Positions 1-64,000 of a stretch of DNA of 64,000 nt are shown in pieces (within the stretch, counting starts at the first letter, position 1; each line of letters begins with the position of its first letter). The notes beneath the pieces were generated by a model. The model had not been told where the DNA came from. It did no database searches and saw nothing but the letters and a program-made list of their open reading frames with translations. The DNA is from Hymenobacter gelipurpurascens (GTDB lineage Bacteria > Bacteroidota > Bacteroidia > Cytophagales > Hymenobacteraceae). Both the position numbers and the translations under genes were made by a program. The DNA lies in assembly GCF_900187375.1 (NCBI RefSeq), contig NZ_FYEW01000002.1, positions 620,001 to 684,000 of the forward strand, in the 5' to 3' direction.

Positions 1-148
1 TGTCCTCGATGATGCTGGTAGAGAAGAAACTCACCAGGCCCTTCTGGGTCATGTACTTGCCTTGGGCCTGCCCCGAGGAAATGCCCCCTCCGCCCAGAAC
101 CAGCAGTACACAAAACAGCAGGCGTACGTAGTGATACAAACTGCGCAT
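1..148 (-). CDS. YceI-like exported protein (partial, 5' end only)
   Basis: Only the first 49 codons lie in the window; the gene runs off the left edge. The translation opens with a signal peptide (MRSLYHYVRLLFCVLLVL, then a Gly-rich stretch ending SSGQAQ) followed by GKYMTQKGLVSFFSTSIIED. That second part looks like the first strands of the YceI lipid-binding lipocalin-like domain of Bacteroidota proteins (family resemblance, not tested). YceI proteins are periplasmic and bind isoprenoid lipids. The start lies 7 nt downstream of the stop of the haem-binding lipoprotein gene, so the two are probably co-transcribed. Confidence 0.6.
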   Translation of the reverse strand, partial: MRSLYHYVRLLFCVLLVLGGGGISSGQAQGKYMTQKGLVSFFSTSIIED

Positions 149-155
149 GGCCCTA

Positions 156-527
156 TTAATTATTGGGCGCGCCAGCATCTACCCACTTCTGCAACAGGTC
201 AATATCGCAGTCTGAAAGCTTGGCGGCGTTTTGCGGCATGGGCATGTAGCCGGGCAGGTGCTTCACGTTACCCATCAGCACACCTGAGTTTACGTGCTGC
301 TTGATGACAGCAAAATCTTCCAGGTTTACGCCTCCGGTCAGCAGGGCCGGATTGTGGCAGCTTCGGCAGTTCCGGTCCAGAATAGGCGAAATGGAAATAC
401 TATAGGAAACCACACTGGGTGTGGTGCATACCACCTTGGGAGTAGCTATTTCGTCGGCCTTTTCATAGGCACAACTGCTTAACAGAATACTCAATAAGGC
501 GCACAGGCGGGTAAAGGCTTTAATCAT
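156..527 (-). CDS. Small c-type cytochrome-like lipoprotein
   Basis: A 123-residue protein with an N-terminal hydrophobic segment and a lipobox (LLSSC, Cys at about residue 19), so it is predicted to be a lipoprotein. A single CxxCH haem-attachment site (CRSCH) follows ISPILDRN. The later MPMPQNAAKLSDCDIDLLQKWVDAGAPNN matches the usual end of small cytochrome domains: a Met that may be the distal haem ligand, then the final helix ending in W-DAGAP. It likely carries electrons or binds haem at the cell envelope; its partner is unknown. The YceI-like gene follows after 7 nt. Start choice is simple: the first ATG directly precedes the signal peptide. Confidence 0.75.
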   Translation of the reverse strand: MIKAFTRLCALLSILLSSCAYEKADEIATPKVVCTTPSVVSYSISISPILDRNCRSCHNPALLTGGVNLEDFAVIKQHVNSGVLMGNVKHLPGYMPMPQNAAKLSDCDIDLLQKWVDAGAPNN

Positions 528-1235
528 TGAGCGGTGGTTTAGATAATAGAACCCTTGTGCTTCAGCAAAGGCACACAGGTGCTACACAGGCCATCAGGCT
601 GATGGTCTAGTTGAGAGAAATGAAGGAGTTGTTTCGGGTGAAACTGGTACTTTTCACTGGTTAGCTATAGCTAGCTTCCCGTGAACCAACCCGGATTTTT
701 ACAACGGTTGGGTCATAAATACAACTGTGTCGATTGTTTGTTTCAAAACGGGAATAAATAATTGAACTTTTATTCTTGCTGAAACAATCATCCTACAAAA
801 GGGCACTTCTAAAATCTATTGAGCCCACCAAAAAGCAGGTTTAAAGACTGTATATTGCTATTTTGGAGTAATACAGTCCTTTACCAAAAATTGTTTGAGT
901 AAGACTCGTTTTGGTAATATCACTTCCCATATTGATTATCAAAGCTAATTCCTCCGCTTCCCAGACCCTAAATATTCCAGTTTTTTTAGCTGAACTGTAT
1001 AATTCACACGGTGAAGTAATACTTCTTCGCTGTGAACATACATTAGATGAATTATAATTATTTCAATATTTTATTTAATAGTATTAATTAAAAAAGTTAA
1101 CTACTTGATTATCATTTAGTTATGATATTATAAAATGGTACTATATACGGGTAATAGCTAGTAAGTGGTTTGCTCGAACAAGAGAATAATCTATAATACA
1201 TCGGAATGCTACTATTTATTGTTGAGCTCAGCACA
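528..1235. other. AT-rich gene-free interval with clustered inverted repeats
   Basis: About 700 bp without a convincing ORF, much richer in A/T than its neighbours, most strongly at 1040-1230. I see three inverted repeats. First, 847-854 with 871-878 (GACTGTAT/ATACAGTC). Second, 881-889 with 909-917 (TTACCAAAA/TTTTGGTAA, with an inner GAGT/ACTC pair). Third, 1003-1008 with 1031-1036 (TTCACA/TGTGAA), enclosing GAAGTA-a-TACTTC at 1013-1025. A near-match to the -7 element (TGCCTTTGC) at 573-565 on the minus strand could serve the cytochrome gene. The rest may hold 3' ends, regulatory DNA or an unrecognised RNA; function unknown. Confidence 0.6.
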
Positions 1236-2111
1236 TTAGTGCCACCCGTGCGCAGCAAGCTGCTCAGCGGCTATGGTTGTATCTAACCATTTAGACACAA
1301 CGCTTGGACCGCTCAAGTATAGGCATCCTCCTTCTCCTACTGTCTCAATAATGGCGCGGTACTTATCAGGTGGCAAGGCAGGGCAGCCGCGGCTGTACCC
1401 TGCTTGTCCATAGCGCTGCAGGTATTGTTGGCTCACGTAGTCAGCGGCGTGTAGCACCACATAGCGGCGCAGGGCATTGTCGTTCTGGCCTACATCCAGG
1501 CCACGCAACCGGCGCGAGAGGCCATGCTTGCCGTGGTAGGTATCCTGTGTGCGGTAGAACCCCATGGCGGTGCAGGCCGATTTCATTACGTTGGAAAAGC
1601 GCTCCGCGCGCAGCTTGCCGGAACCACGCCCATGCGCCACATGGCTCCGATGCAGGACTTTACCGGCCTTCAGATCCAGCACCCACAAGCGTTTTTCAGA
1701 AGAAGGCATGTCCATATCGGCAACGGCCAGGATACCGGGTTGGCTCAGGCGGCCGGCTTTGCGCAGATTCAGGTAGCCGATGCAGGCCCGCTCGAATACA
1801 GCTAGCCGTAGGCCAGTAGCCTCTGCACCGAAAGCGCTGTAGAGCTCCTGGATTTGCTGATGCACGGCACCAGGAACATTGGGCAGCAACGCAACAGGCA
1901 CAGGCTGCAACGAGTCTGAAGACGCAGTAGCAACAGAATCGGGGGCTATTGCCGAGGTGCTATAGGCTTTTGTGGCAGCGGCAGTTCCTGCAGTAGTTTC
2001 GCCTACTGAAGTCTGGCAGGCTGGCAAGAGGCATAACAGGCTAAGGGTAGCGGCCCACTGTACAGGCCTAGCGGGTAGCAAACGGAGCAGTGGGTTCATA
2101 GCGCGCAACAC
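1236..2111 (-). CDS. L,D-transpeptidase-like lipoprotein (murein L,D-transpeptidase catalytic domain family)
   Basis: A 291-aa protein. A hydrophobic N-terminus ends in a lipobox-like LCLLPACQT, then comes an Ala/Ser/Thr-rich linker to about residue 90. The C-terminal domain contains VLHRSHVAHGRGSG, YVVLHAADYV and SRGCPALP (Cys at about residue 243). This His...SxGC pattern is that of the YkuD_2-type L,D-transpeptidase-like domains common in Bacteroidota, with the Cys as presumed nucleophile. Role by family: peptidoglycan cross-linking or remodelling on the outer side of the inner membrane. A second in-frame ATG at 2099 (MNPLLRLL) gives a more typical signal peptide and may be the real start. 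It is transcribed alone, divergently from hscA. Confidence 0.8.
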   Translation of the reverse strand: MLRAMNPLLRLLPARPVQWAATLSLLCLLPACQTSVGETTAGTAAATKAYSTSAIAPDSVATASSDSLQPVPVALLPNVPGAVHQQIQELYSAFGAEATGLRLAVFERACIGYLNLRKAGRLSQPGILAVADMDMPSSEKRLWVLDLKAGKVLHRSHVAHGRGSGKLRAERFSNVMKSACTAMGFYRTQDTYHGKHGLSRRLRGLDVGQNDNALRRYVVLHAADYVSQQYLQRYGQAGYSRGCPALPPDKYRAIIETVGEGGCLYLSGPSVVSKWLDTTIAAEQLAAHGWH

Positions 2112-2302
2112 GATTCTGCCCGAAAGTCCGGATTTGCCTGTCCGAATACAAGCCTGCTGACTCCGGATTGCCGATGCAAGGCATCAGAGTGGCCTAGAAA
2201 GCAGCTTAGGTGTTGTAGGAAAGGAGGCGACGGACAGGAACACCCAGGCCCGATAGGCCTAGGCCGCTCGAAACCCACCGCCCGGCAGGCCGTTTTCTTC
2301 GC

Positions 2303-2310
2303 TACTTTTG
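2303..2310 (+). promoter_or_regulatory. Possible -7 promoter element upstream of hscA
   Basis: TACTTTTG fits the Bacteroidota -7 consensus TAnnTTTG and lies 82 nt before the hscA ATG. No convincing TTG/TTTG -33 element sits at the usual distance, so this is weak. Confidence 0.3.
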
Positions 2311-2392
2311 TGCTTTCCGGGCGGGTTGGCTGTTGTAGCTTTTTTCGCCCCTCATTTCGCTTATTCCGCGTGCTATTGCGCGCCGCTCACCT

Positions 2393-4252
2393 ATGGCCAA
2401 AGTCGCAATTAATCTTTCTACCGGGAGCCTGCAACAGGAAGAAATCATCGTTGGTATCGACCTGGGCACCACCAACTCCCTGGTGGCCTACATCCACCCC
2501 GACACCCGCCAGCCGCTGGCCATCAATGACCAGGGACGCGGTACCATCGTGCCTTCGGTGGTGCACTTTCCGCAGGGTGGCGAAGACCCTATTGTGGGCA
2601 CCGATGCCAAGAGCTACCTGCTCACCGACCCACAGAACACAATTTATTCTGTGAAGCGCCTGTTGGGCAAGTCGTACCAGGACCTAGGCCAGCACGCGGC
2701 TGATTTGGGCTATAAGGTCATCGACGACAACTCCGAAAGCCTAGTGAAAATCCGGGTCGGTGATAAGTTCTACTCTCCTATCGAGCTATCGGCGGAGATC
2801 CTGAAGGAGCTGCGCACCCGCGCCGAGCACGCCCTCAAAACGCCCGTGAACAAGGCCGTGATTACGGTGCCGGCTTACTTTAATGATTCCCAGCGCCAAG
2901 CCACCCGCGATGCCGGCCGCTTGGCTGGCCTGGAGGTTTTGCGCATTGTGAATGAGCCTACCGCCGCGGCACTGGCCTACGGCATTGGTCTTTCGCCGGA
3001 TGAGGAGAAAACTGTGGCCGTGTACGACCTGGGAGGCGGCACTTTTGACGTAAGCATTCTGCGGATTCAGCAGGGCATTTTTGAAGTACTGAGCACCAAC
3101 GGTGACACTTACCTCGGCGGTGATGATATTGACCGCGCCATCATCGACTATTGGAGCGGCGAATACCAGCTCTCCACAGTGCTGTTCAATAATGGTGGCG
3201 CTCAGCAGGAGTTGCGGCTGCTGGCCGAGTCAGCTAAGAAGCACCTGAGCCAGAATGAAGATTTTTCGGCGGAGTTTGGCGGCACTACGCTGCCGCTCAC
3301 TAAGGCCAAGTTCAATGAGCTGGTAGGGCCCTTGGTGGAGCGCACCTTGGTATCGTGCCGGCAGGCCCTGGCCGATGCCAAACTGACGCCACAAGACCTG
3401 AATGCCGTGCTGCTCGTAGGCGGCTCTACCCGCGTGCCGCTGGTGTACGATTCTGTTTCGGAGTTCTTCCAGCAGCCGGCCAACAATTCCCTGAACCCCG
3501 ACGAAGTGGTGGCCCTGGGTGCAGCCATCCAGGCCGACATCTTGGCCGGCAACCGCCGCGACGTGCTGCTGCTCGACGTAACGCCCCTGACGCTAGGCAT
3601 CGAAACGCTGGGTGGCCTGATGGACCCCATCATCCCGCGCAACTCCAAAATCCCGACCAAAGCCGGCCGCCAATACACTACCTCGGTAGATGGACAGGTG
3701 AACCTGAAGATATCGGTGTACCAGGGTGAACGGGATTTGGTGAAGGAAAACCGCAAACTGGCCGAGTTCGACCTGCGCGGCATTCCGGCTATGCCGGCTG
3801 GCCTTCCGAAGGTAGACGTGAATTTTATCCTGAACGCCGACGGCATCCTGAAAGTAGAAGCTATCGAGCTACGCTCTAATACGCGCCAGGCCGTGGAAAT
3901 CAAGCCGCAGTATGGCCTCACCGATGAGCAGGTGGAGCAGATGCTGATGGACTCGATGACCCACGCCCGCGAGGATATTGCGGCCCGCATGGTAATTGAG
4001 GCCCGCACCGTGGCCGAGCAGATGCTTTACCAAGTAGAGCGCTTCGTGAGCAAAAACGGCCAGCACCTCACTTCTGAGGAAACTACCCAAACCAATGCCG
4101 GCGTGGAAAAACTTAAGGCTGCGCTTGCCACGCAGGATAAGGACACCATTCTGAAGGCGGTGGATGAACTGGAAGAACTGACTCGTCCGTTTGCTGAGCG
4201 TGTGATGAACATCAGCATCAGCCAGGCTATGGCCGGTAAGAAGATCGAATAA
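2393..4252 (+). CDS. hscA: HscA-like Hsp70 chaperone
   Basis: A 619-aa Hsp70. The ATPase domain (about 20-395) has the phosphate-1 motif GIDLGTTNS (21-29), VPAYFNDSQRQATRDAGRLA, NEPTAAALAYG and DLGGGTFDVS; a substrate-binding domain follows (DVTPLTLGIETLGG onward). The length, the long N-terminal lead MAKVAINLSTGSLQ, and PSVVHF rather than the DnaK form point to the HscA branch, which with HscB promotes Fe-S cluster transfer from IscU. No iscU, hscB or fdx gene is adjacent, so the assignment rests on sequence type; an additional DnaK paralogue is the alternative. A strong terminator follows. Confidence 0.75.
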   Translation: MAKVAINLSTGSLQQEEIIVGIDLGTTNSLVAYIHPDTRQPLAINDQGRGTIVPSVVHFPQGGEDPIVGTDAKSYLLTDPQNTIYSVKRLLGKSYQDLGQHAADLGYKVIDDNSESLVKIRVGDKFYSPIELSAEILKELRTRAEHALKTPVNKAVITVPAYFNDSQRQATRDAGRLAGLEVLRIVNEPTAAALAYGIGLSPDEEKTVAVYDLGGGTFDVSILRIQQGIFEVLSTNGDTYLGGDDIDRAIIDYWSGEYQLSTVLFNNGGAQQELRLLAESAKKHLSQNEDFSAEFGGTTLPLTKAKFNELVGPLVERTLVSCRQALADAKLTPQDLNAVLLVGGSTRVPLVYDSVSEFFQQPANNSLNPDEVVALGAAIQADILAGNRRDVLLLDVTPLTLGIETLGGLMDPIIPRNSKIPTKAGRQYTTSVDGQVNLKISVYQGERDLVKENRKLAEFDLRGIPAMPAGLPKVDVNFILNADGILKVEAIELRSNTRQAVEIKPQYGLTDEQVEQMLMDSMTHAREDIAARMVIEARTVAEQMLYQVERFVSKNGQHLTSEETTQTNAGVEKLKAALATQDKDTILKAVDELEELTRPFAERVMNISISQAMAGKKIE

Positions 4253-4308
4253 TTGATAACAAGTGAGCAAAAGGCTACACAGCCACTCACTATAGCGCGT
4301 TTATACGG

Positions 4309-4350
4309 AAGGGCTCTACCGCATGCTGGTAGAGCCCTTTTGCTTTCTTT
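4309..4350 (+). terminator. Rho-independent terminator after hscA
   Basis: Perfect 12-bp arms (AAGGGCTCTACC / GGTAGAGCCCTT) with a 7-nt loop, followed by TTTGCTTTCTTT. Confidence 0.9.
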
Positions 4351-4456
4351 ACGTTCTGCTATGCCCCTACCAAGCCCCGATTTAGTAATAAGTGGTACAA
4401 AATATATTTTAGGCTAGGGAACCCAGTAGTAAACGGCACAAATCAATGCTTCACAT

Positions 4457-5665
4457 ATGAACCAGCACCTCGCCCGCTTGTATAAAATTGCTCAGCAGCC
4501 AAGTCGGCGCATTATTGGGCTCATGTCTGGCACTTCCCTGGATGGGCTGGATGTGGCGCTGTGCCGCCTGCATGGGCACGGCACCAATACGCGGCTGGAG
4601 CTAGAGCAGTTTGCGACAGTGGCCTACGATGAAGATGTGCGCTACCGCATTCGGCAGGTGTTTGCGCGGCCGCAGGTGAGCCTGGAATACCTGACGCTGC
4701 TGAACCCGTGGCTAGGCCAGTTGCACGCCGATATGATTCTGCAATGCCTGCTAAAGTGGCATATTTCCCCGCAGGAAGTAGACCTGGTAGCCAGTCACGG
4801 CCAAACGGTGTACCACGCGCCCCAGCATCAGCACCAGAACCCTGACTTTCCGTTGAATGCCACCCTGCAAATCGGCGACGGAGACCAGGTGGCGGTGCGC
4901 ACCGGCATCATTACGCTCAGCGACTTTCGGCAGAAGCACATTGCCGCTGGCGGTGAAGGGGCCCCGCTGGCCGCTTACGGCGACTACCTTCTCCTCAGCA
5001 GCGCCGAGGAAGAACGCCTGTTGCTCAACCTCGGCGGTATTGCCAACTTCACCTACCTGCCCCGCGCTGGCCAGGATGCCAGCACCGCCTTCAGCACCGA
5101 TACGGGCCCCGGCAATACCCTGCTTGATGCCACCGTGCGTGCCCACCGTCCCGAACTGGCCTACGATGAGGACGGGCGCTTAGCCAGCCTAGGCCAGGTA
5201 CATGAGGGACTGTTGAACGAGTTGCTAGGCCACCCATTCTTCGCGGCCACGCTGCCTAAAACCACCGGCCCGGAGCTATTTGGCCCCGCTTATCTGCAAC
5301 AGGCGCAGGAACGCACCGGCACCACTGGCCTAGGGCTGGAAGATACGCTGGCGACTCTCACGGAGCTGAGCGCCCACGGGGTAGCGCAGGCAGCCAAGCA
5401 AGTGTTTGGCTCTAAGCCCGCGCTGGCCGTGTATGCCAGTGGAGGCGGTGCCCATAACCCGGCATTACAGTCAGCCTTGCGGCGGCATCTCCCAGCCTGC
5501 CGATTTGCTACTACCGACGTGCTGGGCGTGCTGCCCGATGCCAAGGAGGCCATTCTGTTTGCGCTGCTAGCCAATGAAGCTGTAGCCGGCCAGCCCGTGA
5601 GTATAGGTGCCGGTCGGCAACGGGTGCCGGCCGTGAGTATGGGCAAAATTTCTTTTCCTGGATAA
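4457..5665 (+). CDS. anmK: Anhydro-N-acetylmuramic acid kinase
   Basis: A 402-aa protein of the AnmK family of the ASKHA fold. GLMSGTSLDG (21-30) is the phosphate-binding signature; LLNLGGIANFTYL and FSTDTGPGNTLLDA are the conserved core motifs. The enzyme phosphorylates 1,6-anhydro-MurNAc with hydrolytic ring opening to give MurNAc-6-phosphate, a step of cytoplasmic peptidoglycan recycling. It is probably monocistronic: terminators lie on both sides. The start at the first ATG leaves a short extra N-terminus before the motif, normal for the family. Confidence 0.95.
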   Translation: MNQHLARLYKIAQQPSRRIIGLMSGTSLDGLDVALCRLHGHGTNTRLELEQFATVAYDEDVRYRIRQVFARPQVSLEYLTLLNPWLGQLHADMILQCLLKWHISPQEVDLVASHGQTVYHAPQHQHQNPDFPLNATLQIGDGDQVAVRTGIITLSDFRQKHIAAGGEGAPLAAYGDYLLLSSAEEERLLLNLGGIANFTYLPRAGQDASTAFSTDTGPGNTLLDATVRAHRPELAYDEDGRLASLGQVHEGLLNELLGHPFFAATLPKTTGPELFGPAYLQQAQERTGTTGLGLEDTLATLTELSAHGVAQAAKQVFGSKPALAVYASGGGAHNPALQSALRRHLPACRFATTDVLGVLPDAKEAILFALLANEAVAGQPVSIGAGRQRVPAVSMGKISFPG

Positions 5666-5710
5666 GACTTACATTATAAAGCACAATTAATCCTTCTTTT
5701 TACTATGTTT

Positions 5711-5759
5711 AATGGCTTGCTGCCGGCTTTTCTAGGCCAGTAGCAAGCCGTTCTTTTTC
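5711..5759 (+). terminator. Terminator between anmK and the SusC gene
   Basis: Arms 5711-5721 and 5742-5752 (AATGGCTTGCT / AGCAAGCCGTT, one G-U pair) followed by CTTTTTC. It ends only about 18 nt before the SusC ATG, so any SusC promoter must overlap it or read through it. Confidence 0.75.
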
Positions 5760-5776
5760 ACCGTAACTCTCTCCCT

Positions 5777-8700
5777 ATGCCACACGCCTACCCTCCTGCC
5801 GGGCGCCAGAGTCATTGGACTTGGCGGCTAGCTCTGCTCCTGCTTTTGCTTGGACTGGTGCTGCCAGCCGCAGCGCAGAATACCCGCTACACCATTCGGG
5901 GCCGCGTACTGGATGCTCGCTCTGAACCGCTGCCAGGCGCTACGGTGCGCCTGCTCAACACGGTGCTGGGGGCCAGCTCCGATGTAGAGGGCCGCTTTGA
6001 GGTGACATCCAGCCTGGCACCCGGCAACTACCAGCTGGAAATCAGCTCGGTGGGCTACAGCCCCGTGCGGCGGAGAGTGACATTAGGCACGGAAACCACC
6101 GTCACGGTTCCGGACGTGACCTTGAACGAAGATCTGGTTCAGCTCAATGATATCGTAGTGACGGGCACTTCTGTGGCCACCAGCAAGAAGCAGCTCGGCA
6201 ATACCATTGCCACCGTTTCGGGAGAACAACTACGCACGACGGTGCCCACCCAGATTGATCAGGCGTTGCAGGGTAAGTTTGCGGGAGTGCAGATTACCCA
6301 GAACTCGGGAAATCCGGCCGGCGGCATTTCGGTGCGCCTGCGTGGGCCTAGCACCGTGGCGGGCTCCTCCGACCCACTCTACATAATCGACGGGGTTATC
6401 ATTAACAACGACTCGCCTCAGCTGCTCGACTTGGGCGGCTACGCCCAAAACCGCCTCGTTGATATCAGCCCCAACGATATTGACCGGATTGAGGTGATTA
6501 AGGGGGCGGCAGCGGCGGCTATCTATGGGTCGCGGGCATCCAACGGGGTAGTGCAGATTTTCACGAAGCGCGGCAAGGAAGGTAAGCCTCAGGTCACGGT
6601 ATCGTCGCAGTTCTTGACCTCCCAAATCCGTAAAACCCTAGACTACAACCAGTATCCCTTCCGCTTCACCAACACGATTGCCACTGATTTGAGCCAAGTG
6701 CCGGTGCAGCGCTACGACTACCAAAAGGATATTTTCCGCACCGCAATCGGCACGGATAACTACGTATCGGTGACGGGCGGCAGTACGGGCACTAAGTATT
6801 TTGCCTCTGGCAACTATTTCAATAACCAGGGTATTGTCAAGAGCACCGATTTCAACCGCGGGGGCGGCCGGCTGCGGCTACAGCAAACGCTAGGCTCGAA
6901 AGCCAGCCTGAGCGTAGGTACCAACTATTCGCTGAGCCAAAGCCGGGAAGTGCCGAACGGCGGCATCAATGAGGCCTATGGCGCCCTCACGGGCTTTATC
7001 TTCTCTAACAACTTCATTGACCCCAGCCCCGACCCCATTACCGGCCGCTACCCCAGCACCGCGCTGAACATTGCGCGCACGAACCCCCTAGAGGCCATCA
7101 ACCGCTTCAACTTCCGCCAGCGCACCTCCCGCTTCATCGGCGATGCGCAGCTGAACCTAACGCCCTTCGCCGGCTTCACCATCGACTATGTGCTGGGCTA
7201 TGACGCCAGCACCCAGGTAGCTACCGGCTTCATCCCGACCAACAGCACGGCGCCGACCTATACCACTGGCCTAGCCCGCCGCGCCGACCGCACCTCCTTC
7301 CTTGTCAACAATGACCTGACCTTCAGCTACAAGCGCGATTTTACGGAGTGGCTGGCCAGCACTACCACGGCCGGCGGCACACTGCAGTATGAGCGGGCCC
7401 TTTCTACCGGTATTCAGTCCATCAATCTGGCGCCGGTGGTAGAAGTCATCAATGGCACGACAGTAGCCGGGGAAGAGCGCACGGAGCGTACCATTCAGGG
7501 CGCCTTTATCCAGCAGACGTTTGGGTTCTATAACCGGCTGTTCCTGACTGCAGCCGCTCGCGTGGATGCCGCCTCGGTGTACGGCGCAAACAACCGCACG
7601 CAGTTTTACCCCAAGCTCAGCGGCTCCTACGTGGTATCGGAGGAGAATTTCTGGAAGGAAGGTGGCCTAGCCCGCCTCATTCCGCAGTTCAAGCTGCGCG
7701 CTTCCTACGGCGAAGCCGGCAACCTCACGGCCATTGGCTCTTACCAGCGCTTCACCAACTTCAACCCCTTGATTCAGGGGACGCTGCCGGGCCTGGGCAC
7801 CTCTACCCTGCAAGGCAACAACAACCTGAAGCCGGAGCGCCAGAAAGAGTTTGAATTCGGTACCGATCTGAGTTTGCTCAACGACCGGATAGGCATTGAG
7901 TTTTCTTACTATAATAAGCGGGTGCAGGACCTGCTGCTGCAGCGCGACCTGAACTTCAGCTCGGGCTTTCTCAACCGTTTCGATAATATTGGCAACATGC
8001 GCAACCGGGGCGTAGAACTGCTGGTGCGCGCTACGGCCGTAAAATCGGAGGCCGTTACCTGGAACATTACGGGCACGTTTACGCATAATAAGAACCGCAT
8101 CACCAACATTCCAGGCGGGGTCGTGACTTTCCCCAACGGGTTCGGACTGGTGGCGGGAGTTGAGGGTTATCCGCTGGGCACTTACTACGGCACTTACTCG
8201 GCCCGCAACCCCGATGGGTCTCTGTTGCTCACACCGGGCGGCCTACCCCAGCGCGAACGAGGCGTACAAGGCACCTTCGGGGCCGCCAACACGCCGCAGC
8301 GGGCCGCCGATGGCCAGCCCTCGGGCGCGCTACTGAACGGCGTGCTCGGCGACCCGAACCCGCGCTACGTGGCCTCGCTCATCAACGAGGTGGGCTTGCT
8401 CAATGGCCGCCTTTCCTTACGGGTGCAGTTTGATACCCAGCAGGATTTCGACGTGTTCAACTTCACCCAGCGCGTGGGCAGCCGTGATATTTTCGGAGGC
8501 CTAGCTCAGTATGAGCCAGAGCTGCGCGGCGACGTACCGAAGGGTACCAGCGTGGCCACTTACAACACCTTCGATCGGTGGATTGAAGATGGTTCTTTCA
8601 TCAAGCTGCGTGAAGCCTCCATCAGTTACCTGCTCAAGCCCAAATTTCTGGGCATGCGGGACCTGCGCTTTTCCGTGGCCGGCCGCAACCTGTGGGTGAT

Positions 8701-8827
8701 TACCGACTACAGCGGCTACGACCCCGAAGTAAGTGCCGCCGGCCAGAGCAATGCCGTACGTGGCTTTGACTTCGTGGAGGTGCCCATCCCCCGCTCCGTG
8801 TCGGTGGGCTTCAACGCGTCGTTTTAA
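5777..8827 (+). CDS. SusC/RagA-family TonB-dependent outer-membrane transporter
   Basis: A 1016-aa protein. Order: signal peptide (about 1-34, ending PAAAQ), carboxypeptidase-regulatory-like beta-sandwich (about 38-115, YTIRGRVLDARSEPLPGATV), TonB plug domain (about 125-265, with NDIVVTGT and the SusC signature region SDPLYIIDGVIINN), then the beta-barrel, ending with a terminal Phe (NASF). It forms an outer-membrane uptake pore capped by the SusD partner encoded 30 nt downstream. No glycan hydrolase, sensor or transporter gene adjoins the pair, so the substrate (sugar, peptide or other) cannot be inferred. Length is typical for the family; no N-terminal signalling (STN) domain is seen. Confidence 0.95.
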   Translation: MPHAYPPAGRQSHWTWRLALLLLLLGLVLPAAAQNTRYTIRGRVLDARSEPLPGATVRLLNTVLGASSDVEGRFEVTSSLAPGNYQLEISSVGYSPVRRRVTLGTETTVTVPDVTLNEDLVQLNDIVVTGTSVATSKKQLGNTIATVSGEQLRTTVPTQIDQALQGKFAGVQITQNSGNPAGGISVRLRGPSTVAGSSDPLYIIDGVIINNDSPQLLDLGGYAQNRLVDISPNDIDRIEVIKGAAAAAIYGSRASNGVVQIFTKRGKEGKPQVTVSSQFLTSQIRKTLDYNQYPFRFTNTIATDLSQVPVQRYDYQKDIFRTAIGTDNYVSVTGGSTGTKYFASGNYFNNQGIVKSTDFNRGGGRLRLQQTLGSKASLSVGTNYSLSQSREVPNGGINEAYGALTGFIFSNNFIDPSPDPITGRYPSTALNIARTNPLEAINRFNFRQRTSRFIGDAQLNLTPFAGFTIDYVLGYDASTQVATGFIPTNSTAPTYTTGLARRADRTSFLVNNDLTFSYKRDFTEWLASTTTAGGTLQYERALSTGIQSINLAPVVEVINGTTVAGEERTERTIQGAFIQQTFGFYNRLFLTAAARVDAASVYGANNRTQFYPKLSGSYVVSEENFWKEGGLARLIPQFKLRASYGEAGNLTAIGSYQRFTNFNPLIQGTLPGLGTSTLQGNNNLKPERQKEFEFGTDLSLLNDRIGIEFSYYNKRVQDLLLQRDLNFSSGFLNRFDNIGNMRNRGVELLVRATAVKSEAVTWNITGTFTHNKNRITNIPGGVVTFPNGFGLVAGVEGYPLGTYYGTYSARNPDGSLLLTPGGLPQRERGVQGTFGAANTPQRAADGQPSGALLNGVLGDPNPRYVASLINEVGLLNGRLSLRVQFDTQQDFDVFNFTQRVGSRDIFGGLAQYEPELRGDVPKGTSVATYNTFDRWIEDGSFIKLREASISYLLKPKFLGMRDLRFSVAGRNLWVITDYSGYDPEVSAAGQSNAVRGFDFVEVPIPRSVSVGFNASF

Positions 8828-8857
8828 CTAATTCTCTGACTTTGCTTTTCTACCGAT

Positions 8858-10198
8858 ATGCGTCACTTTCTACCTAGGCCACGTCGCCTGCTGGCCGCCT
8901 TACTGCTCGGAGGGCTGCTGCTGGGCACCGCTGCTTGCGACCTAGAACTTGCTAACCCTAACGCTGCCACCGACGCGCAAACGCTCACCACGCGTGAAGG
9001 TCTTTTTGCCTTGAGTGTAGGCCTACGCCAAATTTACTCTACGGCAGCCCTGGAGCCCATCATCCTGACTACTGGCACCACCAGCCGGGAGGTAAAAGGC
9101 ATTACCACTTTTTTCAATATCACCGAGTTGGAGCAAGGTGGGGCGCAGCTTTCCCCCAGCAACGCGAATACCTCGGCCCTGTTCGCTCGCAATTACCGGG
9201 TTGTGCTCATTGCAGACCAACTGATTGCGGCCGCTCCCATAGTATTTTCGGCTGATGCTGCGGCCCGCAGCGGTGTACTGTCCCATGCCTACTTGTTTAA
9301 AGCGGCGGCCCTGGCCGGCGTGGCACTGGGCTTTGAGCAGGGGCCGCTAAGCGCCGAAGCAGCGCCCACATTTGTGCCGCGGCAACAGCTTTTGCAGGAA
9401 GCTATTCGCCTGCTTGATTTGGCGGCCCAGGAGTTGGCCACTACCCCACCTTCTGCAGAATTTAACACGCAGGTAATAGGGCCCGATTTTAACCTACCGA
9501 ATACGGTACAGGCCTACAGGGCCCGCTTCAACCTGATGGCCGGCAACTACACAGCTGCCTTGGCTGCTGCCAACCTGGTGAACCTGACAGTGCGTTCGGC
9601 TTTCACTTATTCCACGCAAAACCCAAATCCGGTCTACCAGTTCACTATTCTGCCCGGCACCAACTTCCGCCCCCGCGACCGGTTTGGCCTGCCTGCTAGC
9701 CTCGTAGAGTCCGGCGACGGCCGCTTGGCGTTTTACCTGACTGGCCCCGTAGTAGCAGACAACAACAACGGTAGCACAGATAACATCCGCAGCCTCGCTG
9801 GCTTCTTCACCAGCCAGACCAGCCCCATTCCAGCCTACCTGCCCGACGAAATGCGCCTGATTCGGGCAGAGGCGAACCTGCGGGCCGCTACGCCCAATAT
9901 TGCGGCAGCCCTCACCGACATCAATGCCGTGCGCACCCAAACTACCGGCGACCCATTTGGCGTGTATGCTGCCCTACCCGCTTATTCGGGCCCGCAAACG
10001 GTAGATGCCCTGCTGCTGGAAGTGTACAAGCAACGGAGCGCCGAGCTGTTCCTGAGTGGCCTACGCCTGGACGACAGCCGCCGCTTTGGCCGGCCGGCCC
10101 CACCGACTACGCTCACTGAGCGCACCCGCAATTTCTACCCATATCCGCAGCAAGAGCGCGTCAACAACCCCAATACGCCAGCTGACCCTGCCATCTAA
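8858..10198 (+). CDS. SusD/RagB-family surface lipoprotein
   Basis: A 446-aa lipoprotein: hydrophobic leader and lipobox LLLGTAACD (Cys at about residue 27), followed by an N-terminal helical region (TTREGLFALSVGLRQIYSTA) and a C-terminal portion with LPDEMRLIRAEANLR and the ALTDINAVRTQT helix typical of SusD TPR-like folds. The protein is expected to sit on the cell surface as the substrate-binding lid of the SusC pore. It is shorter than many SusD proteins (500-600 aa). Spacing of 30 nt from susC supports one operon. Confidence 0.9.
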   Translation: MRHFLPRPRRLLAALLLGGLLLGTAACDLELANPNAATDAQTLTTREGLFALSVGLRQIYSTAALEPIILTTGTTSREVKGITTFFNITELEQGGAQLSPSNANTSALFARNYRVVLIADQLIAAAPIVFSADAAARSGVLSHAYLFKAAALAGVALGFEQGPLSAEAAPTFVPRQQLLQEAIRLLDLAAQELATTPPSAEFNTQVIGPDFNLPNTVQAYRARFNLMAGNYTAALAAANLVNLTVRSAFTYSTQNPNPVYQFTILPGTNFRPRDRFGLPASLVESGDGRLAFYLTGPVVADNNNGSTDNIRSLAGFFTSQTSPIPAYLPDEMRLIRAEANLRAATPNIAAALTDINAVRTQTTGDPFGVYAALPAYSGPQTVDALLLEVYKQRSAELFLSGLRLDDSRRFGRPAPPTTLTERTRNFYPYPQQERVNNPNTPADPAI

Positions 10199-10218
10199 CG
10201 AGTTGCTTCCTCTACACC

Positions 10219-10254
10219 ACAAGGCCCTTCCCAGCAATTTGGAAAGGGCCTTGT
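10219..10254. terminator. Hairpin between convergent SusD and small exported-protein genes
   Basis: Arms ACAAGGCCCTT / AAGGGCCTTGT (11 bp) with a 14-nt loop, midway between two converging genes. The T-tract is poor on both strands, so termination efficiency is uncertain. Confidence 0.55.
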
Positions 10255-10285
10255 CATTAGAAGAGGTGGCCTAGAAAGCTACAAT

Positions 10286-10732
10286 TTACTTCGGTGGCGC
10301 TACCAGCGGCACTAAGCCGAAGCCTAGTATTTGCCGGGCTGTAGAGTCGCGGAAGGTAACGTCAAGCTGGAAGTGTGGATATGCCTGCACCGTATCTGCT
10401 TTGAAAGAAAACGCTACAAATGGCTGTGGCTTTTGCGTATCGCGGAGGCGGTAGCCTAGCTTATACAGGCTAATGGTAGGCCCAAACTGCTTCGCCTGCT
10501 GATAAAGCGGATCGGCGGCCACGCGAAATTGCTGCACGGATAGGCCTTGCCGTACTTCAGGCGCCAAACAGCCGTAGGCCACTGCCCATTCGCCACGGGC
10601 CACGGCCAGCAGAAACTGCCGGGCCACCTGTATTTGTGAGGCGGGCGTTTGCACCGGTCGTGCCAGTAGAGGCCCGAACGAGAACAGCCCTAGTACGATC
10701 AGCCATGCAGCGCTTTTTCGAAATACAATCAT
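10286..10732 (-). CDS. Hypothetical small exported protein
   Basis: A 148-aa protein with an N-terminal hydrophobic segment (MIVFRKSAAWLIVLGLFSFGPLLA) reading as a signal peptide, then a single compact domain: QVARQFLLAVARGEWAVAYGCLAPEVRQGLS. The pattern (helix, then beta-rich end, with residues suggesting a cone-shaped pocket) resembles small NTF2-like/DUF4019-type domains, but I cannot assign a family. The upstream reading frame stays open well beyond this ATG; I chose the ATG at 10732 because the signal peptide begins there and the divIC-like gene ends just upstream (41 nt). Function unknown. Confidence 0.65.
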   Translation of the reverse strand: MIVFRKSAAWLIVLGLFSFGPLLARPVQTPASQIQVARQFLLAVARGEWAVAYGCLAPEVRQGLSVQQFRVAADPLYQQAKQFGPTISLYKLGYRLRDTQKPQPFVAFSFKADTVQAYPHFQLDVTFRDSTARQILGFGLVPLVAPPK

Positions 10733-10773
10733 CCAGCACGGAGGGCAACTACCACGCCACAAGCAAAGGGGGC

Positions 10774-11091
10774 CTAGTCTTGCTTTTCCTGTGGCACCAG
10801 CACGAATACGTCTTCGCCAGGGCGCTTCATAATGTACTTTTCCCGGGCAAACTTTTCCAGAAGTTCCGGGCTGCTGAGCAGTTCCGCCCGGTCTTTTTTC
10901 ACCTTGTCGATTTCGCGCAGGTAGTACTCCTTGTCCGTGCGTAGCTCCTGCCATTTGGCGTACATGTCGTACTGCTTCACGAAGTCGTTGGCATCGAACA
11001 CGAACATCCAGACCAGAAAACCCAGACCGGCCAGGAAGTAGAAGCTGCGCAGAAAGCGCGGCACCCGGCTGAATGCATCGGAGAAGCTCAT
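10774..11091 (-). CDS. Septum formation initiator, FtsB/DivIC family
   Basis: A 105-aa protein from the ATG at 11091. A short cytoplasmic N-terminus, one membrane span (about 15-32, FYFLAGLGFLVWMFVF), then a charged coiled coil (KWQELRTDKEYYLREIDKVKKDRAELLSS) and the conserved end FAREKYIMKRPGEDVFVLV. This is the FtsB/DivIC architecture; in the divisome it pairs with FtsL and FtsQ outside the membrane. The frame is open further upstream, but the extension is not conserved-looking. It lies 154 nt downstream of eno, an order common in the phylum (from memory). Confidence 0.88.
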   Translation of the reverse strand: MSFSDAFSRVPRFLRSFYFLAGLGFLVWMFVFDANDFVKQYDMYAKWQELRTDKEYYLREIDKVKKDRAELLSSPELLEKFAREKYIMKRPGEDVFVLVPQEKQD

Positions 11092-11245
11092 AGCAAGAAG
11101 GACGGAATGAATAGAAGTTGCGGCGTTTCGATTGCCTGACTCTACAAATATCATGATTTCGGCCAATACCACCGCAACACAAAACGGTGCCGCCACCCGA
11201 AGGCAACGGCACCGCTTACATCAGTGACTTCGGTAAGCCGCCGAA

Positions 11246-12860
<1,615 letters not shown>

Positions 12861-13433
12861 TTACGAAGCAGCTTCCTCGTCAGCTTTAGCTTCGTCGCGA
12901 GTCTCGCCTTCTTTTACCGTAGTGGTAGCAGTATCAGCGGGAGCAGCAGTTTCAACTACAGCAGCCGGAGCTACCGCTTCGCCAGCAGGAGCATCAGCCT
13001 TTTTCTTGCTGCGCGAACGACGCGTAGTGGTAGCCTTAGCTTCACCAGCAGTCTTAGTCTCCAACAACGTCTCGTTGAAGTCTACTAGCTCGATGATGCA
13101 CATCTCAGCGTTGTCACCCAGACGGGTAGCGCTCAGCTTGATGATGCGGGTATAGCCACCGGGACGGGTACCGATTTTAGCGGATACCGTGCCGAACAGC
13201 TCTTTCAGGGTCTCTTTGTTCTCCAGAACTGAGAAAACAAGACGACGTGAATGCGTAGTATCGCTCTTGGCTTTGGTCAGCAGGGGCTCAACGAACTTGC
13301 GCAGAGCTTTAGCTTTAGCAACCGTCGTGGTCACGCGCTTGTGCATGATCAGCGAAGAAGCCATGTTCGAAAGCATGGCATTGCGGTGCGAGGCCGTGCG
13401 GCCGAGGTGGTTGATGGTTTTACCGTGACGCAT
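12861..13433 (-). CDS. rplQ: 50S ribosomal protein L17 with C-terminal tail
   Basis: A 190-aa L17. The body (1-120) has [20 protein letters not shown] and [13 protein letters not shown], all standard. After residue about 122 there is a roughly 65-residue extension, first basic ([12 protein letters not shown]), then Ala/Pro/Thr-rich, then acidic ([11 protein letters not shown]). Such tails occur in Bacteroidota L17 but are absent from the E. coli protein (127 aa). L17 sits near the exit tunnel of the 50S subunit. It is separated from rpoA by a terminator, and a TAnnTTTGC element precedes it, so it may be its own transcript. Confidence 0.97.
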
Positions 13434-13483
13434 AAAAAAAAGAATGTGTGGGCTTGCGAACGACGACCACGGCGGAAAGCAAG

Positions 13484-13626
13484 GCGCTAGGCCACTTTCT
13501 CATTAGAACCGTCATCCCTTGGGCTCACTAGTTAAGGGAAGTATGAAATTGGAGTGCAAAGGTACAGAATACCCAGACACAAAAAAGGTGCTGAGATGAA
13601 ATAGTGCGCTAGGCCACCTTCTCATT
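13484..13626. repeat. Near-identical 21-bp direct repeats flanking the rplQ promoter
   Basis: Copies at 13484-13504 and 13606-13626 differ at one base; both contain GCTAGGCCAC followed by a TTCTCATT end. They lie 122 bp apart, one on each side of the rplQ -7 element and the rpoA terminator loop. Confidence 0.85.
13556..13586 (-). promoter_or_regulatory. Promoter of rplQ
   Basis: TACCTTTGC (13564-13556) is a full match to the Bacteroidota -7 consensus. TTTTTTG at 13586-13580 may act as the -33 element but leaves only 15 nt of spacing, shorter than usual. That T-run is also the tail of the rpoA terminator. Confidence 0.7.
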
Positions 13627-13638
13627 CTCAGCACCTTT
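13580..13638 (-). terminator. Terminator of rpoA
   Basis: Perfect 12-bp arms (AAAGGTGCTGAG at 13584-13595, CTCAGCACCTTT at 13627-13638), 31-nt loop containing one TAGGCC copy, followed by TTTTTTG on the minus strand. Confidence 0.8.
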
Positions 13639-13650
13639 CTTTAAAGAACT

Positions 13651-14640
13651 CTATTCTTCGTCGAGCTTGTACTTGCCCAGGTCCATGCCGAAGGTTAGGC
13701 CTTTCTCCTCTACGAGGTTTTCCAGCTCAGTCAGCGACTTCTTACCGAAGTTGCGGAACTTCATCATGTCCGCCATGTCCAGCTGCACAAGGTCGCCGAG
13801 CGTCTTGATGTCAGCGGCCTTGAGGCAGTTGTAAGCGCGTACGCTCAAGTCCATGTCCGCCAGTGGCGTCTTCAGAACTTTACGCATGTGCAGCGTCTCT
13901 TCATCCACCGTCTCTTCTTCTTCAGCTTTTGCTGTTTCGAAGGTCATCGTGCTGTCCGAGAACAGCATGAAGTGCTGAATGAGAATGTTGGCCGCACCTT
14001 TCAGCGCATCCTCTGGGTGGATAGAACCGTCTGTGTGAATCTCGATCAAGAGCTTCTCATAGTCAGTCTTTTGCTCCACGCGAGTATTCTCGATGCTATA
14101 CTTTACGTTTTTGATAGGCGTAAAGATGGCATCGATAGCAATCTGACCGAAGATCTGGTCAGCAGGCTTGTTTTCCTCGGCAGGAACGTAGCCACGACCT
14201 TTCTGTACCGTAAACTCAAACTCGAGTTCGATATTGGGGTCAATGTTACAAATTACCAAGTCCGGGTTAAGCACCTGGAAACCATTGGTGAACTTGTTGA
14301 TTTCACCCGCCGTGAATGTATCCTGGCCCTTGATACGAACCGTGATTTTGTCCTCAATGGCGTCGCTGACCTTCTTGAAGCGCACTTGCTTCAAGTTCAG
14401 AATGATCTCGGACATATCCTCAATCACCCCTTCGATGGTCATGAACTCATGCAGAACGCTGCTGGTGCGGACCGACGTGATGGCGTAGCCCTCTAGCGAC
14501 GACAGCAGGATGCGGCGCAAAGCGTTGCCGATCGTGACGCCGTAGCCTTTCTCCAGCGGTTTAAATTCAAACGTTCCGTAGAAGTCGTCAGATTTCTCCA
14601 TCACGACCTTCTCCGGCATTTGAAAAGCTAAGATTGACAT
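13651..14640 (-). CDS. rpoA: RNA polymerase alpha subunit
   Basis: A 329-aa RpoA. The N-terminal dimerisation domain (1-230) has [20 protein letters not shown] and the [18 protein letters not shown] region; the C-terminal domain (from about 255) has [20 protein letters not shown] and [15 protein letters not shown], the helix-hairpin-helix that contacts UP elements and activators. Assembly scaffold of RNA polymerase. It is bounded on both sides by hairpin terminators (13580-13638 and 14752-14780), unlike the classical alpha operon, so it may have its own promoter; I did not find a clear one in 14641-14751. Confidence 0.98.
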
Positions 14641-14665
14641 AAGTGGGGCGGTTTGAAGTAGTGAA

Positions 14666-14717
14666 TAGCAGGTGGTAAGAATGCGACTAATCTAGCCTAA
14701 TTCCTTACCGCCTGCTA
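14666..14717. repeat. Inverted repeat upstream of rpoA
   Basis: Arms 14666-14679 and 14704-14717 pair at 13 of 14 positions (TAGCAGGTGGTAAG with CTTACCGCCTGCTA) around a 24-nt loop. It lies 26 nt upstream of the rpoA start, so it could be an operator or leader stem. Confidence 0.55.
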
Positions 14718-14751
14718 CCCAAATCCATTTATAACAAGGAAAAAAGTCGAA

Positions 14752-14780
14752 GCAGGAAAACGGCCCAGGATCCTGGGCCG
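14752..14780 (-). terminator. Terminator of rpsD
   Basis: 14761-14780 is a perfect 20-bp palindrome (CGGCCCAGGA TCCTGGGCCG) followed on the minus strand by TTTTCC, 9 nt after the rpsD stop. Confidence 0.8.
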
Positions 14781-14789
14781 CTTTCGTTA

Positions 14790-15395
14790 TTACTTCGAGT
14801 AAAGCTCGACGATGAGCTGCTCCGTGATTTTCTCCGGAATCAGGTCACGCGAGGGGGCGTTGAGGAACTTGCCCACCATATCCTTGCCGTCCCACTCCAG
14901 CCACGAGAAAGCACGGGCATTGCGGGCGCTTAGGCTGGTAACGATAGCCTCCAACGACTTCGACTTCTCACGAACGGCAACAACGTCGCCAGCACGGAGT
15001 TTGTACGAAGCAATGTTTACTACCTCGCCGTTAACGGTGATGTGCTTGTGCAGAACGAGCTGACGAGCAGCACGGCGTGTTGGAGCAATGCCCAAACGGT
15101 ATACCGTGTTGTCCAGACGAGCCTCCAGCAAAGCCAGCAGGTTATCGCCGGTGATGCCAGGCATGGTAGCAGCTTTGTGGAACAGGTTCTCAAACTGCTT
15201 TTCCAGGACGCCATACATGTACTTCACTTTCTGCTTCTCCATCAACTGGACAGCGTACTCGCTCTGTTTCTTACGACGGCCACGACCATGTTGGCCGGGG
15301 GGGTATGCTTTCTTGGTGAGTGCCTTGCTTGGGCCGAAGATCGGCTCATTGAAGCGACGGGCAATCTTGGTTTTAGGACCAGTATAACGTGCCAT
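14790..15395 (-). CDS. rpsD: 30S ribosomal protein S4
   Basis: A 201-aa S4: [22 protein letters not shown], then [27 protein letters not shown] and the S4 RNA-binding domain ([34 protein letters not shown]). Primary 16S rRNA binder that nucleates 30S assembly. There is no CxxC zinc pair in the N-terminus, so it is the zinc-free form. A 128-nt spacer with inverted repeats separates it from rpsK upstream. Confidence 0.98.
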
Positions 15396-15495
15396 TTCGG
15401 GGATGTTGTGTGATGTGGGGGTTGAACCGCGTGTGTCGGACCTCGGAGGCGCACCTTACAAAGGAGAAAAAGCGCATCAGAAATCCGACACCGGT

Positions 15496-15512
15496 GGCCT
15501 ACAACGTAGGCC
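15496..15512. repeat. GGCCTAC-aac-GTAGGCC hairpin in the rpsK-rpsD spacer
   Basis: A perfect 7-bp inverted repeat with a 3-nt loop built from two copies of the window-wide GGCCTA word, 12 nt past the rpsK stop. A second stem pairs 15433-15440 with 15484-15491 (GTGTCGGA/TCCGACAC). Confidence 0.6.
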
Positions 15513-15523
15513 TGTTCAATTAA

Positions 15524-15916
15524 CTAAACGCGACGACGTTTGGGAGGACGGCAGCCATTGTGGGGCAGCGGCGTCACGTCCTTGATGGTCGTTACCTCAA
15601 TACCCACGTTACCCAGCGTACGAATAGCCGACTCACGGCCTGCGCCCGGACCCTTCACGAATACCTCGGCTTTACGCATGCCCAAATCATGAGCTACTTT
15701 GCCGCAGTCCGTAGCAGCCATTTGAGCTGCATAGGGGGTGTTCTTCTTAGAACCCCGGAATCCCATCTTACCAGCCGAAGCCCAGGAGATTACCTGACCA
15801 TTGTTGTTGGTAATGGAGATGATGATGTTGTTGAACGAGGCCTTGATGTGAACCTGGCCTACTGGCTCAACAACGACAACGCGCTTCTTGGCTTTGTCTT
15901 TTCTTTTTTGTGCCAT
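15524..15916 (-). CDS. rpsK: 30S ribosomal protein S11
   Basis: A 130-aa S11 with [34 protein letters not shown] and the conserved end [18 protein letters not shown] in form (here [20 protein letters not shown]). It lies on the 30S platform near the mRNA exit. A 73-nt spacer containing a 9-bp hairpin separates it from rpsM. Confidence 0.98.
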
Positions 15917-15989
15917 TTGGTTATCGCAAAATCTACAGGAGTTGTTGAAGTGCAGCTTTGAAAAACTGCACTTCGATTCCCGTTAAGGT

Positions 15990-16367
15990 TTATTTAGTAG
16001 CCTTCTTCTTGCCAGCAACGGTCTTACGCTTGCCCTTACGGGTACGCGAGTTGTTCTTGGTACGCTGACCACGAACTGGCAGACCTTTGCGATGACGCAG
16101 ACCACGGTAGCAACCGATGTCCATCAGGCGCTTAATGTTCAGCTGCACTTCTGAGCGCAGCACACCTTCGGTTTTGAATTCAGCAGCAATTACGCTACGG
16201 ATTTCACCAGCCTCTGCTTCTGTCCAGTCTTTCACCTTCTTATTCAGGTCTACACCTGCTTTCGTTAGGATCTGCTGGGCCGAAGGACGACCGATGCCGA
16301 AAATGTAGGTCAGCGCGATTTCACCGCGCTTGTTGTCTGGGATGTCTACCCCTGCAATACGAGCCAT
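15990..16367 (-). CDS. rpsM: 30S ribosomal protein S13
   Basis: A 125-aa S13: [26 protein letters not shown] (helix-two-turn-helix), [19 protein letters not shown], and a basic Lys/Arg tail ([18 protein letters not shown]). It forms intersubunit bridges in the 30S head. The spacer upstream towards rpmJ is unusually long (113 nt) and structured. Confidence 0.98.
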
Positions 16368-16395
16368 GTGTTGAGTTTGGGTTTTTGGCGAGTTA

Positions 16396-16469
16396 GGGTC
16401 TTGGGGACCTGGTTTAGGTTAGGACAGTTTTCCTTCAAAAACCAAGTCCTTAGGACCCGAAGTCCCCAA
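16396..16469 (-). repeat. Structured spacer between rpmJ and rpsM
   Basis: TTGGGGAC (16401-16408) pairs with GTCCCCAA (16462-16469). The adjoining GGGTC (16396-16400) can pair with GACCC (16454-16458), which would make the two pairings alternative or pseudoknotted. The spacer precedes rpsM on the transcript and could be a regulatory leader (inference). Confidence 0.45.
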
Positions 16470-16480
16470 CTTCCAGTTGA

Positions 16481-16597
16481 CTAGCCCTGACGCTGTTTGT
16501 AGCGAGGGTTCTTTTTGTTGATAACGTAGAGCTTGCCGTTGCGGCGGACCAGCTTGCAGTCAACACTACGCTTCTTAACCGAGGTTTTGACTTTCAT
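16481..16597 (-). CDS. rpmJ: 50S ribosomal protein L36
   Basis: A 38-aa protein read directly from the sequence: [38 protein letters not shown]. This is L36 of the usual length, between infA and rpsM as expected. Of the C-C-C-H zinc ligands only one Cys (residue 14) remains, with Ser at residue 11, and Tyr/Gln replace the later Cys/His, so this is a zinc-independent form. Confidence 0.95.
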
Positions 16598-16606
16598 GTC
16601 GTCGGG

Positions 16607-16825
16607 TTATTTGTAACGGTACACAATTCGGCCCTTCGACAGATCGTAGGGCGACATTTCCAACTTAACCTTATCTCCCGGCAGAATTTTAATATAGTGC
16701 ATCCGCATCTTACCCGAAATGTGGGCAATCAACTGGTGACCGTTTTCCAGTTCCACTCGGAACATGGCGTTGGAAAGGGCTTCCAGGATGACACCGTCCT
16801 GCTCAATGGAAGTTTGTTTGGCCAT
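16607..16825 (-). CDS. infA: Translation initiation factor IF-1
   Basis: A 72-aa OB-fold protein: [30 protein letters not shown], then [28 protein letters not shown]. It binds the 30S A site during initiation. The start lies 4 nt after the stop of map, in the usual secY-map-infA-rpmJ order. Confidence 0.98.
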
Positions 16826-16829
16826 AAGG

Positions 16830-17600
16830 CTACTGTAAGGCTTTTTCTATGTATTCGAAGGAGGTAAGTATTTCCGCCTTGTCTTTGCGAACAACTACTG
16901 TATGCTCAAAATGCGCTGAGGGCTTTTGGTCTTTGGTCCGGATAGTCCAGCCATCCTTTTCCTGTACCACACTCTTAGTGCCAAGATTCACCATAGGCTC
17001 AATAGCAAGAGTCAACCCTGTCTGCAGCTTAAGTCCCGAACCACGTTTACCGTAGTTAGGCACCTCTGGCCGCTCGTGCAGCTTCTTACCAATTCCGTGA
17101 CCTACAAGTTCCCTCACTACTCCATAACCCTGCTTCTCAACATGGTCCTGAATAGCAAAGCTGATGTCGCCCATCCGGTTGCCTGCCACTGCCTGTTCAA
17201 TGCCCAGATACAGCGACTTTTTGGTTTCTTCAAGCAACTTAATTACCTCTGGTGCTACTTCCCCCACAGGGTAGGTATAAGCACTGTCGGAATGATAGCC
17301 GTTGAGTAAAACCCCAGCGTCTACCGATATAATATCACCGCTTTTCAGAGTGTAGTCTCCAGGAAAGCCATGTACTACAACTGCATTAGGTGAAATACAC
17401 AGGCTATACTCAAACCCATTGTACCCTTTGAAAGAAGGGTGTGCTCCATGATCCCGAATGAATTCCTCTGCGCGCTTATCAAGCTCTCGCGTTGTAACAC
17501 CTTCTCGGATCATGCCAGCTACTTCTCCGTGGGCCTGAGCTAGCACTTTCGCGCTAGCTCTCATGAGTTCGATTTCTTCCTCTGTCTTGTAAACAATCAT
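16830..17600 (-). CDS. map: Methionine aminopeptidase, type I
   Basis: A 256-aa MetAP of the short type Ia form (no N-terminal extension). Metal ligands are visible: His in [11 protein letters not shown], Asp in [19 protein letters not shown] (two Asp), His in [11 protein letters not shown], Glu in [10 protein letters not shown] and the last Glu/His stretch [17 protein letters not shown]. It removes the initiator Met from nascent proteins at the ribosome. It begins 5 nt after secY. Confidence 0.97.
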
Positions 17601-17605
17601 CTTGG

Positions 17606-18925
17606 TTACGAAGCAAGAGCAATGTTTTGTGAACGGCCTCGTACTTTACCTGATTTCATCATGCCATCGTAATGACGCATGAGCAAGTAGCTTTTCACCT
17701 GGTTCATGGTATCTAGTACAACACCAACCATAATGATCAGCGAAGTTCCACCATAGAACTGAGCGAAAGGACGAGTAACGCCAGCTACAGTTGCTAGGGA
17801 AGGCAAGATAGCTATGGCAGCCAAAGCAACTGCACCAGGCAAAGTGATACGCGTTAATACCTCATCAATGTACTCTGACGTGTCACGACCTGGCTTAACC
17901 CCAGGAATGAAGCCACCACTACGCTTCAGGTCATCCGCAATCTGATTGGGGTTGACGCTGATAGCAGTATAGAAGTACGTGAAGATGATAATTAACAGAC
18001 CAAATACCACATTGTATACCCAGTGATTCGGCTGAAACCAAGTACCAATAAGACCAGCAGTCTCACTGTCCTTATTCCAAGCTGAAGCTGCGATAGCAGG
18101 CACAAACATCAATGATTGAGCAAAGATGATGGGCATAACGCCAGCCGCATTTACTTTCATTGGAATGTACTGGCGCTGCGAACTAAGCTGCGCTGCACCT
18201 CCAACTTGCTTGGCGTACTGTACTGGTATTTGACGGACTGCTTGCGTAAGAATGATCACGGCCATTACGACCAGGAACAGTACGGCTAGTTCTATCAAGA
18301 AAATCAACGAGCCACGCATAGTACGAGCTGTTGCTTCTCCAATCAAAGCACCGGGGAGTCGCGATACAATCCCGATCATGATGATCATGGAAATACCGTT
18401 ACCAATCCCTTTGTCAGTGATTTTTTCTCCGAGCCACATACAGAACAATGTGCCAGCCGTGACAATCATGGCTGTCGAAATTGTAAAGAATAGGCCCGGA
18501 TTAGTGATAGCCTCAGCATTAATGGTTGCGATAAATCCAACGGATTGTAAGGCAACGATAGGTATAGTGAGGAGCCGCGTGTATTGGTTTATCTTCTTAC
18601 GTCCCGATTCTCCCTCCTTCTGTAGCTTTTGGAAGTAAGGCACTGCTATCGTGAGCAGCTGCAGCACGATAGAAGCTGAGATATAAGGCATGATGCCTAG
18701 AGCAAAAACCGAAGCGTGACTGAACGCGCCGCCTAGCAAAGTATCTAAGATACCGAGCACACCGCCTGCGTTATTTGTCAACCGATTCGGATCTACCCCG
18801 GGCAGCACCACGTAAGAACCCAGCCGATATATGGCAATGAAGAAAAGCGTATTGAAGATCCGCATACGCAGATCTTCAATCGCAAAAATGTTCTTAATCG
18901 TAGTGATGAACTTGTTCATTGCCAA
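17606..18925 (-). CDS. secY: Preprotein translocase subunit SecY
   Basis: A 439-aa polytopic protein with about ten membrane spans. Recognisable parts are RIFNTLFFIAIYRLGSYVVLPGVDP (span 1), the plug-adjacent GGAFSHASVFALGIMPYISASI, and IPVQYAKQVGG with the C-terminal spans. It is the SecYEG channel core. Translation may begin at the first ATG or at MNKFITTIK two codons later. It sits between rplO and map in the spc-type operon; secE is encoded at 47033-47227. Confidence 0.98.
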   Translation of the reverse strand: MAMNKFITTIKNIFAIEDLRMRIFNTLFFIAIYRLGSYVVLPGVDPNRLTNNAGGVLGILDTLLGGAFSHASVFALGIMPYISASIVLQLLTIAVPYFQKLQKEGESGRKKINQYTRLLTIPIVALQSVGFIATINAEAITNPGLFFTISTAMIVTAGTLFCMWLGEKITDKGIGNGISMIIMIGIVSRLPGALIGEATARTMRGSLIFLIELAVLFLVVMAVIILTQAVRQIPVQYAKQVGGAAQLSSQRQYIPMKVNAAGVMPIIFAQSLMFVPAIAASAWNKDSETAGLIGTWFQPNHWVYNVVFGLLIIIFTYFYTAISVNPNQIADDLKRSGGFIPGVKPGRDTSEYIDEVLTRITLPGAVALAAIAILPSLATVAGVTRPFAQFYGGTSLIIMVGVVLDTMNQVKSYLLMRHYDGMMKSGKVRGRSQNIALAS

Positions 18926-18931
18926 TCAGGC

Positions 18932-19378
18932 TTACAGCGTCACAGCTTTACCACCTGCCTTCTCAATAGCTTCAACAGCAGACTTAGAGAAAGCATGGGC
19001 ATGTACTTCTAAAGCTTTGGTGATTTCACCACGGCCTAGAACTTTGATCTTGGCATTCTTAGAAGCCAGACCAGCATTTACAAAGAAATCTTTGTCAAGC
19101 GTAGTAGTGCTACCGTTTTCAGTCAGAGCAGCCAATACGTCCAAGTTTACAGCTTTGTACTCAACACGGTTAATGTTGGTAAAGCCGAACTTAGGAATAC
19201 GACGCTGCAAAGGCATCTGGCCACCTTCGAAGCCAGACTTCTTAGAGTAACCCGAACGGGACTTGGCACCTTTGTGACCGCGCGTCGATGTGCCGCCACG
19301 GCCTGAACCCGTACCACGGCCTACACGCTTTTCATTGCGAGTAGAGCCAACGGCGGGTGAGAGATTGCTGAGATTCAT
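18932..19378 (-). CDS. rplO: 50S ribosomal protein L15
   Basis: A 148-aa L15: [43 protein letters not shown] is the Gly/Arg-rich extension that threads into 23S r[20 protein letters not shown] and the C-terminal [23 protein letters not shown] are conserved. It starts 13 nt after rpmD. Confidence 0.98.
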
Positions 19379-19391
19379 TTTCGGGAGATTC

Positions 19392-19571
19392 CTATAGTTC
19401 GGTTACTTCCAACAGGTGCTTCACGGCATTTACCATACCAGCAACCTGAGGAGTATTTTCTACTTCTTTGCTGCTGCCGATCTTGCCTAGGCCTAGGGCC
19501 TTAATCGTGCGTTTCTGACGCTCAGGGCGGTCAATAACGCTCTTTACTAATTTAATGTGGATCTGCGCCAT
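19392..19571 (-). CDS. rpmD: 50S ribosomal protein L30
   Basis: A 59-aa protein: [19 protein letters not shown], then [20 protein letters not shown] and [20 protein letters not shown]. Size, motif (IKLVKS...KALGLGKI) and place between rpsE and rplO identify L30. The Ala-Leu-Gly-Leu-Gly run is encoded by overlapping copies of the CTAGGC word. Confidence 0.96.
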
Positions 19572-19577
19572 CTTCTC

Positions 19578-20186
19578 TTAACCGTTAAATACTTGGGAGA
19601 GAGTAATGCCACGAGCCTGTGCGATCTGCATAGGATCACGCATTTTCAGAAGAGCATCAAAGGTTGCCTTAACCACGTTGTGTGGGTTAGAAGAACCCTT
19701 AGATTTTGCAAGCACATCTTTGATACCAGCGCTTTCAAAAACGGCGCGCATAGCACCACCTGCAATTACACCAGTACCAGCGGCTGCCGGCTGAACCAGC
19801 ACAAAACCACCCGAGTACTTACCTTCCATCACGTGAGGAACAGTGTGCTTATACAGCGGCACTTTCACGAGATTTTTCTTAGCGTCGTCAATGCCTTTAG
19901 CAATAGCGTCCGTTACTTCATTGGCTTTGCCTAGGCCATAGCCAACAGTGCCGTTGCCGTCACCTACTACTACAATAGCCGAGAAGCTGAAGCGACGACC
20001 GCCTTTTACTACTTTGGCTACGCGGTTGATAGCAACAACTTTTTCTTTGAGATCGGAATCACCAGTGCGCGACTGGTCATTGTTACGGTCATTGCCGCGA
20101 CGGTCATTGCCACCACCACGACGGTCATTGCCACCGCCACGGTTATCGCCGCTACCACCACGAGGGCCGTTGTTAAATTCTGCCAT
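19578..20186 (-). CDS. rpsE: 30S ribosomal protein S5 with RGG-type N-terminal extension
   Basis: A 202-aa S5. The normal protein starts near residue 46 ([35 protein letters not shown]); [10 protein letters not shown] and the C-terminal S5 domain follow. Before it comes a low-complexity stretch of about 44 residues, rich in Gly/Asn/Asp/Arg with repeated GGGNDRR units. The E. coli protein lacks this. S5 lies at the mRNA entry channel and influences decoding fidelity. The extension is encoded by imperfect tandem repeats. Confidence 0.97.
20080..20168. repeat. Tandem repeats encoding the S5 N-terminal extension
   Basis: ACGGTCATTGCC recurs at 20085, 20100 and 20121 with CCACCACCACG-type spacers, giving 15- and 21-bp periods that keep the reading frame. 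Confidence 0.75.
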
Positions 20187-20192
20187 GATGAT

Positions 20193-20543
20193 TTAGAAAT
20201 TGAGGCCGCCTTCGCGGGCTCCTTCTGCCAATGATTTTACGCGGCCGTGGTAGAGGTAACCGGAACGGTCAAATACCACTTTCGAAATTCCTTTTCCTGT
20301 AGCACGGGCAGCAAGTTCTTTGCCGACTGCGGCAGCGAGGGCTACTCCGTTGCCCCCTTCCACCGAAACGTGCTTCGAGGAAGCAGACGCCAACGTGTGA
20401 CCTGTCGTGTCGTCAATAATCTGAGCATAGATGCCCGTATTGCTGCGAAATACCGACAAACGCGGACGCTCGGACGTGCCAGCCACCTTGGTGCGGATGA
20501 TGCGCTGGATCCGTTTTCTTCTAGTTGCTTTATCGAAAGCCAT
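20193..20543 (-). CDS. rplR: 50S ribosomal protein L18
   Basis: A 116-aa L18 with [28 protein letters not shown], then TLASASSKH and [28 protein letters not shown]. It binds 5S rRNA. It starts 9 nt after rplF and ends 6 nt before rpsE. Confidence 0.98.
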
Positions 20544-20552
20544 GGTGTGATG

Positions 20553-21107
20553 TTATTTCGAAGCCGTTTTACCAGCCTTACGACGAATTTGCTCACCCAC
20601 GAAGCGCACGCCTTTGCCTTTGTAAGGCTCAACTTTGCGCAACGAGCGAATCTTGGCGGCCACTTGGCCTAGCAGTTGCTTATCAATGCTAGTCAGCGTA
20701 ACGATAGGGTTTTTACCCTTTTCAGTTACTGCCGTTGCAGTTACTTCTTTAGGCAGAGCCAAGAAGATATTATGCGAGTAACCTAACGAGAGCTCAAGGG
20801 TTGTGCCAGCCATAGCGGCTTTGTAACCTACACCTACCAGTTCCAGTTTCTCCTCCAAACCGTTGCTAACACCGCTGATAGCGTTGTTGAGCAATGAGCG
20901 GTACAGGCCATGCATAGCCTTGTGACGCTTCTGTTCGGTTGGGCGTGATACCACCAGCTGACCATCTTCGGTAGCTACGGTGATGTCTCGGTCAACTGGA
21001 ACCACTAAAGTGCCTTTTGGGCCCTTCACGGTTACCGTGTTTTCGTTGCTCACTTCAACCTGCACGTTGGCGGGCAGGCTGATGGGCAGTTTACCAATGC
21101 GTGACAT
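20553..21107 (-). CDS. rplF: 50S ribosomal protein L6
   Basis: A 184-aa L6: MSRIGKLPISLPANVQVEVS, YRSLLNNAISGVSNGLEEKLELVGVGYKA and the C-terminal signature PYKGKGVRFVGEQIRRKAGK. It lies near the GTPase-associated centre. Ordered rpsH-rplF-rplR as expected. Confidence 0.98.
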   Translation of the reverse strand: MSRIGKLPISLPANVQVEVSNENTVTVKGPKGTLVVPVDRDITVATEDGQLVVSRPTEQKRHKAMHGLYRSLLNNAISGVSNGLEEKLELVGVGYKAAMAGTTLELSLGYSHNIFLALPKEVTATAVTEKGKNPIVTLTSIDKQLLGQVAAKIRSLRKVEPYKGKGVRFVGEQIRRKAGKTASK

Positions 21108-21127
21108 AGTCTCGTTTTCCTTTCAGA

Positions 21128-21526
21128 TTAGTAGACGTAGCACAGCACTTCGCCGCCCACGTTCTCGGCTTTCGCCTCTTTCTCTGTCATTACGCCCTTC
21201 GACGTCGACAGAATTGCAACACCCAAACCGCTCAGTACACGGGGAAGGTTTTCTACGTGAGCATACTTACGCAGGCCAGGCGTGCTTACACGCTCCAGCT
21301 TTGTGATAGCAGGCTGCTTAGTAGCAGGGTTATACTTCAGCGCGATTTTGATCGTGCCTTGTACTGCGCTGTCATCAAAACGGTAGCTCTGAATGTAGCC
21401 CTTCTTATAGAGTACCTTCGTAATCTCCTTTTTGATGTTGCTGGCCGGGATTTCTACTACCCGGTGGTTTGCCTTGATGGCATTGCGTACCCGGGTCAGG
21501 TAGTCGGCAATTGGATCTGTATTCAT
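21128..21526 (-). CDS. rpsH: 30S ribosomal protein S8
   Basis: A 132-aa S8 from the ATG at 21526: MNTDPIADYLTRVRNAIKANH, YKKGYIQSYRF and the end GVMTEKEAKAENVGGEVLCYVY. S8 is a primary 16S binder and the repressor of the spc operon in E. coli. The frame is open 13 codons further upstream, but that part lies across the promoter-like element at 21563-21571 and is unlike S8. A hairpin and a TATCTTTGC element precede it. Confidence 0.98.
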   Translation of the reverse strand: MNTDPIADYLTRVRNAIKANHRVVEIPASNIKKEITKVLYKKGYIQSYRFDDSAVQGTIKIALKYNPATKQPAITKLERVSTPGLRKYAHVENLPRVLSGLGVAILSTSKGVMTEKEAKAENVGGEVLCYVY

Positions 21527-21562
21527 TTCTGTAGAAAAGAGGCGCCCATTTTTAGGGAGCCG

Positions 21563-21571
21563 CAAAGATAG
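21563..21571 (-). promoter_or_regulatory. Internal promoter of the rpsH segment
   Basis: Minus-strand TATCTTTGC fully matches the -7 consensus TAnnTTTGC, 37 nt before the rpsH start. No clear -33 element because the upstream DNA is the 21572-21610 hairpin. Confidence 0.6.
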
Positions 21572-21610
21572 GAAAATTTCGCCGCCACGGAAAGTGGCGA
21601 CGAAATTTTC
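21572..21610 (-). terminator. Hairpin between rpsN and rpsH
   Basis: GAAAATTTCG-c-CGCCAC / GTGGCG-a-CGAAATTTTC, 16 paired bases with a GGAAA loop, immediately upstream of a -7 element. The A/T-rich base of the stem could serve as the U-tract of a terminator; it may alternatively be a leader or operator. Confidence 0.55.
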
Positions 21611-21717
21611 GGTTAAGACTACTCGGCTCGACTTATTTAGGCTCGGCCAATGGTTTCTTTCGGCAACCTGCCAAATGATGCTGTTTGATGAAATTCATTC
21701 GACAGCAAATAACTGTT

Positions 21718-21987
21718 TTACCAGCTAGACTTCGTTACACCGGGAATCTTACCGGCTAAAGCCATTTCGCGGAAACGCACACGGCTGATACCGAATTTAC
21801 GCATATAACCACGAGGACGGCCGTCGATCTTGTCACGATTGTGCAGACGCACAGGCGATGAGTTACGGGGCAGCTTGTCCAGACCTTCGAGGTCGCCGGC
21901 AGCTTTGAGGGCCTTACGCTTCTCAGCGTAGCGAGCAACCATTGCGATGCGCTTCCGCTCGCGGGCTTTGATGGATTCCTTAGCCAT
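21718..21987 (-). CDS. rpsN: 30S ribosomal protein S14
   Basis: An 89-aa S14 of the zinc-free (C-minus) type: [62 protein letters not shown], and the end [11 protein letters not shown]. Its start shares one base with the rplE stop (TAATG), suggesting translational coupling. A 191-nt gap with a hairpin and promoter follows before rpsH. Confidence 0.98.
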
Positions 21988-22541
21988 TAGCTTTGTTTCT
22001 TAGCGTTAGCGAACGGCATACCGAAAGCTTTCAGCAGCTCATAGCTCTGCTCGTCGTTTTCAGCGGTCGTTACGAAGGTGATGTCCATACCCGAAATCGA
22101 TTTGATCTTATCGATCGAGATTTCTGGGAAAATGATTTGCTCTTTGATGCCCAAGGTATAGTTACCACGGCCATCGAAGCCTTTATCGTTAATGCCTTTG
22201 AAGTCACGAACGCGGGGCAGAGCTACTGTCAACAGACGGTCCAGGAATTCGTACATCTGCTCGCCACGTAGGGTAACACGTGCGCCGATAGGCATACCCT
22301 CACGCAGCTTGAAGTTTGAAACCGAACGCTTAGCGATGGTAGGGACAGCCTTCTGACCAGTGATAGTCGTCAGCTCATCTACACCATTGTCAACAAGCTT
22401 CTTGTCAGCAACAGCTGCACCAATACCGCGGTTGATGCAGATTTTGGTGATGCGCGGTACTTGCATGATGCTCTTGAACTGGAATTTCTCCTGGAGCGCT
22501 GGTACTACTTCTTTTTTGTATTTGTCTTTGAGTCGAGCCAT
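21987..22541 (-). CDS. rplE: 50S ribosomal protein L5
   Basis: A 184-aa L5: [63 protein letters not shown] and [23 protein letters not shown]. It binds 5S rRNA in the central protuberance. Confidence 0.98.
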
Positions 22542-22555
22542 GGTCGTAGAGCGGA

Positions 22556-22819
22556 TTAGGCGTTCGTCGAATCAGCACGCTTCACGTTGCTCACGTGAAT
22601 AGGTGACTCGATCTTGGTGATGCCGCCCTGGGGATTCTTAGCACTAGGCTTGTTGTGCTTAGTGACCAGGTTTAGGCCTTCCACGATAACACGCTGCGTA
22701 GAACGGTTCACCGACTTAATTACACCGGTTTTACCTTTCTCGTCGCCGGCAATCACCAGAACGGTGTCACCAGTCTTCACATGCAGTTTCGCGGGCGTTG
22801 CTTTCGTTTTCGTTGCCAT
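22556..22819 (-). CDS. rplX: 50S ribosomal protein L24
   Basis: An 87-aa L24 with a KOW motif ([22 protein letters not shown]) and [34 protein letters not shown]. It stops at KRADSTNA soon after the VSNV strand, so the C-terminal 20 or so residues found in E. coli L24 (104 aa) are missing. The stop is clean and the gene sits normally between rplN and rplE, so I read it as a natural short form. Confidence 0.95.
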
Positions 22820-22822
22820 TGC

Positions 22823-23191
22823 TTAGAGAACTTCAGGAGCCAGCGAAACGATCTTCATGAACTGCTTCTCGCGAAGTTCACGGGCCACGGGGCCGAAGAT
22901 GCGGGTACCGCGGGGCTCGTCGTTATTGTTGAGCAGTACAGCGGCGTTGTCGTCGAAACGAATATAGGAACCGTCCTTACGACGTACTTCCTTCTTCGTG
23001 CGAACTACAACAGCCTTCGATACAGTGCCTTTTTTGGCGTTGCCGGAAGGAATAGCCGACTTGATTGCTACTACAATCTTGTCGCCTACGCTGGCGTATT
23101 TCTTGCCCGTGCCACCGAGGACACGAATGCAGAGAACTTCTTTGGCGCCGCTGTTATCAGCGACGGTCAGACGGGATTCTTGCTGTATCAT
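22823..23191 (-). CDS. rplN: 50S ribosomal protein L14
   Basis: A 122-aa L14: [74 protein letters not shown]. It contributes to intersubunit bridges. It starts 1 nt after the rpsQ stop. Confidence 0.98.
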
Positions 23192-23192
23192 C

Positions 23193-23483
23193 TTATTTGG
23201 CGCGTTCTACAATTTCTACCAGTCTCCACCGCTTGTTCTTGCTCAGCGGACGGGTCGACATGATGCGAACCGTATCGCCTTCGCCGCATTCGTTGTTCTC
23301 GTCGTGAGCCATAAACTTGGTCGACTTGGTAACGAACTTGCCGTAGATCGGGTGTTTCATTTTGCTTTCCACTACTACCGTGATGGACTTATCCATCTTG
23401 GAGGAGGAAACGCGGCCGATGATTTCTTTACGCAGGTTCCGCTCGGTTGCGGTCGTTGCCTGCTGTTCTTCGTTGCTTGCCAT
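23193..23483 (-). CDS. rpsQ: 30S ribosomal protein S17
   Basis: A 96-aa S17 with an OB fold: [37 protein letters not shown], then [40 protein letters not shown] 13-residue polar N-terminal extension ([13 protein letters not shown]) precedes the fold. Confidence 0.98.
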
Positions 23484-23485
23484 CG

Positions 23486-23698
23486 TTAGTTAGCAGTGTT
23501 AGTTGCCTGCTCGTTCTCGCGACGCTTCAACTCGGTCAGCAGACGGGCGACATTTTTGCGGGCATGCTTCAGACGAATCGGATTCTCCAGGGGAGAAATA
23601 GCGTGCGCAAAACGCATGCTCTGACCGTTGGTCTGTTCAGCTTTGATCTGATTTTTGAGGTCCTCCAGAGAGAGGGCGCGGATTTCAGCGTTCTTCAT
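23486..23698 (-). CDS. rpmC: 50S ribosomal protein L29
   Basis: A 70-aa, mostly helical L29: [22 protein letters not shown] and the conserved [24 protein letters not shown]. It sits by the exit tunnel, near the SRP and trigger-factor site. It starts 1 nt after rplP. Confidence 0.98.
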
Positions 23699-23699
23699 C

Positions 23700-24125
23700 T
23701 TACTTGCTTTCTACGTAGTCGCGACGAACAACAAATGAAGTCCGAACCGGCAGCTTCTGAGCGGCCAGACGCAGCGACTCTTGTGCTACTTCTAGGCTAA
23801 CGCCATCTGATTCGAACATGATGGTACCGGGCTTAACTACGGCCACCCAATACTCGGGCGAACCTTTACCCTTACCCATCCGCACTTCAGCAGGCTTCTT
23901 AGTGATCGGCTTATCAGGGAAAATGCGGATCCAAACTTGACCTTCGCGTTTCATGGCGCGGGTCATGGCAATACGGGCAGCCTCAATCTGGCGAGCCGTA
24001 ATCCAAGCCTGTTCCAGCGACTTGATAGCGAACGAACCGAAGTCAATGGAGCTGCCGCGATGGGCTAGGCCATGCACGCGACCCTTTTGCATCTTGCGAT
24101 ACTTGGTCCTTTTCGGTTGTAACAT
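23700..24125 (-). CDS. rplP: 50S ribosomal protein L16
   Basis: A 141-aa L16: [56 protein letters not shown] and [20 protein letters not shown]. It binds at the base of the central protuberance, near the A-site tRNA. Confidence 0.98.
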
Positions 24126-24164
24126 GAGATATCTTGAATTGAAATTCGGGGAAAGAGAAAAAGG

Positions 24165-25028
24165 CTAGCGACGGGGAGCACCGCCACCCTGGCCACCACG
24201 GTTTGGAGCACCGCCGCCACCGCGACGCTGTCCACCTGCACCTTGGCCACCACGGTTATCACCGCCACGGCCTTCGCCACCACGGTCGTTGCGGTCACGA
24301 CGAGGACCACGGTCACCACCACGGTCATTACGTGGACCACGGTCGCCACCACGGCTGTCGTTACCTTGGTTAGCAGGAACCTGGTTTGGCGACAGGTCGG
24401 GCTTGCCGAACACTTCACCACGCATTACCCACACCTTGATACCGATTTTACCATACACGGTCTGAGCTTCCGACAGAGCATAGTCGATGTCAGCGCGCAG
24501 CGTGTGAAGCGGAGTGCGGCCTTCTTTGTACTGCTCGGAACGAGCAATCTCAGCACCGCCCAAACGGCCACCGCACTGAATCTTGATGCCTTCGGCACCA
24601 ACGCGGATAGCAGCCTGGATGGCCATCTTCATAGCGCGACGGAACGAGATACGAGCCTGTAGCTGCTGAGCAATGCTCTCACCTACCAGTTTCGCGTCGA
24701 GTTCAGGACGCTTAATTTCAAAGATATTGATCTGAACGTCTTTGCCAGTGATCTGCTTCAGCTCGTCTTTGATCTTGTCAACTTCAGCACCGCCCTTACC
24801 GATTACTACACCCGGACGAGCCGTGTTGATAGTGATAGTGACACGCTTCAGTGTACGCTCGATAACGATGCGGCTGATGCCACCCTTCGGGATACGAGCG
24901 TTGATGTATTTGCGGATTTTCTCGTCCTCCACCAGTTTGTCGGCAAAGTCCTTGCCGCCGTACCAGTTCGAGTCCCATCCTTTGATGACGCCCAAACGGA
25001 AGCCAACCGGATTTACTTTCTGTCCCAT
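24165..25028 (-). CDS. rpsC: 30S ribosomal protein S3 with RGG-type C-terminal tail
   Basis: A 287-aa S3. The standard body (1-215) has [28 protein letters not shown], the KH-domain [14 protein letters not shown] and [15 protein letters not shown]. About 70 further residues follow, almost entirely Gly, Arg, Asp and Asn in repeated [23 protein letters not shown] units. The E. coli protein has 233 aa. S3 lies at the mRNA entry site and has helicase activity with S4 and S5; an RGG tail could contact RNA (inference). Confidence 0.97.
24180..24365. repeat. Repetitive DNA encoding the S3 RGG tail
   Basis: Irregular 9-21-bp units such as CCACCACGGTC and GGACCACGGTC recur throughout, in frame with the S3 C-terminus. 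Confidence 0.7.
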
Positions 25029-25033
25029 AGTGC

Positions 25034-25519
25034 TTATGCGGTGGCTTCCGCCGTGGTTTCAGTGGATTTCTTGGCTGCGCTGCTACGACGAGTTTTCTTC
25101 GGAGCGGCTTCAGCAGTAGTGGCGGCGGGCTTGCTCTCAGCAGCCTGCAGAGTGGCAGCTTTGCTACCCAGCGGTACTACTTTAGAATCAATCACCAACG
25201 TCACGTGGTTGCTGCGCTTGCGGATGCGGTGGCCACGACCCTGGGGGGCGGGACGCAGACGCTTCAGCTGACGGCCTTCATCCACGAAAATCTCTTTGAT
25301 ATAGAGGTTCGCATCTTCAATGCGCTCATCCTCGTTCTTCTGCTGCCAGTTGGCCAGAGCCGACAAGAGCAGTTTTTCGATGCGAGCGGCGCCCGAGTTA
25401 GCCTCGAACTTTAGCAGGCCTAGCGCCCGAGTCACTTTCTGACCGCGCACCATGTTGGCTACCATGCGCATCTTGCGAGGCGAGGTAGGCACATTACGGA
25501 GTTTAGCTACTGCTTCCAT
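25034..25519 (-). CDS. rplV: 50S ribosomal protein L22 with C-terminal tail
   Basis: A 161-aa L22 from the ATG at 25519: [33 protein letters not shown], then the tunnel hairpin region [27 protein letters not shown] roughly 45-residue tail of Ala, Lys, Thr and Glu ([20 protein letters not shown]) is added. The L22 loop lines the exit tunnel and is where macrolide-resistance changes occur; the loop here looks ordinary. The frame is open 22 codons further upstream without L22 similarity. Confidence 0.97.
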
Positions 25520-25520
25520 C

Positions 25521-25799
25521 TTAGCGCTTGCCTTTATCTTTCTTGGCGATATGACCGCGGAAGTTACGAGTAGGAGCAAACTCACCGAGTTTGTGGCCTA
25601 CCATGTTCTCCGTTACATATACCGGGATGAACTTATTGCCGTTGTGAACGGCGAACGTGTGGCCTACGAAGTCCGGAGAAATCATCGAGCGGCGAGACCA
25701 AGTCTTCACCACCGATTTTTTACCGGTTTCTTCCATTGCCGTTACTTTCTTCTCGAGCCGGAAGTCAATGTACGGCCCTTTTTTTAGTGAACGTGCCAT
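25521..25799 (-). CDS. rpsS: 30S ribosomal protein S19
   Basis: A 92-aa S19: [19 protein letters not shown], then [47 protein letters not shown]. It lies in the 30S head and contacts S13. It is spaced 1 nt from rplV and 3 nt from rplB. Confidence 0.98.
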
Positions 25800-25802
25800 T
25801 GA

Positions 25803-26630
25803 TTACTTCTTGCCTTTGCGGTTAACGATGAGCTGCTCGGAGTACTTGTTCTTGTTGCGGGTCTTCTGACCTTTAGCGAAGATGCCGTTACGGCTACGCG
25901 GGTGACCACCCGACGATTTACCTTCACCACCACCCATTGGGTGATCGACAGGGTTCATTGCAACACCACGAACGCGTGGACGACGACCCAACCAACGGTT
26001 ACGACCGGCTTTGCCGAGACGTACGTTCATGTGGTCACCATTCGACACAGTACCTACTGTAGCCATGCAGGTAACAAGTACCATGCGCATCTCGCCGGAA
26101 GGCAGTTTCAGGGTGGCGTACTTGTCTTCGCGGGCTACCAACTGAGCGTACGTTCCAGCCGACCGAGCCATTGCTGCACCGTTGCCGGGCATCAACTCGA
26201 TGTTGTGGACGATAGTTCCCAGCGGAATCTCGCGGAGGGGAAGGGCATTGCCTACTTCCGGGGCCACACCCGTACCCGACACTACTGTTGCACCTACGGT
26301 AACACCGGCGGGAGCAATAATGTAGCGCTTTTCACCGTCGGCGTAGCTCAGCAGAGCAATACGCGCCGTACGGTTAGGGTCGTACTCAATTGTCTTCACC
26401 GTAGCTGGAACACCAGCTTTGTCACGTTTGAAGTCGATGATACGATACTTGGCTTTATGTCCACCACCGATGTAGCGGTTAGACATTTTGCCCGAGTTGT
26501 TACGGCCACCGGAGTTTTTCATGGGTGCCAACAGCGACTTCTCCGGCGTCGACGAAGTGATTTCGTCGAAGGCCGGTGCAATGCGGAAGCGCTGACCCGG
26601 TGATGTTGGTCTTAGTTTTTTGAGTGCCAT
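25803..26630 (-). CDS. rplB: 50S ribosomal protein L2
   Basis: A 275-aa L2: [50 protein letters not shown], and the peptidyl-transferase-proximal [21 protein letters not shown] with the essential His. A primary 23S rRNA binder. A 40-nt spacer separates it from rplW. Confidence 0.98.
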
Positions 26631-26670
26631 TACTCTAGCTTAGAAAATGCTCTTTGCGAAAAGGCGAGGC

Positions 26671-26958
26671 CTACAGGCCGCTATAGAAGTCGATAACGTC
26701 GCCTTCCTTCACGGTTACCACGGCACGCTTGCCGTGTGCACGACGGCCGGATACTGATCCGCCTTTCGTGAACTTAGATTTCAGCTTGCCGATGGTGCGG
26801 ATCGTACTAATGCCCGTTACCGTTACACCGTACAGTTGCTCAATCTCTTTTTTGATCTGAACCTTGTTAGCGTCAATCGCTACTTCAAAGGCATACTGGC
26901 CTTTTTCGTTCAGAGCCGTGGCCTTCTCGGTCACGATGGGCTTCTTCAGGATGCTCAT
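26671..26958 (-). CDS. rplW: 50S ribosomal protein L23
   Basis: A 95-aa L23: MSILKKPIVTEKATALNEKGQYAFEVAIDANKVQIKKEIEQLYGVTV, ending VTVKEGDVIDFYSGL. It is the docking site for trigger factor and SRP at the tunnel exit. Its ATG shares one base with the rplD stop. Confidence 0.98.
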   Translation of the reverse strand: MSILKKPIVTEKATALNEKGQYAFEVAIDANKVQIKKEIEQLYGVTVTGISTIRTIGKLKSKFTKGGSVSGRRAHGKRAVVTVKEGDVIDFYSGL

Positions 26959-27596
26959 TACTCAGCAGTGGTATAGAGTTGTTCCAATGCCGTCAGGCCA
27001 TCCTCCGACAGCAGCAGCGTGTCGGTGTTCAGCAGATCGTGCGTGTTCAAAGCTACCGGAGTAGAAACACTTACTTTCTGGATGTTGCGGGCCGACAGCA
27101 CCACGTTTTTATCAACTGCGCCCGTTACGAGCAGCGTCTTCTTGCCGTTGTTCAGCTTCAGACCGTTCAGGATGTCTAGGAAATCCTTGGTCTTGGGTGC
27201 CGACAGCGTGATGTTTTCCACCAGCGCTACTTTGCCATCTTTAGCCAAGCTCGAGAGAGCCGACAGACGGGCAAGACGCTTAGTCTTTTTGTTCAGTTTG
27301 AAGCCGTAATCGCGGGGCTGAGGACCGAACATGCGGCCACCACCTACGAATACACCCGACTTCATTGAGCCGGCACGAGCACCACCGGTGCCTTTCTGCT
27401 TCTTTAGTTTCTTGGTAGTGCCGTGCACTTCGTTGCGCTGCTTCGACTTGTGCGTGCCCTGGCGCTGGTTAGCCAAGTACTGCTTCACGTCGAGATACAT
27501 CACGTGCTCGTTCGGCTCCAGACCGAAGATGGCGTCAGACAGGGTAACCTTGCGGCCTGTGTCTTCGCCTTTGATGTTATATACTGACAGTTCCAT
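26958..27596 (-). CDS. rplD: 50S ribosomal protein L4
   Basis: A 212-aa L4: MELSVYNIKGEDTGRKVTL, then the tunnel loop GTKSKQRNEVHG-like region TTKKLKKQKGTGGARAGSMKSGVFVGGGRMFGPQPRDY, and a C-terminal Rossmann-like part. In E. coli L4 represses the S10 operon by binding its leader; here it is transcribed from the rplC segment and no longer directly linked to rpsJ. Confidence 0.98.
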   Translation of the reverse strand: MELSVYNIKGEDTGRKVTLSDAIFGLEPNEHVMYLDVKQYLANQRQGTHKSKQRNEVHGTTKKLKKQKGTGGARAGSMKSGVFVGGGRMFGPQPRDYGFKLNKKTKRLARLSALSSLAKDGKVALVENITLSAPKTKDFLDILNGLKLNNGKKTLLVTGAVDKNVVLSARNIQKVSVSTPVALNTHDLLNTDTLLLSEDGLTALEQLYTTAE

Positions 27597-27604
27597 TTGC
27601 TAGG

Positions 27605-28225
27605 TTATTTTTCCAGGACCACGAAAGAGTTCTTGGCACCGGGAACCGAGCCGCTCACCAGGATGAGGTTTTTGTCGGCTACAACGCGCATTACCTTCAG
27701 GTTTTGCACTTTCACCCGGTCGTTACCCATGCGGCCACCCATGCGCATTCCTTTGAATACGCGCGAAGGCCATGAGCAGGCACCGATAGAACCGGGGTGA
27801 CGCAGACGGTTGTGCTGACCGTGAGTCTGGCCACCAACACCGGCAAAGTTGTAGCGTTTCACAACGCCCTGGAAACCTTTACCTTTTGAGGTACCAACTA
27901 CGTCAACGAATTCGCCTTCCTCGAAAAGAGTAGCGTCGATGGTAGCGCCAGCGGCGAAATTGGCAACCTCGTCGGTACGGAACTCAACGAGTTTTTTCTT
28001 GGGGGTGGTTCCGGCTTTAGCGAAGTGACCAGCCATTGCTTTGGTGGTATTCTTTGCTTTTTTCTCGCCGTAGCCGAGCTGGATGGCCGTATAGCCGTCC
28101 GTTTCGATGGTCTTAACCTGCGTCACTACGCACGGACCCGCTTCAATGAGCGTGCAGGGAATATTCTTCCCGTCCGGAGTGAAGAGGCTTGTCATACCGA
28201 TTTTTTTACCGATGATGCCAGGCAT
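27605..28225 (-). CDS. rplC: 50S ribosomal protein L3
   Basis: A 206-aa L3: [39 protein letters not shown], then [23 protein letters not shown] and [36 protein letters not shown]. First gene of the rplC-rplD-rplW-rplB segment. Its own TAnnTTTGC promoter and a leader hairpin lie upstream because an unrelated gene separates it from rpsJ. Confidence 0.98.
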
Positions 28226-28255
28226 TCGATTGGGGTTTTAGAAAAAGACACACTT

Positions 28256-28278
28256 GAAAACGCCCGAGTGGCGTTTTC
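28256..28278 (-). promoter_or_regulatory. 5' leader hairpin of the rplC transcript
   Basis: Perfect 9-bp arms (GAAAACGCC / GGCGTTTTC) with a 5-nt loop, just downstream of the -7 element at 28298-28290, so the stem would lie at the very 5' end of the mRNA. It could stabilise the RNA or regulate it. Confidence 0.5.
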
Positions 28279-28289
28279 GGAAATGGAGT

Positions 28290-28298
28290 GCAAAGCTA
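28290..28298 (-). promoter_or_regulatory. Promoter of the rplC operon
   Basis: Minus-strand TAGCTTTGC, a full match to TAnnTTTGC, 65 nt before rplC. No convincing -33 element. Confidence 0.65.
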
Positions 28299-28499
28299 GG
28301 AAATTGTTTGGTAGTAAGCTACCTGTGTTTCGAAATATTTTAAAACTCACTTGGTTAGCTTCTCTCCATTTTACTCTCTTGCAAATCAGCGGCTTCTTGA
28401 ATTGAGTTGCATACCCCTATCTTATTCTGTCTTTATAGGCTCAACTAGATATCCCTCCTAATATTCTAGCGGGGTCATTCGCTGTTATCGGAGAGTGGC

Positions 28500-29786
28500 C
28501 TACGCAGGCCGCCAGAATGTGCTGTCTGCATTTTGTGTTTGCTCTTTGGGGCCTTCTAGAGCCAAAAGCAGAAAGAATAACGAAAAAGCAATGCCAATTT
28601 GAGTTTCCAAGGTGTACTCAACCAGAAATGACAAAGTCACAATCAGATACTGTATGAATAATAATGGCGAGTAGCGAGGCCAAGTAGTTAACCCCGCATA
28701 ATAGAAGCTAACGATAAATAGCAATAGGCCTACAATACCGAACGCTACCGCTACATACAGGTATTGGTTGTGCGGTAGTATATAGGCTTCGGGTTGGATG
28801 TTAGGAAATTCACTTTCATAATGGGTAGCCAGTTCCTGCTCCATATCGGCTTTTCCTACGCCAAACCATGGATTATCTTCAATAACCATTAAGGCTACTT
28901 TGTAGGAGTACACTCGTCCTACTAATGAATAGTTGTTGGCGGAGGATGTTTGGCTTACTCTGCCTACGTCTTCTCTTGTATTTGCCGATTTATTCCGGAA
29001 AGTAGGAAAGAAGACATAGCTGAACAGAGGCAATAGAATCAGGGCGAGTGCCAGTGCTGCTGCTTTTCTATAGTGACGTAGGCGAAAGATCAGCCATAGT
29101 ATTCCTAGACCTCCCAGGGCATAAAGCGTTACTAGGCCACTACGTACTGCCAGTAGATGCTGATAAAACGCTAGGCCTATAATGGCAGCTATTAACCAAG
29201 GCCTAAGCTTACTCCCGAGTCCAGGGTTGCTTACCAAAAGTGTAGCTGCTCCGACTGCCAGTGTGATTATGAGGCTGAATCGGATATGGTCGGGCTCTGT
29301 TGGCATTACTTTCGACTGGAGATACATAGCATTTATCTCCTCCATGTGTAGCAAGTAGTTTCCGGTGCTTAGCAAGGCGCTTACTACCGTCACTAATACC
29401 AAGAGAAGCCAGAGCCGCCTTACATGCTGTGTAGGGATTGGAGGAAGTAGCCAAAAGCCAAGAGGTAAAGCCAGAAAAGGCAGCTGCAATACCACATCGC
29501 GCTTATAATCGCTCAGGTTCGTTGTGTTTGTCAACAGGCCTGACCCGAGGTGAATCACATATACAAGGACGAAAGACAAGTAGGCTGCTGTATTTCTGCG
29601 CGTGTAGGCAGAGCGATGTAACAGGTAGCTGAGTAGGCCAGTCAGGAATACTCCTACAATTCCAATACTTGGTAAAATCCGGAAAAACGTGCTCGTGAAA
29701 AGCCCCGTGATAATGCAGGCGCAAAATATAGTGGCTGCTATTAGAAGCCTGGGTAAAGTCAGTAGTGAACTGAGTGAAGAAAGCAT
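28500..29786 (-). CDS. O-antigen ligase/polymerase-like membrane protein
   Basis: A 428-aa protein with about 11-12 predicted membrane spans and a large periplasmic loop (about 265-350) between RNKSANTREDV and the next span. The loop holds VVIEDNPWFGVG-type sequence (VIEDNPWFGVGKADMEQEL) and LPHNQYLYVAV, the Wzy_C pattern of O-antigen ligases and polymerases. Role by family: joining or polymerising lipid-linked glycans at the periplasmic face. It sits between rpsJ and rplC on the same strand, a place normally without any gene, and is preceded by the rpsJ terminator. A second family member is encoded at 56478-57797. Confidence 0.8.
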   Translation of the reverse strand: MLSSLSSLLTLPRLLIAATIFCACIITGLFTSTFFRILPSIGIVGVFLTGLLSYLLHRSAYTRRNTAAYLSFVLVYVIHLGSGLLTNTTNLSDYKRDVVLQLPFLALPLGFWLLPPIPTQHVRRLWLLLVLVTVVSALLSTGNYLLHMEEINAMYLQSKVMPTEPDHIRFSLIITLAVGAATLLVSNPGLGSKLRPWLIAAIIGLAFYQHLLAVRSGLVTLYALGGLGILWLIFRLRHYRKAAALALALILLPLFSYVFFPTFRNKSANTREDVGRVSQTSSANNYSLVGRVYSYKVALMVIEDNPWFGVGKADMEQELATHYESEFPNIQPEAYILPHNQYLYVAVAFGIVGLLLFIVSFYYAGLTTWPRYSPLLFIQYLIVTLSFLVEYTLETQIGIAFSLFFLLLALEGPKEQTQNADSTFWRPA

Positions 29787-29889
29787 GCAAGCGAATACGG
29801 AATGTACAGGCCGCAGGCAAAGCTGACGACCTTAAAAGGCTTTTACTCTACAGTAGAGCTTTCATCTTTTGGCACAAGTTGCATCGATA

Positions 29890-29935
29890 AAAATGAAAAC
29901 ACCCCACCGATTCCGGAGAATCGATGGGGTGTTTT
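29890..29935 (-). terminator. Terminator of the rpsL-rpsG-fusA-rpsJ transcript
   Basis: AAAACACCCCACCGATT / AATCGATGGGGTGTTTT (17 bp with one G-U) around a 6-nt loop, then TTTTCATTTTTAT on the minus strand, 25 nt after the rpsJ stop. Confidence 0.92.
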
Positions 29936-29960
29936 TCCTAATTAGTCGGGAAATCAGTCC

Positions 29961-30266
29961 TCAGACTTTGATTTCAACGTCTACGCCGCTCGGCAACTCC
30001 AGCTTCATCAGAGCATCTACCGTCTTCGAAGAAGTCGAGTAGATATCAACGAGTCGCTTGTAGGTGCAGAGCTGGAACTGCTCACGCGACTTCTTGTTCA
30101 CGTGGGGCGAACGAAGTACGGTGAACTTCTCCTTGTCGGTTGGCAATGGGATAGGGCCGCTTACGATAGCGCCCGTAGCCTTCACCGCCTTCACAATCTT
30201 CTCCGACGATTTGTCAACCAAGTTGTGGTCGTAGGATTTGAGTTTAATGCGAATCTTCTGGTTCAT
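29961..30266 (-). CDS. rpsJ: 30S ribosomal protein S10
   Basis: A 101-aa S10 (NusE): [65 protein letters not shown]. Besides its ribosomal role it binds NusB and NusG in antitermination. Here it is the last gene of the rpsL-rpsG-fusA-rpsJ unit and is followed by a strong terminator, so the S10 operon is physically split after its first gene. Confidence 0.98.
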
Positions 30267-30287
30267 GTCTTTTGAATGAAAGCGGTA

Positions 30288-32432
30288 TTAGCGAATGGCG
30301 TTACCCTTTTGCTTGGCGATGATAGCTTCAGCAAGGTTGTTGGGAACCTGATCGTAGTGCGAGAAAGTCAGCGAAGCTGAAGCACGGCCCGAAGAGATAG
30401 TACGCAGCGTGGTTACGTAACCGAACAGTTCCGACAGCGGAACGTCAGCCTTAATCACGTTAGCACCACCTTTCGTGTCCATGCCTTTCATGATACCCCG
30501 ACGACGGTTTAAGTCACCCGTTACCGAGCCGGTGTACTCATCAGGAGAAACTACTTCTACCGCCATGATTGGCTCGAGCAGTTTCGGACCAGCCTGACGG
30601 CCTGCCTCACGGAAACCACCGCGCGCTGCAAGTTCGAACGACAGAGCATCCGAGTCAACATCGTGGTAAGAACCGTAGTACAGGCGTACACGCATGCCTT
30701 CAATGGGGAAGCCAGCCAGAGGACCGTTCTTCATGGCTTCTTCGAAACCTTTCTGAACTGGTGCGATGAATTCGCGGGGGATAACACCACCGGTGATATC
30801 GTTTACGAACTCCAGACCTGGCTTCTCCGGATCGGTCAGTTTCGGACCGAGTTCGAATACGATGTCGCCGAACTTACCACGACCACCGGTCTGCTTCTTG
30901 TAAGTTTCGCGGTGCTCAACCGTCTTAGTCAGAATCTCCTTGTAGGCCACCATTGGGGCGCCCTGGTTGATTTCCACTTTGAACTCACGACGCATACGGT
31001 CGATGATGATTTCAAGGTGAAGCTCGCCCATACCTTTCAGTACGGTCTGGCCCGTCTCGGGGTCAGTCTGAACTACGAGGGTAGGATCTTCTTCAACGAG
31101 TTTGGCAATAGCCATACCCATTTTGTCAACGTCAGCCTGAGTTTTGGGCTCAATGGCGTAACCGATAACAGGCTCAGGGAACGACATCGACTCGAGTACG
31201 ATGCGCGACTTTTCGTCGGTCAGCGTATCACCCGTCTTGATGTCCTTGAAACCAACACCTGCAGCAATATCACCCGCCTGGATTTTATCAATCGGGTTCT
31301 GCTTGTTGGAGTGCATCTGCATCAGGCGCGAGATACGCTCCTTCTTGCCGGTGCGGTTGTTGAACACGTACGAGCCAGCGTCGAGCACACCGCTGTAGCA
31401 GCGGAAGAAGCACAGACGGCCTACGAACGGGTCGGTGGCAATTTTGAATGCCAGCGCGGTAAAGGGCTCCGAGTTGTCAGGGTGACGCTCGATTTCCTCA
31501 CCAGTGTCGGGGTTGGTACCGATGATAGCAGGCATGTCCAGTGGCGAAGGCAAGTAGGCCATTACGCCGTCCAGCATCGACTGTACACCTTTGTTTTTAA
31601 AGGCCGATCCGCACATTACGGGCGAGAACTTCATGTCGATAACCGCCTGGCGGATAACAACCATCATTTCATCGCGGGTGATGCTCTCTGGATCTTCGAA
31701 GAACTTCTCCAACAGACGGTCGTCATACTCAGCAACGCTTTCGATGAGCTTCTGACGCCACTCGGCTACGGTATCCACCAGATCCTCGGGAACCGGGATT
31801 TCGTGGTACGACTTGCCTTGGGTAGCATCATCCCATACGATAGCCTTGCCGGTCAGCAGATCGACAACACCTTTGAAGGTTTCTTCAGCACCGATTGGGA
31901 TTTGTAGAGGCACTGGGTTTGCACCCAATTTGTCCTTAATCTCATTTACAGCCTTGAAGAAGTCAGCACCGGCGCGGTCCATCTTGTTGACGAAGCAGAT
32001 GCGCGGCACTTTGTATTTGTCAGCCTGACGCCATACGGTCTCCGACTGCGGCTCAACGCCCGAAACGGCGCAGAACAGAGCAACGGCACCGTCCAGAACA
32101 CGCAAGGAACGCTCCACCTCTACGGTGAAGTCTACGTGGCCGGGAGTATCAATCAGGTTGATTTTATATTGCTTGGTCTCCGAAGTCGGATCACCGTTAG
32201 CATCGGTAGGGTAGTTCCAGAAGGTAGTAGTAGCAGCCGACGTGATAGTGATACCACGCTCCTGCTCCTGCTCCATCCAGTCCATCGTGGCAGCACCTTC
32301 GTGCACTTCCCCGATTTTGTGGGTTTTTCCGGTGTAGTAGAGAATGCGCTCCGACGTCGTGGTCTTACCAGCGTCGATGTGCGCCATAATCCCGATGTTC
32401 CGGAGGTATTGCAGGTCTTTGTTAACAGCCAT
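30288..32432 (-). CDS. fusA: Elongation factor G
   Basis: A 714-aa translational GTPase: G1 [20 protein letters not shown]2 region [18 protein letters not shown]3 [13 protein letters not shown]4 NKMDRAGAD; then domains II-V, with [14 protein letters not shown] and the C-terminal [17 protein letters not shown]. It catalyses translocation and, with RRF, ribosome recycling. It lies 21 nt upstream of rpsJ. Confidence 0.98.
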
Positions 32433-32538
32433 TGCTTTTTTTGTGACGTAGGGACTTCAGTAGTTGAGCTGGCAGAACGCGAAAATCTCTTTTCTCATTC
32501 CCGGAGCGCTCAACTTCTAAAGCCCCTGTCTGTCTTAA

Positions 32539-33006
32539 TTAGAAGCGGAAGTGCGAGAAGGCCTTGTTGGCTTCTGCCATCCGGTGGGTGTCGTCTTTTT
32601 TCTTAACGGCAGCACCTTCACCTTTTGCAGCGGCAATGATTTCGCCAGCCAGCTTGTCTTTCATGGTTTTCTCACCACGACGACGAGCGTACTGGATCAA
32701 CCACTTCGAACCTACAGCAATACGACGGTCGGGGCGAACTTCGGTAGGCACCTGGAAGGTAGCACCACCTACGCGGCGGCTCTTCACTTCTACAGTTGGC
32801 ATTACGTTGTTCAGGGCCTTGCGCCACATCTCTACACCGCTCTCTTTGGTGCGCTGCTCTACTAGCTCGCAAGCATCGTAGAAAATGGTGTAGGCCAGGT
32901 TTTTCTTCCCGTCGTACATCATGTAGTTAACGAAACGGGTAACCAGCGTCTCCTTGAATTTAGGGTCGGGCAGGAGGATGCGCTTCTTTGGTTTTGACTT
33001 TCTCAT
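32539..33006 (-). CDS. rpsG: 30S ribosomal protein S7
   Basis: A 155-aa S7: [67 protein letters not shown] and the end [13 protein letters not shown] primary binder of the 16S 3' domain; its E. coli counterpart represses the str operon via the rpsL-rpsG spacer, which here contains a long imperfect hairpin (33019-33084). Confidence 0.98.
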
Positions 33007-33018
33007 GGGTATAGAAAT

Positions 33019-33084
33019 GAGTGTTCGGTAGCGGGAAGTGGGATAAGAACCATGTGCTATCCAGCACTTCGCACTACCTCACTC
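33019..33084 (-). repeat. Imperfect hairpin in the rpsL-rpsG spacer
   Basis: GAGTG (33019-33023) pairs with CACTC (33080-33084), and 33027-33040 pairs with 33065-33078 at 12 of 14 positions (GGTAGCGGGAAGTG with CACTTCGCACTACC). It is a candidate S7-type regulatory stem by position. Confidence 0.5.
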
Positions 33085-33092
33085 GGTTTCAA

Positions 33093-33521
33093 TTACTTTT
33101 TCTTGCCGGGTGCTGGTTTGCCGCCCTTACCAGCTGCTGCTGGCTGGCCTGGCTTCGGACGCTTAGCGCCATACTTCGAGCGACGCTGGGTACGACCGTT
33201 TACACCGGCAGTATCCAAAGCACCACGAATGATGTGGTAACGCACACCGGGAAGGTCTTTCACACGGCCACCACGGATCAGCACGATGCTGTGCTCCTGC
33301 AGGTTGTGGCCTTCACCCGGGATGTAGGCGTTAACTTCTTTGCCGTTGGTGAGACGCACGCGGGCAACTTTACGCATAGCCGAGTTCGGCTTCTTAGGCG
33401 TGGTGGTATACACACGGGTGCAAACGCCACGGCGCTGCGGGCACGAATCAAGGGCGGGCGACTTCGACTTCGTCGTCAGCTTCTCGCGGCCTTTTCGTAC
33501 TAACTGGTTGATAGTAGGCAT
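33093..33521 (-). CDS. rpsL: 30S ribosomal protein S12
   Basis: A 142-aa S12: [60 protein letters not shown], then [28 protein letters not shown] and a Pro/Gly/Lys tail. The lysines at the classical streptomycin-resistance sites (TTPKKPNSA and GRVKDLPG) are wild type, so no S12-based resistance is indicated. First gene of its unit, with a well-matched promoter upstream. Confidence 0.98.
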
Positions 33522-33568
33522 TTATGGAATGTTTTGTCAAGGAGGGTTCTCTCCCAAAAATTAGGCTT

Positions 33569-33601
33569 GCAAAGGTATAGAAGTTGGGGTGAAATAGCAA
33601 A
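33569..33601 (-). promoter_or_regulatory. Promoter of rpsL-rpsG-fusA-rpsJ
   Basis: -7 TACCTTTGC (33577-33569) and -33 TTTG (33601-33598) with a 20-nt spacer, an excellent match to the Bacteroidota consensus, 48 nt before the rpsL start. Confidence 0.85.
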
Positions 33602-33737
33602 CGGGTTGAAATAGATAATTTTAGAGCAGCGAATACGGCATTTTGAAGCCACACTGGCCTAGGGAATGGTGGAGCTCAAGCGCCACTTCATTACGCTTAC
33701 CCATCCATCTTCAACTCGCTCCTTCCCTAATGTGGAA

Positions 33738-34619
33738 CTAAATATCGAACTCCGGCATCTTCCAGCGCCGCCCGATGAGCTTGCGCAGAGTCCGCTTCCA
33801 ACCCGGCAGATTGCGGTAGGCCAGCTCCTGCTGATGCAAAGCTGGCAAGTTTAGCTTCTGGAGTTGGCGCAACAATTCCTGGTGTGAACTCTCGGCGTAC
33901 TTGCTCACTACCTGCGTAATGACTGGCCTAGCGTCTTTCAGATTCCAATAGTGCCACAAGTAGTTTGGAACATCTGCAATTGGCCCTTCCGCGGCGAAGC
34001 GTAAGCTCCACGCCAGTTGCTCCATCATGTGCTTGTTGTACGCCGCGTAGAGCTGTTCAGCCAACGTCATAACTTGCTGTAATAGATATGCCTTATCACT
34101 GCGGAAAGCAATAATCCCGGAATTAAACAGCTCCGTATTGGGCGTCACGCGCAGTATGTGCCCTCCGCTAGGCCACTCTAAGCCCCCCAAATGTTTATAT
34201 ACTTTGCGGCTGAGTGTGTTCCCAATGGCTAAGCGACCCTCATTTTGATGCATGAAAAAATTACCTGCCTCAATCTGCGCAAAAAGTGGCCTAGGGTCTA
34301 GCCGCCAGATTGTATCGGTATCGAGGAAAAGCAGGTTGCCAGGATAGTGAGTAGCGGCATGCTCCAGTATTCCTATCTTCAGCAGATACACTTTGTTCAC
34401 TGCACCGCGCCAAGTCTGCCATTGTTCAGGCTCAACCGCCGGATAGATTATGTCTTCCCGGTGGCCTAGCACTTGCTGAAAGGCCGCGGCATCATCGGTA
34501 TAAATGAGTAGCCTGGTATCTGCTCGTCGAGGTGCTACCTCATCATAAGAAAGGATGCTGCAGAATGCTTCATTGCGAATATCGGCCAAGCCGTAAGCCA
34601 GATAAATCAGGTAGTTCAT
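33738..34619 (-). CDS. Glycosyltransferase (GT-A fold, DxD motif)
   Basis: A 293-aa protein from the ATG at 34619 (MNYLIYLAYGLADIRNEAFCSIL). RLLIYTDDAAAF and then NLLFLDTDTIW supply the nucleotide-sugar and metal-binding DxD core; later NTELFNSGIIAFRSD and the helical C-terminus resemble GT8-like or capsular glycosyltransferases. I cannot name the sugar. The frame is open 20 codons upstream (to 34679), but that part is not protein-like and overlaps the hairpin. It stands alone between the rpsL operon and the rpoC-DUF3467 unit. Alternative: a secreted-glycan transferase of an unnamed family. Confidence 0.75.
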   Translation of the reverse strand: MNYLIYLAYGLADIRNEAFCSILSYDEVAPRRADTRLLIYTDDAAAFQQVLGHREDIIYPAVEPEQWQTWRGAVNKVYLLKIGILEHAATHYPGNLLFLDTDTIWRLDPRPLFAQIEAGNFFMHQNEGRLAIGNTLSRKVYKHLGGLEWPSGGHILRVTPNTELFNSGIIAFRSDKAYLLQQVMTLAEQLYAAYNKHMMEQLAWSLRFAAEGPIADVPNYLWHYWNLKDARPVITQVVSKYAESSHQELLRQLQKLNLPALHQQELAYRNLPGWKRTLRKLIGRRWKMPEFDI

Positions 34620-34679
34620 ATCACGAAGGTAGAAGATGGAAATCGGTGTTACGACTGGCCTACGATAGAACATAAACAA

Positions 34680-34714
34680 GAAGCGGCTTCTACCAACCCG
34701 GTAAAAGCCGCTTC
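34680..34714 (-). terminator. Hairpin after the DUF3467 gene
   Basis: GAAGCGGCTT / AAGCCGCTTC, 10-bp arms with a 15-nt loop, followed by a modest TTGTTTA tract on the minus strand. Confidence 0.65.
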
Positions 34715-34735
34715 ATGCGCTGGATTATTCTCCTT

Positions 34736-35083
34736 CTAGGCCTCTCCCATTTTTCCAAAACCCATCGGGTAACCTTGGGCATCTGGCTGCACTTTAATAG
34801 GTCCGTAAGCCTGTTCGTACTTCTCAATATTCTCCGACAAGGCCGCAACCAAACGCTTGGCGTGCTCGGGTGTAATCACAATACGCGCTTTCACCTTGGC
34901 TTTCGGGAGACCTGGCATCAGCCGGATAAAGTCTACCACAAACTCGCTGCTGCTGTGCGCTATCATCGCCAGGTTGGCGTACTGCCCTTCGGCTATTTCC
35001 TCCGATAGCTCAATGCTGATGGCATTTGGGTCCTGTGGCTGCTGTGGGGCGTTGGGGTCGGAAGGTTGGTTGGGCTGGTTCAT
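34736..35083 (-). CDS. DUF3467 domain protein
   Basis: A 115-aa protein: a Pro/Asn/Gln-rich N-terminus (1-22), then ISIELSEEIAEGQYANLAMIAHSSSEFVVDFIRLMPGLPKAKVKARIVITPEHAKRL, the DUF3467 domain, and a glycine-rich end. The domain is widespread in Bacteroidota and often directly follows rpoC, as here; its function is not established. It starts 139 nt downstream of the rpoC stop, past the rpoC terminator. Confidence 0.88.
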   Translation of the reverse strand: MNQPNQPSDPNAPQQPQDPNAISIELSEEIAEGQYANLAMIAHSSSEFVVDFIRLMPGLPKAKVKARIVITPEHAKRLVAALSENIEKYEQAYGPIKVQPDAQGYPMGFGKMGEA

Positions 35084-35164
35084 TCGGACGATCTAAGTGT
35101 TAACTCCTACCAGCAATGAATCTAGTAGGCTGTTGAGTGACGTTCGTTTTATATCCCGCAATTA

Positions 35165-35201
35165 ACAGAAAAAGCCGGTCGAATTGCTTCGACCGGCTTT
35201 T
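35165..35201 (-). terminator. Terminator of rpoC
   Basis: AAAAGCCGGTCGAA / TTCGACCGGCTTTT, 14-bp perfect arms with a 4-nt loop and a T-rich downstream side (minus), 21 nt after rpoC. Confidence 0.92.
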
Positions 35202-35222
35202 CCTGTTTACGCTATTTCAGAA

Positions 35223-38200
35223 CTACTCCGATACGGACTCGCGACGCGAGGCCCGGGCGGGGCGCTTGGCAGGAGCAGCGGTTTCGTCGGCCTTCGCAGC
35301 TGCCTGAGCGGCTTCGAAGTCCTCTTTCGAGCCCACAATCTGACGCGTGTATTCGCGCAGACCGGTACCTGCCGGAATGAGGTGACCTACGATTACGTTC
35401 TCCTTCAGGCCCAGCAGTTCGTCGGCCTTGCCACGGATGGCAGCTTCCGACAGCACCTTGGTCGTCTCTTGGAAGGAAGCGGCCGAGATGAACGACTGCG
35501 TACCCAACGACGCTTGCGTGATACCCTGCAGCGTAGGACGAGATACGGATGGCTGAGCATCGCGTACTTCTACCAGTGCCAAGTCACGACGACGCAGGCT
35601 GGAGTTTTCATCGCGCAGGCGACGAGCACTCACAATCTGGCCAGGCTTCAAGTTGGTCGAGTCGCCGGCATTCGTTACCACCTTCATGTCGATGATGGTA
35701 TCGTTTTCTTCCATGAACACGATTTTGTCGATAACCTGGTGCTCCAGGAAGGTCGTATCGCCGGCGTCGAGGATCACCACTTTCTGCATCATCTGGCGAA
35801 CTACCACCTCGATGTGCTTGTCGTTGATCTTCACACCCTGCAAACGGTATACTTCCTGAATCTCGTTCACGAGGTACTCCTGCACCGCGCCAGGACCCTG
35901 AATGCTCAGGATATCGGACGGCGTTATAGCACCATCAGAAAGCGGCATACCGGCCCGGATGAAGTCGTTGTCCTGCACCAGAATGTGCTTGGACAGCGGC
36001 ACCATGTACTTCTTCTTGACGCCGTCTTTCGACTCCACGAAGATCTCACGGTTACCACGCTTCACGGTACCGTAGGTTACCACACCGTCGATTTCAGCTA
36101 CTACAGCTGGGTTCGAAGGGTTACGGGCTTCGAAGAGCTCCGTAACACGGGGCAGACCACCGGTAATGTCGCGGGTTTTGCCCACGGCACGCGGAATCTT
36201 GGCCAGAATTTGACCAGCCTTGATTTTCTCGCCGTTCTCAACGTTCAAGTGCGAACCTACCGGGATGTTGTAGCCCTTCGAGCCTTCCATGTCGCCCTTC
36301 TTGCCGGGGCGCACGATGATCGAGGGGTTCTGATCCTTGGCTTTCGATTCGATAATCACTTTCTCGCGGTGACCAGTCTGTTCGTCTGACTCCTCACGGT
36401 AAGTAATGCCTTCGGTGATGGCGTCATACTGAATGGTACCATCAAACTCGGCCAAAATAACGGCGTTGTAGGGGTCCCAGTTGTTCAGTTCAGCGCCTTT
36501 CTCTACCTCCTGGCCTTCTTCAACCAGCAGGAACGAGCCGTAAGGAACGTGGTTCGAGATGAACACCTTGCCAGTGCCTTTCTCCACGATACGAATCTCG
36601 CCCGAACGACCCATAACCACTTTCACCGGCTCGCCATCAGCGTTAGCGGTTTCTACAGTACGGATATCTTCGAACTCAACCACACCAGCGAACTTAGCAC
36701 GGATGCTCGCTTCAACGGCAATGTTCGAGGCAGTACCACCTACGTGGAAGGTACGCAGGGTCAGCTGGGTGCCGGGTTCACCGATCGACTGAGCAGCAAT
36801 TACGCCTACAGCCTCACCTTTCTGTACCATGCGGCCCGACGACAGGTTACGACCGTAGCAACGGGCGCAGATACCACGCTTCGATTCGCAAGTCAGTACC
36901 GAACGGATTTCCACCGATTCGATGCTAGTGTTGTCGATGCGACGCGTAATCTCTTCGGTGATTTCGTCACCAGCCGTCAGGATTACTTCGTCGGTCAGCG
37001 GATCAATGATATCGTGTACTGCTACACGACCTAGGATACGCTCAGCCAGCGGCTCCACGATGTCCTCGTTATCCTTCAGAGCGAAGGTTTCGATGCCACG
37101 GAGAGTACCACAGTCATTTTCGTTTACGATAACGTCCTGCGATACGTCAACCAGACGGCGCGTCAGGTAGCCGGCGTCAGCCGTCTTCAGAGCGGTATCG
37201 GCCAGACCCTTACGAGCACCGTGGGTTGAGATGAAGTACTCGATTACGTCTAGGCCTTCTTTGAAGTTAGACAGAATCGGGTTTTCGATAATCTCACCTA
37301 CCGAGCCCTGCAGCGACTTCTGTGGCTTAGCCATCAGACCCCGCATACCGCCGAGCTGACGAATCTGCTCACGCGAGCCACGAGCACCGGAGTGCATCAT
37401 CATGTAAATCGAGTTGAAGCCCTGGTTCTCCTTTTCGAGGCGGCCCATGAGGGTTTCAGTGATTTGGTTGTTGATGCGGGTCCAGATATCGATAACCTGG
37501 TTGTAACGCTCGTTGTCGGTAATCAGACCCATCTGGTAGTTCTGAGTAACGGCCTTCACGTCGTTCTGCGCTTGCAGAACCAGAGCATCTTTCTCTTTCG
37601 GAATCTGGATGTCGCCCAGACCCATCGACAGACCACCTTTGTAAGCCGACTGGAAGCCCAGCGTCTTGATGTCATCGAGGAACTGCGCCGTGCGAGCCAT
37701 GCCCGTACGTTTGAATACCATCGAAATGATCTGCTGAAGCTTCTTCTTCGTCAGCAGCTCATCCACGAAACCTACTTCTTCTGGTACGAGCTGGTTGAAC
37801 AGCACGCGGCCGGCAACCGTCTCGATGATCTTCGTTACGAGGTTATCCTCCTCATCACGAACCTTCGTGCGCACCTTAATATAGGCGTGCTTCGAAAGCT
37901 GACCTTCGTTGATAGCAATAACAACTTCTTCGTCGGAGTAGAAGATCCGGCCTTCGCCTTGAATGCTCTCCTCTTCAGTGCTGCGCTTGCCTTTGGTAAC
38001 GTAGTACAGGCCTAGAACCATGTCCTGCGACGGTACCGCGATGGGCGCGCCGTTGGCAGGGTTCAGGATGTTGTGCGAGGCTAGCATCAGCATAGAGGCT
38101 TCCAGGATAGCGGCCGGTCCTAACGGAACGTGCACAGCCATCTGGTCACCGTCAAAGTCAGCGTTGAAGGCCGTACACACCAGTGGGTGCAGCTGGATAG

Positions 38201-39578
38201 CTTTACCCTCAATGAGGCGGGGCTGGAACGCCTGGATACCCAAGCGGTGCAGCGTAGGAGCACGGTTCAGGAGCACTGGGTGGCCTTTCAGCACATTTTC
38301 CAGGATGTCCCATACTACGGCGTCCTTGCGGTCAACGATTTTCTTAGCTGATTTAACCGTTTTCACGATACCGCGCTCGATGAGCTTACGGATGATGAAC
38401 GGCTTGAACAGCTCAGCTGCCATGTTTTTGGGCAGACCGCACTCGTGCAGTTTCAGCTCGGGGCCTACTACAATAACCGAACGGCCAGAGTAGTCAACAC
38501 GCTTACCGAGCAGGTTCTGACGGAAGCGGCCCTGCTTGCCTTTCAGCATGTCAGACAGCGACTTCAGTGCACGGTTACCTTCAGCACGCACGGCGTTAAC
38601 CTTACGTGAGTTGTCGAAGAGCGAATCCACAGCTTCCTGCAGCATGCGCTTCTCGTTCCGCAGAATCACTTCAGGTGCCTTGATCTCGATCAGGCGCTTG
38701 AGGCGGTTGTTACGGATGATAACGCGACGGTACAGGTCGTTCAAGTCGGAAGTAGCGAAACGGCCACCATCCAGCGGAACGAGCGGACGCAATTCCGGGG
38801 GAATAACTGGCACCATGCGGATTACCATCCACTCAGGCTTGTTCTCCACGCGGGTTGCAGCGTCGCGGAAAGCTTCCACTACGCGCAGACGCTTCAAGGC
38901 CTCAGCCTTACGCTGCTGCGAAGTCTCGTGCGCAGCAGAGTCACGCAGCGAGTACGACAGCTCGTCGAGGTTGATGCGCTCCAGCAACAGCTGCAGAGCA
39001 TCAGCACCCATGCGGGCAATGAATTTATTCGGGTCCTCGTTTGGCAGCATCTGGTTCTCACGGGGGAGCTTGTCGATGATGTCGAGGTATTCGTCCTCGG
39101 TGAGGAAGTCGAGCTGCTGCACGCCTTCTTCGCCCAGTACACCCGGCTGCACTACTACGTAGCGCTCATAGTAAATAATCTGATCAAGCTTCTTGGTAGG
39201 CAGGCCTAGCAGATAGCCGATCTTATTGGGCAGGGACTTGAAGTACCAGATATGCGCAACGGGCACCACCAGTTCGATGTGGCCCATCCGCTCCCGACGT
39301 ACTTTCTTCTCGGTCACCTCTACGCCGCAACGATCGCAGATGATGCCTTTGTACCGAATGCGCTTGTATTTACCGCAGTGGCATTCCCAGTCCTTCACAG
39401 GACCGAAAATCCGCTCGCAGAACAAGCCACCCATTTCGGGCTTGTAGGTCCGGTAGTTGATCGTCTCAGGCTTTACAACTTCACCGTTCGACCGCTCCAG
39501 AATGGATTCGGGCGAGGCCAGCGAAATGGTAACTTTCGAGAAGTCCTGTACCAGTTTTTTGTTTTTTGCAAACGCCAT
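35223..39578 (-). CDS. rpoC: RNA polymerase beta' subunit
   Basis: A 1451-aa subunit: N-terminal zinc-binding [20 protein letters not shown], the clamp region, the catalytic Mg2+ triad in [16 protein letters not shown], the bridge helix and trigger-loop region [18 protein letters not shown], and the second zinc site with [13 protein letters not shown]. An Ala/Lys/Arg-rich tail ([18 protein letters not shown]) closes it. It is separated from rpoB by 343 nt with a hairpin, longer than usual for this pair. Confidence 0.99.
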
Positions 39579-39921
39579 GTAGAGTAGCTGTTGTTAGCTG
39601 GTGGCTTTTATCTGTCCGTTGGTTCCGCCAGTCTTAAGAGTGGTCGGAAAGAACGTAACAGTTCGACTCTGCGAAAAGTGCTCTGCGGGTCGGATAGGTA
39701 CGCCGCGCAGTAGTTTTCCGCCAGGTCTAGTAATCGAATGATTCAGAACCTGAATCAAGTTGCGGCCAACTTCTTCTAGGCCTATGTGTCGTTCTGACCA
39801 TATCTCGGAACGACGCCAGCAAATGTTGTTATCGGTTTCCCGAACCGCGGGTGTTCTAATTATAGAGGACTTGAAAAGTGGCTGCCGATACTTGCGCATC
39901 AGCAGCCACTACTTTCAAACC
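39579..39921. other. Long rpoB-rpoC spacer
   Basis: 343 bp without a credible gene. It holds a 9-bp hairpin (AGTGGCTGC at 39877-39885, GCAGCCACT at 39902-39910) just after rpoB, followed on the minus strand by TTTTC. A second inverted repeat pairs 39788-39794 with 39808-39814 (GTCGTTC/GAACGAC). The TAGGCC word occurs at 39777. I found no convincing TAnnTTTG element, so rpoC may depend on read-through or on an unusual promoter. Confidence 0.6.
39877..39910 (-). terminator. Attenuator-like hairpin after rpoB
   Basis: Nine paired bases with a 16-nt loop, about 12 nt after the rpoB stop, followed by CACTTTTC on the minus strand. Strength is uncertain. Confidence 0.5.
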
Positions 39922-43818
<3,897 letters not shown>

Positions 43819-43956
43819 CAATGTATGTGGGGTTAGGAAATGGATACAGAGAGAATCCATAACAGGGTAGATGCAGAGCCGCTACCTTGAAAAATATTTG
43901 GAAGTATTGGGCGCACGAAAGCGCAAAGCAGAACCTTGCGCTTCTGGCGTCCGTAG

Positions 43957-43982
43957 GCACGAAAAGCCGCAAAGCGGCGTGC
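43957..43982 (-). terminator. Hairpin in the rplL-rpoB spacer
   Basis: GCCGC-aaa-GCGGC (43966-43978) inside a GCACG/CGTGC outer pair, with CTTTTCG on the minus strand. With the 44016-44043 hairpin it may set the ratio of L12 to RpoB by attenuation, as known in E. coli. Confidence 0.55.
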
Positions 43983-44015
43983 AAACGAACTTCCGACTAG
44001 TTTGTTGCCTACAAA

Positions 44016-44043
44016 CAGGAAAAGACCTGGCTTAGTTGCCAGG
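44016..44043 (-). terminator. Terminator/attenuator of rplL
   Basis: CCTGGC-ttagtt-GCCAGG (44026-44043) followed by TCTTTTCC on the minus strand, about 40 nt after rplL. Confidence 0.6.
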
Positions 44044-44083
44044 CCTCTCCTTATTTGCTGGTTTTAAGAGCAGGCAGCAGAAA

Positions 44084-44461
44084 TTACTTAACTTCTACTT
44101 CAGCGCCGGCTTCTTCCAGTTGCTTTTTCAGCGACTCAGCTTCGTCTTTGGCAACACCTTCTTTCAGGGCCTTAGGAGCACCGTCAACCAGCTCTTTGGC
44201 TTCTTTCAGGCCAAGACCGGTCAGGTCTTTTACCAATTTCACAACAGCCAGTTTCTGACCACCAGCAGCCTTCAGGATCACGTCGAACGTGGTTTTTTCC
44301 TCAGGAGCATCAGCAGCAGCAGCGCCACCGCCAGCCATCATTACCGGAGCAGCAGCAGCAGGCTCAATGCCATACTCGTCTTTCAGGATAGTAGCCAGTT
44401 CGTTTACTTCTTTTACCGTCAGGCTAACGAGCTGCTCGGCGAATGCTTTCAAATCTGCCAT
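44084..44461 (-). CDS. rplL: 50S ribosomal protein L7/L12
   Basis: A 125-aa stalk protein: N-terminal dimerisation helix pair ([26 protein letters not shown]), Ala/Gly hinge (about 34-50, [18 protein letters not shown]), and the C-terminal domain [42 protein letters not shown]. It recruits translational GTPases. Confidence 0.98.
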
Positions 44462-44524
44462 TTCTGTAGATTGTTAAAAAGGGGGTTGTTGAAGGAAATT
44501 GAATTTGAAAAAGATGAGCAGCGG

Positions 44525-45079
44525 TTAGCCTGCAACCTCTTCTTTTTCGGAAAGCGTTTTGAGGATACCAGCCAGTTTGGTACCGCCGCTCGACAGAGCA
44601 GAGATAACATTTTTGGCAGGCGACTGAAGCAGACCGATAACTTCACCGATGAGCTCATTCTTGCCTTTCAGCGTGCTGAGGCTGCTGAGCTGGTTAGCAC
44701 CGATGTAGATGCCAGCATCTACATAAGCACCTTTCAGTGCAGGGCGGGGTTCTACGTTCTTACCGTAGTTCTGCGCCTTGTAGAAGTCTTGCAACAGTTT
44801 TGCCGGAGCATTACCTGACTCTTTTGAGAACAGGATACCCGACTGGCCTACAAGAGCAGCATCCATCTCCGAAGTGTCGGTACCGAGGGTATCAAGTGCC
44901 TTACGGATGAACGTATTCTTGTAAACTTTGAACTCCATGCCGCGGTTGAAGCACAGGCGACGGAATTCGTTGATTTTCGCCACCGACATTCCCGAAGCAT
45001 CGGCAATGTAGAACGCGTTGTGCGATTGGAACTTCTCGCTCAACTCGTCGACGAGGGCTTGTTTGTCTTCCCGGATCAT
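44525..45079 (-). CDS. rplJ: 50S ribosomal protein L10
   Basis: A 184-aa L10: MIREDKQALVDELSEKFQSHNAFYIADASGMSVAKINEFRRLCFNRGMEFKVYKNTFIRKAL, then the C-terminal helix that anchors L12 dimers. In E. coli the L10-L12 complex represses its own mRNA. It starts 19 nt after rplA. Confidence 0.98.
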   Translation of the reverse strand: MIREDKQALVDELSEKFQSHNAFYIADASGMSVAKINEFRRLCFNRGMEFKVYKNTFIRKALDTLGTDTSEMDAALVGQSGILFSKESGNAPAKLLQDFYKAQNYGKNVEPRPALKGAYVDAGIYIGANQLSSLSTLKGKNELIGEVIGLLQSPAKNVISALSSGGTKLAGILKTLSEKEEVAG

Positions 45080-45098
45080 ATCGTCGTGTTGATTAAAA

Positions 45099-45794
45099 TT
45101 ATGCGGAAGTTACCGACGTGTCAACCGGAACGGCAGGCGACATCGTGCTCGACAACGTGATGCTCTTGATGTACGTGCCTTTAGCAGAAGAAGGCTTCAG
45201 ACGAATCAGCGTCTGAATTACTTCAATAGCGTTTTCAGCAAGCTTCTGATCATCGAACGACACTTTGCCAACTGAACAGTGAATGATACCAGTCTTGTCA
45301 ACTTTGAAGTCGATTTTACCAGCTTTCACTTCTTGAACAGCTTTAGCTACATCGGTTGTTACCGTACCCGACTTAGGGTTAGGCATCAAACCACGTGGGC
45401 CAAGTACACGACCCAGACGACCAACTTTAGCCATTACTGATGGCATAGTGATGATTACGTCAATGTCAGTCCAACCCTTTTCGATCTTGGCGATATAGTC
45501 ATCCAGACCAACGAAATCAGCACCTGCTGCAGTAGCTTCGGCTTCTTTGTCAGCGGTAACCAAGGCCAGAACACGAACGGTTTTGCCAGTGCCATGGGGC
45601 AGCGTTGCTACGCCACGAACCATTTGGTCAGCTTTACGGGGATCCACGCCTAAACGAACGTCGATATCTACAGAAGCATCAAATTTGGTATAGGTAATAT
45701 CCTTTACCACTTTGGCAGCTTCTACCAGATTCCGAACTTCGGTTAGGTCATGCTTGGCAAGGGCTTCCTTGCGCTTTTTGCTTACTTGTGCCAT
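45099..45794 (-). CDS. rplA: 50S ribosomal protein L1
   Basis: A 231-aa L1: [41 protein letters not shown], then [29 protein letters not shown]. It forms the mobile L1 stalk by the E site. It starts 19 nt after rplK. Confidence 0.98.
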
Positions 45795-45813
45795 GTCTTA
45801 CTCCGTCGTTAAA

Positions 45814-46257
45814 TTATTCAGCGAAAGGAGAAGTGCCTGACACAGTGATGCCCATGCTACGAGCCGTACCGGCTACCTGCAGCATTGCCGACTCCACTTT
45901 GAAAGCATTCAGGTCTGGCATCTTCGTCTCAGCGATGGTGCGTACCTGGTCCCATGACACAGAACCAACCTTGTTACGGTTAGGCTCTTTTGAACCGCTC
46001 TGAAGCTTAGCAGCCTCCATTAGGAGAACTGGCACCGGAGGAGTTTTTACAACGAAGTCGAATGACTTGTCGGTGTACATGGTGATGAGTACAGGACAAA
46101 CTTGGCCGGCCTTATCTTGGGTGCGAGCATTGAACTGCTTGCAAAATTCCATGATGTTAAGGCCTTTGCTACCAAGTGCAGGTCCAACCGGCGGCGCGGG
46201 GTTCGCGGCGCCTCCCTTTATCTGAAGCTTCAGATAACCTCTAATTTCCTTGGCCAT
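45814..46257 (-). CDS. rplK: 50S ribosomal protein L11
   Basis: A 147-aa L11 from the ATG at 46257: [51 protein letters not shown], then [29 protein letters not shown]. It forms the GTPase-associated centre, the thiostrepton site and the RelA-activation site. The frame is open 12 codons upstream without L11 similarity. Confidence 0.98.
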
Positions 46258-46385
46258 TGAATTTGAAAGGCTTCGGACCCTGCATCGTAACACGCAGCAT
46301 CCTCAGTTTTTGATTGCTCCTAGTGGAAGCACCGCCAATCCGGAGCGGATAACTGGCGACGTTGCTTGCGCAAAATTTAGATTTA

Positions 46386-46427
46386 AAGCTTAGCACTCAG
46401 AGTCAGAAGATTCTAAGTGCTAAGCTT
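46386..46427 (-). terminator. Hairpin after nusG
   Basis: AAGCTTAGCACT / AGTGCTAAGCTT, 12-bp perfect arms with an 18-nt loop; the minus-strand downstream side reads TTTAAATCTAAATTTTG, a modest T-tract. A possible partial break between nusG and rplK. Confidence 0.6.
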
Positions 46428-46444
46428 CACGCTCTATCTTCAGC

Positions 46445-47011
46445 TTATGATTCTTTTTCGACCTGCGTGTAGCTGAGCTCCATTGGAGTACTACGGCCAA
46501 ATATTTTTACGATAACGTTGAGTTTTTTACGCTCTTCGAAAACCTCTGAAACTGTACCCGACATACCGGCGAAACCGCCATCTACAATCTTTACCAGTTC
46601 GTTTACTACGAAAGGAGTTTCGAGAGTAGCTGTTTGTTCTTCTGCTTCGTCCACGATACCGAGTATTCGGTTCACTTCTGAAATATGCAGTGGAACAGGC
46701 TTAGTATTCTGATTGGCCGCCTTGCCTTCTTTATCACTCAGGAAACCGATTACACCAGGTGTGCTAGTGATAATGTGGTCTACTTCTCCGTGGGTCAGAT
46801 CAGCATGGATGATGATGTAGCCAGGATACAGGTTCCGTTCGCGTACACGCTTCTTGCCGTTGCGCATTTCGAACACCTTCTCTACCGGAATCAGTACCTG
46901 AGGCACTAAATCAGAAAGACCATGACGGCCGATTTCTGTTTCCAAGTAAGTTTTGGCTTTCTTCTCTTGTCCGCTAACTGAGCGGACTACATACCACTTT
47001 AATTCGCCCAT
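46445..47011 (-). CDS. nusG: Transcription termination/antitermination factor NusG
   Basis: A 188-aa NusG: N-terminal domain WYVVRSVSGQEKKAKTYLETEI, NLYPGYIIIHADL, TPGVIGFLSD, and a C-terminal KOW domain (FVVNELVKIVDGGFAGMSGTVSEVFEERKKLNVIVKIFGRSTPMEL). It binds RNA polymerase beta' and links it to S10 or Rho. It lies 21 nt after secE. Confidence 0.97.
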   Translation of the reverse strand: MGELKWYVVRSVSGQEKKAKTYLETEIGRHGLSDLVPQVLIPVEKVFEMRNGKKRVRERNLYPGYIIIHADLTHGEVDHIITSTPGVIGFLSDKEGKAANQNTKPVPLHISEVNRILGIVDEAEEQTATLETPFVVNELVKIVDGGFAGMSGTVSEVFEERKKLNVIVKIFGRSTPMELSYTQVEKES

Positions 47012-47032
47012 TGTCGTCGTGTATTCTGCCGC

Positions 47033-47227
47033 TTACCGGAACGAAGTATAAAACGCCTCTAGGCTTTTGCTGAACGCCACATCCATAACGCCAACTACCG
47101 CAGCAAACAGAAGAGACCCTAGTAATACTAGGCCAGCACTCTTTTGCAGTTCTTCAAGAGAAGGCCACGTTACTTTGTAACGCATCTCCTCAGAGGTCTC
47201 GCGGAAATAGTTTGTCAGCTTACTCAT
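47033..47227 (-). CDS. secE: Preprotein translocase subunit SecE
   Basis: A 64-aa minimal SecE: amphipathic helix (TNYFRETSEEMRYKVTWPSLEELQKSAG) followed by one membrane span (about 31-52, LVLLGSLLFAAVVGVMDVAF). The W-P-S motif is conserved. It clamps SecY, encoded at 17606-18925. It lies between tRNA-Trp and nusG. Confidence 0.96.
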   Translation of the reverse strand: MSKLTNYFRETSEEMRYKVTWPSLEELQKSAGLVLLGSLLFAAVVGVMDVAFSKSLEAFYTSFR

Positions 47228-47280
47228 GATGCGGCACCGGTTAGGCTTGGTAGGTGCGGCTGCACTGGCAGCCTTATTTA

Positions 47281-47354
47281 TGGCACGGGCGGAGAGATTC
47301 GAACTCCCATCAAAGGTTTTGGAGACCTCTATTCTACCCTTGAACTACGCCCGT
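47281..47354 (-). tRNA. trnW: tRNA-Trp (CCA anticodon)
   Basis: Cloverleaf read on the minus strand: acceptor ACGGGCG/CGCCCGT, anticodon loop CTCCAAA on an AGGT/ACCT stem, T-loop TTCGAAT, discriminator G and an encoded 3' CCA. G73 and the CCA anticodon identify Trp. It lies 53 nt upstream of secE. Confidence 0.97.
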
Positions 47355-47392
47355 GTATGCGTCCCTACCCGTCAAGGTGCTGGATTGGGACT

Positions 47393-47424
47393 GCAAATGT
47401 ACTGAAGTGTTTAGACAAAACAAA
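47393..47424 (-). promoter_or_regulatory. Promoter of tRNA-Trp-secE-nusG
   Basis: -7 TACATTTGC (47401-47393) and -33 TTTG (47424-47421) with a 19-nt spacer. The -33 element overlaps the T-tract and last stem bases of the tuf terminator. Confidence 0.8.
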
Positions 47425-47454
47425 TCCGCCCCCGAAAAATATCGAGGGCGGATT
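47411..47454 (-). terminator. Terminator of tuf
   Basis: AATCCGCCCCCG / CGAGGGCGGATT (one mismatch) with an 8-nt loop, then TTTGTTTTG on the minus strand. Confidence 0.88.
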
Positions 47455-47472
47455 GTCTTATTCTAGCAGAAA

Positions 47473-48660
47473 CTAGTCGAGGATTTCAGTAACCTGACCA
47501 GCACCTACGGTACGGCCACCTTCGCGGATAGCGAAACGCAGACCTTTCTCCATAGCTACCGAGTTGATCAACTCAACCGAGATAGTTACGTTGTCGCCAG
47601 GCATTACCATTTCCACGCCTTCGCCCAGCGAGATGATGCCGGTTACGTCGGTGGTGCGGAAATAGAACTGGGGACGGTAGTTGTTGAAGAACGGCGTGTG
47701 ACGGCCACCTTCTTCTTTCGACAGCACGTACACCTCAGCTTTGAACTTCTGGTGAGGCTTAACTGAACCCGGCTTGCAAATAACCATACCACGACGGATG
47801 GCTTCTTTTTCAATACCGCGGAGCAGAAGACCTACGTTGTCGCCAGCTTCACCACGGTCAAGGATTTTGCGGAACATCTCAACACCAGTTACGGTCGACT
47901 TGAGGTTCTCAGCACCCATACCGAGGATTTCTACTTGCTCACCCGAGTTGATGATACCACGCTCGATACGGCCGGTAGCAACCGTTCCACGACCCGTGAT
48001 AGAGAACACGTCCTCTACTGGCATCAGGAAGGGCAGGTCAGTCAGACGAGCAGGAATTGGAATATAGCTATCAACTGCAGCCATCAGCTCCTCAATCTTG
48101 GGAACCCAGTTAGCGTCGCCGTTCAAGCCACCCAAAGCCGAGCCTTGGATAACTGGAATGTTGTCGCCGTCGAAGTCGTAGAACGAGAGCAGCTCACGGA
48201 TTTCCATTTCCACCAGCTCGAGCAGCTCGGGATCATCCACCATGTCCACTTTGTTCATGAACACTACTAGCTGAGGTACACCTACCTGACGAGCGAGCAG
48301 GATGTGCTCACGAGTCTGGGGCATTGGACCGTCGGTAGCAGCAACCACGAGGATAGCGCCGTCCATCTGGGCAGCACCCGTCACCATGTTCTTCACATAG
48401 TCAGCGTGACCAGGGCAGTCAACGTGAGCGTAGTGACGGTTTTCGGTAGCGTACTCAACGTGCGAGGTGTTGATCGTGATACCACGCTCTTTTTCTTCGG
48501 GAGCGTTGTCGATCGACGAGAAGTCACGCTTAGCGGCCAGACCTTTGTTCGCCAGAACCATGGTGATTGCAGCGGTCAGGGTGGTTTTGCCGTGGTCGAC
48601 GTGCCCGATCGTACCGATGTTCACGTGCGGCTTGGAACGATCAAAATTTTCTTTGGCCAT
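47473..48660 (-). CDS. tuf: Elongation factor Tu
   Basis: A 395-aa EF-Tu: G1 [11 protein letters not shown]2 region [13 protein letters not shown]3 [13 protein letters not shown]4 NKVDMVDD, and domains II-III ([28 protein letters not shown]). It delivers aminoacyl-tRNA to the A site. This is the only tuf in the window; the fusA-rpsJ junction carries none. Three tRNA genes precede it on the same strand. Confidence 0.98.
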
Positions 48661-48784
48661 TGTAACAGAGATTAAGAGACTTTGAAGTAAAGAGGGGGAA
48701 AAACGTAATGTGGCTATACTGCAAGAAAGCGAAACGCAGCTCCGTTTAGTGAGGACTGCACGTCGCTTTACTTGTCTGACAGAT

Positions 48785-48813
48785 CCAACCGAATAGTCTA
48801 GCTATTCCGTTGG
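48785..48813 (-). repeat. Inverted repeat between tRNA-Thr and tuf
   Basis: CCAACCGAATAG / CTATTCCGTTGG (11 of 12 paired) with a 5-nt loop, in the 167-nt leader of tuf. It may be a processing site between the tRNAs and the mRNA (inference). Confidence 0.5.
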
Positions 48814-48827
48814 TGTTCGTAATTCTG

Positions 48828-48899
<72 letters not shown>

Positions 48900-48916
48900 T
48901 TATGCTTTGAATTTAG

Positions 48917-48925
48917 GCAAAGATA
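48917..48925 (-). promoter_or_regulatory. Possible promoter of tRNA-Thr-tuf
   Basis: TATCTTTGC is a full -7 match 17 nt before tRNA-Thr, but no -33 element is found within 17-23 nt. Confidence 0.5.
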
Positions 48926-48984
48926 CGCCAGCGAAAGATATTTATCCCGGATGGACAATCTAACACCAGTGAAACCTTACACTG

Positions 48985-49057
48985 AGCGGGAGACGAGGTT
49001 CGAACCCGCGACCTGCAGCTTGGAAGGCTGCCGCTCTACCAACTGAGCTACTCCCGC
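48985..49057 (-). tRNA. trnG: tRNA-Gly (TCC anticodon)
   Basis: Acceptor GCGGGAG/CTCCCGC, anticodon loop CTTCCAA on GCAGC/GCTGC, T-loop TTCGAAC, discriminator T, no encoded CCA. Confidence 0.97.
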
Positions 49058-49128
49058 GTAACTGAACCAACAAAAACAATCTGCAAGCCATACGTCTTGC
49101 CCGCCGTTTTCTATTCGTTCATATGCTG

Positions 49129-49208
49129 TGGGGGCGAAAGGACTCGAACCTTTGAACCCGAAGGAGGTGAGTTACAGTCACCCGCAATTGCCGCTATGCG
49201 ACGCCCCC
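49129..49208 (-). tRNA. trnY: tRNA-Tyr (GTA anticodon)
   Basis: Acceptor GGGGGCG/CGCCCCC, anticodon loop CTGTAAC on GGTGA/TCACC, a long variable arm as in type II tRNAs, T-arm AAAGG-TTCGAGT-CCTTT, discriminator A, no encoded CCA. First of the three tRNAs ahead of tuf. Confidence 0.96.
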
Positions 49209-49290
49209 AGTTTATGTATTCCTCTGCCTGTTGCAAAGAAACCCTCCGATCATTCCAGTGGCATAGGCCGTTCGGGTTGTGATTGGAGCT

Positions 49291-49321
49291 GCAAAATTAG
49301 GGGCTTTATGATGTAAGTCAA
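49291..49321 (-). promoter_or_regulatory. Promoter of the tRNA-Tyr-Gly-Thr-tuf cluster
   Basis: -7 TAATTTTG (49299-49292) followed by C, and -33 TTG (49321-49319), spacer 19 nt. An excellent consensus match about 83 nt before tRNA-Tyr. Confidence 0.85.
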
Positions 49322-49457
49322 GCCTTCCGGCAAAAAGGTTTCTACTTTTTTCTTCATTGCCTTGATGCACAAACCGCATTTTGCACTACAAACAGCTGAT
49401 TATCTATGAAAAGCAAGCCCTAGGCCTCCCTAACTTCACCACGAAAAAAAATCTAGT

Positions 49458-52058
49458 TTACTGAATTAAGCTATAGATTGAAGTCAGTCGCTCGTCCTTT
49501 TCCTTTGCTCTAATGTCTTGCAGGGTCGTTTTCAGGACTGGCATACTCCCTACTAATTCGTTCAACCCTTTGTAGGCCCCCAAGCGCACGTAGTACATAG
49601 GATGGGTACGTGCCAGCGTTTCGAGCCGTTGTATTCCTTTTTCCCGCTCAATGGGCGGCATCCGCTGCATAAGGGTGCCAAAGTTTTCTAATAAGGTGTA
49701 CAACACTTCGCTTGGGGCATCTTTGCTCTTATTTAGGAACCATTGGTACTGATCAGCAGTGCCATTGAGCGCGTAATAATTGGAGAGAGCCGTTAGCAGT
49801 GCCGCATTCTTGGTATCCTGAAGGGCATTGATATACTCGCGAGTTGCTACAGTAGGGGCTTTTGCCAAGGCGTCTACTGCAGCTCCAACTACCAGATAAG
49901 AACTATCTCGCAGCGCCGCAGAATACACTTCATTGAAATCTTCATTTGGGAAGGAAGCCAAAGTGCCAATTGCCGTAGCCCGAACAACTCCTTTTTTCTC
50001 ATTCAGAGCTACTCGCTGAATTTCCTTGCGAATGGCGTTGCCTTCAGAGCCTTTGTACCGGCGTAGGCCCTCCAGAGCAGCTTGCCGGATAGCCCAGAAG
50101 TTATCAGTCAGAGCATTTCGGAATAGTGCGCTTACACCCAAGTCAGCTGTTTTGCTGCGTAGGCCATCTATGGCTTCGTATTTCTGCAAATAGTTGCGGG
50201 CATGATAATACTGGTAAACCAGTTCTTCTTGGGTACGCTCTTCGTCTATCTGGGCCAACAGAATACCATCACTATCAAACTTCACCAAGCTAGGCCTCTG
50301 CATAGCAGGCAGACGAAATGTTTGGTCGGCCTTCGTTACTACTATACGGTGGTCGGTGGGCTGGTTGTTAGCCCAAGTAGTAACGGTGACTGGCAGGCGA
50401 AACACGGGCTGGAACAACGTGTCTTGGACTTGTTGTACCCGTAGAGCGACCTGGCCGTTGTCGTAGCTATGGGTGACGCGCAACTCTGGGTGGCCGCGCT
50501 GCATAAACCACTGGTCGAAAAACCACATGAGGTCTTCGCCAGTGACCTCCTCAAAAGCCAGACGCAGCTTAGCTATTTCAGAAGCCGAAAACTTGTTTTG
50601 CGTCAGGTAGCGATTAAGCGCCGCGAAGAAGGCTTCATCGCCAACTTGATTGCGCAGCATATGCAGCACTCGCCCTCCTTTATCGTAGGAGTGACGGTCA
50701 AACATATCCTCCCTATTGGCATAGCGGTACCGAATTAGTGGCTCACGCTTAGTTTGGGCCTCCTGCAAGTAATTGCGGAGTTTGGTTTGTTGCACTAGGC
50801 CAGCTGCATCGGCACCATACTTTTGCTCAGCCCAGAGAAGTTCTGAATAGTCAGCAAACGACTCGTTCAAGGGCAGGTTAGACCATGACTCCGAGGTGAC
50901 ATAGTCGCCAAACCACTGGTGGAACAGCTCGTGAGCAATTACGGCTTCTGTTTCGTAGGTGACATCAGGCAGCTCGCGGTTAGTAAACTGCACCAATTGT
51001 TCCTGAATTGTAGTTGCAGAGGTATTTTCCATGGCCCCCGACACGAAGTCGTGCACGGCCACCTGCGAGTACTTTTCCCAAGGAAAATCAACTCCAAGCT
51101 TCTTGGAGAAGAAGTCCATCATGGCGGGTGTATTGCCAAAAATCTGCTTGGCTGTGTGCTGATATGACGGATCGACGTAGTAATTGACCGTTTTATTCCG
51201 CCAAGTGTCGGCAACCACGGCAAAGTCGCCGGCGGCTAGCATGGTTAGGTAGGGCGCAGCTGGCAAGATTTGCTTCCAAACATCGGTGCGAGTTCCATCC
51301 GGATTCCGCTGGGAAGAAGTCAGTAGGCCATTAGAAAGGGTCTTTAGGCCACTTTCTACCGTGATACTGATTTCCTGCGTCATCCGCTGGTTGGGCTTGT
51401 CAATAGTTGGAAACCAACACGAACTAGCTTCCGATTCTCCTTGTGTCCAGACTTGCCGGGGTTTGGTCTTATCGGTACCGAGCGGGTTAATGAAGTATAG
51501 CCCTTTGTCGCCGGTGATGGCCTCGCTGCCACCAGTAGAGGGCAACTCATTAGGCTTTGCTATGTACTGAATGCGGACTTGGTAAAGCTCCGTGCGGGTG
51601 TAAGACCGATCTAGGGCGATGTTCAGACGCTTTTTATCGTAGCTAAATTTAAGGTCTTTGCCCTTTTTGGAGGGGCCGTTTACCAGCTCCACGCTCTTTA
51701 TGTCAAAGCCTTTCGCATCGAGCGTTAACTGTGACTGAGGATAGAAGTGAGGCCTTACAGTGAGGGTAGCAGTTCCTAGCAGCCACTGCTTGGCCCAATC
51801 GAAGCGAACATCCAGCTTGGTATCCAGCAGATCATGAACGATGGCAGCAGCCGGTTGCACAGGATTGGTAGGAGGCAACCAGTTAGGAACGGGTAGCTGA
51901 GCGGGTATCGAAGATGGAGCTGCCTGGGCAGGAGCGACTGTTTTTTTGCGGGCTGCTGGTTTGGCAGTAGCTGCGCCCGACGGCTTAACCGTTTGAGCCG
52001 GAGCCATTACATAACAGGTCAGAATCAGGCTGAGAGCACCGAGGACCGGATATTTCAT
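49458..52058 (-). CDS. M1-family zinc aminopeptidase
   Basis: An 866-aa secreted protein from the ATG at 52058 (MKYPVLGALSLILTCYVMAPAQ is the signal peptide; another ATG lies 4 codons upstream). After an Ala/Pro/Lys linker comes the M1 N-terminal beta domain, then the catalytic domain with GAMEN (about 341-345) and the zinc motif HELFH (about 376-380) with the distal Glu in NESFADYSE. A HEAT-like helical domain follows (from about 620). It removes N-terminal residues from peptides in the periplasm. It stands alone, divergent from the biotin carrier gene. Confidence 0.93.
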   Translation of the reverse strand: MKYPVLGALSLILTCYVMAPAQTVKPSGAATAKPAARKKTVAPAQAAPSSIPAQLPVPNWLPPTNPVQPAAAIVHDLLDTKLDVRFDWAKQWLLGTATLTVRPHFYPQSQLTLDAKGFDIKSVELVNGPSKKGKDLKFSYDKKRLNIALDRSYTRTELYQVRIQYIAKPNELPSTGGSEAITGDKGLYFINPLGTDKTKPRQVWTQGESEASSCWFPTIDKPNQRMTQEISITVESGLKTLSNGLLTSSQRNPDGTRTDVWKQILPAAPYLTMLAAGDFAVVADTWRNKTVNYYVDPSYQHTAKQIFGNTPAMMDFFSKKLGVDFPWEKYSQVAVHDFVSGAMENTSATTIQEQLVQFTNRELPDVTYETEAVIAHELFHQWFGDYVTSESWSNLPLNESFADYSELLWAEQKYGADAAGLVQQTKLRNYLQEAQTKREPLIRYRYANREDMFDRHSYDKGGRVLHMLRNQVGDEAFFAALNRYLTQNKFSASEIAKLRLAFEEVTGEDLMWFFDQWFMQRGHPELRVTHSYDNGQVALRVQQVQDTLFQPVFRLPVTVTTWANNQPTDHRIVVTKADQTFRLPAMQRPSLVKFDSDGILLAQIDEERTQEELVYQYYHARNYLQKYEAIDGLRSKTADLGVSALFRNALTDNFWAIRQAALEGLRRYKGSEGNAIRKEIQRVALNEKKGVVRATAIGTLASFPNEDFNEVYSAALRDSSYLVVGAAVDALAKAPTVATREYINALQDTKNAALLTALSNYYALNGTADQYQWFLNKSKDAPSEVLYTLLENFGTLMQRMPPIEREKGIQRLETLARTHPMYYVRLGAYKGLNELVGSMPVLKTTLQDIRAKEKDERLTSIYSLIQ

Positions 52059-52156
52059 GTAGGAAATCAATAGGGGATTGAAGGGTCAAGTTCCGAATTT
52101 ATTTCAGATTTGACCTATCTTTAAGCCCTTTTCCGCCCCACCCTGCCCTCTCTCCC

Positions 52157-52660
52157 ATGCTACAGGTACGTACTGGTCCCGATCAACTCTGGGACATCGA
52201 TTACCGCTCCGGCGGACCTATTACCGTGAATGGCCAAGCCTTTGAGTGGGACCTGGCTGCTTTGGGAGATGGTTGTTATCATATCCTGTACGCGGGAAAA
52301 TCGTTTGCCGCAGAGCTGCTCTCCGTGGAATACCAGACCAAAACGCTGGTGCTAAAACTGAACGGGCAACGCATGGAGCTGCAGGCCAAAGATCGGTTTG
52401 ATCTGCTGCTCGATAAGTTGGGCATGAGCAATACGGCGGCCAGCAAAGTCAATGAGTTAAAAGCCCCTATGCCTGGCCTTATCGTTGATATCCGCGTAAG
52501 CCAAGGACAAGTTGTGCAGAAAGGAGACCCATTGCTGGTACTGGAAGCTATGAAGATGGAGAACATCCTGAAAGCGCCCGGTGAAGGCACCATTTCCGCC
52601 ATCAAGGTAAATCTGCGCGACAACGTAACGAAGGGCCAAGTACTGATTCAGTTCAGCTAG
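52157..52660 (+). CDS. Biotin carboxyl carrier protein-like protein
   Basis: A 167-aa protein with an N-terminal domain of about 85 residues and a C-terminal biotinyl domain: APMPGLIVDIRVSQGQVVQKGDPLLVLEAMKMENILKAPGEGTI. The lysine of AMKM is the biotin attachment site. In Bacteroidota such proteins serve acetyl- or propionyl-CoA carboxylase; the carboxylase genes are not in the window. It precedes pyrH but a promoter lies between them, so it may be a separate unit. Confidence 0.9.
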   Translation: MLQVRTGPDQLWDIDYRSGGPITVNGQAFEWDLAALGDGCYHILYAGKSFAAELLSVEYQTKTLVLKLNGQRMELQAKDRFDLLLDKLGMSNTAASKVNELKAPMPGLIVDIRVSQGQVVQKGDPLLVLEAMKMENILKAPGEGTISAIKVNLRDNVTKGQVLIQFS

Positions 52661-52719
52661 GCCACTTTTTGCAGACACAGGTATCCGGTACCTTTGCCTC
52701 CTGGGCAGGTAGTGGCCTA
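52658..52719. repeat. Inverted repeat of the TAGGCC word around the pyrH promoter
   Basis: TAGGCCACT (52658-52666) and AGTGGCCTA (52711-52719) form a perfect 9-bp inverted repeat that encloses the pyrH -33 and -7 elements. Confidence 0.85.
52669..52697 (+). promoter_or_regulatory. Promoter of pyrH
   Basis: -33 TTG (52669-52671), 17-nt spacer, -7 TACCTTTGC (52689-52697). Strong consensus match 67 nt before the pyrH start. Confidence 0.85.
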
Positions 52720-52763
52720 CGAACAGCTTTCAATACTGCGTTTAACGCTTAACCCCATTTGTT

Positions 52764-53552
52764 TTGAAGTACAAACGAATCCTGCTAAAGTTGAGCGGCG
52801 AAGCTCTCATGGGCCAGCAACAGTACGGTATCGATGCCGTCCGACTGATGCAGTACGCGGAGGAAATTAAGACAGCAGCGGCTACTGGTACCCAAATAGC
52901 GGTAGTCATTGGTGGCGGCAATATTTTCCGGGGCGTACAGGCGGAAGCGTTTGGCCTAGACCGCGTACAGGGTGACTATATGGGCATGCTGGCCACGGTC
53001 ATCAACTCAATGGCCTTGCAAAGTGCGCTCGAAAAGCTGAACGTAAACACACGTCTGCTTTCCGGAGTAACTATCCAGCGAGTATGCGAGCCATACATTC
53101 GGCGGAGAGCGTTACGCCATCTGGAGAAGGGCCGTGTGGTGATTTTTGGCGCCGGCATCGGTTCACCGTACTTCACTACCGATTCGGCTGCTTCGCTGCG
53201 GGCCATCGAGATTGAGGCCGATGTAGTGCTAAAGGGCACCCGGGTTGATGGCATTTATACCGCCGACCCCGAGAAGGACCCGTCGGCAGTGCGCTATCCG
53301 GAAATTACGTTTGATGAGGTAATGGAAAAGAACCTCAACGTAATGGACATGACGGCTTTCACTCTTTGCAAGGAGAATAATCTGCCCATCATTGTATTCG
53401 ACATGAACAAGGAAGGCAATCTGCAGCGCCTCATTGAGGGCGAAACTGTGGGCACTCTCGTGACGATGAGCAGCTCAACAGCTGCGGCGTTAGAAGCTAA
53501 GCATAGTGGCCTACAGCCCGTCAGCAAAGAGACTCCTGGCGAGCAGATATAA
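52764..53552 (+). CDS. pyrH: UMP kinase
   Basis: A 262-aa amino-acid-kinase-fold protein starting at a TTG: (M)[23 protein letters not shown], then [10 protein letters not shown], the acceptor-site region LESKLNV-type ([14 protein letters not shown]), and [18 protein letters not shown]. It makes UDP from UMP and ATP. No ATG precedes the conserved [12 protein letters not shown], so the TTG start is required. It is followed by frr after 97 nt, the usual pyrH-frr pair. An additional Ser/Ala-rich C-terminal tail of about 25 residues is present. Confidence 0.97.
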
Positions 53553-53649
53553 ACATCTTCTGGCAGGCTGATGCATCATAATTAGTTTCTTGATCAGCCT
53601 GTCTTACCAAGCTTTCAACACTCAACTTTCAACACTTAACCTTTCAGAA

Positions 53650-54213
53650 GTGGACGAAGAAATTAAGTTTTATCTGGACGAGGCGGAAGAATCGATGGGC
53701 AAGGCCCTGCAGCACACTGGTGTGGAGCTGACGCGCATCCGGGCAGGCAAGGCTTCACCAGCTATGCTCGATTCCTTGCGTGTAGATTACTATGGCACGC
53801 CTACTCCTGTAGCGCAGGTGGCCAACGTATCGGCGCCAGATGCCCGTACGCTGTTCATCAAGCCGTGGGAGAAAAACATGATCAGCGAGATTGCCAAGGC
53901 CATTAAAAACAGTGACCTAGGCCTCAATCCGCAATCAGATGCCGAAGGCGTACGCCTGAATATTCCGGCCATGACTGAGGAACGCCGCCGCGAACTAGTA
54001 AAGCAAGCGAAAGTGGAATCAGAAGGCGGTAAAGTTCGCATTCGTGGTATCCGCAAGGATGTGAATGAGGCCTTACGCAAACTCCTGAAGGAAGGTGCTT
54101 CTGAGGATGCCATCAAAGATGCTGAAGCGAAAGTGCAGAAGGCAACAGATTCCTACATCATCAAAGTAGATGACTTGCTAAGCAAGAAGGAATCAGAAAT
54201 CATGACCATCTGA
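53650..54213 (+). CDS. frr: Ribosome recycling factor
   Basis: A 187-aa RRF if started at the GTG at 53650 (reading MDEEIKFYLDEAEESMGKALQHTGVELTRIRAGKASPAML). This gives the family's standard length; the frame is open a further 20 codons upstream to a TTG without similarity. Conserved parts: DYYGTPTPVAQVANVSAPDARTL, the hinge, and NIPAMTEERRRELVKQAK. It splits post-termination ribosomes with EF-G. Confidence 0.96.
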   Translation: MDEEIKFYLDEAEESMGKALQHTGVELTRIRAGKASPAMLDSLRVDYYGTPTPVAQVANVSAPDARTLFIKPWEKNMISEIAKAIKNSDLGLNPQSDAEGVRLNIPAMTEERRRELVKQAKVESEGGKVRIRGIRKDVNEALRKLLKEGASEDAIKDAEAKVQKATDSYIIKVDDLLSKKESEIMTI

Positions 54214-54226
54214 TTTCGACTGAACT

Positions 54227-54270
54227 ACAACAAAAAGCCCGCTCAGTATACTGAGCGGGCTTTTTGTTGT
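54227..54270. terminator. Bidirectional terminator between frr and nadD
   Basis: Perfect 20-bp arms (ACAACAAAAAGCCCGCTCAG and its complement) with a TATA loop, between convergent genes. Confidence 0.93.
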
Positions 54271-54289
54271 AATAAGCATTTCGCTAGGC

Positions 54290-54862
54290 CTATTGCCAGT
54301 ATCCAGCAAGTTCAATTTTTGCCTCAACAGCCTCCGGAACCAAGTAGCGGATAGACTTGTGAGCCCGTACGCAGTCCCGAATAAACGTAGCGGATATATC
54401 TAGCAGTGGCGCATCTACCACTTTTACACCAGGATGTGCGTTCACGGCAGTAGCGTCAACTCCTGGCCTCGGATACACATAGACTTCGTTTTCAGCCAAG
54501 ATGCGGTCAGCGTTTTTCCAGTTTGGGAGGCCAGGTAGATTGTCCTCGCCCATCAGGAGCACAAACCGGTGCGCGGGGTGCAGACGACGCAGCTCATCCA
54601 GCGTATTGATAGTATAGCTGGGCTTGGGCATAGCAAACTCAATGTCCAACGCGCGCAAACGTGCGTTGCCCGCTATGGCTAGCTGCACCAACTCATAGCG
54701 CGCGGCTTCCGGTAGCATTTCCTGTCCCACCTTGAAGGGGCTTTGAGGAGATACTACTAGCCACACAGCATCCAGATCGGTATGCGTAGCCATGAAGTTT
54801 GCCAAGATAAGATGGCCCGTATGGATAGGATTAAATGAGCCGAACAGCAAGCCTATCTTCAT
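54290..54862 (-). CDS. nadD: Nicotinate-nucleotide adenylyltransferase
   Basis: A 190-aa enzyme from the ATG at 54862: MKIGLLFGSFNPIHTGHLILANF with the nucleotide-binding GSFNPIHTGH (8-17), then ADRILAENEVYVYPRPG and the C-terminal ISATFIRDCVRAHKSIRYLVPEAVEAKI (SxTxxR signature). It makes deamido-NAD from NaMN. A GTG at 54883 that overlaps the gmk stop could start a 7-residue longer form and would couple the two genes. Confidence 0.95.
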   Translation of the reverse strand: MKIGLLFGSFNPIHTGHLILANFMATHTDLDAVWLVVSPQSPFKVGQEMLPEAARYELVQLAIAGNARLRALDIEFAMPKPSYTINTLDELRRLHPAHRFVLLMGEDNLPGLPNWKNADRILAENEVYVYPRPGVDATAVNAHPGVKVVDAPLLDISATFIRDCVRAHKSIRYLVPEAVEAKIELAGYWQ

Positions 54863-54879
54863 TTCCGAAGCAGGGCTGC

Positions 54880-55464
54880 TCACAGTAGCTCAGAATCGGC
54901 CATGATAAACTTGCGCACCAGCTTTTCGGCTTCATCAATGGCCTGTTCCAGATCGTCGTTGACGATGGTCACATCAAAGCGGTCTTCAAACGTGAGCTCG
55001 AAGTTTGCTTTGTATACCCGAGACGAGATACTAGCTGCTGAGTCGGTAGCGCGCTTGCGCAGGCGTTGCTCCAGTATTTCTATGGAAGGCGGTTTTACAA
55101 ACACGGCCAATGCCCGGTCTTTGTAAAACTCCTTGATGCTCAGGCCACCTTTTACATCCACGTCGAGCACGGCATGGTGGTCGTTTTCCCAGATGCGCTC
55201 AATTTCTGACTTAAGCGTACCGTAGAAAGCACCTTCGTATACTTCCTCCCACTCCACGAACTCATCGTGACGGATTTTCTCCTGGAATTCTTGGACGGAG
55301 ATGAAGTAGTAGTCTTTCCCGTTTGCTTCAGTCCGGCCGCGCTTGTCGCGCGTACAGGCTGATATCGAGAAACTTAGCTCCGGAATACGCTCCAGCAGCC
55401 GATGAACAATAGTAGTCTTACCGGCTCCGGAGGGAGCCGAAAAAACGATGATTTTACCCTGCAT
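54880..55464 (-). CDS. gmk: Guanylate kinase
   Basis: A 194-aa kinase: P-loop SAPSGAGKTT (9-18), the GMP-binding SISACTRDKRGRTEANGKDYYFI, VEWEEVYEGAFYGTL and DVDVKGGLSIK. It phosphorylates GMP to GDP. It lies 9 nt downstream of the anti-sigma-like gene and next to nadD, forming a probable operon. Confidence 0.97.
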   Translation of the reverse strand: MQGKIIVFSAPSGAGKTTIVHRLLERIPELSFSISACTRDKRGRTEANGKDYYFISVQEFQEKIRHDEFVEWEEVYEGAFYGTLKSEIERIWENDHHAVLDVDVKGGLSIKEFYKDRALAVFVKPPSIEILEQRLRKRATDSAASISSRVYKANFELTFEDRFDVTIVNDDLEQAIDEAEKLVRKFIMADSELL

Positions 55465-55473
55465 GGGGTAAAA

Positions 55474-55758
55474 TTAGGCCATTTCTGCCTGAACGCGCGC
55501 AAGAATTGCGTTAGGGAGTGAAGAAGGGGCTCCTTTGCGGCCCACATGCTGCGACAAAAAGTCAACGAAAATGCGCTGCTTATCGATACTGTCGAAGCAA
55601 GGTGAGCAGTCTTCGGCATGACTAACGAAGTAATCTTCGTCTTCGGCCGTGGGCTCCTGGCCTACGATAATTTGGTCAAGTATTGTATTCACGCGTTCAC
55701 AGTCGGGGGCACTGGTAGTAGCCCCGCTCTGGTTGGTTTTTGTAGAAGTAGTTTCCAT
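55474..55758 (-). CDS. Putative zinc-containing anti-sigma factor
   Basis: A 94-aa protein with no membrane span. The central SHAEDCSPCFDSIDKQRIF gives an H-x3-C-x2-C motif, as in zinc-binding anti-sigma (ZAS) proteins. It directly follows an ECF sigma gene (20-nt gap), which supports a regulator role. Being soluble it could respond to cytoplasmic signals such as redox stress; that is inference. An alternative is a small zinc protein unrelated to the sigma factor. Confidence 0.75.
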   Translation of the reverse strand: METTSTKTNQSGATTSAPDCERVNTILDQIIVGQEPTAEDEDYFVSHAEDCSPCFDSIDKQRIFVDFLSQHVGRKGAPSSLPNAILARVQAEMA

Positions 55759-55778
55759 AGCTAAGTCCTGGCAGGAGA

Positions 55779-56417
55779 TTATTCGGTTTCGTCTGAATTA
55801 CTATCGTCGCCGTCTTCGGAGCCGTAGCCCATCGACTTGGCGTATCTTTCCAACTTGTCCTTCAGGAAGTTACGCGCCCGGTGTAAGCGAGAGCGCACCG
55901 TCCCAATAGGGATATCGAGCACTTTTGCCATTTCCTCGTACGTGAACCCTTCCAGGTCGCAGAGGATAATGACGGTGCGAAAATCCACGGGCAGTGAGTT
56001 GAGTGCGCTGGCCACCTCGTCGCCGATGAGGTCGCGCACGGACTGCTGCCGCATGTCGGAGGAAGTGCTGCCGGCGTCGCCGTCGGCCTCCACATCTTCC
56101 GAGTTGTAGTACCCTTCGATTTCGCTGTAATCAACCTTGGCAGGCTGCTTACTTTTTTTGCGGAAATCGTTGATGAACGAGTTTTTCAGGATGCGAAACA
56201 GCCACGCTTTGGCGTTTGTTCCTTGCTCGAAGTACTCAAAGAAGCGATATGCTTTCAGATAAGTTTCCTGTACGAGGTCATTTGCGTCATCTTCGTCCAG
56301 CGTGAGGCGAAAGGCGAAGTTGTACAGCGAATCGAGCACAGGCATCAGTTCGGCCTGAAAACGCCGGTCTTTTTCCTCTTTGCTCAGTTTGGGAACCCGT
56401 TCGGGAGAGTCGCTCAT
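55779..56417 (-). CDS. ECF-type RNA polymerase sigma factor
   Basis: A 212-aa sigma-70 family protein. Region 2: LYNFAFRLTLDEDDANDLVQETYLKAYRFFEYFEQGTNAKAWLFRILKNSFINDFRKK. A long acidic/Ser linker (95-130, with EDVEADGDAGSTSSD) precedes region 4: NSLPVDFRTVIILCDLEGFTYEEMAKVLDIPIGTVRSRLHRAR. An acidic tail closes it. It heads the sigma-anti-sigma-gmk-nadD unit. The target genes are unknown. Confidence 0.93.
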   Translation of the reverse strand: MSDSPERVPKLSKEEKDRRFQAELMPVLDSLYNFAFRLTLDEDDANDLVQETYLKAYRFFEYFEQGTNAKAWLFRILKNSFINDFRKKSKQPAKVDYSEIEGYYNSEDVEADGDAGSTSSDMRQQSVRDLIGDEVASALNSLPVDFRTVIILCDLEGFTYEEMAKVLDIPIGTVRSRLHRARNFLKDKLERYAKSMGYGSEDGDDSNSDETE

Positions 56418-56477
56418 AAACGCTGAAAATTGCGGCTGAATATCAAAAAAATACAGCCGGTAGACAAATGTTAAGGT

Positions 56478-57797
56478 TTATACCATCCGCAAGGCGGAAG
56501 GTTTACCCGTTTCTATAGGTGAGGTTGCGCATCGTTCGGCGGCCACCACAATGAAGCCGTAGCAGAACACAAACAAGTTGAACCCGATCTGTAATTCAAG
56601 CAGCGAATCTACCAACATTGCGGTAGCCTGCATGCATAGAAAATGATACACGTACGGATTGCGACGCAAGGCGGGTTTCATGAAAGGGCCAAATAGCACC
56701 AGCAACCACAAACCCAGCCCCACAATACCGCCACCAATGAGCTGGTGGAGATACTGGTTATGCACCATTACGCGGTTTTCGGGCAGAAGACCGAAATCTT
56801 TCCAGCTGTATTGCTCCATCATGGCTCGATAGGTATCCGCGGGGCCTACTCCCAGCAACGGATGCTGCTGAGCTATTGCAAGCGCGTTCTGCCAGGCGGC
56901 AATGCGGCGGGACAGAGAATACTGGTTGATATCATTCCCATCGCGGAACTGGAATAGGTCCCATATGGTGGCATGCACGCGCTGCTGCACCGGCTCCAAA
57001 GTCTGGTAGGCCACCCACGGCACTACCCCCAGCAGGAGCAGCGCCAGTAGCCCCAGCACCAGACGGCGGCGCAGAAGCAGATGCACCACATCCAGCAAAG
57101 CCATAACGTAGAATACCAGCAGCCCCGTACGGTAGGCTAGCAGATGCAACGTTATAACGCAGCTAGCTGCCGCCACAACCAGCAGTACTTTCAGGAAAGG
57201 AGTGGCTTGTGCATTGCGCCGCAGCAACACCGCAAAGAAGGCGGCCAGGGCGAGCATCAGCCCGAAATGGATGTGAAAGATACCGGTGATGGAAGGCATA
57301 CTTTGGCCAATCCCAAACGACTCGTTGGCGGCGGCAGGGTGCACGAAATACTGGCCTAGCGTGGCTAGCCCAACGAGGGCAGTGCCTCCTACATATAGAC
57401 AGCCAATTCCGAAACGCTGGCGGCGACTGAGGGGCACGGCCACGCCAAAGGCCAGCGGCACGCCCAGCCAAGGCAGTAAGCGGTAGGTTTCGTGGCGCCA
57501 CACGGCCCACTCCTGGGTATAGAAGCCACTCAATATCAGCAAGGCGTACAGCGCGGCCGGTGCCCATACGGTGCGCAACCGCAGCCACTTAGCTACAGAC
57601 TGGCCTAGCGCCGGATTTGCGAGAGCAGCAAACACGCCTACCACTGGGCTCAGGGCTACCAAAGCGCGCGACGCCAGCAGCCCGGCAACTCCTGCCGCGC
57701 AGGCCAGCAGCAGCAAATATTGCGACAAACGGCCCGTACGCCACCACCAGTGCCACCCCGATGCATTTCGCTGCGGTTCCATTGCGGGAGTACCCAT
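56478..57797 (-). CDS. O-antigen ligase/polymerase-like membrane protein
   Basis: A 439-aa polytopic protein from the ATG at 57797 (the frame is open upstream, but this ATG overlaps the stop of the GT9 gene in TAATG, indicating coupling). About 11 membrane spans, and a large loop with HPLLGVGPADTYRAM and VMVHNQYLHQLI, the Wzy_C motif pair also seen in the protein encoded at 28500-29786. With the two glycosyltransferases it forms a surface-glycan operon. Confidence 0.85.
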   Translation of the reverse strand: MGTPAMEPQRNASGWHWWWRTGRLSQYLLLLACAAGVAGLLASRALVALSPVVGVFAALANPALGQSVAKWLRLRTVWAPAALYALLILSGFYTQEWAVWRHETYRLLPWLGVPLAFGVAVPLSRRQRFGIGCLYVGGTALVGLATLGQYFVHPAAANESFGIGQSMPSITGIFHIHFGLMLALAAFFAVLLRRNAQATPFLKVLLVVAAASCVITLHLLAYRTGLLVFYVMALLDVVHLLLRRRLVLGLLALLLLGVVPWVAYQTLEPVQQRVHATIWDLFQFRDGNDINQYSLSRRIAAWQNALAIAQQHPLLGVGPADTYRAMMEQYSWKDFGLLPENRVMVHNQYLHQLIGGGIVGLGLWLLVLFGPFMKPALRRNPYVYHFLCMQATAMLVDSLLELQIGFNLFVFCYGFIVVAAERCATSPIETGKPSALRMV

Positions 57798-58849
57798 TAA
57801 TCCGGGCGAGTAGGTAAAGGAACAGACAACGGCTGCCAAGTCTGAATGCGGGCCAAAGCTTGCAAAGGTTCCAGTGCCTTAATACACGTACAGGCCGCAG
57901 GCTGCGCCCGACAATCCTGACAGTCGGGCTTGTCGAATACCAGATACTCGGCATGGGGGCCAAGCGGAGCCCACCGGCCGGGATGCATTGGCTTGATGGG
58001 CGGATAGAGGCCTAGCGCATGCCGGCCCAGCGCGGCGGCCAAGTGCAAAGGTCCGGTACTCCCGGCCACTAAGCCATCAGTAGCCCCAATGAAAGCCAGT
58101 AGTTCGGGTAAGCTAAGCTGGCCGGTAAACTCTGCGGTAATGAAAGCCTTGTATTCCGAAAGCCACTCGTGCAGCTCCTCCCCTTCGGCGGCAGTACCGG
58201 TCACGAATACGCGGTGCCCGGCTTGGTGGAGCAAACGAGCCAGCGCCCCAAAATGTGGAAGGCCCCATTCCCGGGCACTGCCTCGGCTTCGTGGATGCAG
58301 CACTACATTGAGCTGCCCAGGCTGCCGAGCTGCCAGCAAGGAAGCTAATGGCCTAGGTAAGGCAGCAGAAGGCTGGAGTTGGGTTAATGCAGCAACCTCG
58401 GGAAGCGTTAGGGCCTCGAAGTGGCCTAAGGGCCGTAGCAACTCCAGGTTAAGCTGCGCCTCATGCAAAGGAGAGTGGCGCCGGCTTAGGGCCACCAATC
58501 GGTTGCAGGTAAACCAGTGAAAGATGCGGTTGCGGGTGCCAATACGCACCGGGATTTTGGCCTGCTTGGCTAAGCGCGCAACTGCTTTGTTTGGGAAGAC
58601 GTGCAAAATCACATCGACCTGCTGGGCTTGAAGAGTGGCTACCTGCTCGCCGGGCACTAGTCGCAGCAACTCGTCCAGATTCAGGAACGCATCAACCCAC
58701 GGGCAGGCTTCGGCAACAGCCTCAGTATAGGTACGCCCAAGGAGCACTACGCGGCACCCTGGAAACAGCTGCTTGAGCCAGCCCGCAACAGGCAGCGTGA
58801 GGACGACATCCCCGATAGCATCGGTACGGCTGATCAGGAAGGTTTTCAT
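57797..58849 (-). CDS. GT9-family glycosyltransferase (ADP-heptose:LPS heptosyltransferase-like)
   Basis: A 350-aa GT-B protein: MKTFLISRTDAIGDVVLTLPVAGWLKQLFPG is the N-terminal motif of the GT9 family; VVLHPRSRGSAREW and GLVAGSTGPLHLAAALG with the PxGGxxH-like C-terminal site follow. GT9 enzymes add heptoses or related sugars to the lipid A core. Its start overlaps the GT2 stop by 4 bases (ATGA). A longer upstream frame exists but begins inside GT2. Confidence 0.88.
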   Translation of the reverse strand: MKTFLISRTDAIGDVVLTLPVAGWLKQLFPGCRVVLLGRTYTEAVAEACPWVDAFLNLDELLRLVPGEQVATLQAQQVDVILHVFPNKAVARLAKQAKIPVRIGTRNRIFHWFTCNRLVALSRRHSPLHEAQLNLELLRPLGHFEALTLPEVAALTQLQPSAALPRPLASLLAARQPGQLNVVLHPRSRGSAREWGLPHFGALARLLHQAGHRVFVTGTAAEGEELHEWLSEYKAFITAEFTGQLSLPELLAFIGATDGLVAGSTGPLHLAAALGRHALGLYPPIKPMHPGRWAPLGPHAEYLVFDKPDCQDCRAQPAACTCIKALEPLQALARIQTWQPLSVPLPTRPD

Positions 58850-59607
58850 GCGGCAGCTTTGGTTTTCAGCTTCGCGAATTTCAGAAACACTCCCCAGGCC
58901 GATATCGTGGCAATGCTCAACCCCGCAAACCCATCCAAGAAACCCAGCCGGAAGAAGTAGCCGTGCACGAATTTCCACCAAGGCTTCAGGAGCAAATGAA
59001 AGACCGTGACGTTGCGCTTGCCGCGCAGCCAAAGCTCATCGGCCGCGATACTCGTGAAGCGGTTTAGTTGCTGCACATGCTGCTCCACAGAGTCGTAGGA
59101 ATAGTGCAGGGCATCGCCACGTAACTGGCCTACGGGCTGGCCTGCGGCTACTTCATACCGCTCGTGCAGGAGCAGACCCTCCCACTGGCCTAGGCGCCGG
59201 TCATAGAGGCGCAGTTTGCGGTCGGGGTACCAGCCACCGTGGCGCACCCAGGAGCCGCAGTAATTGGTTAGGCGAGCCAAGGTGTAGCCGGCACCTTGCC
59301 AATCGTTTTTAGCTGCCAGAATACTCTGGCGCAGCTCTTCCGTTAGCACTTCATCGGCATCGAGCTGTAGCACATGCTCATATCGGGCTTCAGCAGTAGC
59401 AAAGTTTTTCTGCTGCACGTAGCCTTCAAACGCGTGCTGCACCACACGGGCGCCGTGCTGCCGACTGATAGCCACGGTAGCATCGGTAGAGAAAGAATCG
59501 ACGACGACCACCTCATCGGCCACGCCACGCACGGCCTCCAGACAGCGGGCAATATTGCGCTCTTCGTTGTAGGTGATGATGACGACGGATAGCTGAATGG
59601 CAGGCAT
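58846..59607 (-). CDS. GT2-family glycosyltransferase (WaaE/KdtX-like)
   Basis: A 253-aa protein: LSVVIITYNEERNIARCLEAV, the DSFSTDAT nucleotide-binding strand, LQLDADEVLTEEL with the DxD, then RKLRLYDRRLGQWEGLLLHERYEV and a C-terminal hydrophobic region. These features are those of WaaE/KdtX-like glycosyltransferases, which act on the lipopolysaccharide core. First gene of the three-gene glycan operon. Confidence 0.88.
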   Translation of the reverse strand: MPAIQLSVVIITYNEERNIARCLEAVRGVADEVVVVDSFSTDATVAISRQHGARVVQHAFEGYVQQKNFATAEARYEHVLQLDADEVLTEELRQSILAAKNDWQGAGYTLARLTNYCGSWVRHGGWYPDRKLRLYDRRLGQWEGLLLHERYEVAAGQPVGQLRGDALHYSYDSVEQHVQQLNRFTSIAADELWLRGKRNVTVFHLLLKPWWKFVHGYFFRLGFLDGFAGLSIATISAWGVFLKFAKLKTKAAA

Positions 59608-59746
59608 AGGAACTACAAATATCCGGATTTTGACCGCTAATCGGTTTCACGGTGATGCAGTTGCCTACCCAAGAGCAATTCCTGGGTTACTTTTTGGCCA
59701 AATCAGGCATCAAAAGAACGCTCAAACATCTTATCCGCTGCTTCTT

Positions 59747-60301
59747 ATGCACCAGCTCCGTTTTTTGCTACTCAGTGGATTGGTGTTGGGCGGGCTCACG
59801 GGCTGCGAGAGTCCAAGTGCCACATTCGATGCTTTCCGCATTGCTCGTCCCCAGAACCTGGAGCGGCATTTAGGCTCCCGGCTTCAGTTGCTTTCTGCTA
59901 CCGATACGCTGAATCTAAGCGTGCATTTTGACGCGGCTACTCAGCGCAATATCATCACCTATACTGCTACCGGCGACACGCTTCTAGAAGCTACCGCTCT
60001 GCGTTACCGTCGGCTCTACTATTTGGTGCAGGAGCAACCAAAGGCCGGCTGCTGGGTGCATGCCATCCGGATCCGCGGCAACGAGGTGCAAGGACTAGCT
60101 TCCGGTTGGGAACAGATGTCGGATTTATCGCAGGCCATTAAGCAAGGTAGATTTCCCGAGCTAGTGCGCTACCGAAACCTCATCAATGATTCCACTCGGG
60201 TACGGTTTGATGCCAGGCAGTTGCGGGAATTTTACGCGTCGGAAATCGACAGCTTTCCCGTGTATCGCACTACGCCTTCGCGGGTTACTGCTGTTTTGTG
60301 A
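59747..60301 (+). CDS. Hypothetical lipoprotein
   Basis: A 184-aa protein beginning MHQLRFLLLSGLVLGGLTGCES: a short signal peptide and a lipobox LTGC (Cys at about residue 20). The mature part shows an alternating beta pattern (NLSVHFDAATQRNIITYTATGDTLLEATALRYRRLYYLVQEQ). I recognise no family. The frame extends to 59597 but has no signal peptide there. It lies between the glycan operon and ahcY without an obvious partner. Confidence 0.6.
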   Translation: MHQLRFLLLSGLVLGGLTGCESPSATFDAFRIARPQNLERHLGSRLQLLSATDTLNLSVHFDAATQRNIITYTATGDTLLEATALRYRRLYYLVQEQPKAGCWVHAIRIRGNEVQGLASGWEQMSDLSQAIKQGRFPELVRYRNLINDSTRVRFDARQLREFYASEIDSFPVYRTTPSRVTAVL

Positions 60302-60396
60302 AGCATGACCGGCTCTTGTTAGGCACGACCATAAATACCGATATGGAAGAATACAGGGGTCTATTACCTCTACAAGACTGAAGTGGCACTAACAGC

Positions 60397-60432
60397 AAAA
60401 AGCCCCGCCTGCAAACTGCAGGCGGGGCTTTT
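60397..60432. terminator. Bidirectional terminator between the lipoprotein gene and ahcY
   Basis: AAAAGCCCCGCCTGCA / TGCAGGCGGGGCTTTT, 16-bp perfect arms with a 3-nt loop. Confidence 0.93.
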
Positions 60433-60454
60433 CTGTATGGGGTGGCCTAGAGGC

Positions 60455-61774
60455 CTAGTAACGGTACAGGTCCGACTTGAAAGGGCCTTCTACTGACACG
60501 TTGATATAATCTGCCTGCTTAGGCTTCAACTCGTCTAGCTCCACACCAATTTTGGCGAGGTGCAGGCGGGCTACCTTCTCATCGAGGTGCTTGGGCAGGG
60601 TGTACACTTTGTTCTCGTAATTGGCAGCGTTCTGCCACAGCTCCAGCTGCGCCAGCGTCTGGTTCGTAAACGAGTTCGACATTACGAACGAGGGGTGGCC
60701 CGTAGCGCAGCCCAGGTTTACGAGGCGGCCTTCGGCGAGGATGATGACCTCTTTACCGTCGATGTTGTAGATGTCAACCTGTGGCTTCACCGTGTCTTTG
60801 GTGTCGCCGTAGTTTTTGTTCAGCCAAGCCATGTCAATTTCATCATCGAAGTGACCGATGTTGCAGACAATGGCTTTGTCTTTCAGGGAGCGGAAGGCAC
60901 TCTCCGTGATGATGTCGCAGTTGCCGGTAGCAGTTACTACGATATCAGCCTCCTTGATGGCGTTTTCCATCTTCTTCACCGCATAGCCGTCCATAGCGGC
61001 CTGCAGAGCGCAGATAGGGTCAATTTCCGTCACGATAACGCGGGCACCTGCACCACGCAGCGAAGCAGCAGTACCTTTTCCTACGTCGCCGTAGCCGGCT
61101 ACTACCGCAATTTTGCCGGCCATCATTACGTCGGTAGCCCGACGGATAGCATCTACCGCCGACTCTTTGCAGCCGTACTTGTTATCGAACTTCGACTTGG
61201 TAACCGAGTCGTTTACGTTGAAGGCAGGCATGGGCAGCGTACCGTTCTTTACGCGGTCCAGCAGGCGCAACACACCCGTTGTAGTTTCCTCCGAGATGCC
61301 TTTGATTCCAGCGGCCAGCTCCGGGAACTGGTTCAGCACCATGTTGGTCAGGTCGCCACCGTCGTCGAGGATCATGTTCAGAGGCTCGCGCTTCTCGCCG
61401 AAGAACAGCGTCTGCTCAATGCACCAGTTGAATTCCTCTTCCGTCATCTCTTTCCAGGCGTAAACCGGAATGCCAGCCGCAGCAATGGCAGCGGCAGCGT
61501 GGTCTTGGGTAGAGAAGATGTTGCACGACGACCAGGTTACATCAGCACCCAGCGCAATCAGCGTCTCGATGAGCACAGCGGTCTGGATGGTCATATGCAG
61601 GCAGCCGGCAATCCGAGCGCCTTTGAGCGGCTTAGAAGCGCCAAACTCTTCGCGCAGTGCCATCAGGCCCGGCATTTCAGCCTCGGCCAAGCGGATTTCT
61701 TTACGGCCCCAGGCAGCGAGGCTCATGTCTTTTACTTTGTACGGAACGTATGCCGTGGTCTTCGTCTCAACCAT
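60455..61774 (-). CDS. ahcY: Adenosylhomocysteinase
   Basis: A 439-aa enzyme from the ATG at 61774: [64 protein letters not shown], the NAD-binding [10 protein letters not shown] and the C-terminal [23 protein letters not shown]. It hydrolyses S-adenosylhomocysteine to homocysteine and adenosine. The frame is open 23 codons upstream, beyond the usual start. A TATCTTTG promoter lies 36 nt before the start; no riboswitch was recognised. Confidence 0.98.
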
Positions 61775-61809
61775 AATAGAGGTAGCAAGTGCGTGTGGCG
61801 TTTCAACCA

Positions 61810-61843
61810 CAAAGATAGTTGATTTGTTATCCTTCGCTATCAA
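61810..61843 (-). promoter_or_regulatory. Promoter of ahcY
   Basis: -7 TATCTTTG (61817-61810) and -33 TTG (61843-61841), spacer 23 nt, at the long end of the accepted range. Confidence 0.7.
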
Positions 61844-61867
61844 CGGTTGTAGCCCAACGCCTTAAAC

Positions 61868-61901
61868 AAAGAACCCGTTCCGGCCGAAGCCGAAACGGGT
61901 T
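61868..61901 (-). terminator. Terminator of the DUF4397 gene
   Basis: AACCCGTTCCGGC / GCCGAAACGGGTT (one mismatch), 4-nt loop, followed by TTCTTTGTTT on the minus strand. Confidence 0.85.
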
Positions 61902-61926
61902 TTTCATGTTGCTGGGCTAGTTAGGC

Positions 61927-62646
61927 CTAATTATTCTCAATGAAATCGGCTTTCACCTGCAGATCCGTCGTCAAGCCTGTCGAGGAGCCTCGAACTACCA
62001 ATGTGTAGATTTTGCCAGCAGCCAGCACTTTGCTACCAATGATAATAACCGGCACATTACTGGAATTCGACAAGTACAGATTTGCCGTGTTGGCGTCAAT
62101 TTCCGTGAAGGCCGAAGCATTACCGAAAGAAATGTTCGGAATCAGTAGGGTAGCAGTACCAGTGGACTCAGTACGATATAGCGTAAGGGGCGAAGCGGCA
62201 CCCTGGCCTACGTGCACCACCCGGATTTTAGCTTTTCCAGCAGCTGGAGCCGTCAGGTCATCCTCTACCCATAGAGGGGCAACTGAGTTAGCTTGGTTGG
62301 AAGGGCTGTAAGCAAACAGAGAGTAATTCTTGTCTTTGGCTACTGTTTGGGTTGCCGTAGCTACTGTGGTAGTGGTGCCAGCCACATTTACCTTAAACAC
62401 TTTACTGCCGGCATTGAGTACCTGATAGCCGGAATTTTCGCCGTAGTTCAGATCCTTAATAGCTTGTTCGTCGGCAAGCACTGATACTTTCACATTAGCA
62501 TTTGGAGCTGCATGCACGGCTAACACCCGCCCCTGATCAGGGATTGGGTCGGCTTTATCGTCGTTGGAGCAGGAGCTGAAAGCCAGGGCGGCCGGCAGAG
62601 CCGCGAATACCACGGAGCGGCGGAGCAGGGAGGTCAGGGTTTTCAT
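61927..62646 (-). CDS. DUF4397 lipoprotein
   Basis: A 239-aa protein from the ATG at 62646: signal peptide MKTLTSLLRRSVVFAALPAALAFSSC with the lipobox Cys at about residue 26, then two similar beta-sandwich blocks: RVLAVHAAPNANVKVSVLAD and KIRVVHVGQGAASPLTLYR. The VVHA/VHVG-type repeats are those of DUF4397 domains, common in Bacteroidota surface proteins; function unknown. The frame upstream (to 62754) is not signal-like. A terminator follows. Confidence 0.85.
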   Translation of the reverse strand: MKTLTSLLRRSVVFAALPAALAFSSCSNDDKADPIPDQGRVLAVHAAPNANVKVSVLADEQAIKDLNYGENSGYQVLNAGSKVFKVNVAGTTTTVATATQTVAKDKNYSLFAYSPSNQANSVAPLWVEDDLTAPAAGKAKIRVVHVGQGAASPLTLYRTESTGTATLLIPNISFGNASAFTEIDANTANLYLSNSSNVPVIIIGSKVLAAGKIYTLVVRGSSTGLTTDLQVKADFIENN

Positions 62647-62797
62647 AGTAGACAAGCGGGTTGAATGGAAAAAACTCGGGTAAGATGCCGACACAACGTA
62701 ACCCCCGCGCTTTTTGTTGGACGACGAACTAAACTTTTCGTCGATGGATTGCACTTTTTTCTCGGTAAGAGGCTTAGGGTGCTGTAGCTTAGAATGG

Positions 62798-62805
62798 TAA
62801 TTTTG
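62798..62805 (+). promoter_or_regulatory. Promoter-like element upstream of the 62823 gene
   Basis: TAATTTTG matches the -7 consensus but no -33 element is seen. The predicted transcription start falls at about 62811, so the ATG at 62811 would be leaderless and the one at 62823 would have about a 12-nt leader. Confidence 0.45.
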
Positions 62806-62822
62806 TACCCATGCCCCTACTG

Positions 62823-63434
62823 ATGAAGAGTGCTATTTTTGGTTCTGCACGCCGCTTTGCTTTTGTCTTACCGTTTGTGTTTGGCTCGTTGGCGGCCCAC
62901 GCGCAGCAGGCACCTACTACTATCATTCGCCTCAGCCCTGAAGACAGGGAGCGGGGCCTGAACGGTGTGCAAAAGAATTTCTTTTTCACGACTGGCCTAC
63001 AGGGAAAACCATCTGATTATCAGAGCGCTGGATTTTTTGGCCAGAAGCTACGCCCTTATCTGGCTGGCAACGAAGAAGCTCTTGACAATCTGAACCGGTA
63101 TCGCCGGCAGAAGTGGCTGTTTCTCGCCGAGCGCCTCACGTTTGTGAGTGCTGTAGGCCTGTACAGCCAGCAGGTTCTTGCCAAAACGGAGTATCAGCAG
63201 TACCACAACAACACCCAGAAAGTGGCCGTTGGCGTGGCGGCAGCAAGCTTGCTCTCAAACATTTTCATTTCTCGCCATACCAACGAGCACATACAGCGGG
63301 CTATAGAAGCGCACAACGCTGGCCTGCCGGCTGCCCGTACGGGTATGTTGCAGCAGCTGCGCCCGAGCGCGCTAGGCCTATCGGCCAGCCAGACAGGGCA
63401 GCCGCTGCTGGCGTTACGCTGGAACCTACGCTAG
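62823..63434 (+). CDS. Hypothetical exported protein
   Basis: A 203-aa protein starting at MKSAIFGSARRFAFVLPFVFGSLAAHAQQ, a clear signal peptide ending AHAQ (an ATG 4 codons upstream gives 207 aa). A polar region follows, with LSPEDRERGLNGVQKNFFFTTGL and LDNLNRYRRQKWLFLAERLTFVSAVGLYSQQ, then a second hydrophobic stretch (KVAVGVAAASLLSNIFI). I recognise no family. It is transcribed alone and followed by a hairpin. Confidence 0.65.
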   Translation: MKSAIFGSARRFAFVLPFVFGSLAAHAQQAPTTIIRLSPEDRERGLNGVQKNFFFTTGLQGKPSDYQSAGFFGQKLRPYLAGNEEALDNLNRYRRQKWLFLAERLTFVSAVGLYSQQVLAKTEYQQYHNNTQKVAVGVAAASLLSNIFISRHTNEHIQRAIEAHNAGLPAARTGMLQQLRPSALGLSASQTGQPLLALRWNLR

Positions 63435-63470
63435 GCCTGTTCGCGTTTCCTTTTTTCAGCCGACTTTTCA

Positions 63471-63523
63471 GAAGGAATCCGGCAGCTGGTGCCCCATGTT
63501 GGGGTCGGCTGCCGGATTCCTTC
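63471..63523 (+). terminator. Hairpin after the 62823 gene
   Basis: GAAGGAATCCGGCAGC / GCTGCCGGATTCCTTC, 16-bp perfect arms, with a second CCCC-atgtt-GGGG stem in the loop. The T-tract (TTCTTACGTTT) is weak. Confidence 0.7.
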
Positions 63524-63590
63524 TTACGTTTGAGGATACTTTCTGCCGCAGTTGCTGACTGCGGCCATTGTTTTTTCGTAGGAACCCTAC

Positions 63591-64000
63591 ATGGAATACC
63601 CGCTGCCGGCAGCGGCCCGGCAATACGTAGCCGAGCATCTGCACGACGACCCCGCTCAACTGGCGCTGCAGGCCCGCCGTTATCCTGGCCTACCCGTTCC
63701 GGACCTCGTGCGTCAGATTCAGGCGCGCCAGAAAGCCCGCGCCAAACTGCCGGCCTGGGCCGAAAATCCGGACCTGATTTTCCCGCCTGCTCTCTCCGTG
63801 GAGCAGGCCTCTTCTGACCGTACGGCGGCTTACAAAGCCAGTTTGGTACGCGGGCAGCGTTTGGCTGACATTACAGGCGGCTTCGGAGTAGATGCGGCGC
63901 ATTTTGCGGCCACTGTACCCGAGGTTCATTATGTGGAGCGCAACCTGGGCCTGGTAGAGGTAGTGCGCTACAACCTGCAGCAACTCGGTATCGAGAATGT
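63591..64000 (+). CDS. Class I SAM-dependent methyltransferase, THUMP-like type (partial)
   Basis: The first 136 codons; the gene runs off the right edge. It reads MEYPLPAAARQYVAEHLHDD, a helical N-terminus (RRYPGLPVPDLVRQIQARQKARAKLPAW), then the SAM-binding motif LADITGGFGVDAAHFAA and VHYVERNLGLVEVVRYN. This is the pattern of Bacteroidota methyltransferases carrying a C-terminal THUMP-like domain, thought to act on RNA; the THUMP-like domain lies outside the window, so this part is inference. Confidence 0.75.
   Translation, partial: MEYPLPAAARQYVAEHLHDDPAQLALQARRYPGLPVPDLVRQIQARQKARAKLPAWAENPDLIFPPALSVEQASSDRTAAYKASLVRGQRLADITGGFGVDAAHFAATVPEVHYVERNLGLVEVVRYNLQQLGIEN

What the first reader, a model, noticed from the sequence alone, without database searches (positions are those of the whole stretch)
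1..64000. Window-wide over-use of the word TGGCCTA / TAGGCCA (core GGCCTA)
Seen directly: GGCCTA/TAGGCC recurs dozens of times on both strands, in coding frames and in spacers. Examples: 2193, 2683, 4689, 5190, 5330, 5734, 7269, 7667, 8873, 10268, 12795, 13488, 13611, 15497, 19483, 28494, 33656, 34290, 34465, 34655, 39777, 47130, 51333, 52658, 52712, 57350, 57601, 58321, 59187, 60443, 63372. The extended form is often AGTGGCCTAG or ACTGGCCTAG, sometimes followed by AAAG. Many copies carry CTAG, which is normally under-represented in bacteria. It behaves like the cyanobacterial HIP1 element: a short word favoured across a genome. It could mark a DNA-binding protein site, a protective methylation target, or a mutational or gene-conversion bias.
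Basis: seen in the sequence. Interest (0 to 1): 0.75.

Follow-up and report, generated by a model that had tools for sequence, protein, structure and literature searches.

The report
Lineage-specific DNA words in Hymenobacter
A short DNA word is repeated thousands of times across this bacterium's genome and appears to be kept there by an active but unidentified process, which one relative seems to have lost; two other branches of the same genus use different words, so the cause can be hunted directly.

Summary
TGGCCTAG occurs 34 times in the window and 4306 times in the 5.06 Mb genome (reversed-word control 91). A codon-preserving shuffle of the window's predicted genes leaves 1.2 copies against 18 seen. 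The full motif is about ASWGGCCTAS (S = G/C, W = A/T). Of 120 genomes of this genus (Hymenobacter by inference), four carry thousands of copies and form one clade on an rpoB tree. Two other clades of three genomes each use other words: [A/C]CCTAGG[G/T] and ASCTAGST. Clade-A copies have no strand bias and random spacing, are densest in gaps after gene ends, and arose by many kinds of substitution.

Maintenance looks active. On two clade-A branches word sites are lost at about half the rate of near-identical control sites, or less. On a third (G137) they are lost at the control rate: a natural knock-out.

I found no methyltransferase shared by the four genomes among the hits compared from five Pfam families, which weakens but does not exclude the methylation idea. 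My best mechanism is a DNA-uptake-sequence-like self-recognition word driven by biased uptake and recombination; this is inferred. Rivals are methylation-coupled repair (as proposed for HIP1) and a chromosomal binding or recombination signal. The responsible gene is not identified.

The parts
1..64000 (.). whole window: stretch of a genome saturated with the word ASWGGCCTAS (94 WGGCCTAS, 43 full ASWGGCCTAS, 34 TGGCCTAG)
2190..2197 (+). TGGCCTAG, gap
2684..2691 (-). TGGCCTAG, coding
4712..4719 (-). TGGCCTAG, coding
5189..5196 (-). TGGCCTAG, coding
5225..5232 (-). TGGCCTAG, coding
5326..5333 (+). TGGCCTAG, coding
5732..5739 (-). TGGCCTAG, gap
7267..7274 (+). TGGCCTAG, coding
7663..7670 (+). TGGCCTAG, coding
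8874..8881 (-). TGGCCTAG, coding
10267..10274 (+). TGGCCTAG, gap
12794..12801 (+). TGGCCTAG, gap
13487..13494 (-). TGGCCTAG, gap
13609..13616 (-). TGGCCTAG, gap
19931..19938 (-). TGGCCTAG, coding
20665..20672 (+). TGGCCTAG, coding
24065..24072 (-). TGGCCTAG, coding
29132..29139 (-). TGGCCTAG, gap by my gene caller (inside a listed ORF)
33655..33662 (+). TGGCCTAG, gap
33924..33931 (+). TGGCCTAG, gap by my gene caller (inside a listed ORF)
34168..34175 (-). TGGCCTAG, gap by my gene caller (inside a listed ORF)
34287..34294 (+). TGGCCTAG, gap by my gene caller (inside a listed ORF)
34462..34469 (+). TGGCCTAG, gap by my gene caller (inside a listed ORF)
40235..40242 (+). TGGCCTAG, coding (1312-aa ORF used as RpoB query)
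41793..41800 (-). TGGCCTAG, coding (1312-aa ORF used as RpoB query)
47128..47135 (-). TGGCCTAG, gap
50795..50802 (-). TGGCCTAG, coding
52657..52664 (-). TGGCCTAG, gene edge
52952..52959 (+). TGGCCTAG, coding
57352..57359 (+). TGGCCTAG, coding
57601..57608 (+). TGGCCTAG, coding
58349..58356 (+). TGGCCTAG, gap by my gene caller (inside a listed ORF)
59186..59193 (+). TGGCCTAG, coding
60443..60450 (+). TGGCCTAG, gap

Best explanation
SHOWN: ASWGGCCTAS is a lineage-specific word. In G141 and G018 its sites are lost more slowly than control sites; in the sister lineage G137 they are lost at the control rate. Two other clades of the genus have their own words ([A/C]CCTAGG[G/T] and ASCTAGST). INFERRED: a sequence-specific trans-acting factor reads the word; its specificity differs between clades, and it was lost or changed in G137. 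MOST LIKELY MECHANISM (inferred): the word works like a DNA uptake sequence. Cells preferentially take up, or recombine in, DNA that carries it, so any allele with a fortuitous copy is copied into other cells more often. Copies therefore pile up wherever protein coding and promoters allow, and decay once uptake or its specificity is lost. I put about 0.9 on an active word-specific process of some kind; the figure below is for the uptake form.
For: Thousands of copies in 4 of 120 genomes, one clade on a 49-genome rpoB tree. Three clades with three words that share a CTAG or CTA core, like the phylogeny-congruent Neisseriaceae uptake dialects with a shared CTG core (PMC3630211, abstract and passages). 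Word A is asymmetric with graded flanks. No strand bias (217/209 in 464 kb of G000) and spacing not distinguishable from exponential. 11 times the codon-shuffle null. Density follows constraint: TGGCCTAG 0.56 per kb in called genes and 3.5 per kb in ORF-free gaps of G000, and convergent > tandem > divergent gaps in all four genomes; in tandem gaps the third next to the following gene is the poorest in all four. Word sites differ from outgroups by many kinds of change. Exact word sites are lost less often than near-word controls in G141 (10 of 65 vs 42 of 122, p 0.006) and G018 (10 of 37 vs 30 of 55, p 0.011), not in G137 (33 of 88 vs 50 of 130, p 1; 30 of 57 vs 33 of 58, p 0.71) (same result with the degenerate word). 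Methyltransferase loci, likely horizontal arrivals, are word-poor in G000: 2 WGGCCTAS in 10.6 kb against 2.2 per kb overall. The competence channel ComEC is in all ten word-rich genomes.
Against: ComEC is in 119 of 120 genomes, so it does not single out the word-rich ones, and G137 still has a 743-aa open frame for it. No word-specific receptor was sought or found; type IV pilus genes were not searched. Words B and C are palindromic, unlike known uptake sequences. In G133 (clade C) the word is not richer in gaps than in genes (0.59 vs 0.71 per kb). Private words are fewer in G137 than in G141 (13 vs 38) but not than in G018 (25 vs 22), so reduced gain in G137 is not established. Word density is the same in genes with and without orthologs in the fetched stretches (1.70 vs 1.75 per kb), and one methyltransferase locus of G137 is not word-poor (L293, 1.54 per kb). 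In clade B, G095 shares CCTAGG sites with G033 and G021 less than average (25% vs 34%). A library search for Hymenobacter with natural transformation listed 3 papers, none with either term in title or abstract (listing only).
Confidence: 0.42

Rival explanations
1. HIP1-like: a DNA methyltransferase marks the word and a methyl-directed repair process favours mutations that create or keep it (Elhai's model). Changes of enzyme give new words; loss of the enzyme in G137 lets the word decay.
For: Words B and C are palindromes built on CTAG; density is close to one TGGCCTAG per kb, as for HIP1 (PMC4390886, sections 2.3, 2.5 and part 1 of 3.4). PF02384 hits G000, G018 and G141 but not G137, the pattern a lost driver would show; G137 also lacks PF00145, PF01555 and PF02086 hits. 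Similar large Eco57I-type enzymes occur in one clade-B and one clade-C genome, twice: G021/G066 (54% identical) and G033/G072 (50%).
Against: No family of the five hits all four clade-A genomes. The PF02384 proteins compared from G000, G018 and G141 are mutually distant (at best 27% over 271 aa between G018 and G141, no match of the G000 one to either), and PF02384 also hits the low-word G136, G118, G006 and G139. Some hits had no locus and were not compared. Word A is not palindromic. Spacing shows no evenness that a 1-kb repair range might select.
Confidence: 0.22
2. Selection for binding sites of a chromosomal protein: a Chi-like recombination signal, a nucleoid or segregation protein, or a defence 'self' mark. 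Each site gives the cell a tiny benefit; specificity differs between clades and the function was lost in G137.
For: Slower loss of word sites and its absence in G137; palindromes B and C fit a dimeric protein; a nucleoid protein needs no strand polarity.
Against: No polarity in the 464-kb stretch, as expected for segregation signals or many Chi sites; no evenness of spacing; several thousand individually selected sites demand very weak, very general selection; fewer copies near gene starts suggest passive accumulation limited by constraint.
Confidence: 0.24
3. Mutational or repair bias without a reader, such as very-short-patch T:G repair.
For: Among the 17 TGGCCTAG sites one step from the outgroup, 9 are the same change (outgroup C at position 6). 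Near-words with C>T and G>A changes are often about twice the expectation at positions 2-5, as decay products would be.
Against: C5 methyltransferases (PF00145) were not found in G000 or G137. Of 129 clade-A TGGCCTAG comparisons only 17 are one step away; 41 differ by two, 37 by three and 34 by more, with transitions and transversions at all eight positions.
Confidence: 0.05
4. Artefact of composition, codon use or repeats.
For: None.
Against: Codon-shuffle ratio 11 in G000 but 0.7 and 0.4 in relatives G118 and G006; little flanking information outside about -4 to +10 of GGCCTA, so not a longer repeat; the same motif appears in four separate assemblies.
Confidence: 0.01

Closest known systems
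DNA uptake sequences of Neisseriaceae and uptake signal sequences of Pasteurellaceae
   Same: Thousands of copies, both strands, clade dialects with a shared short core, lineages without any (PMC3630211, abstract and passages)
   Different: Bacteroidota; no receptor known; two of three words palindromic; uptake not shown
HIP1 and alternate HIPs of cyanobacteria
   Same: Over-represented short word at about 1 per kb; related genomes replace one word by another (PMC4390886)
   Different: Word A not palindromic; no shared methyltransferase found among those compared
Chi recombination sites
   Same: Over-represented octamer, asymmetric (word A)
   Different: No orientation bias in 464 kb; higher density than the E. 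coli Chi that I recall; dialects within a genus
Very-short-patch repair signature
   Same: Involves CTAG-containing words (recalled)
   Different: No C5 methyltransferase hit in G000; many substitution types

Membership tests
DNA uptake sequence (DUS/USS) | Extreme genome-wide over-representation of a short word on both strands | tested here: met
   4306 copies, 2169/2137; codon-shuffle ratio 11 in 464 kb
DNA uptake sequence (DUS/USS) | Clade dialects congruent with phylogeny, with a common core | tested here: met
   three words in three rpoB clades, shared CTAG/CTA core
DNA uptake sequence (DUS/USS) | Non-palindromic word | tested here: inconclusive
   met for clade A, not met for clades B and C
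DNA uptake sequence (DUS/USS) | DNA translocation channel ComEC present | tested here: met
   PF03772 in 119 of 120 genomes including all ten word-rich ones; not discriminating
DNA uptake sequence (DUS/USS) | Word-specific receptor (ComP-like pilin or other) | not tested
DNA uptake sequence (DUS/USS) | Word raises uptake or transformation | not testable with these tools
   needs an uptake assay
HIP1-type highly iterated palindrome | Palindromic word | tested here: not met
   word A is ASWGGCCTAS, asymmetric; words B and C are palindromic
HIP1-type highly iterated palindrome | Methyltransferase specific for the word present in word-rich genomes | tested here: inconclusive
   none of PF00145, PF01555, PF02086, PF02384, PF07669 hits all four clade-A genomes and compared proteins are not orthologs; but other families were not searched, hits without a locus were not compared, and specificities are unknown
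Chi / polar segregation site | Orientation bias along the replichore | tested here: not met
   217 vs 209 in 464 kb with mostly negative GC skew; whole genome 2169 vs 2137 over 9 contigs
Restriction site under avoidance | Word depleted | tested here: not met
   426 vs 24.8, 17-fold above third-order Markov
Very-short-patch repair | C5 methyltransferase plus one dominant substitution class | tested here: not met

The most novel reading that the evidence does not exclude
A DNA uptake dialect system in the Bacteroidota: three Hymenobacter clades each evolved their own self-recognition word through different receptor specificities, with one lineage (G137) a recent natural loss. If so, sequence-specific transformation arose separately from the Neisseriaceae and Pasteurellaceae systems and changed its word within one genus.
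Probability: 0.38. Interest if true: 0.9.

Novelty: new variant of a known kind. Interest (0 to 1): 0.77.

Why it matters
Words that flood a genome are known to me mainly from two uptake systems and from cyanobacterial HIP1, whose cause is still debated. Here one genus offers three related words, many word-poor relatives and a lineage in which upkeep appears to have stopped. That makes the cause findable by subtraction: a gene present in G000, G018 and G141 and missing or broken in G137, G077 and G136. It also gives a clean test of whether such words need methylation, uptake or a binding protein.

Tried and rejected
Strand-polar signal (Chi, segregation): disfavoured on orientation balance. 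Repair-range evenness: spacing after merging copies closer than 60 nt is not distinguishable from exponential (KS p 0.14-0.78). Terminator-type inverted pairs: adjacent pairs 8-60 nt apart show no clear excess of any orientation; overlapping copies at offset 4 (WGGCCTAGGCCW) are frequent (54 in 464 kb of G000), with no exact TGGCCTAGGCCA in the window. Core versus accessory density: no difference, but 'accessory' there means only no ortholog in the fetched stretches. Shared methyltransferase: none among proteins compared. Amino-acid cost: word codons are about as conserved as their flanks against outgroups (0.754-0.772 vs 0.765-0.800), both below the gene-wide 0.83-0.84, so words sit in less conserved stretches with no strong sign of forcing protein change.

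Driver by synteny: genes in the fetched stretches that occur in two clade-A genomes but not in the G137 stretch are three. A 233-aa protein (G000 C2:541568-542269; secreted-barrel look by eye; no Pfam hit) is in G000 and G141; its locus in G018 was not fetched. A 182-aa protein (G018 gene 98) is in G018 and G000. A 250-aa one (G018 gene 167) is in G018 and G000 but also in low-word G006. These are leads only.

Of 156 loci counted, I looked at the 2nd, 6th and 11th by word density: one has nine copies in 7.5 kb, three of them in a tandem repeat; one has five copies, in a tandem repeat; one has four. No convincing word-bearing phage was found.

Limits and rows dropped: the rpoB tree uses 49 of 120 genomes (30 loci returned plus stretches fetched); 3 of the 120 gave no RpoB match. 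Ortholog tests use genes of at least 80 aa with at least 80% length cover and more than 50% identity. In one search a site compared with two outgroups counts twice. Genes were called by my own simple codon-score script, which misses some genes: 6 of the window copies it puts in gaps lie in ORFs listed, so I repeated the gap densities on ORF-free gaps. The loss test counted a change within the degenerate word as kept; I repeated it with exact 8-mers.


Full report
THE WORD. In the window GGCCTA/TAGGCC occurs 129 times (46.7 expected from a third-order Markov model) and TGGCCTAG 34 times (2.4 expected). In a contiguous 464-kb stretch of the same contig that includes the window, TGGCCTAG occurs 426 times against 24.8. 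Aligning 1310 GGCCTA copies shows extra information only from about -4 to +10: A at -3 (0.50), G/C at -2 (0.40/0.37), T or A at -1 (0.59/0.28), G/C after the core (0.47/0.40). The strongest 10-mers are AGTGGCCTAG (137 times a base-composition expectation), ACTGGCCTAG (117), AGTGGCCTAC (85) and ACTGGCCTAC (68). The word is thus about ASWGGCCTAS, asymmetric. The 43 full copies in the window start at 1808-, 2062+, 2188+, 2971+, 4618+, 4712-, 5155+, 5324+, 5732-, 7265+, 9508+, 10055+, 10574-, 11267-, 12792+, 13487-, 15506-, 28494+, 29132-, 29633-, 33653+, 33922+, 34168-, 34285+, 34654+, 34736-, 38006+, 40233+, 41793-, 44842+, 50290-, 52657-, 52711+, 53505+, 57350+, 57599+, 58006+, 59124+, 59184+, 60449+, 62991+, 63153- and 63431-.

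NOT CODON USE. Shuffling synonymous codons within genes leaves 18.9 TGGCCTAG in the coding part of the 464 kb against 211 observed (full motif 17.4 against 285). The ratio is 7.5 in G137, 11.1 in G018, 11.9 in G141, and 0.7 and 0.4 in the relatives G118 and G006. In G000, 36% of all CTA leucine codons sit in GGC-CTA or CTA-GGC (23-29% in the other three), against 7-8% in the relatives.

WHOLE GENOME AND GENUS. The genome (G000, 5.06 Mb, 9 contigs) has 2169 + 2137 copies; the reversed word 91. The nearest named RpoB among the relatives fetched is Hymenobacter jeongseonensis (91%), and full-length RpoB matches in the group span 90-100%, so I take the genus to be Hymenobacter (inference). Of 120 genomes of the group, G000 (4306), G018 (4554), G141 (4381) and G137 (2587) stand apart; the other 116 have 16-544. 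On an rpoB tree of 49 genomes the four form one clade (support 99), with low-word sisters G077 and G136, so one origin suffices. In 22 genomes of other families of the order the count is at most 126.

OTHER DIALECTS. Stretches of 100 kb from four genomes with intermediate counts show other words. CCTAGG, best in the form [A/C]CCTAGG[G/T], occurs 8806, 8591 and 7530 times in G033, G021 and G095; the full form is 16-19 times the codon-shuffle value. ASCTAGST occurs 6974, 6129 and 6632 times in G066, G072 and G133, against at most 1076 in the other 117; in G133 it is 7.2 times the codon-shuffle value. CCTAGG is also high in these three (5585-5949) and in clade A (1209-2331), where it overlaps their words; the other 110 genomes have 63-888. 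Both trios are clades on the tree with support 100. In these six genomes CTAG as a whole is raised (36-48 per 10 kb, against 2.5-24.5 in the 20 word-poor genomes sampled). The samples of about 20 kb from the other 18 genomes showed no comparable word to my eye, but 20 kb is little.

WHERE THE COPIES LIE. TGGCCTAG density is 0.56 per kb in called genes of G000 and 3.5 per kb in gaps free of any ORF of 100 aa; the pairs are 0.33 and 1.7 in G137, 0.56 and 2.5 in G018, 0.50 and 1.7 in G141. In all four, convergent gaps are richest and divergent gaps poorest (5.8, 3.3, 2.7 per kb in G000; only 3 copies in convergent gaps of G141). The first version of this count, with my gene caller's gaps alone, gave the same order in G000 and G137 but not in G018 and G141. 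Within tandem gaps WGGCCTAS density falls from 5.0 to 3.4 to 2.0 per kb from the upstream gene's end in G000, and the last third is poorest in all four genomes. In G133 (word C) gaps are not richer than genes (0.59 vs 0.71 per kb); in clade B they are about twice as rich. There is no orientation bias (217/209), and spacing after merging overlaps is not distinguishable from exponential. The two 20-kb bins at about window 20-60 kb, which hold rpoB, have 8 and 10 TGGCCTAG; one other bin has 10 and the rest 13-24. Methyltransferase loci carry 2 WGGCCTAS in 10.6 kb in G000, 3 in 11.5 kb in G018, 4 in 11.2 kb in G141 and 8 in 7.1 kb in G137.

ORIGIN OF COPIES. Against outgroups no aligned TGGCCTAG site is shared (0 of 50 for G000/G118, 0 of 53 for G000/G006, 0 of 29 for G137/G118, counted from both sides); of 158 G000 sites of the wider form WGGCCTAS, 12 are words in G118 too. 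Of 129 comparisons of clade-A TGGCCTAG with an outgroup, 17 differ by one base, 41 by two, 37 by three and 34 by more, with transitions and transversions at all eight positions; 9 of the 17 one-step cases are C in the outgroup at position 6. A single-class repair bias does not fit this.

ACTIVE MAINTENANCE AND A NATURAL KNOCK-OUT. Within clade A, aligned TGGCCTAG sites are identical in 42-61% of cases against 21-41% for 8-mers overall; many other coding 8-mers are as conserved (rank 13 to 889 by pair). Three-way alignments are the stronger test, since they give direction and a control. With exact 8-mers, of word sites shared by G000 and G141, G137 has lost 33 of 88; of those shared by G000 and G137, G141 has lost 10 of 65. 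Near-word control sites are lost at 50 of 130 and 42 of 122. In a second gene set, G137 has lost 30 of 57 (control 33 of 58) and G018 10 of 37 (control 30 of 55). So losses in G141 and G018 are below control (p 0.006 and 0.011) and in G137 equal it (p 1 and 0.71); the contrast between branches has p 0.014 and 0.024. With the degenerate word the figures are 33 of 89, 10 of 66, 33 of 65 and 8 of 40. Private words: 38 in G141 and 13 in G137 in the first set, but 22 in G018 and 25 in G137 in the second, so a fall in new words in G137 is not established. The simplest reading is that upkeep works, or worked until recently, in G000, G018 and G141 and stopped in G137, whose word density (about 530 per Mb against 730-850) is falling. 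In clade B, G033 and G021 share CCTAGG sites far more than 6-mers overall (76% against 45%, rank 7 of 1662), but neither does with G095 (25% against 34%).

SEARCH FOR THE CAUSE. PF00145: 3 of 12 genomes, none in G000 or G137. PF01555: 6 of 14, none in G018, G141 or G137. PF02086: 2 of 17, none word-rich. PF02384: 13 of 17, in G000 (weak), G018 and G141 but not G137; also in low-word G136, G118, G006 and G139. PF07669: 14 of 17, none in G141. So PF02384 alone has the pattern expected of a lost driver, but the proteins compared from G000, G018 and G141 are mutually distant. I compared the 27 and 17 proteins read from chosen loci of these searches, not every hit; some hits had no locus. ComEC (PF03772) is in 119 of 120, including all ten word-rich genomes: a needed part of an uptake system is there, but it does not discriminate.

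COMPARISON. Elhai 2015 (PMC4390886; abstract and sections 2.3, 2.5 and part 1 of 3.4 read) describes HIP1, alternate HIPs and their link to methyltransferases. Frye 2013 (PMC3630211; abstract and passages seen) describes eight uptake dialects congruent with the tree, with a shared CTG core and family members without any. Bakkali 2007 (PMC1939737; [quoted passage not shown] The Hymenobacter pattern of dialects, shared core and word-poor relatives matches the uptake case best; the palindromic B and C words match HIPs. Searches of the held library for Hymenobacter with CTAG, with overrepresented/palindrome, with natural transformation, and with DNA methylation/motif, and for uptake sequences in Bacteroidetes, listed no title or abstract that describes these words; I saw listings only, and that covers only that library.

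VERDICT. The mechanism is inferred, not shown. I rank an uptake-sequence-like drive first (0.42), a chromosomal binding signal second (0.24) and methylation-coupled repair third (0.22).

Noticed in passing
G000 C2:541568-542269 (L131:1568-2266), outside the window: A 233-aa protein with a signal-peptide-like start and outer-membrane-barrel look (by eye; no Pfam hit) is present in G000 and G141 (93% identical over 214 aa) and missing from the syntenic interval of G137, the lineage that seems to have stopped keeping the word. Lead for the driver, nothing more.
   Followed up: partly
G095, G134, G135 and G014 rpoB (places): RpoB matches reported with one in-frame stop (TAG in three, TAA in one); may lie at the alignment start or be a real oddity.
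   Followed up: no
G067, G010, G005 rpoB: rpoB matched in two pieces, as with a frameshift or assembly error.
   Followed up: no
G000 C2 about 302026, 303264, 388951, 389145: A recurring gap sequence with TGTCATTGCGAGGA next to copies of the word; looks like a dispersed repeat family.
   Followed up: no
G000 C2 about 369004-370849: Four copies of the word, each preceded by ACGGGCTTTTTAC, in two oppositely oriented pairs 1.8 kb apart in a stretch where my gene caller finds no gene.
   Followed up: no
L259 (G006) and L260 (G133): N6-methyltransferase proteins 91% identical between a low-word genome and a clade-C genome: recent horizontal transfer is likely.
   Followed up: no
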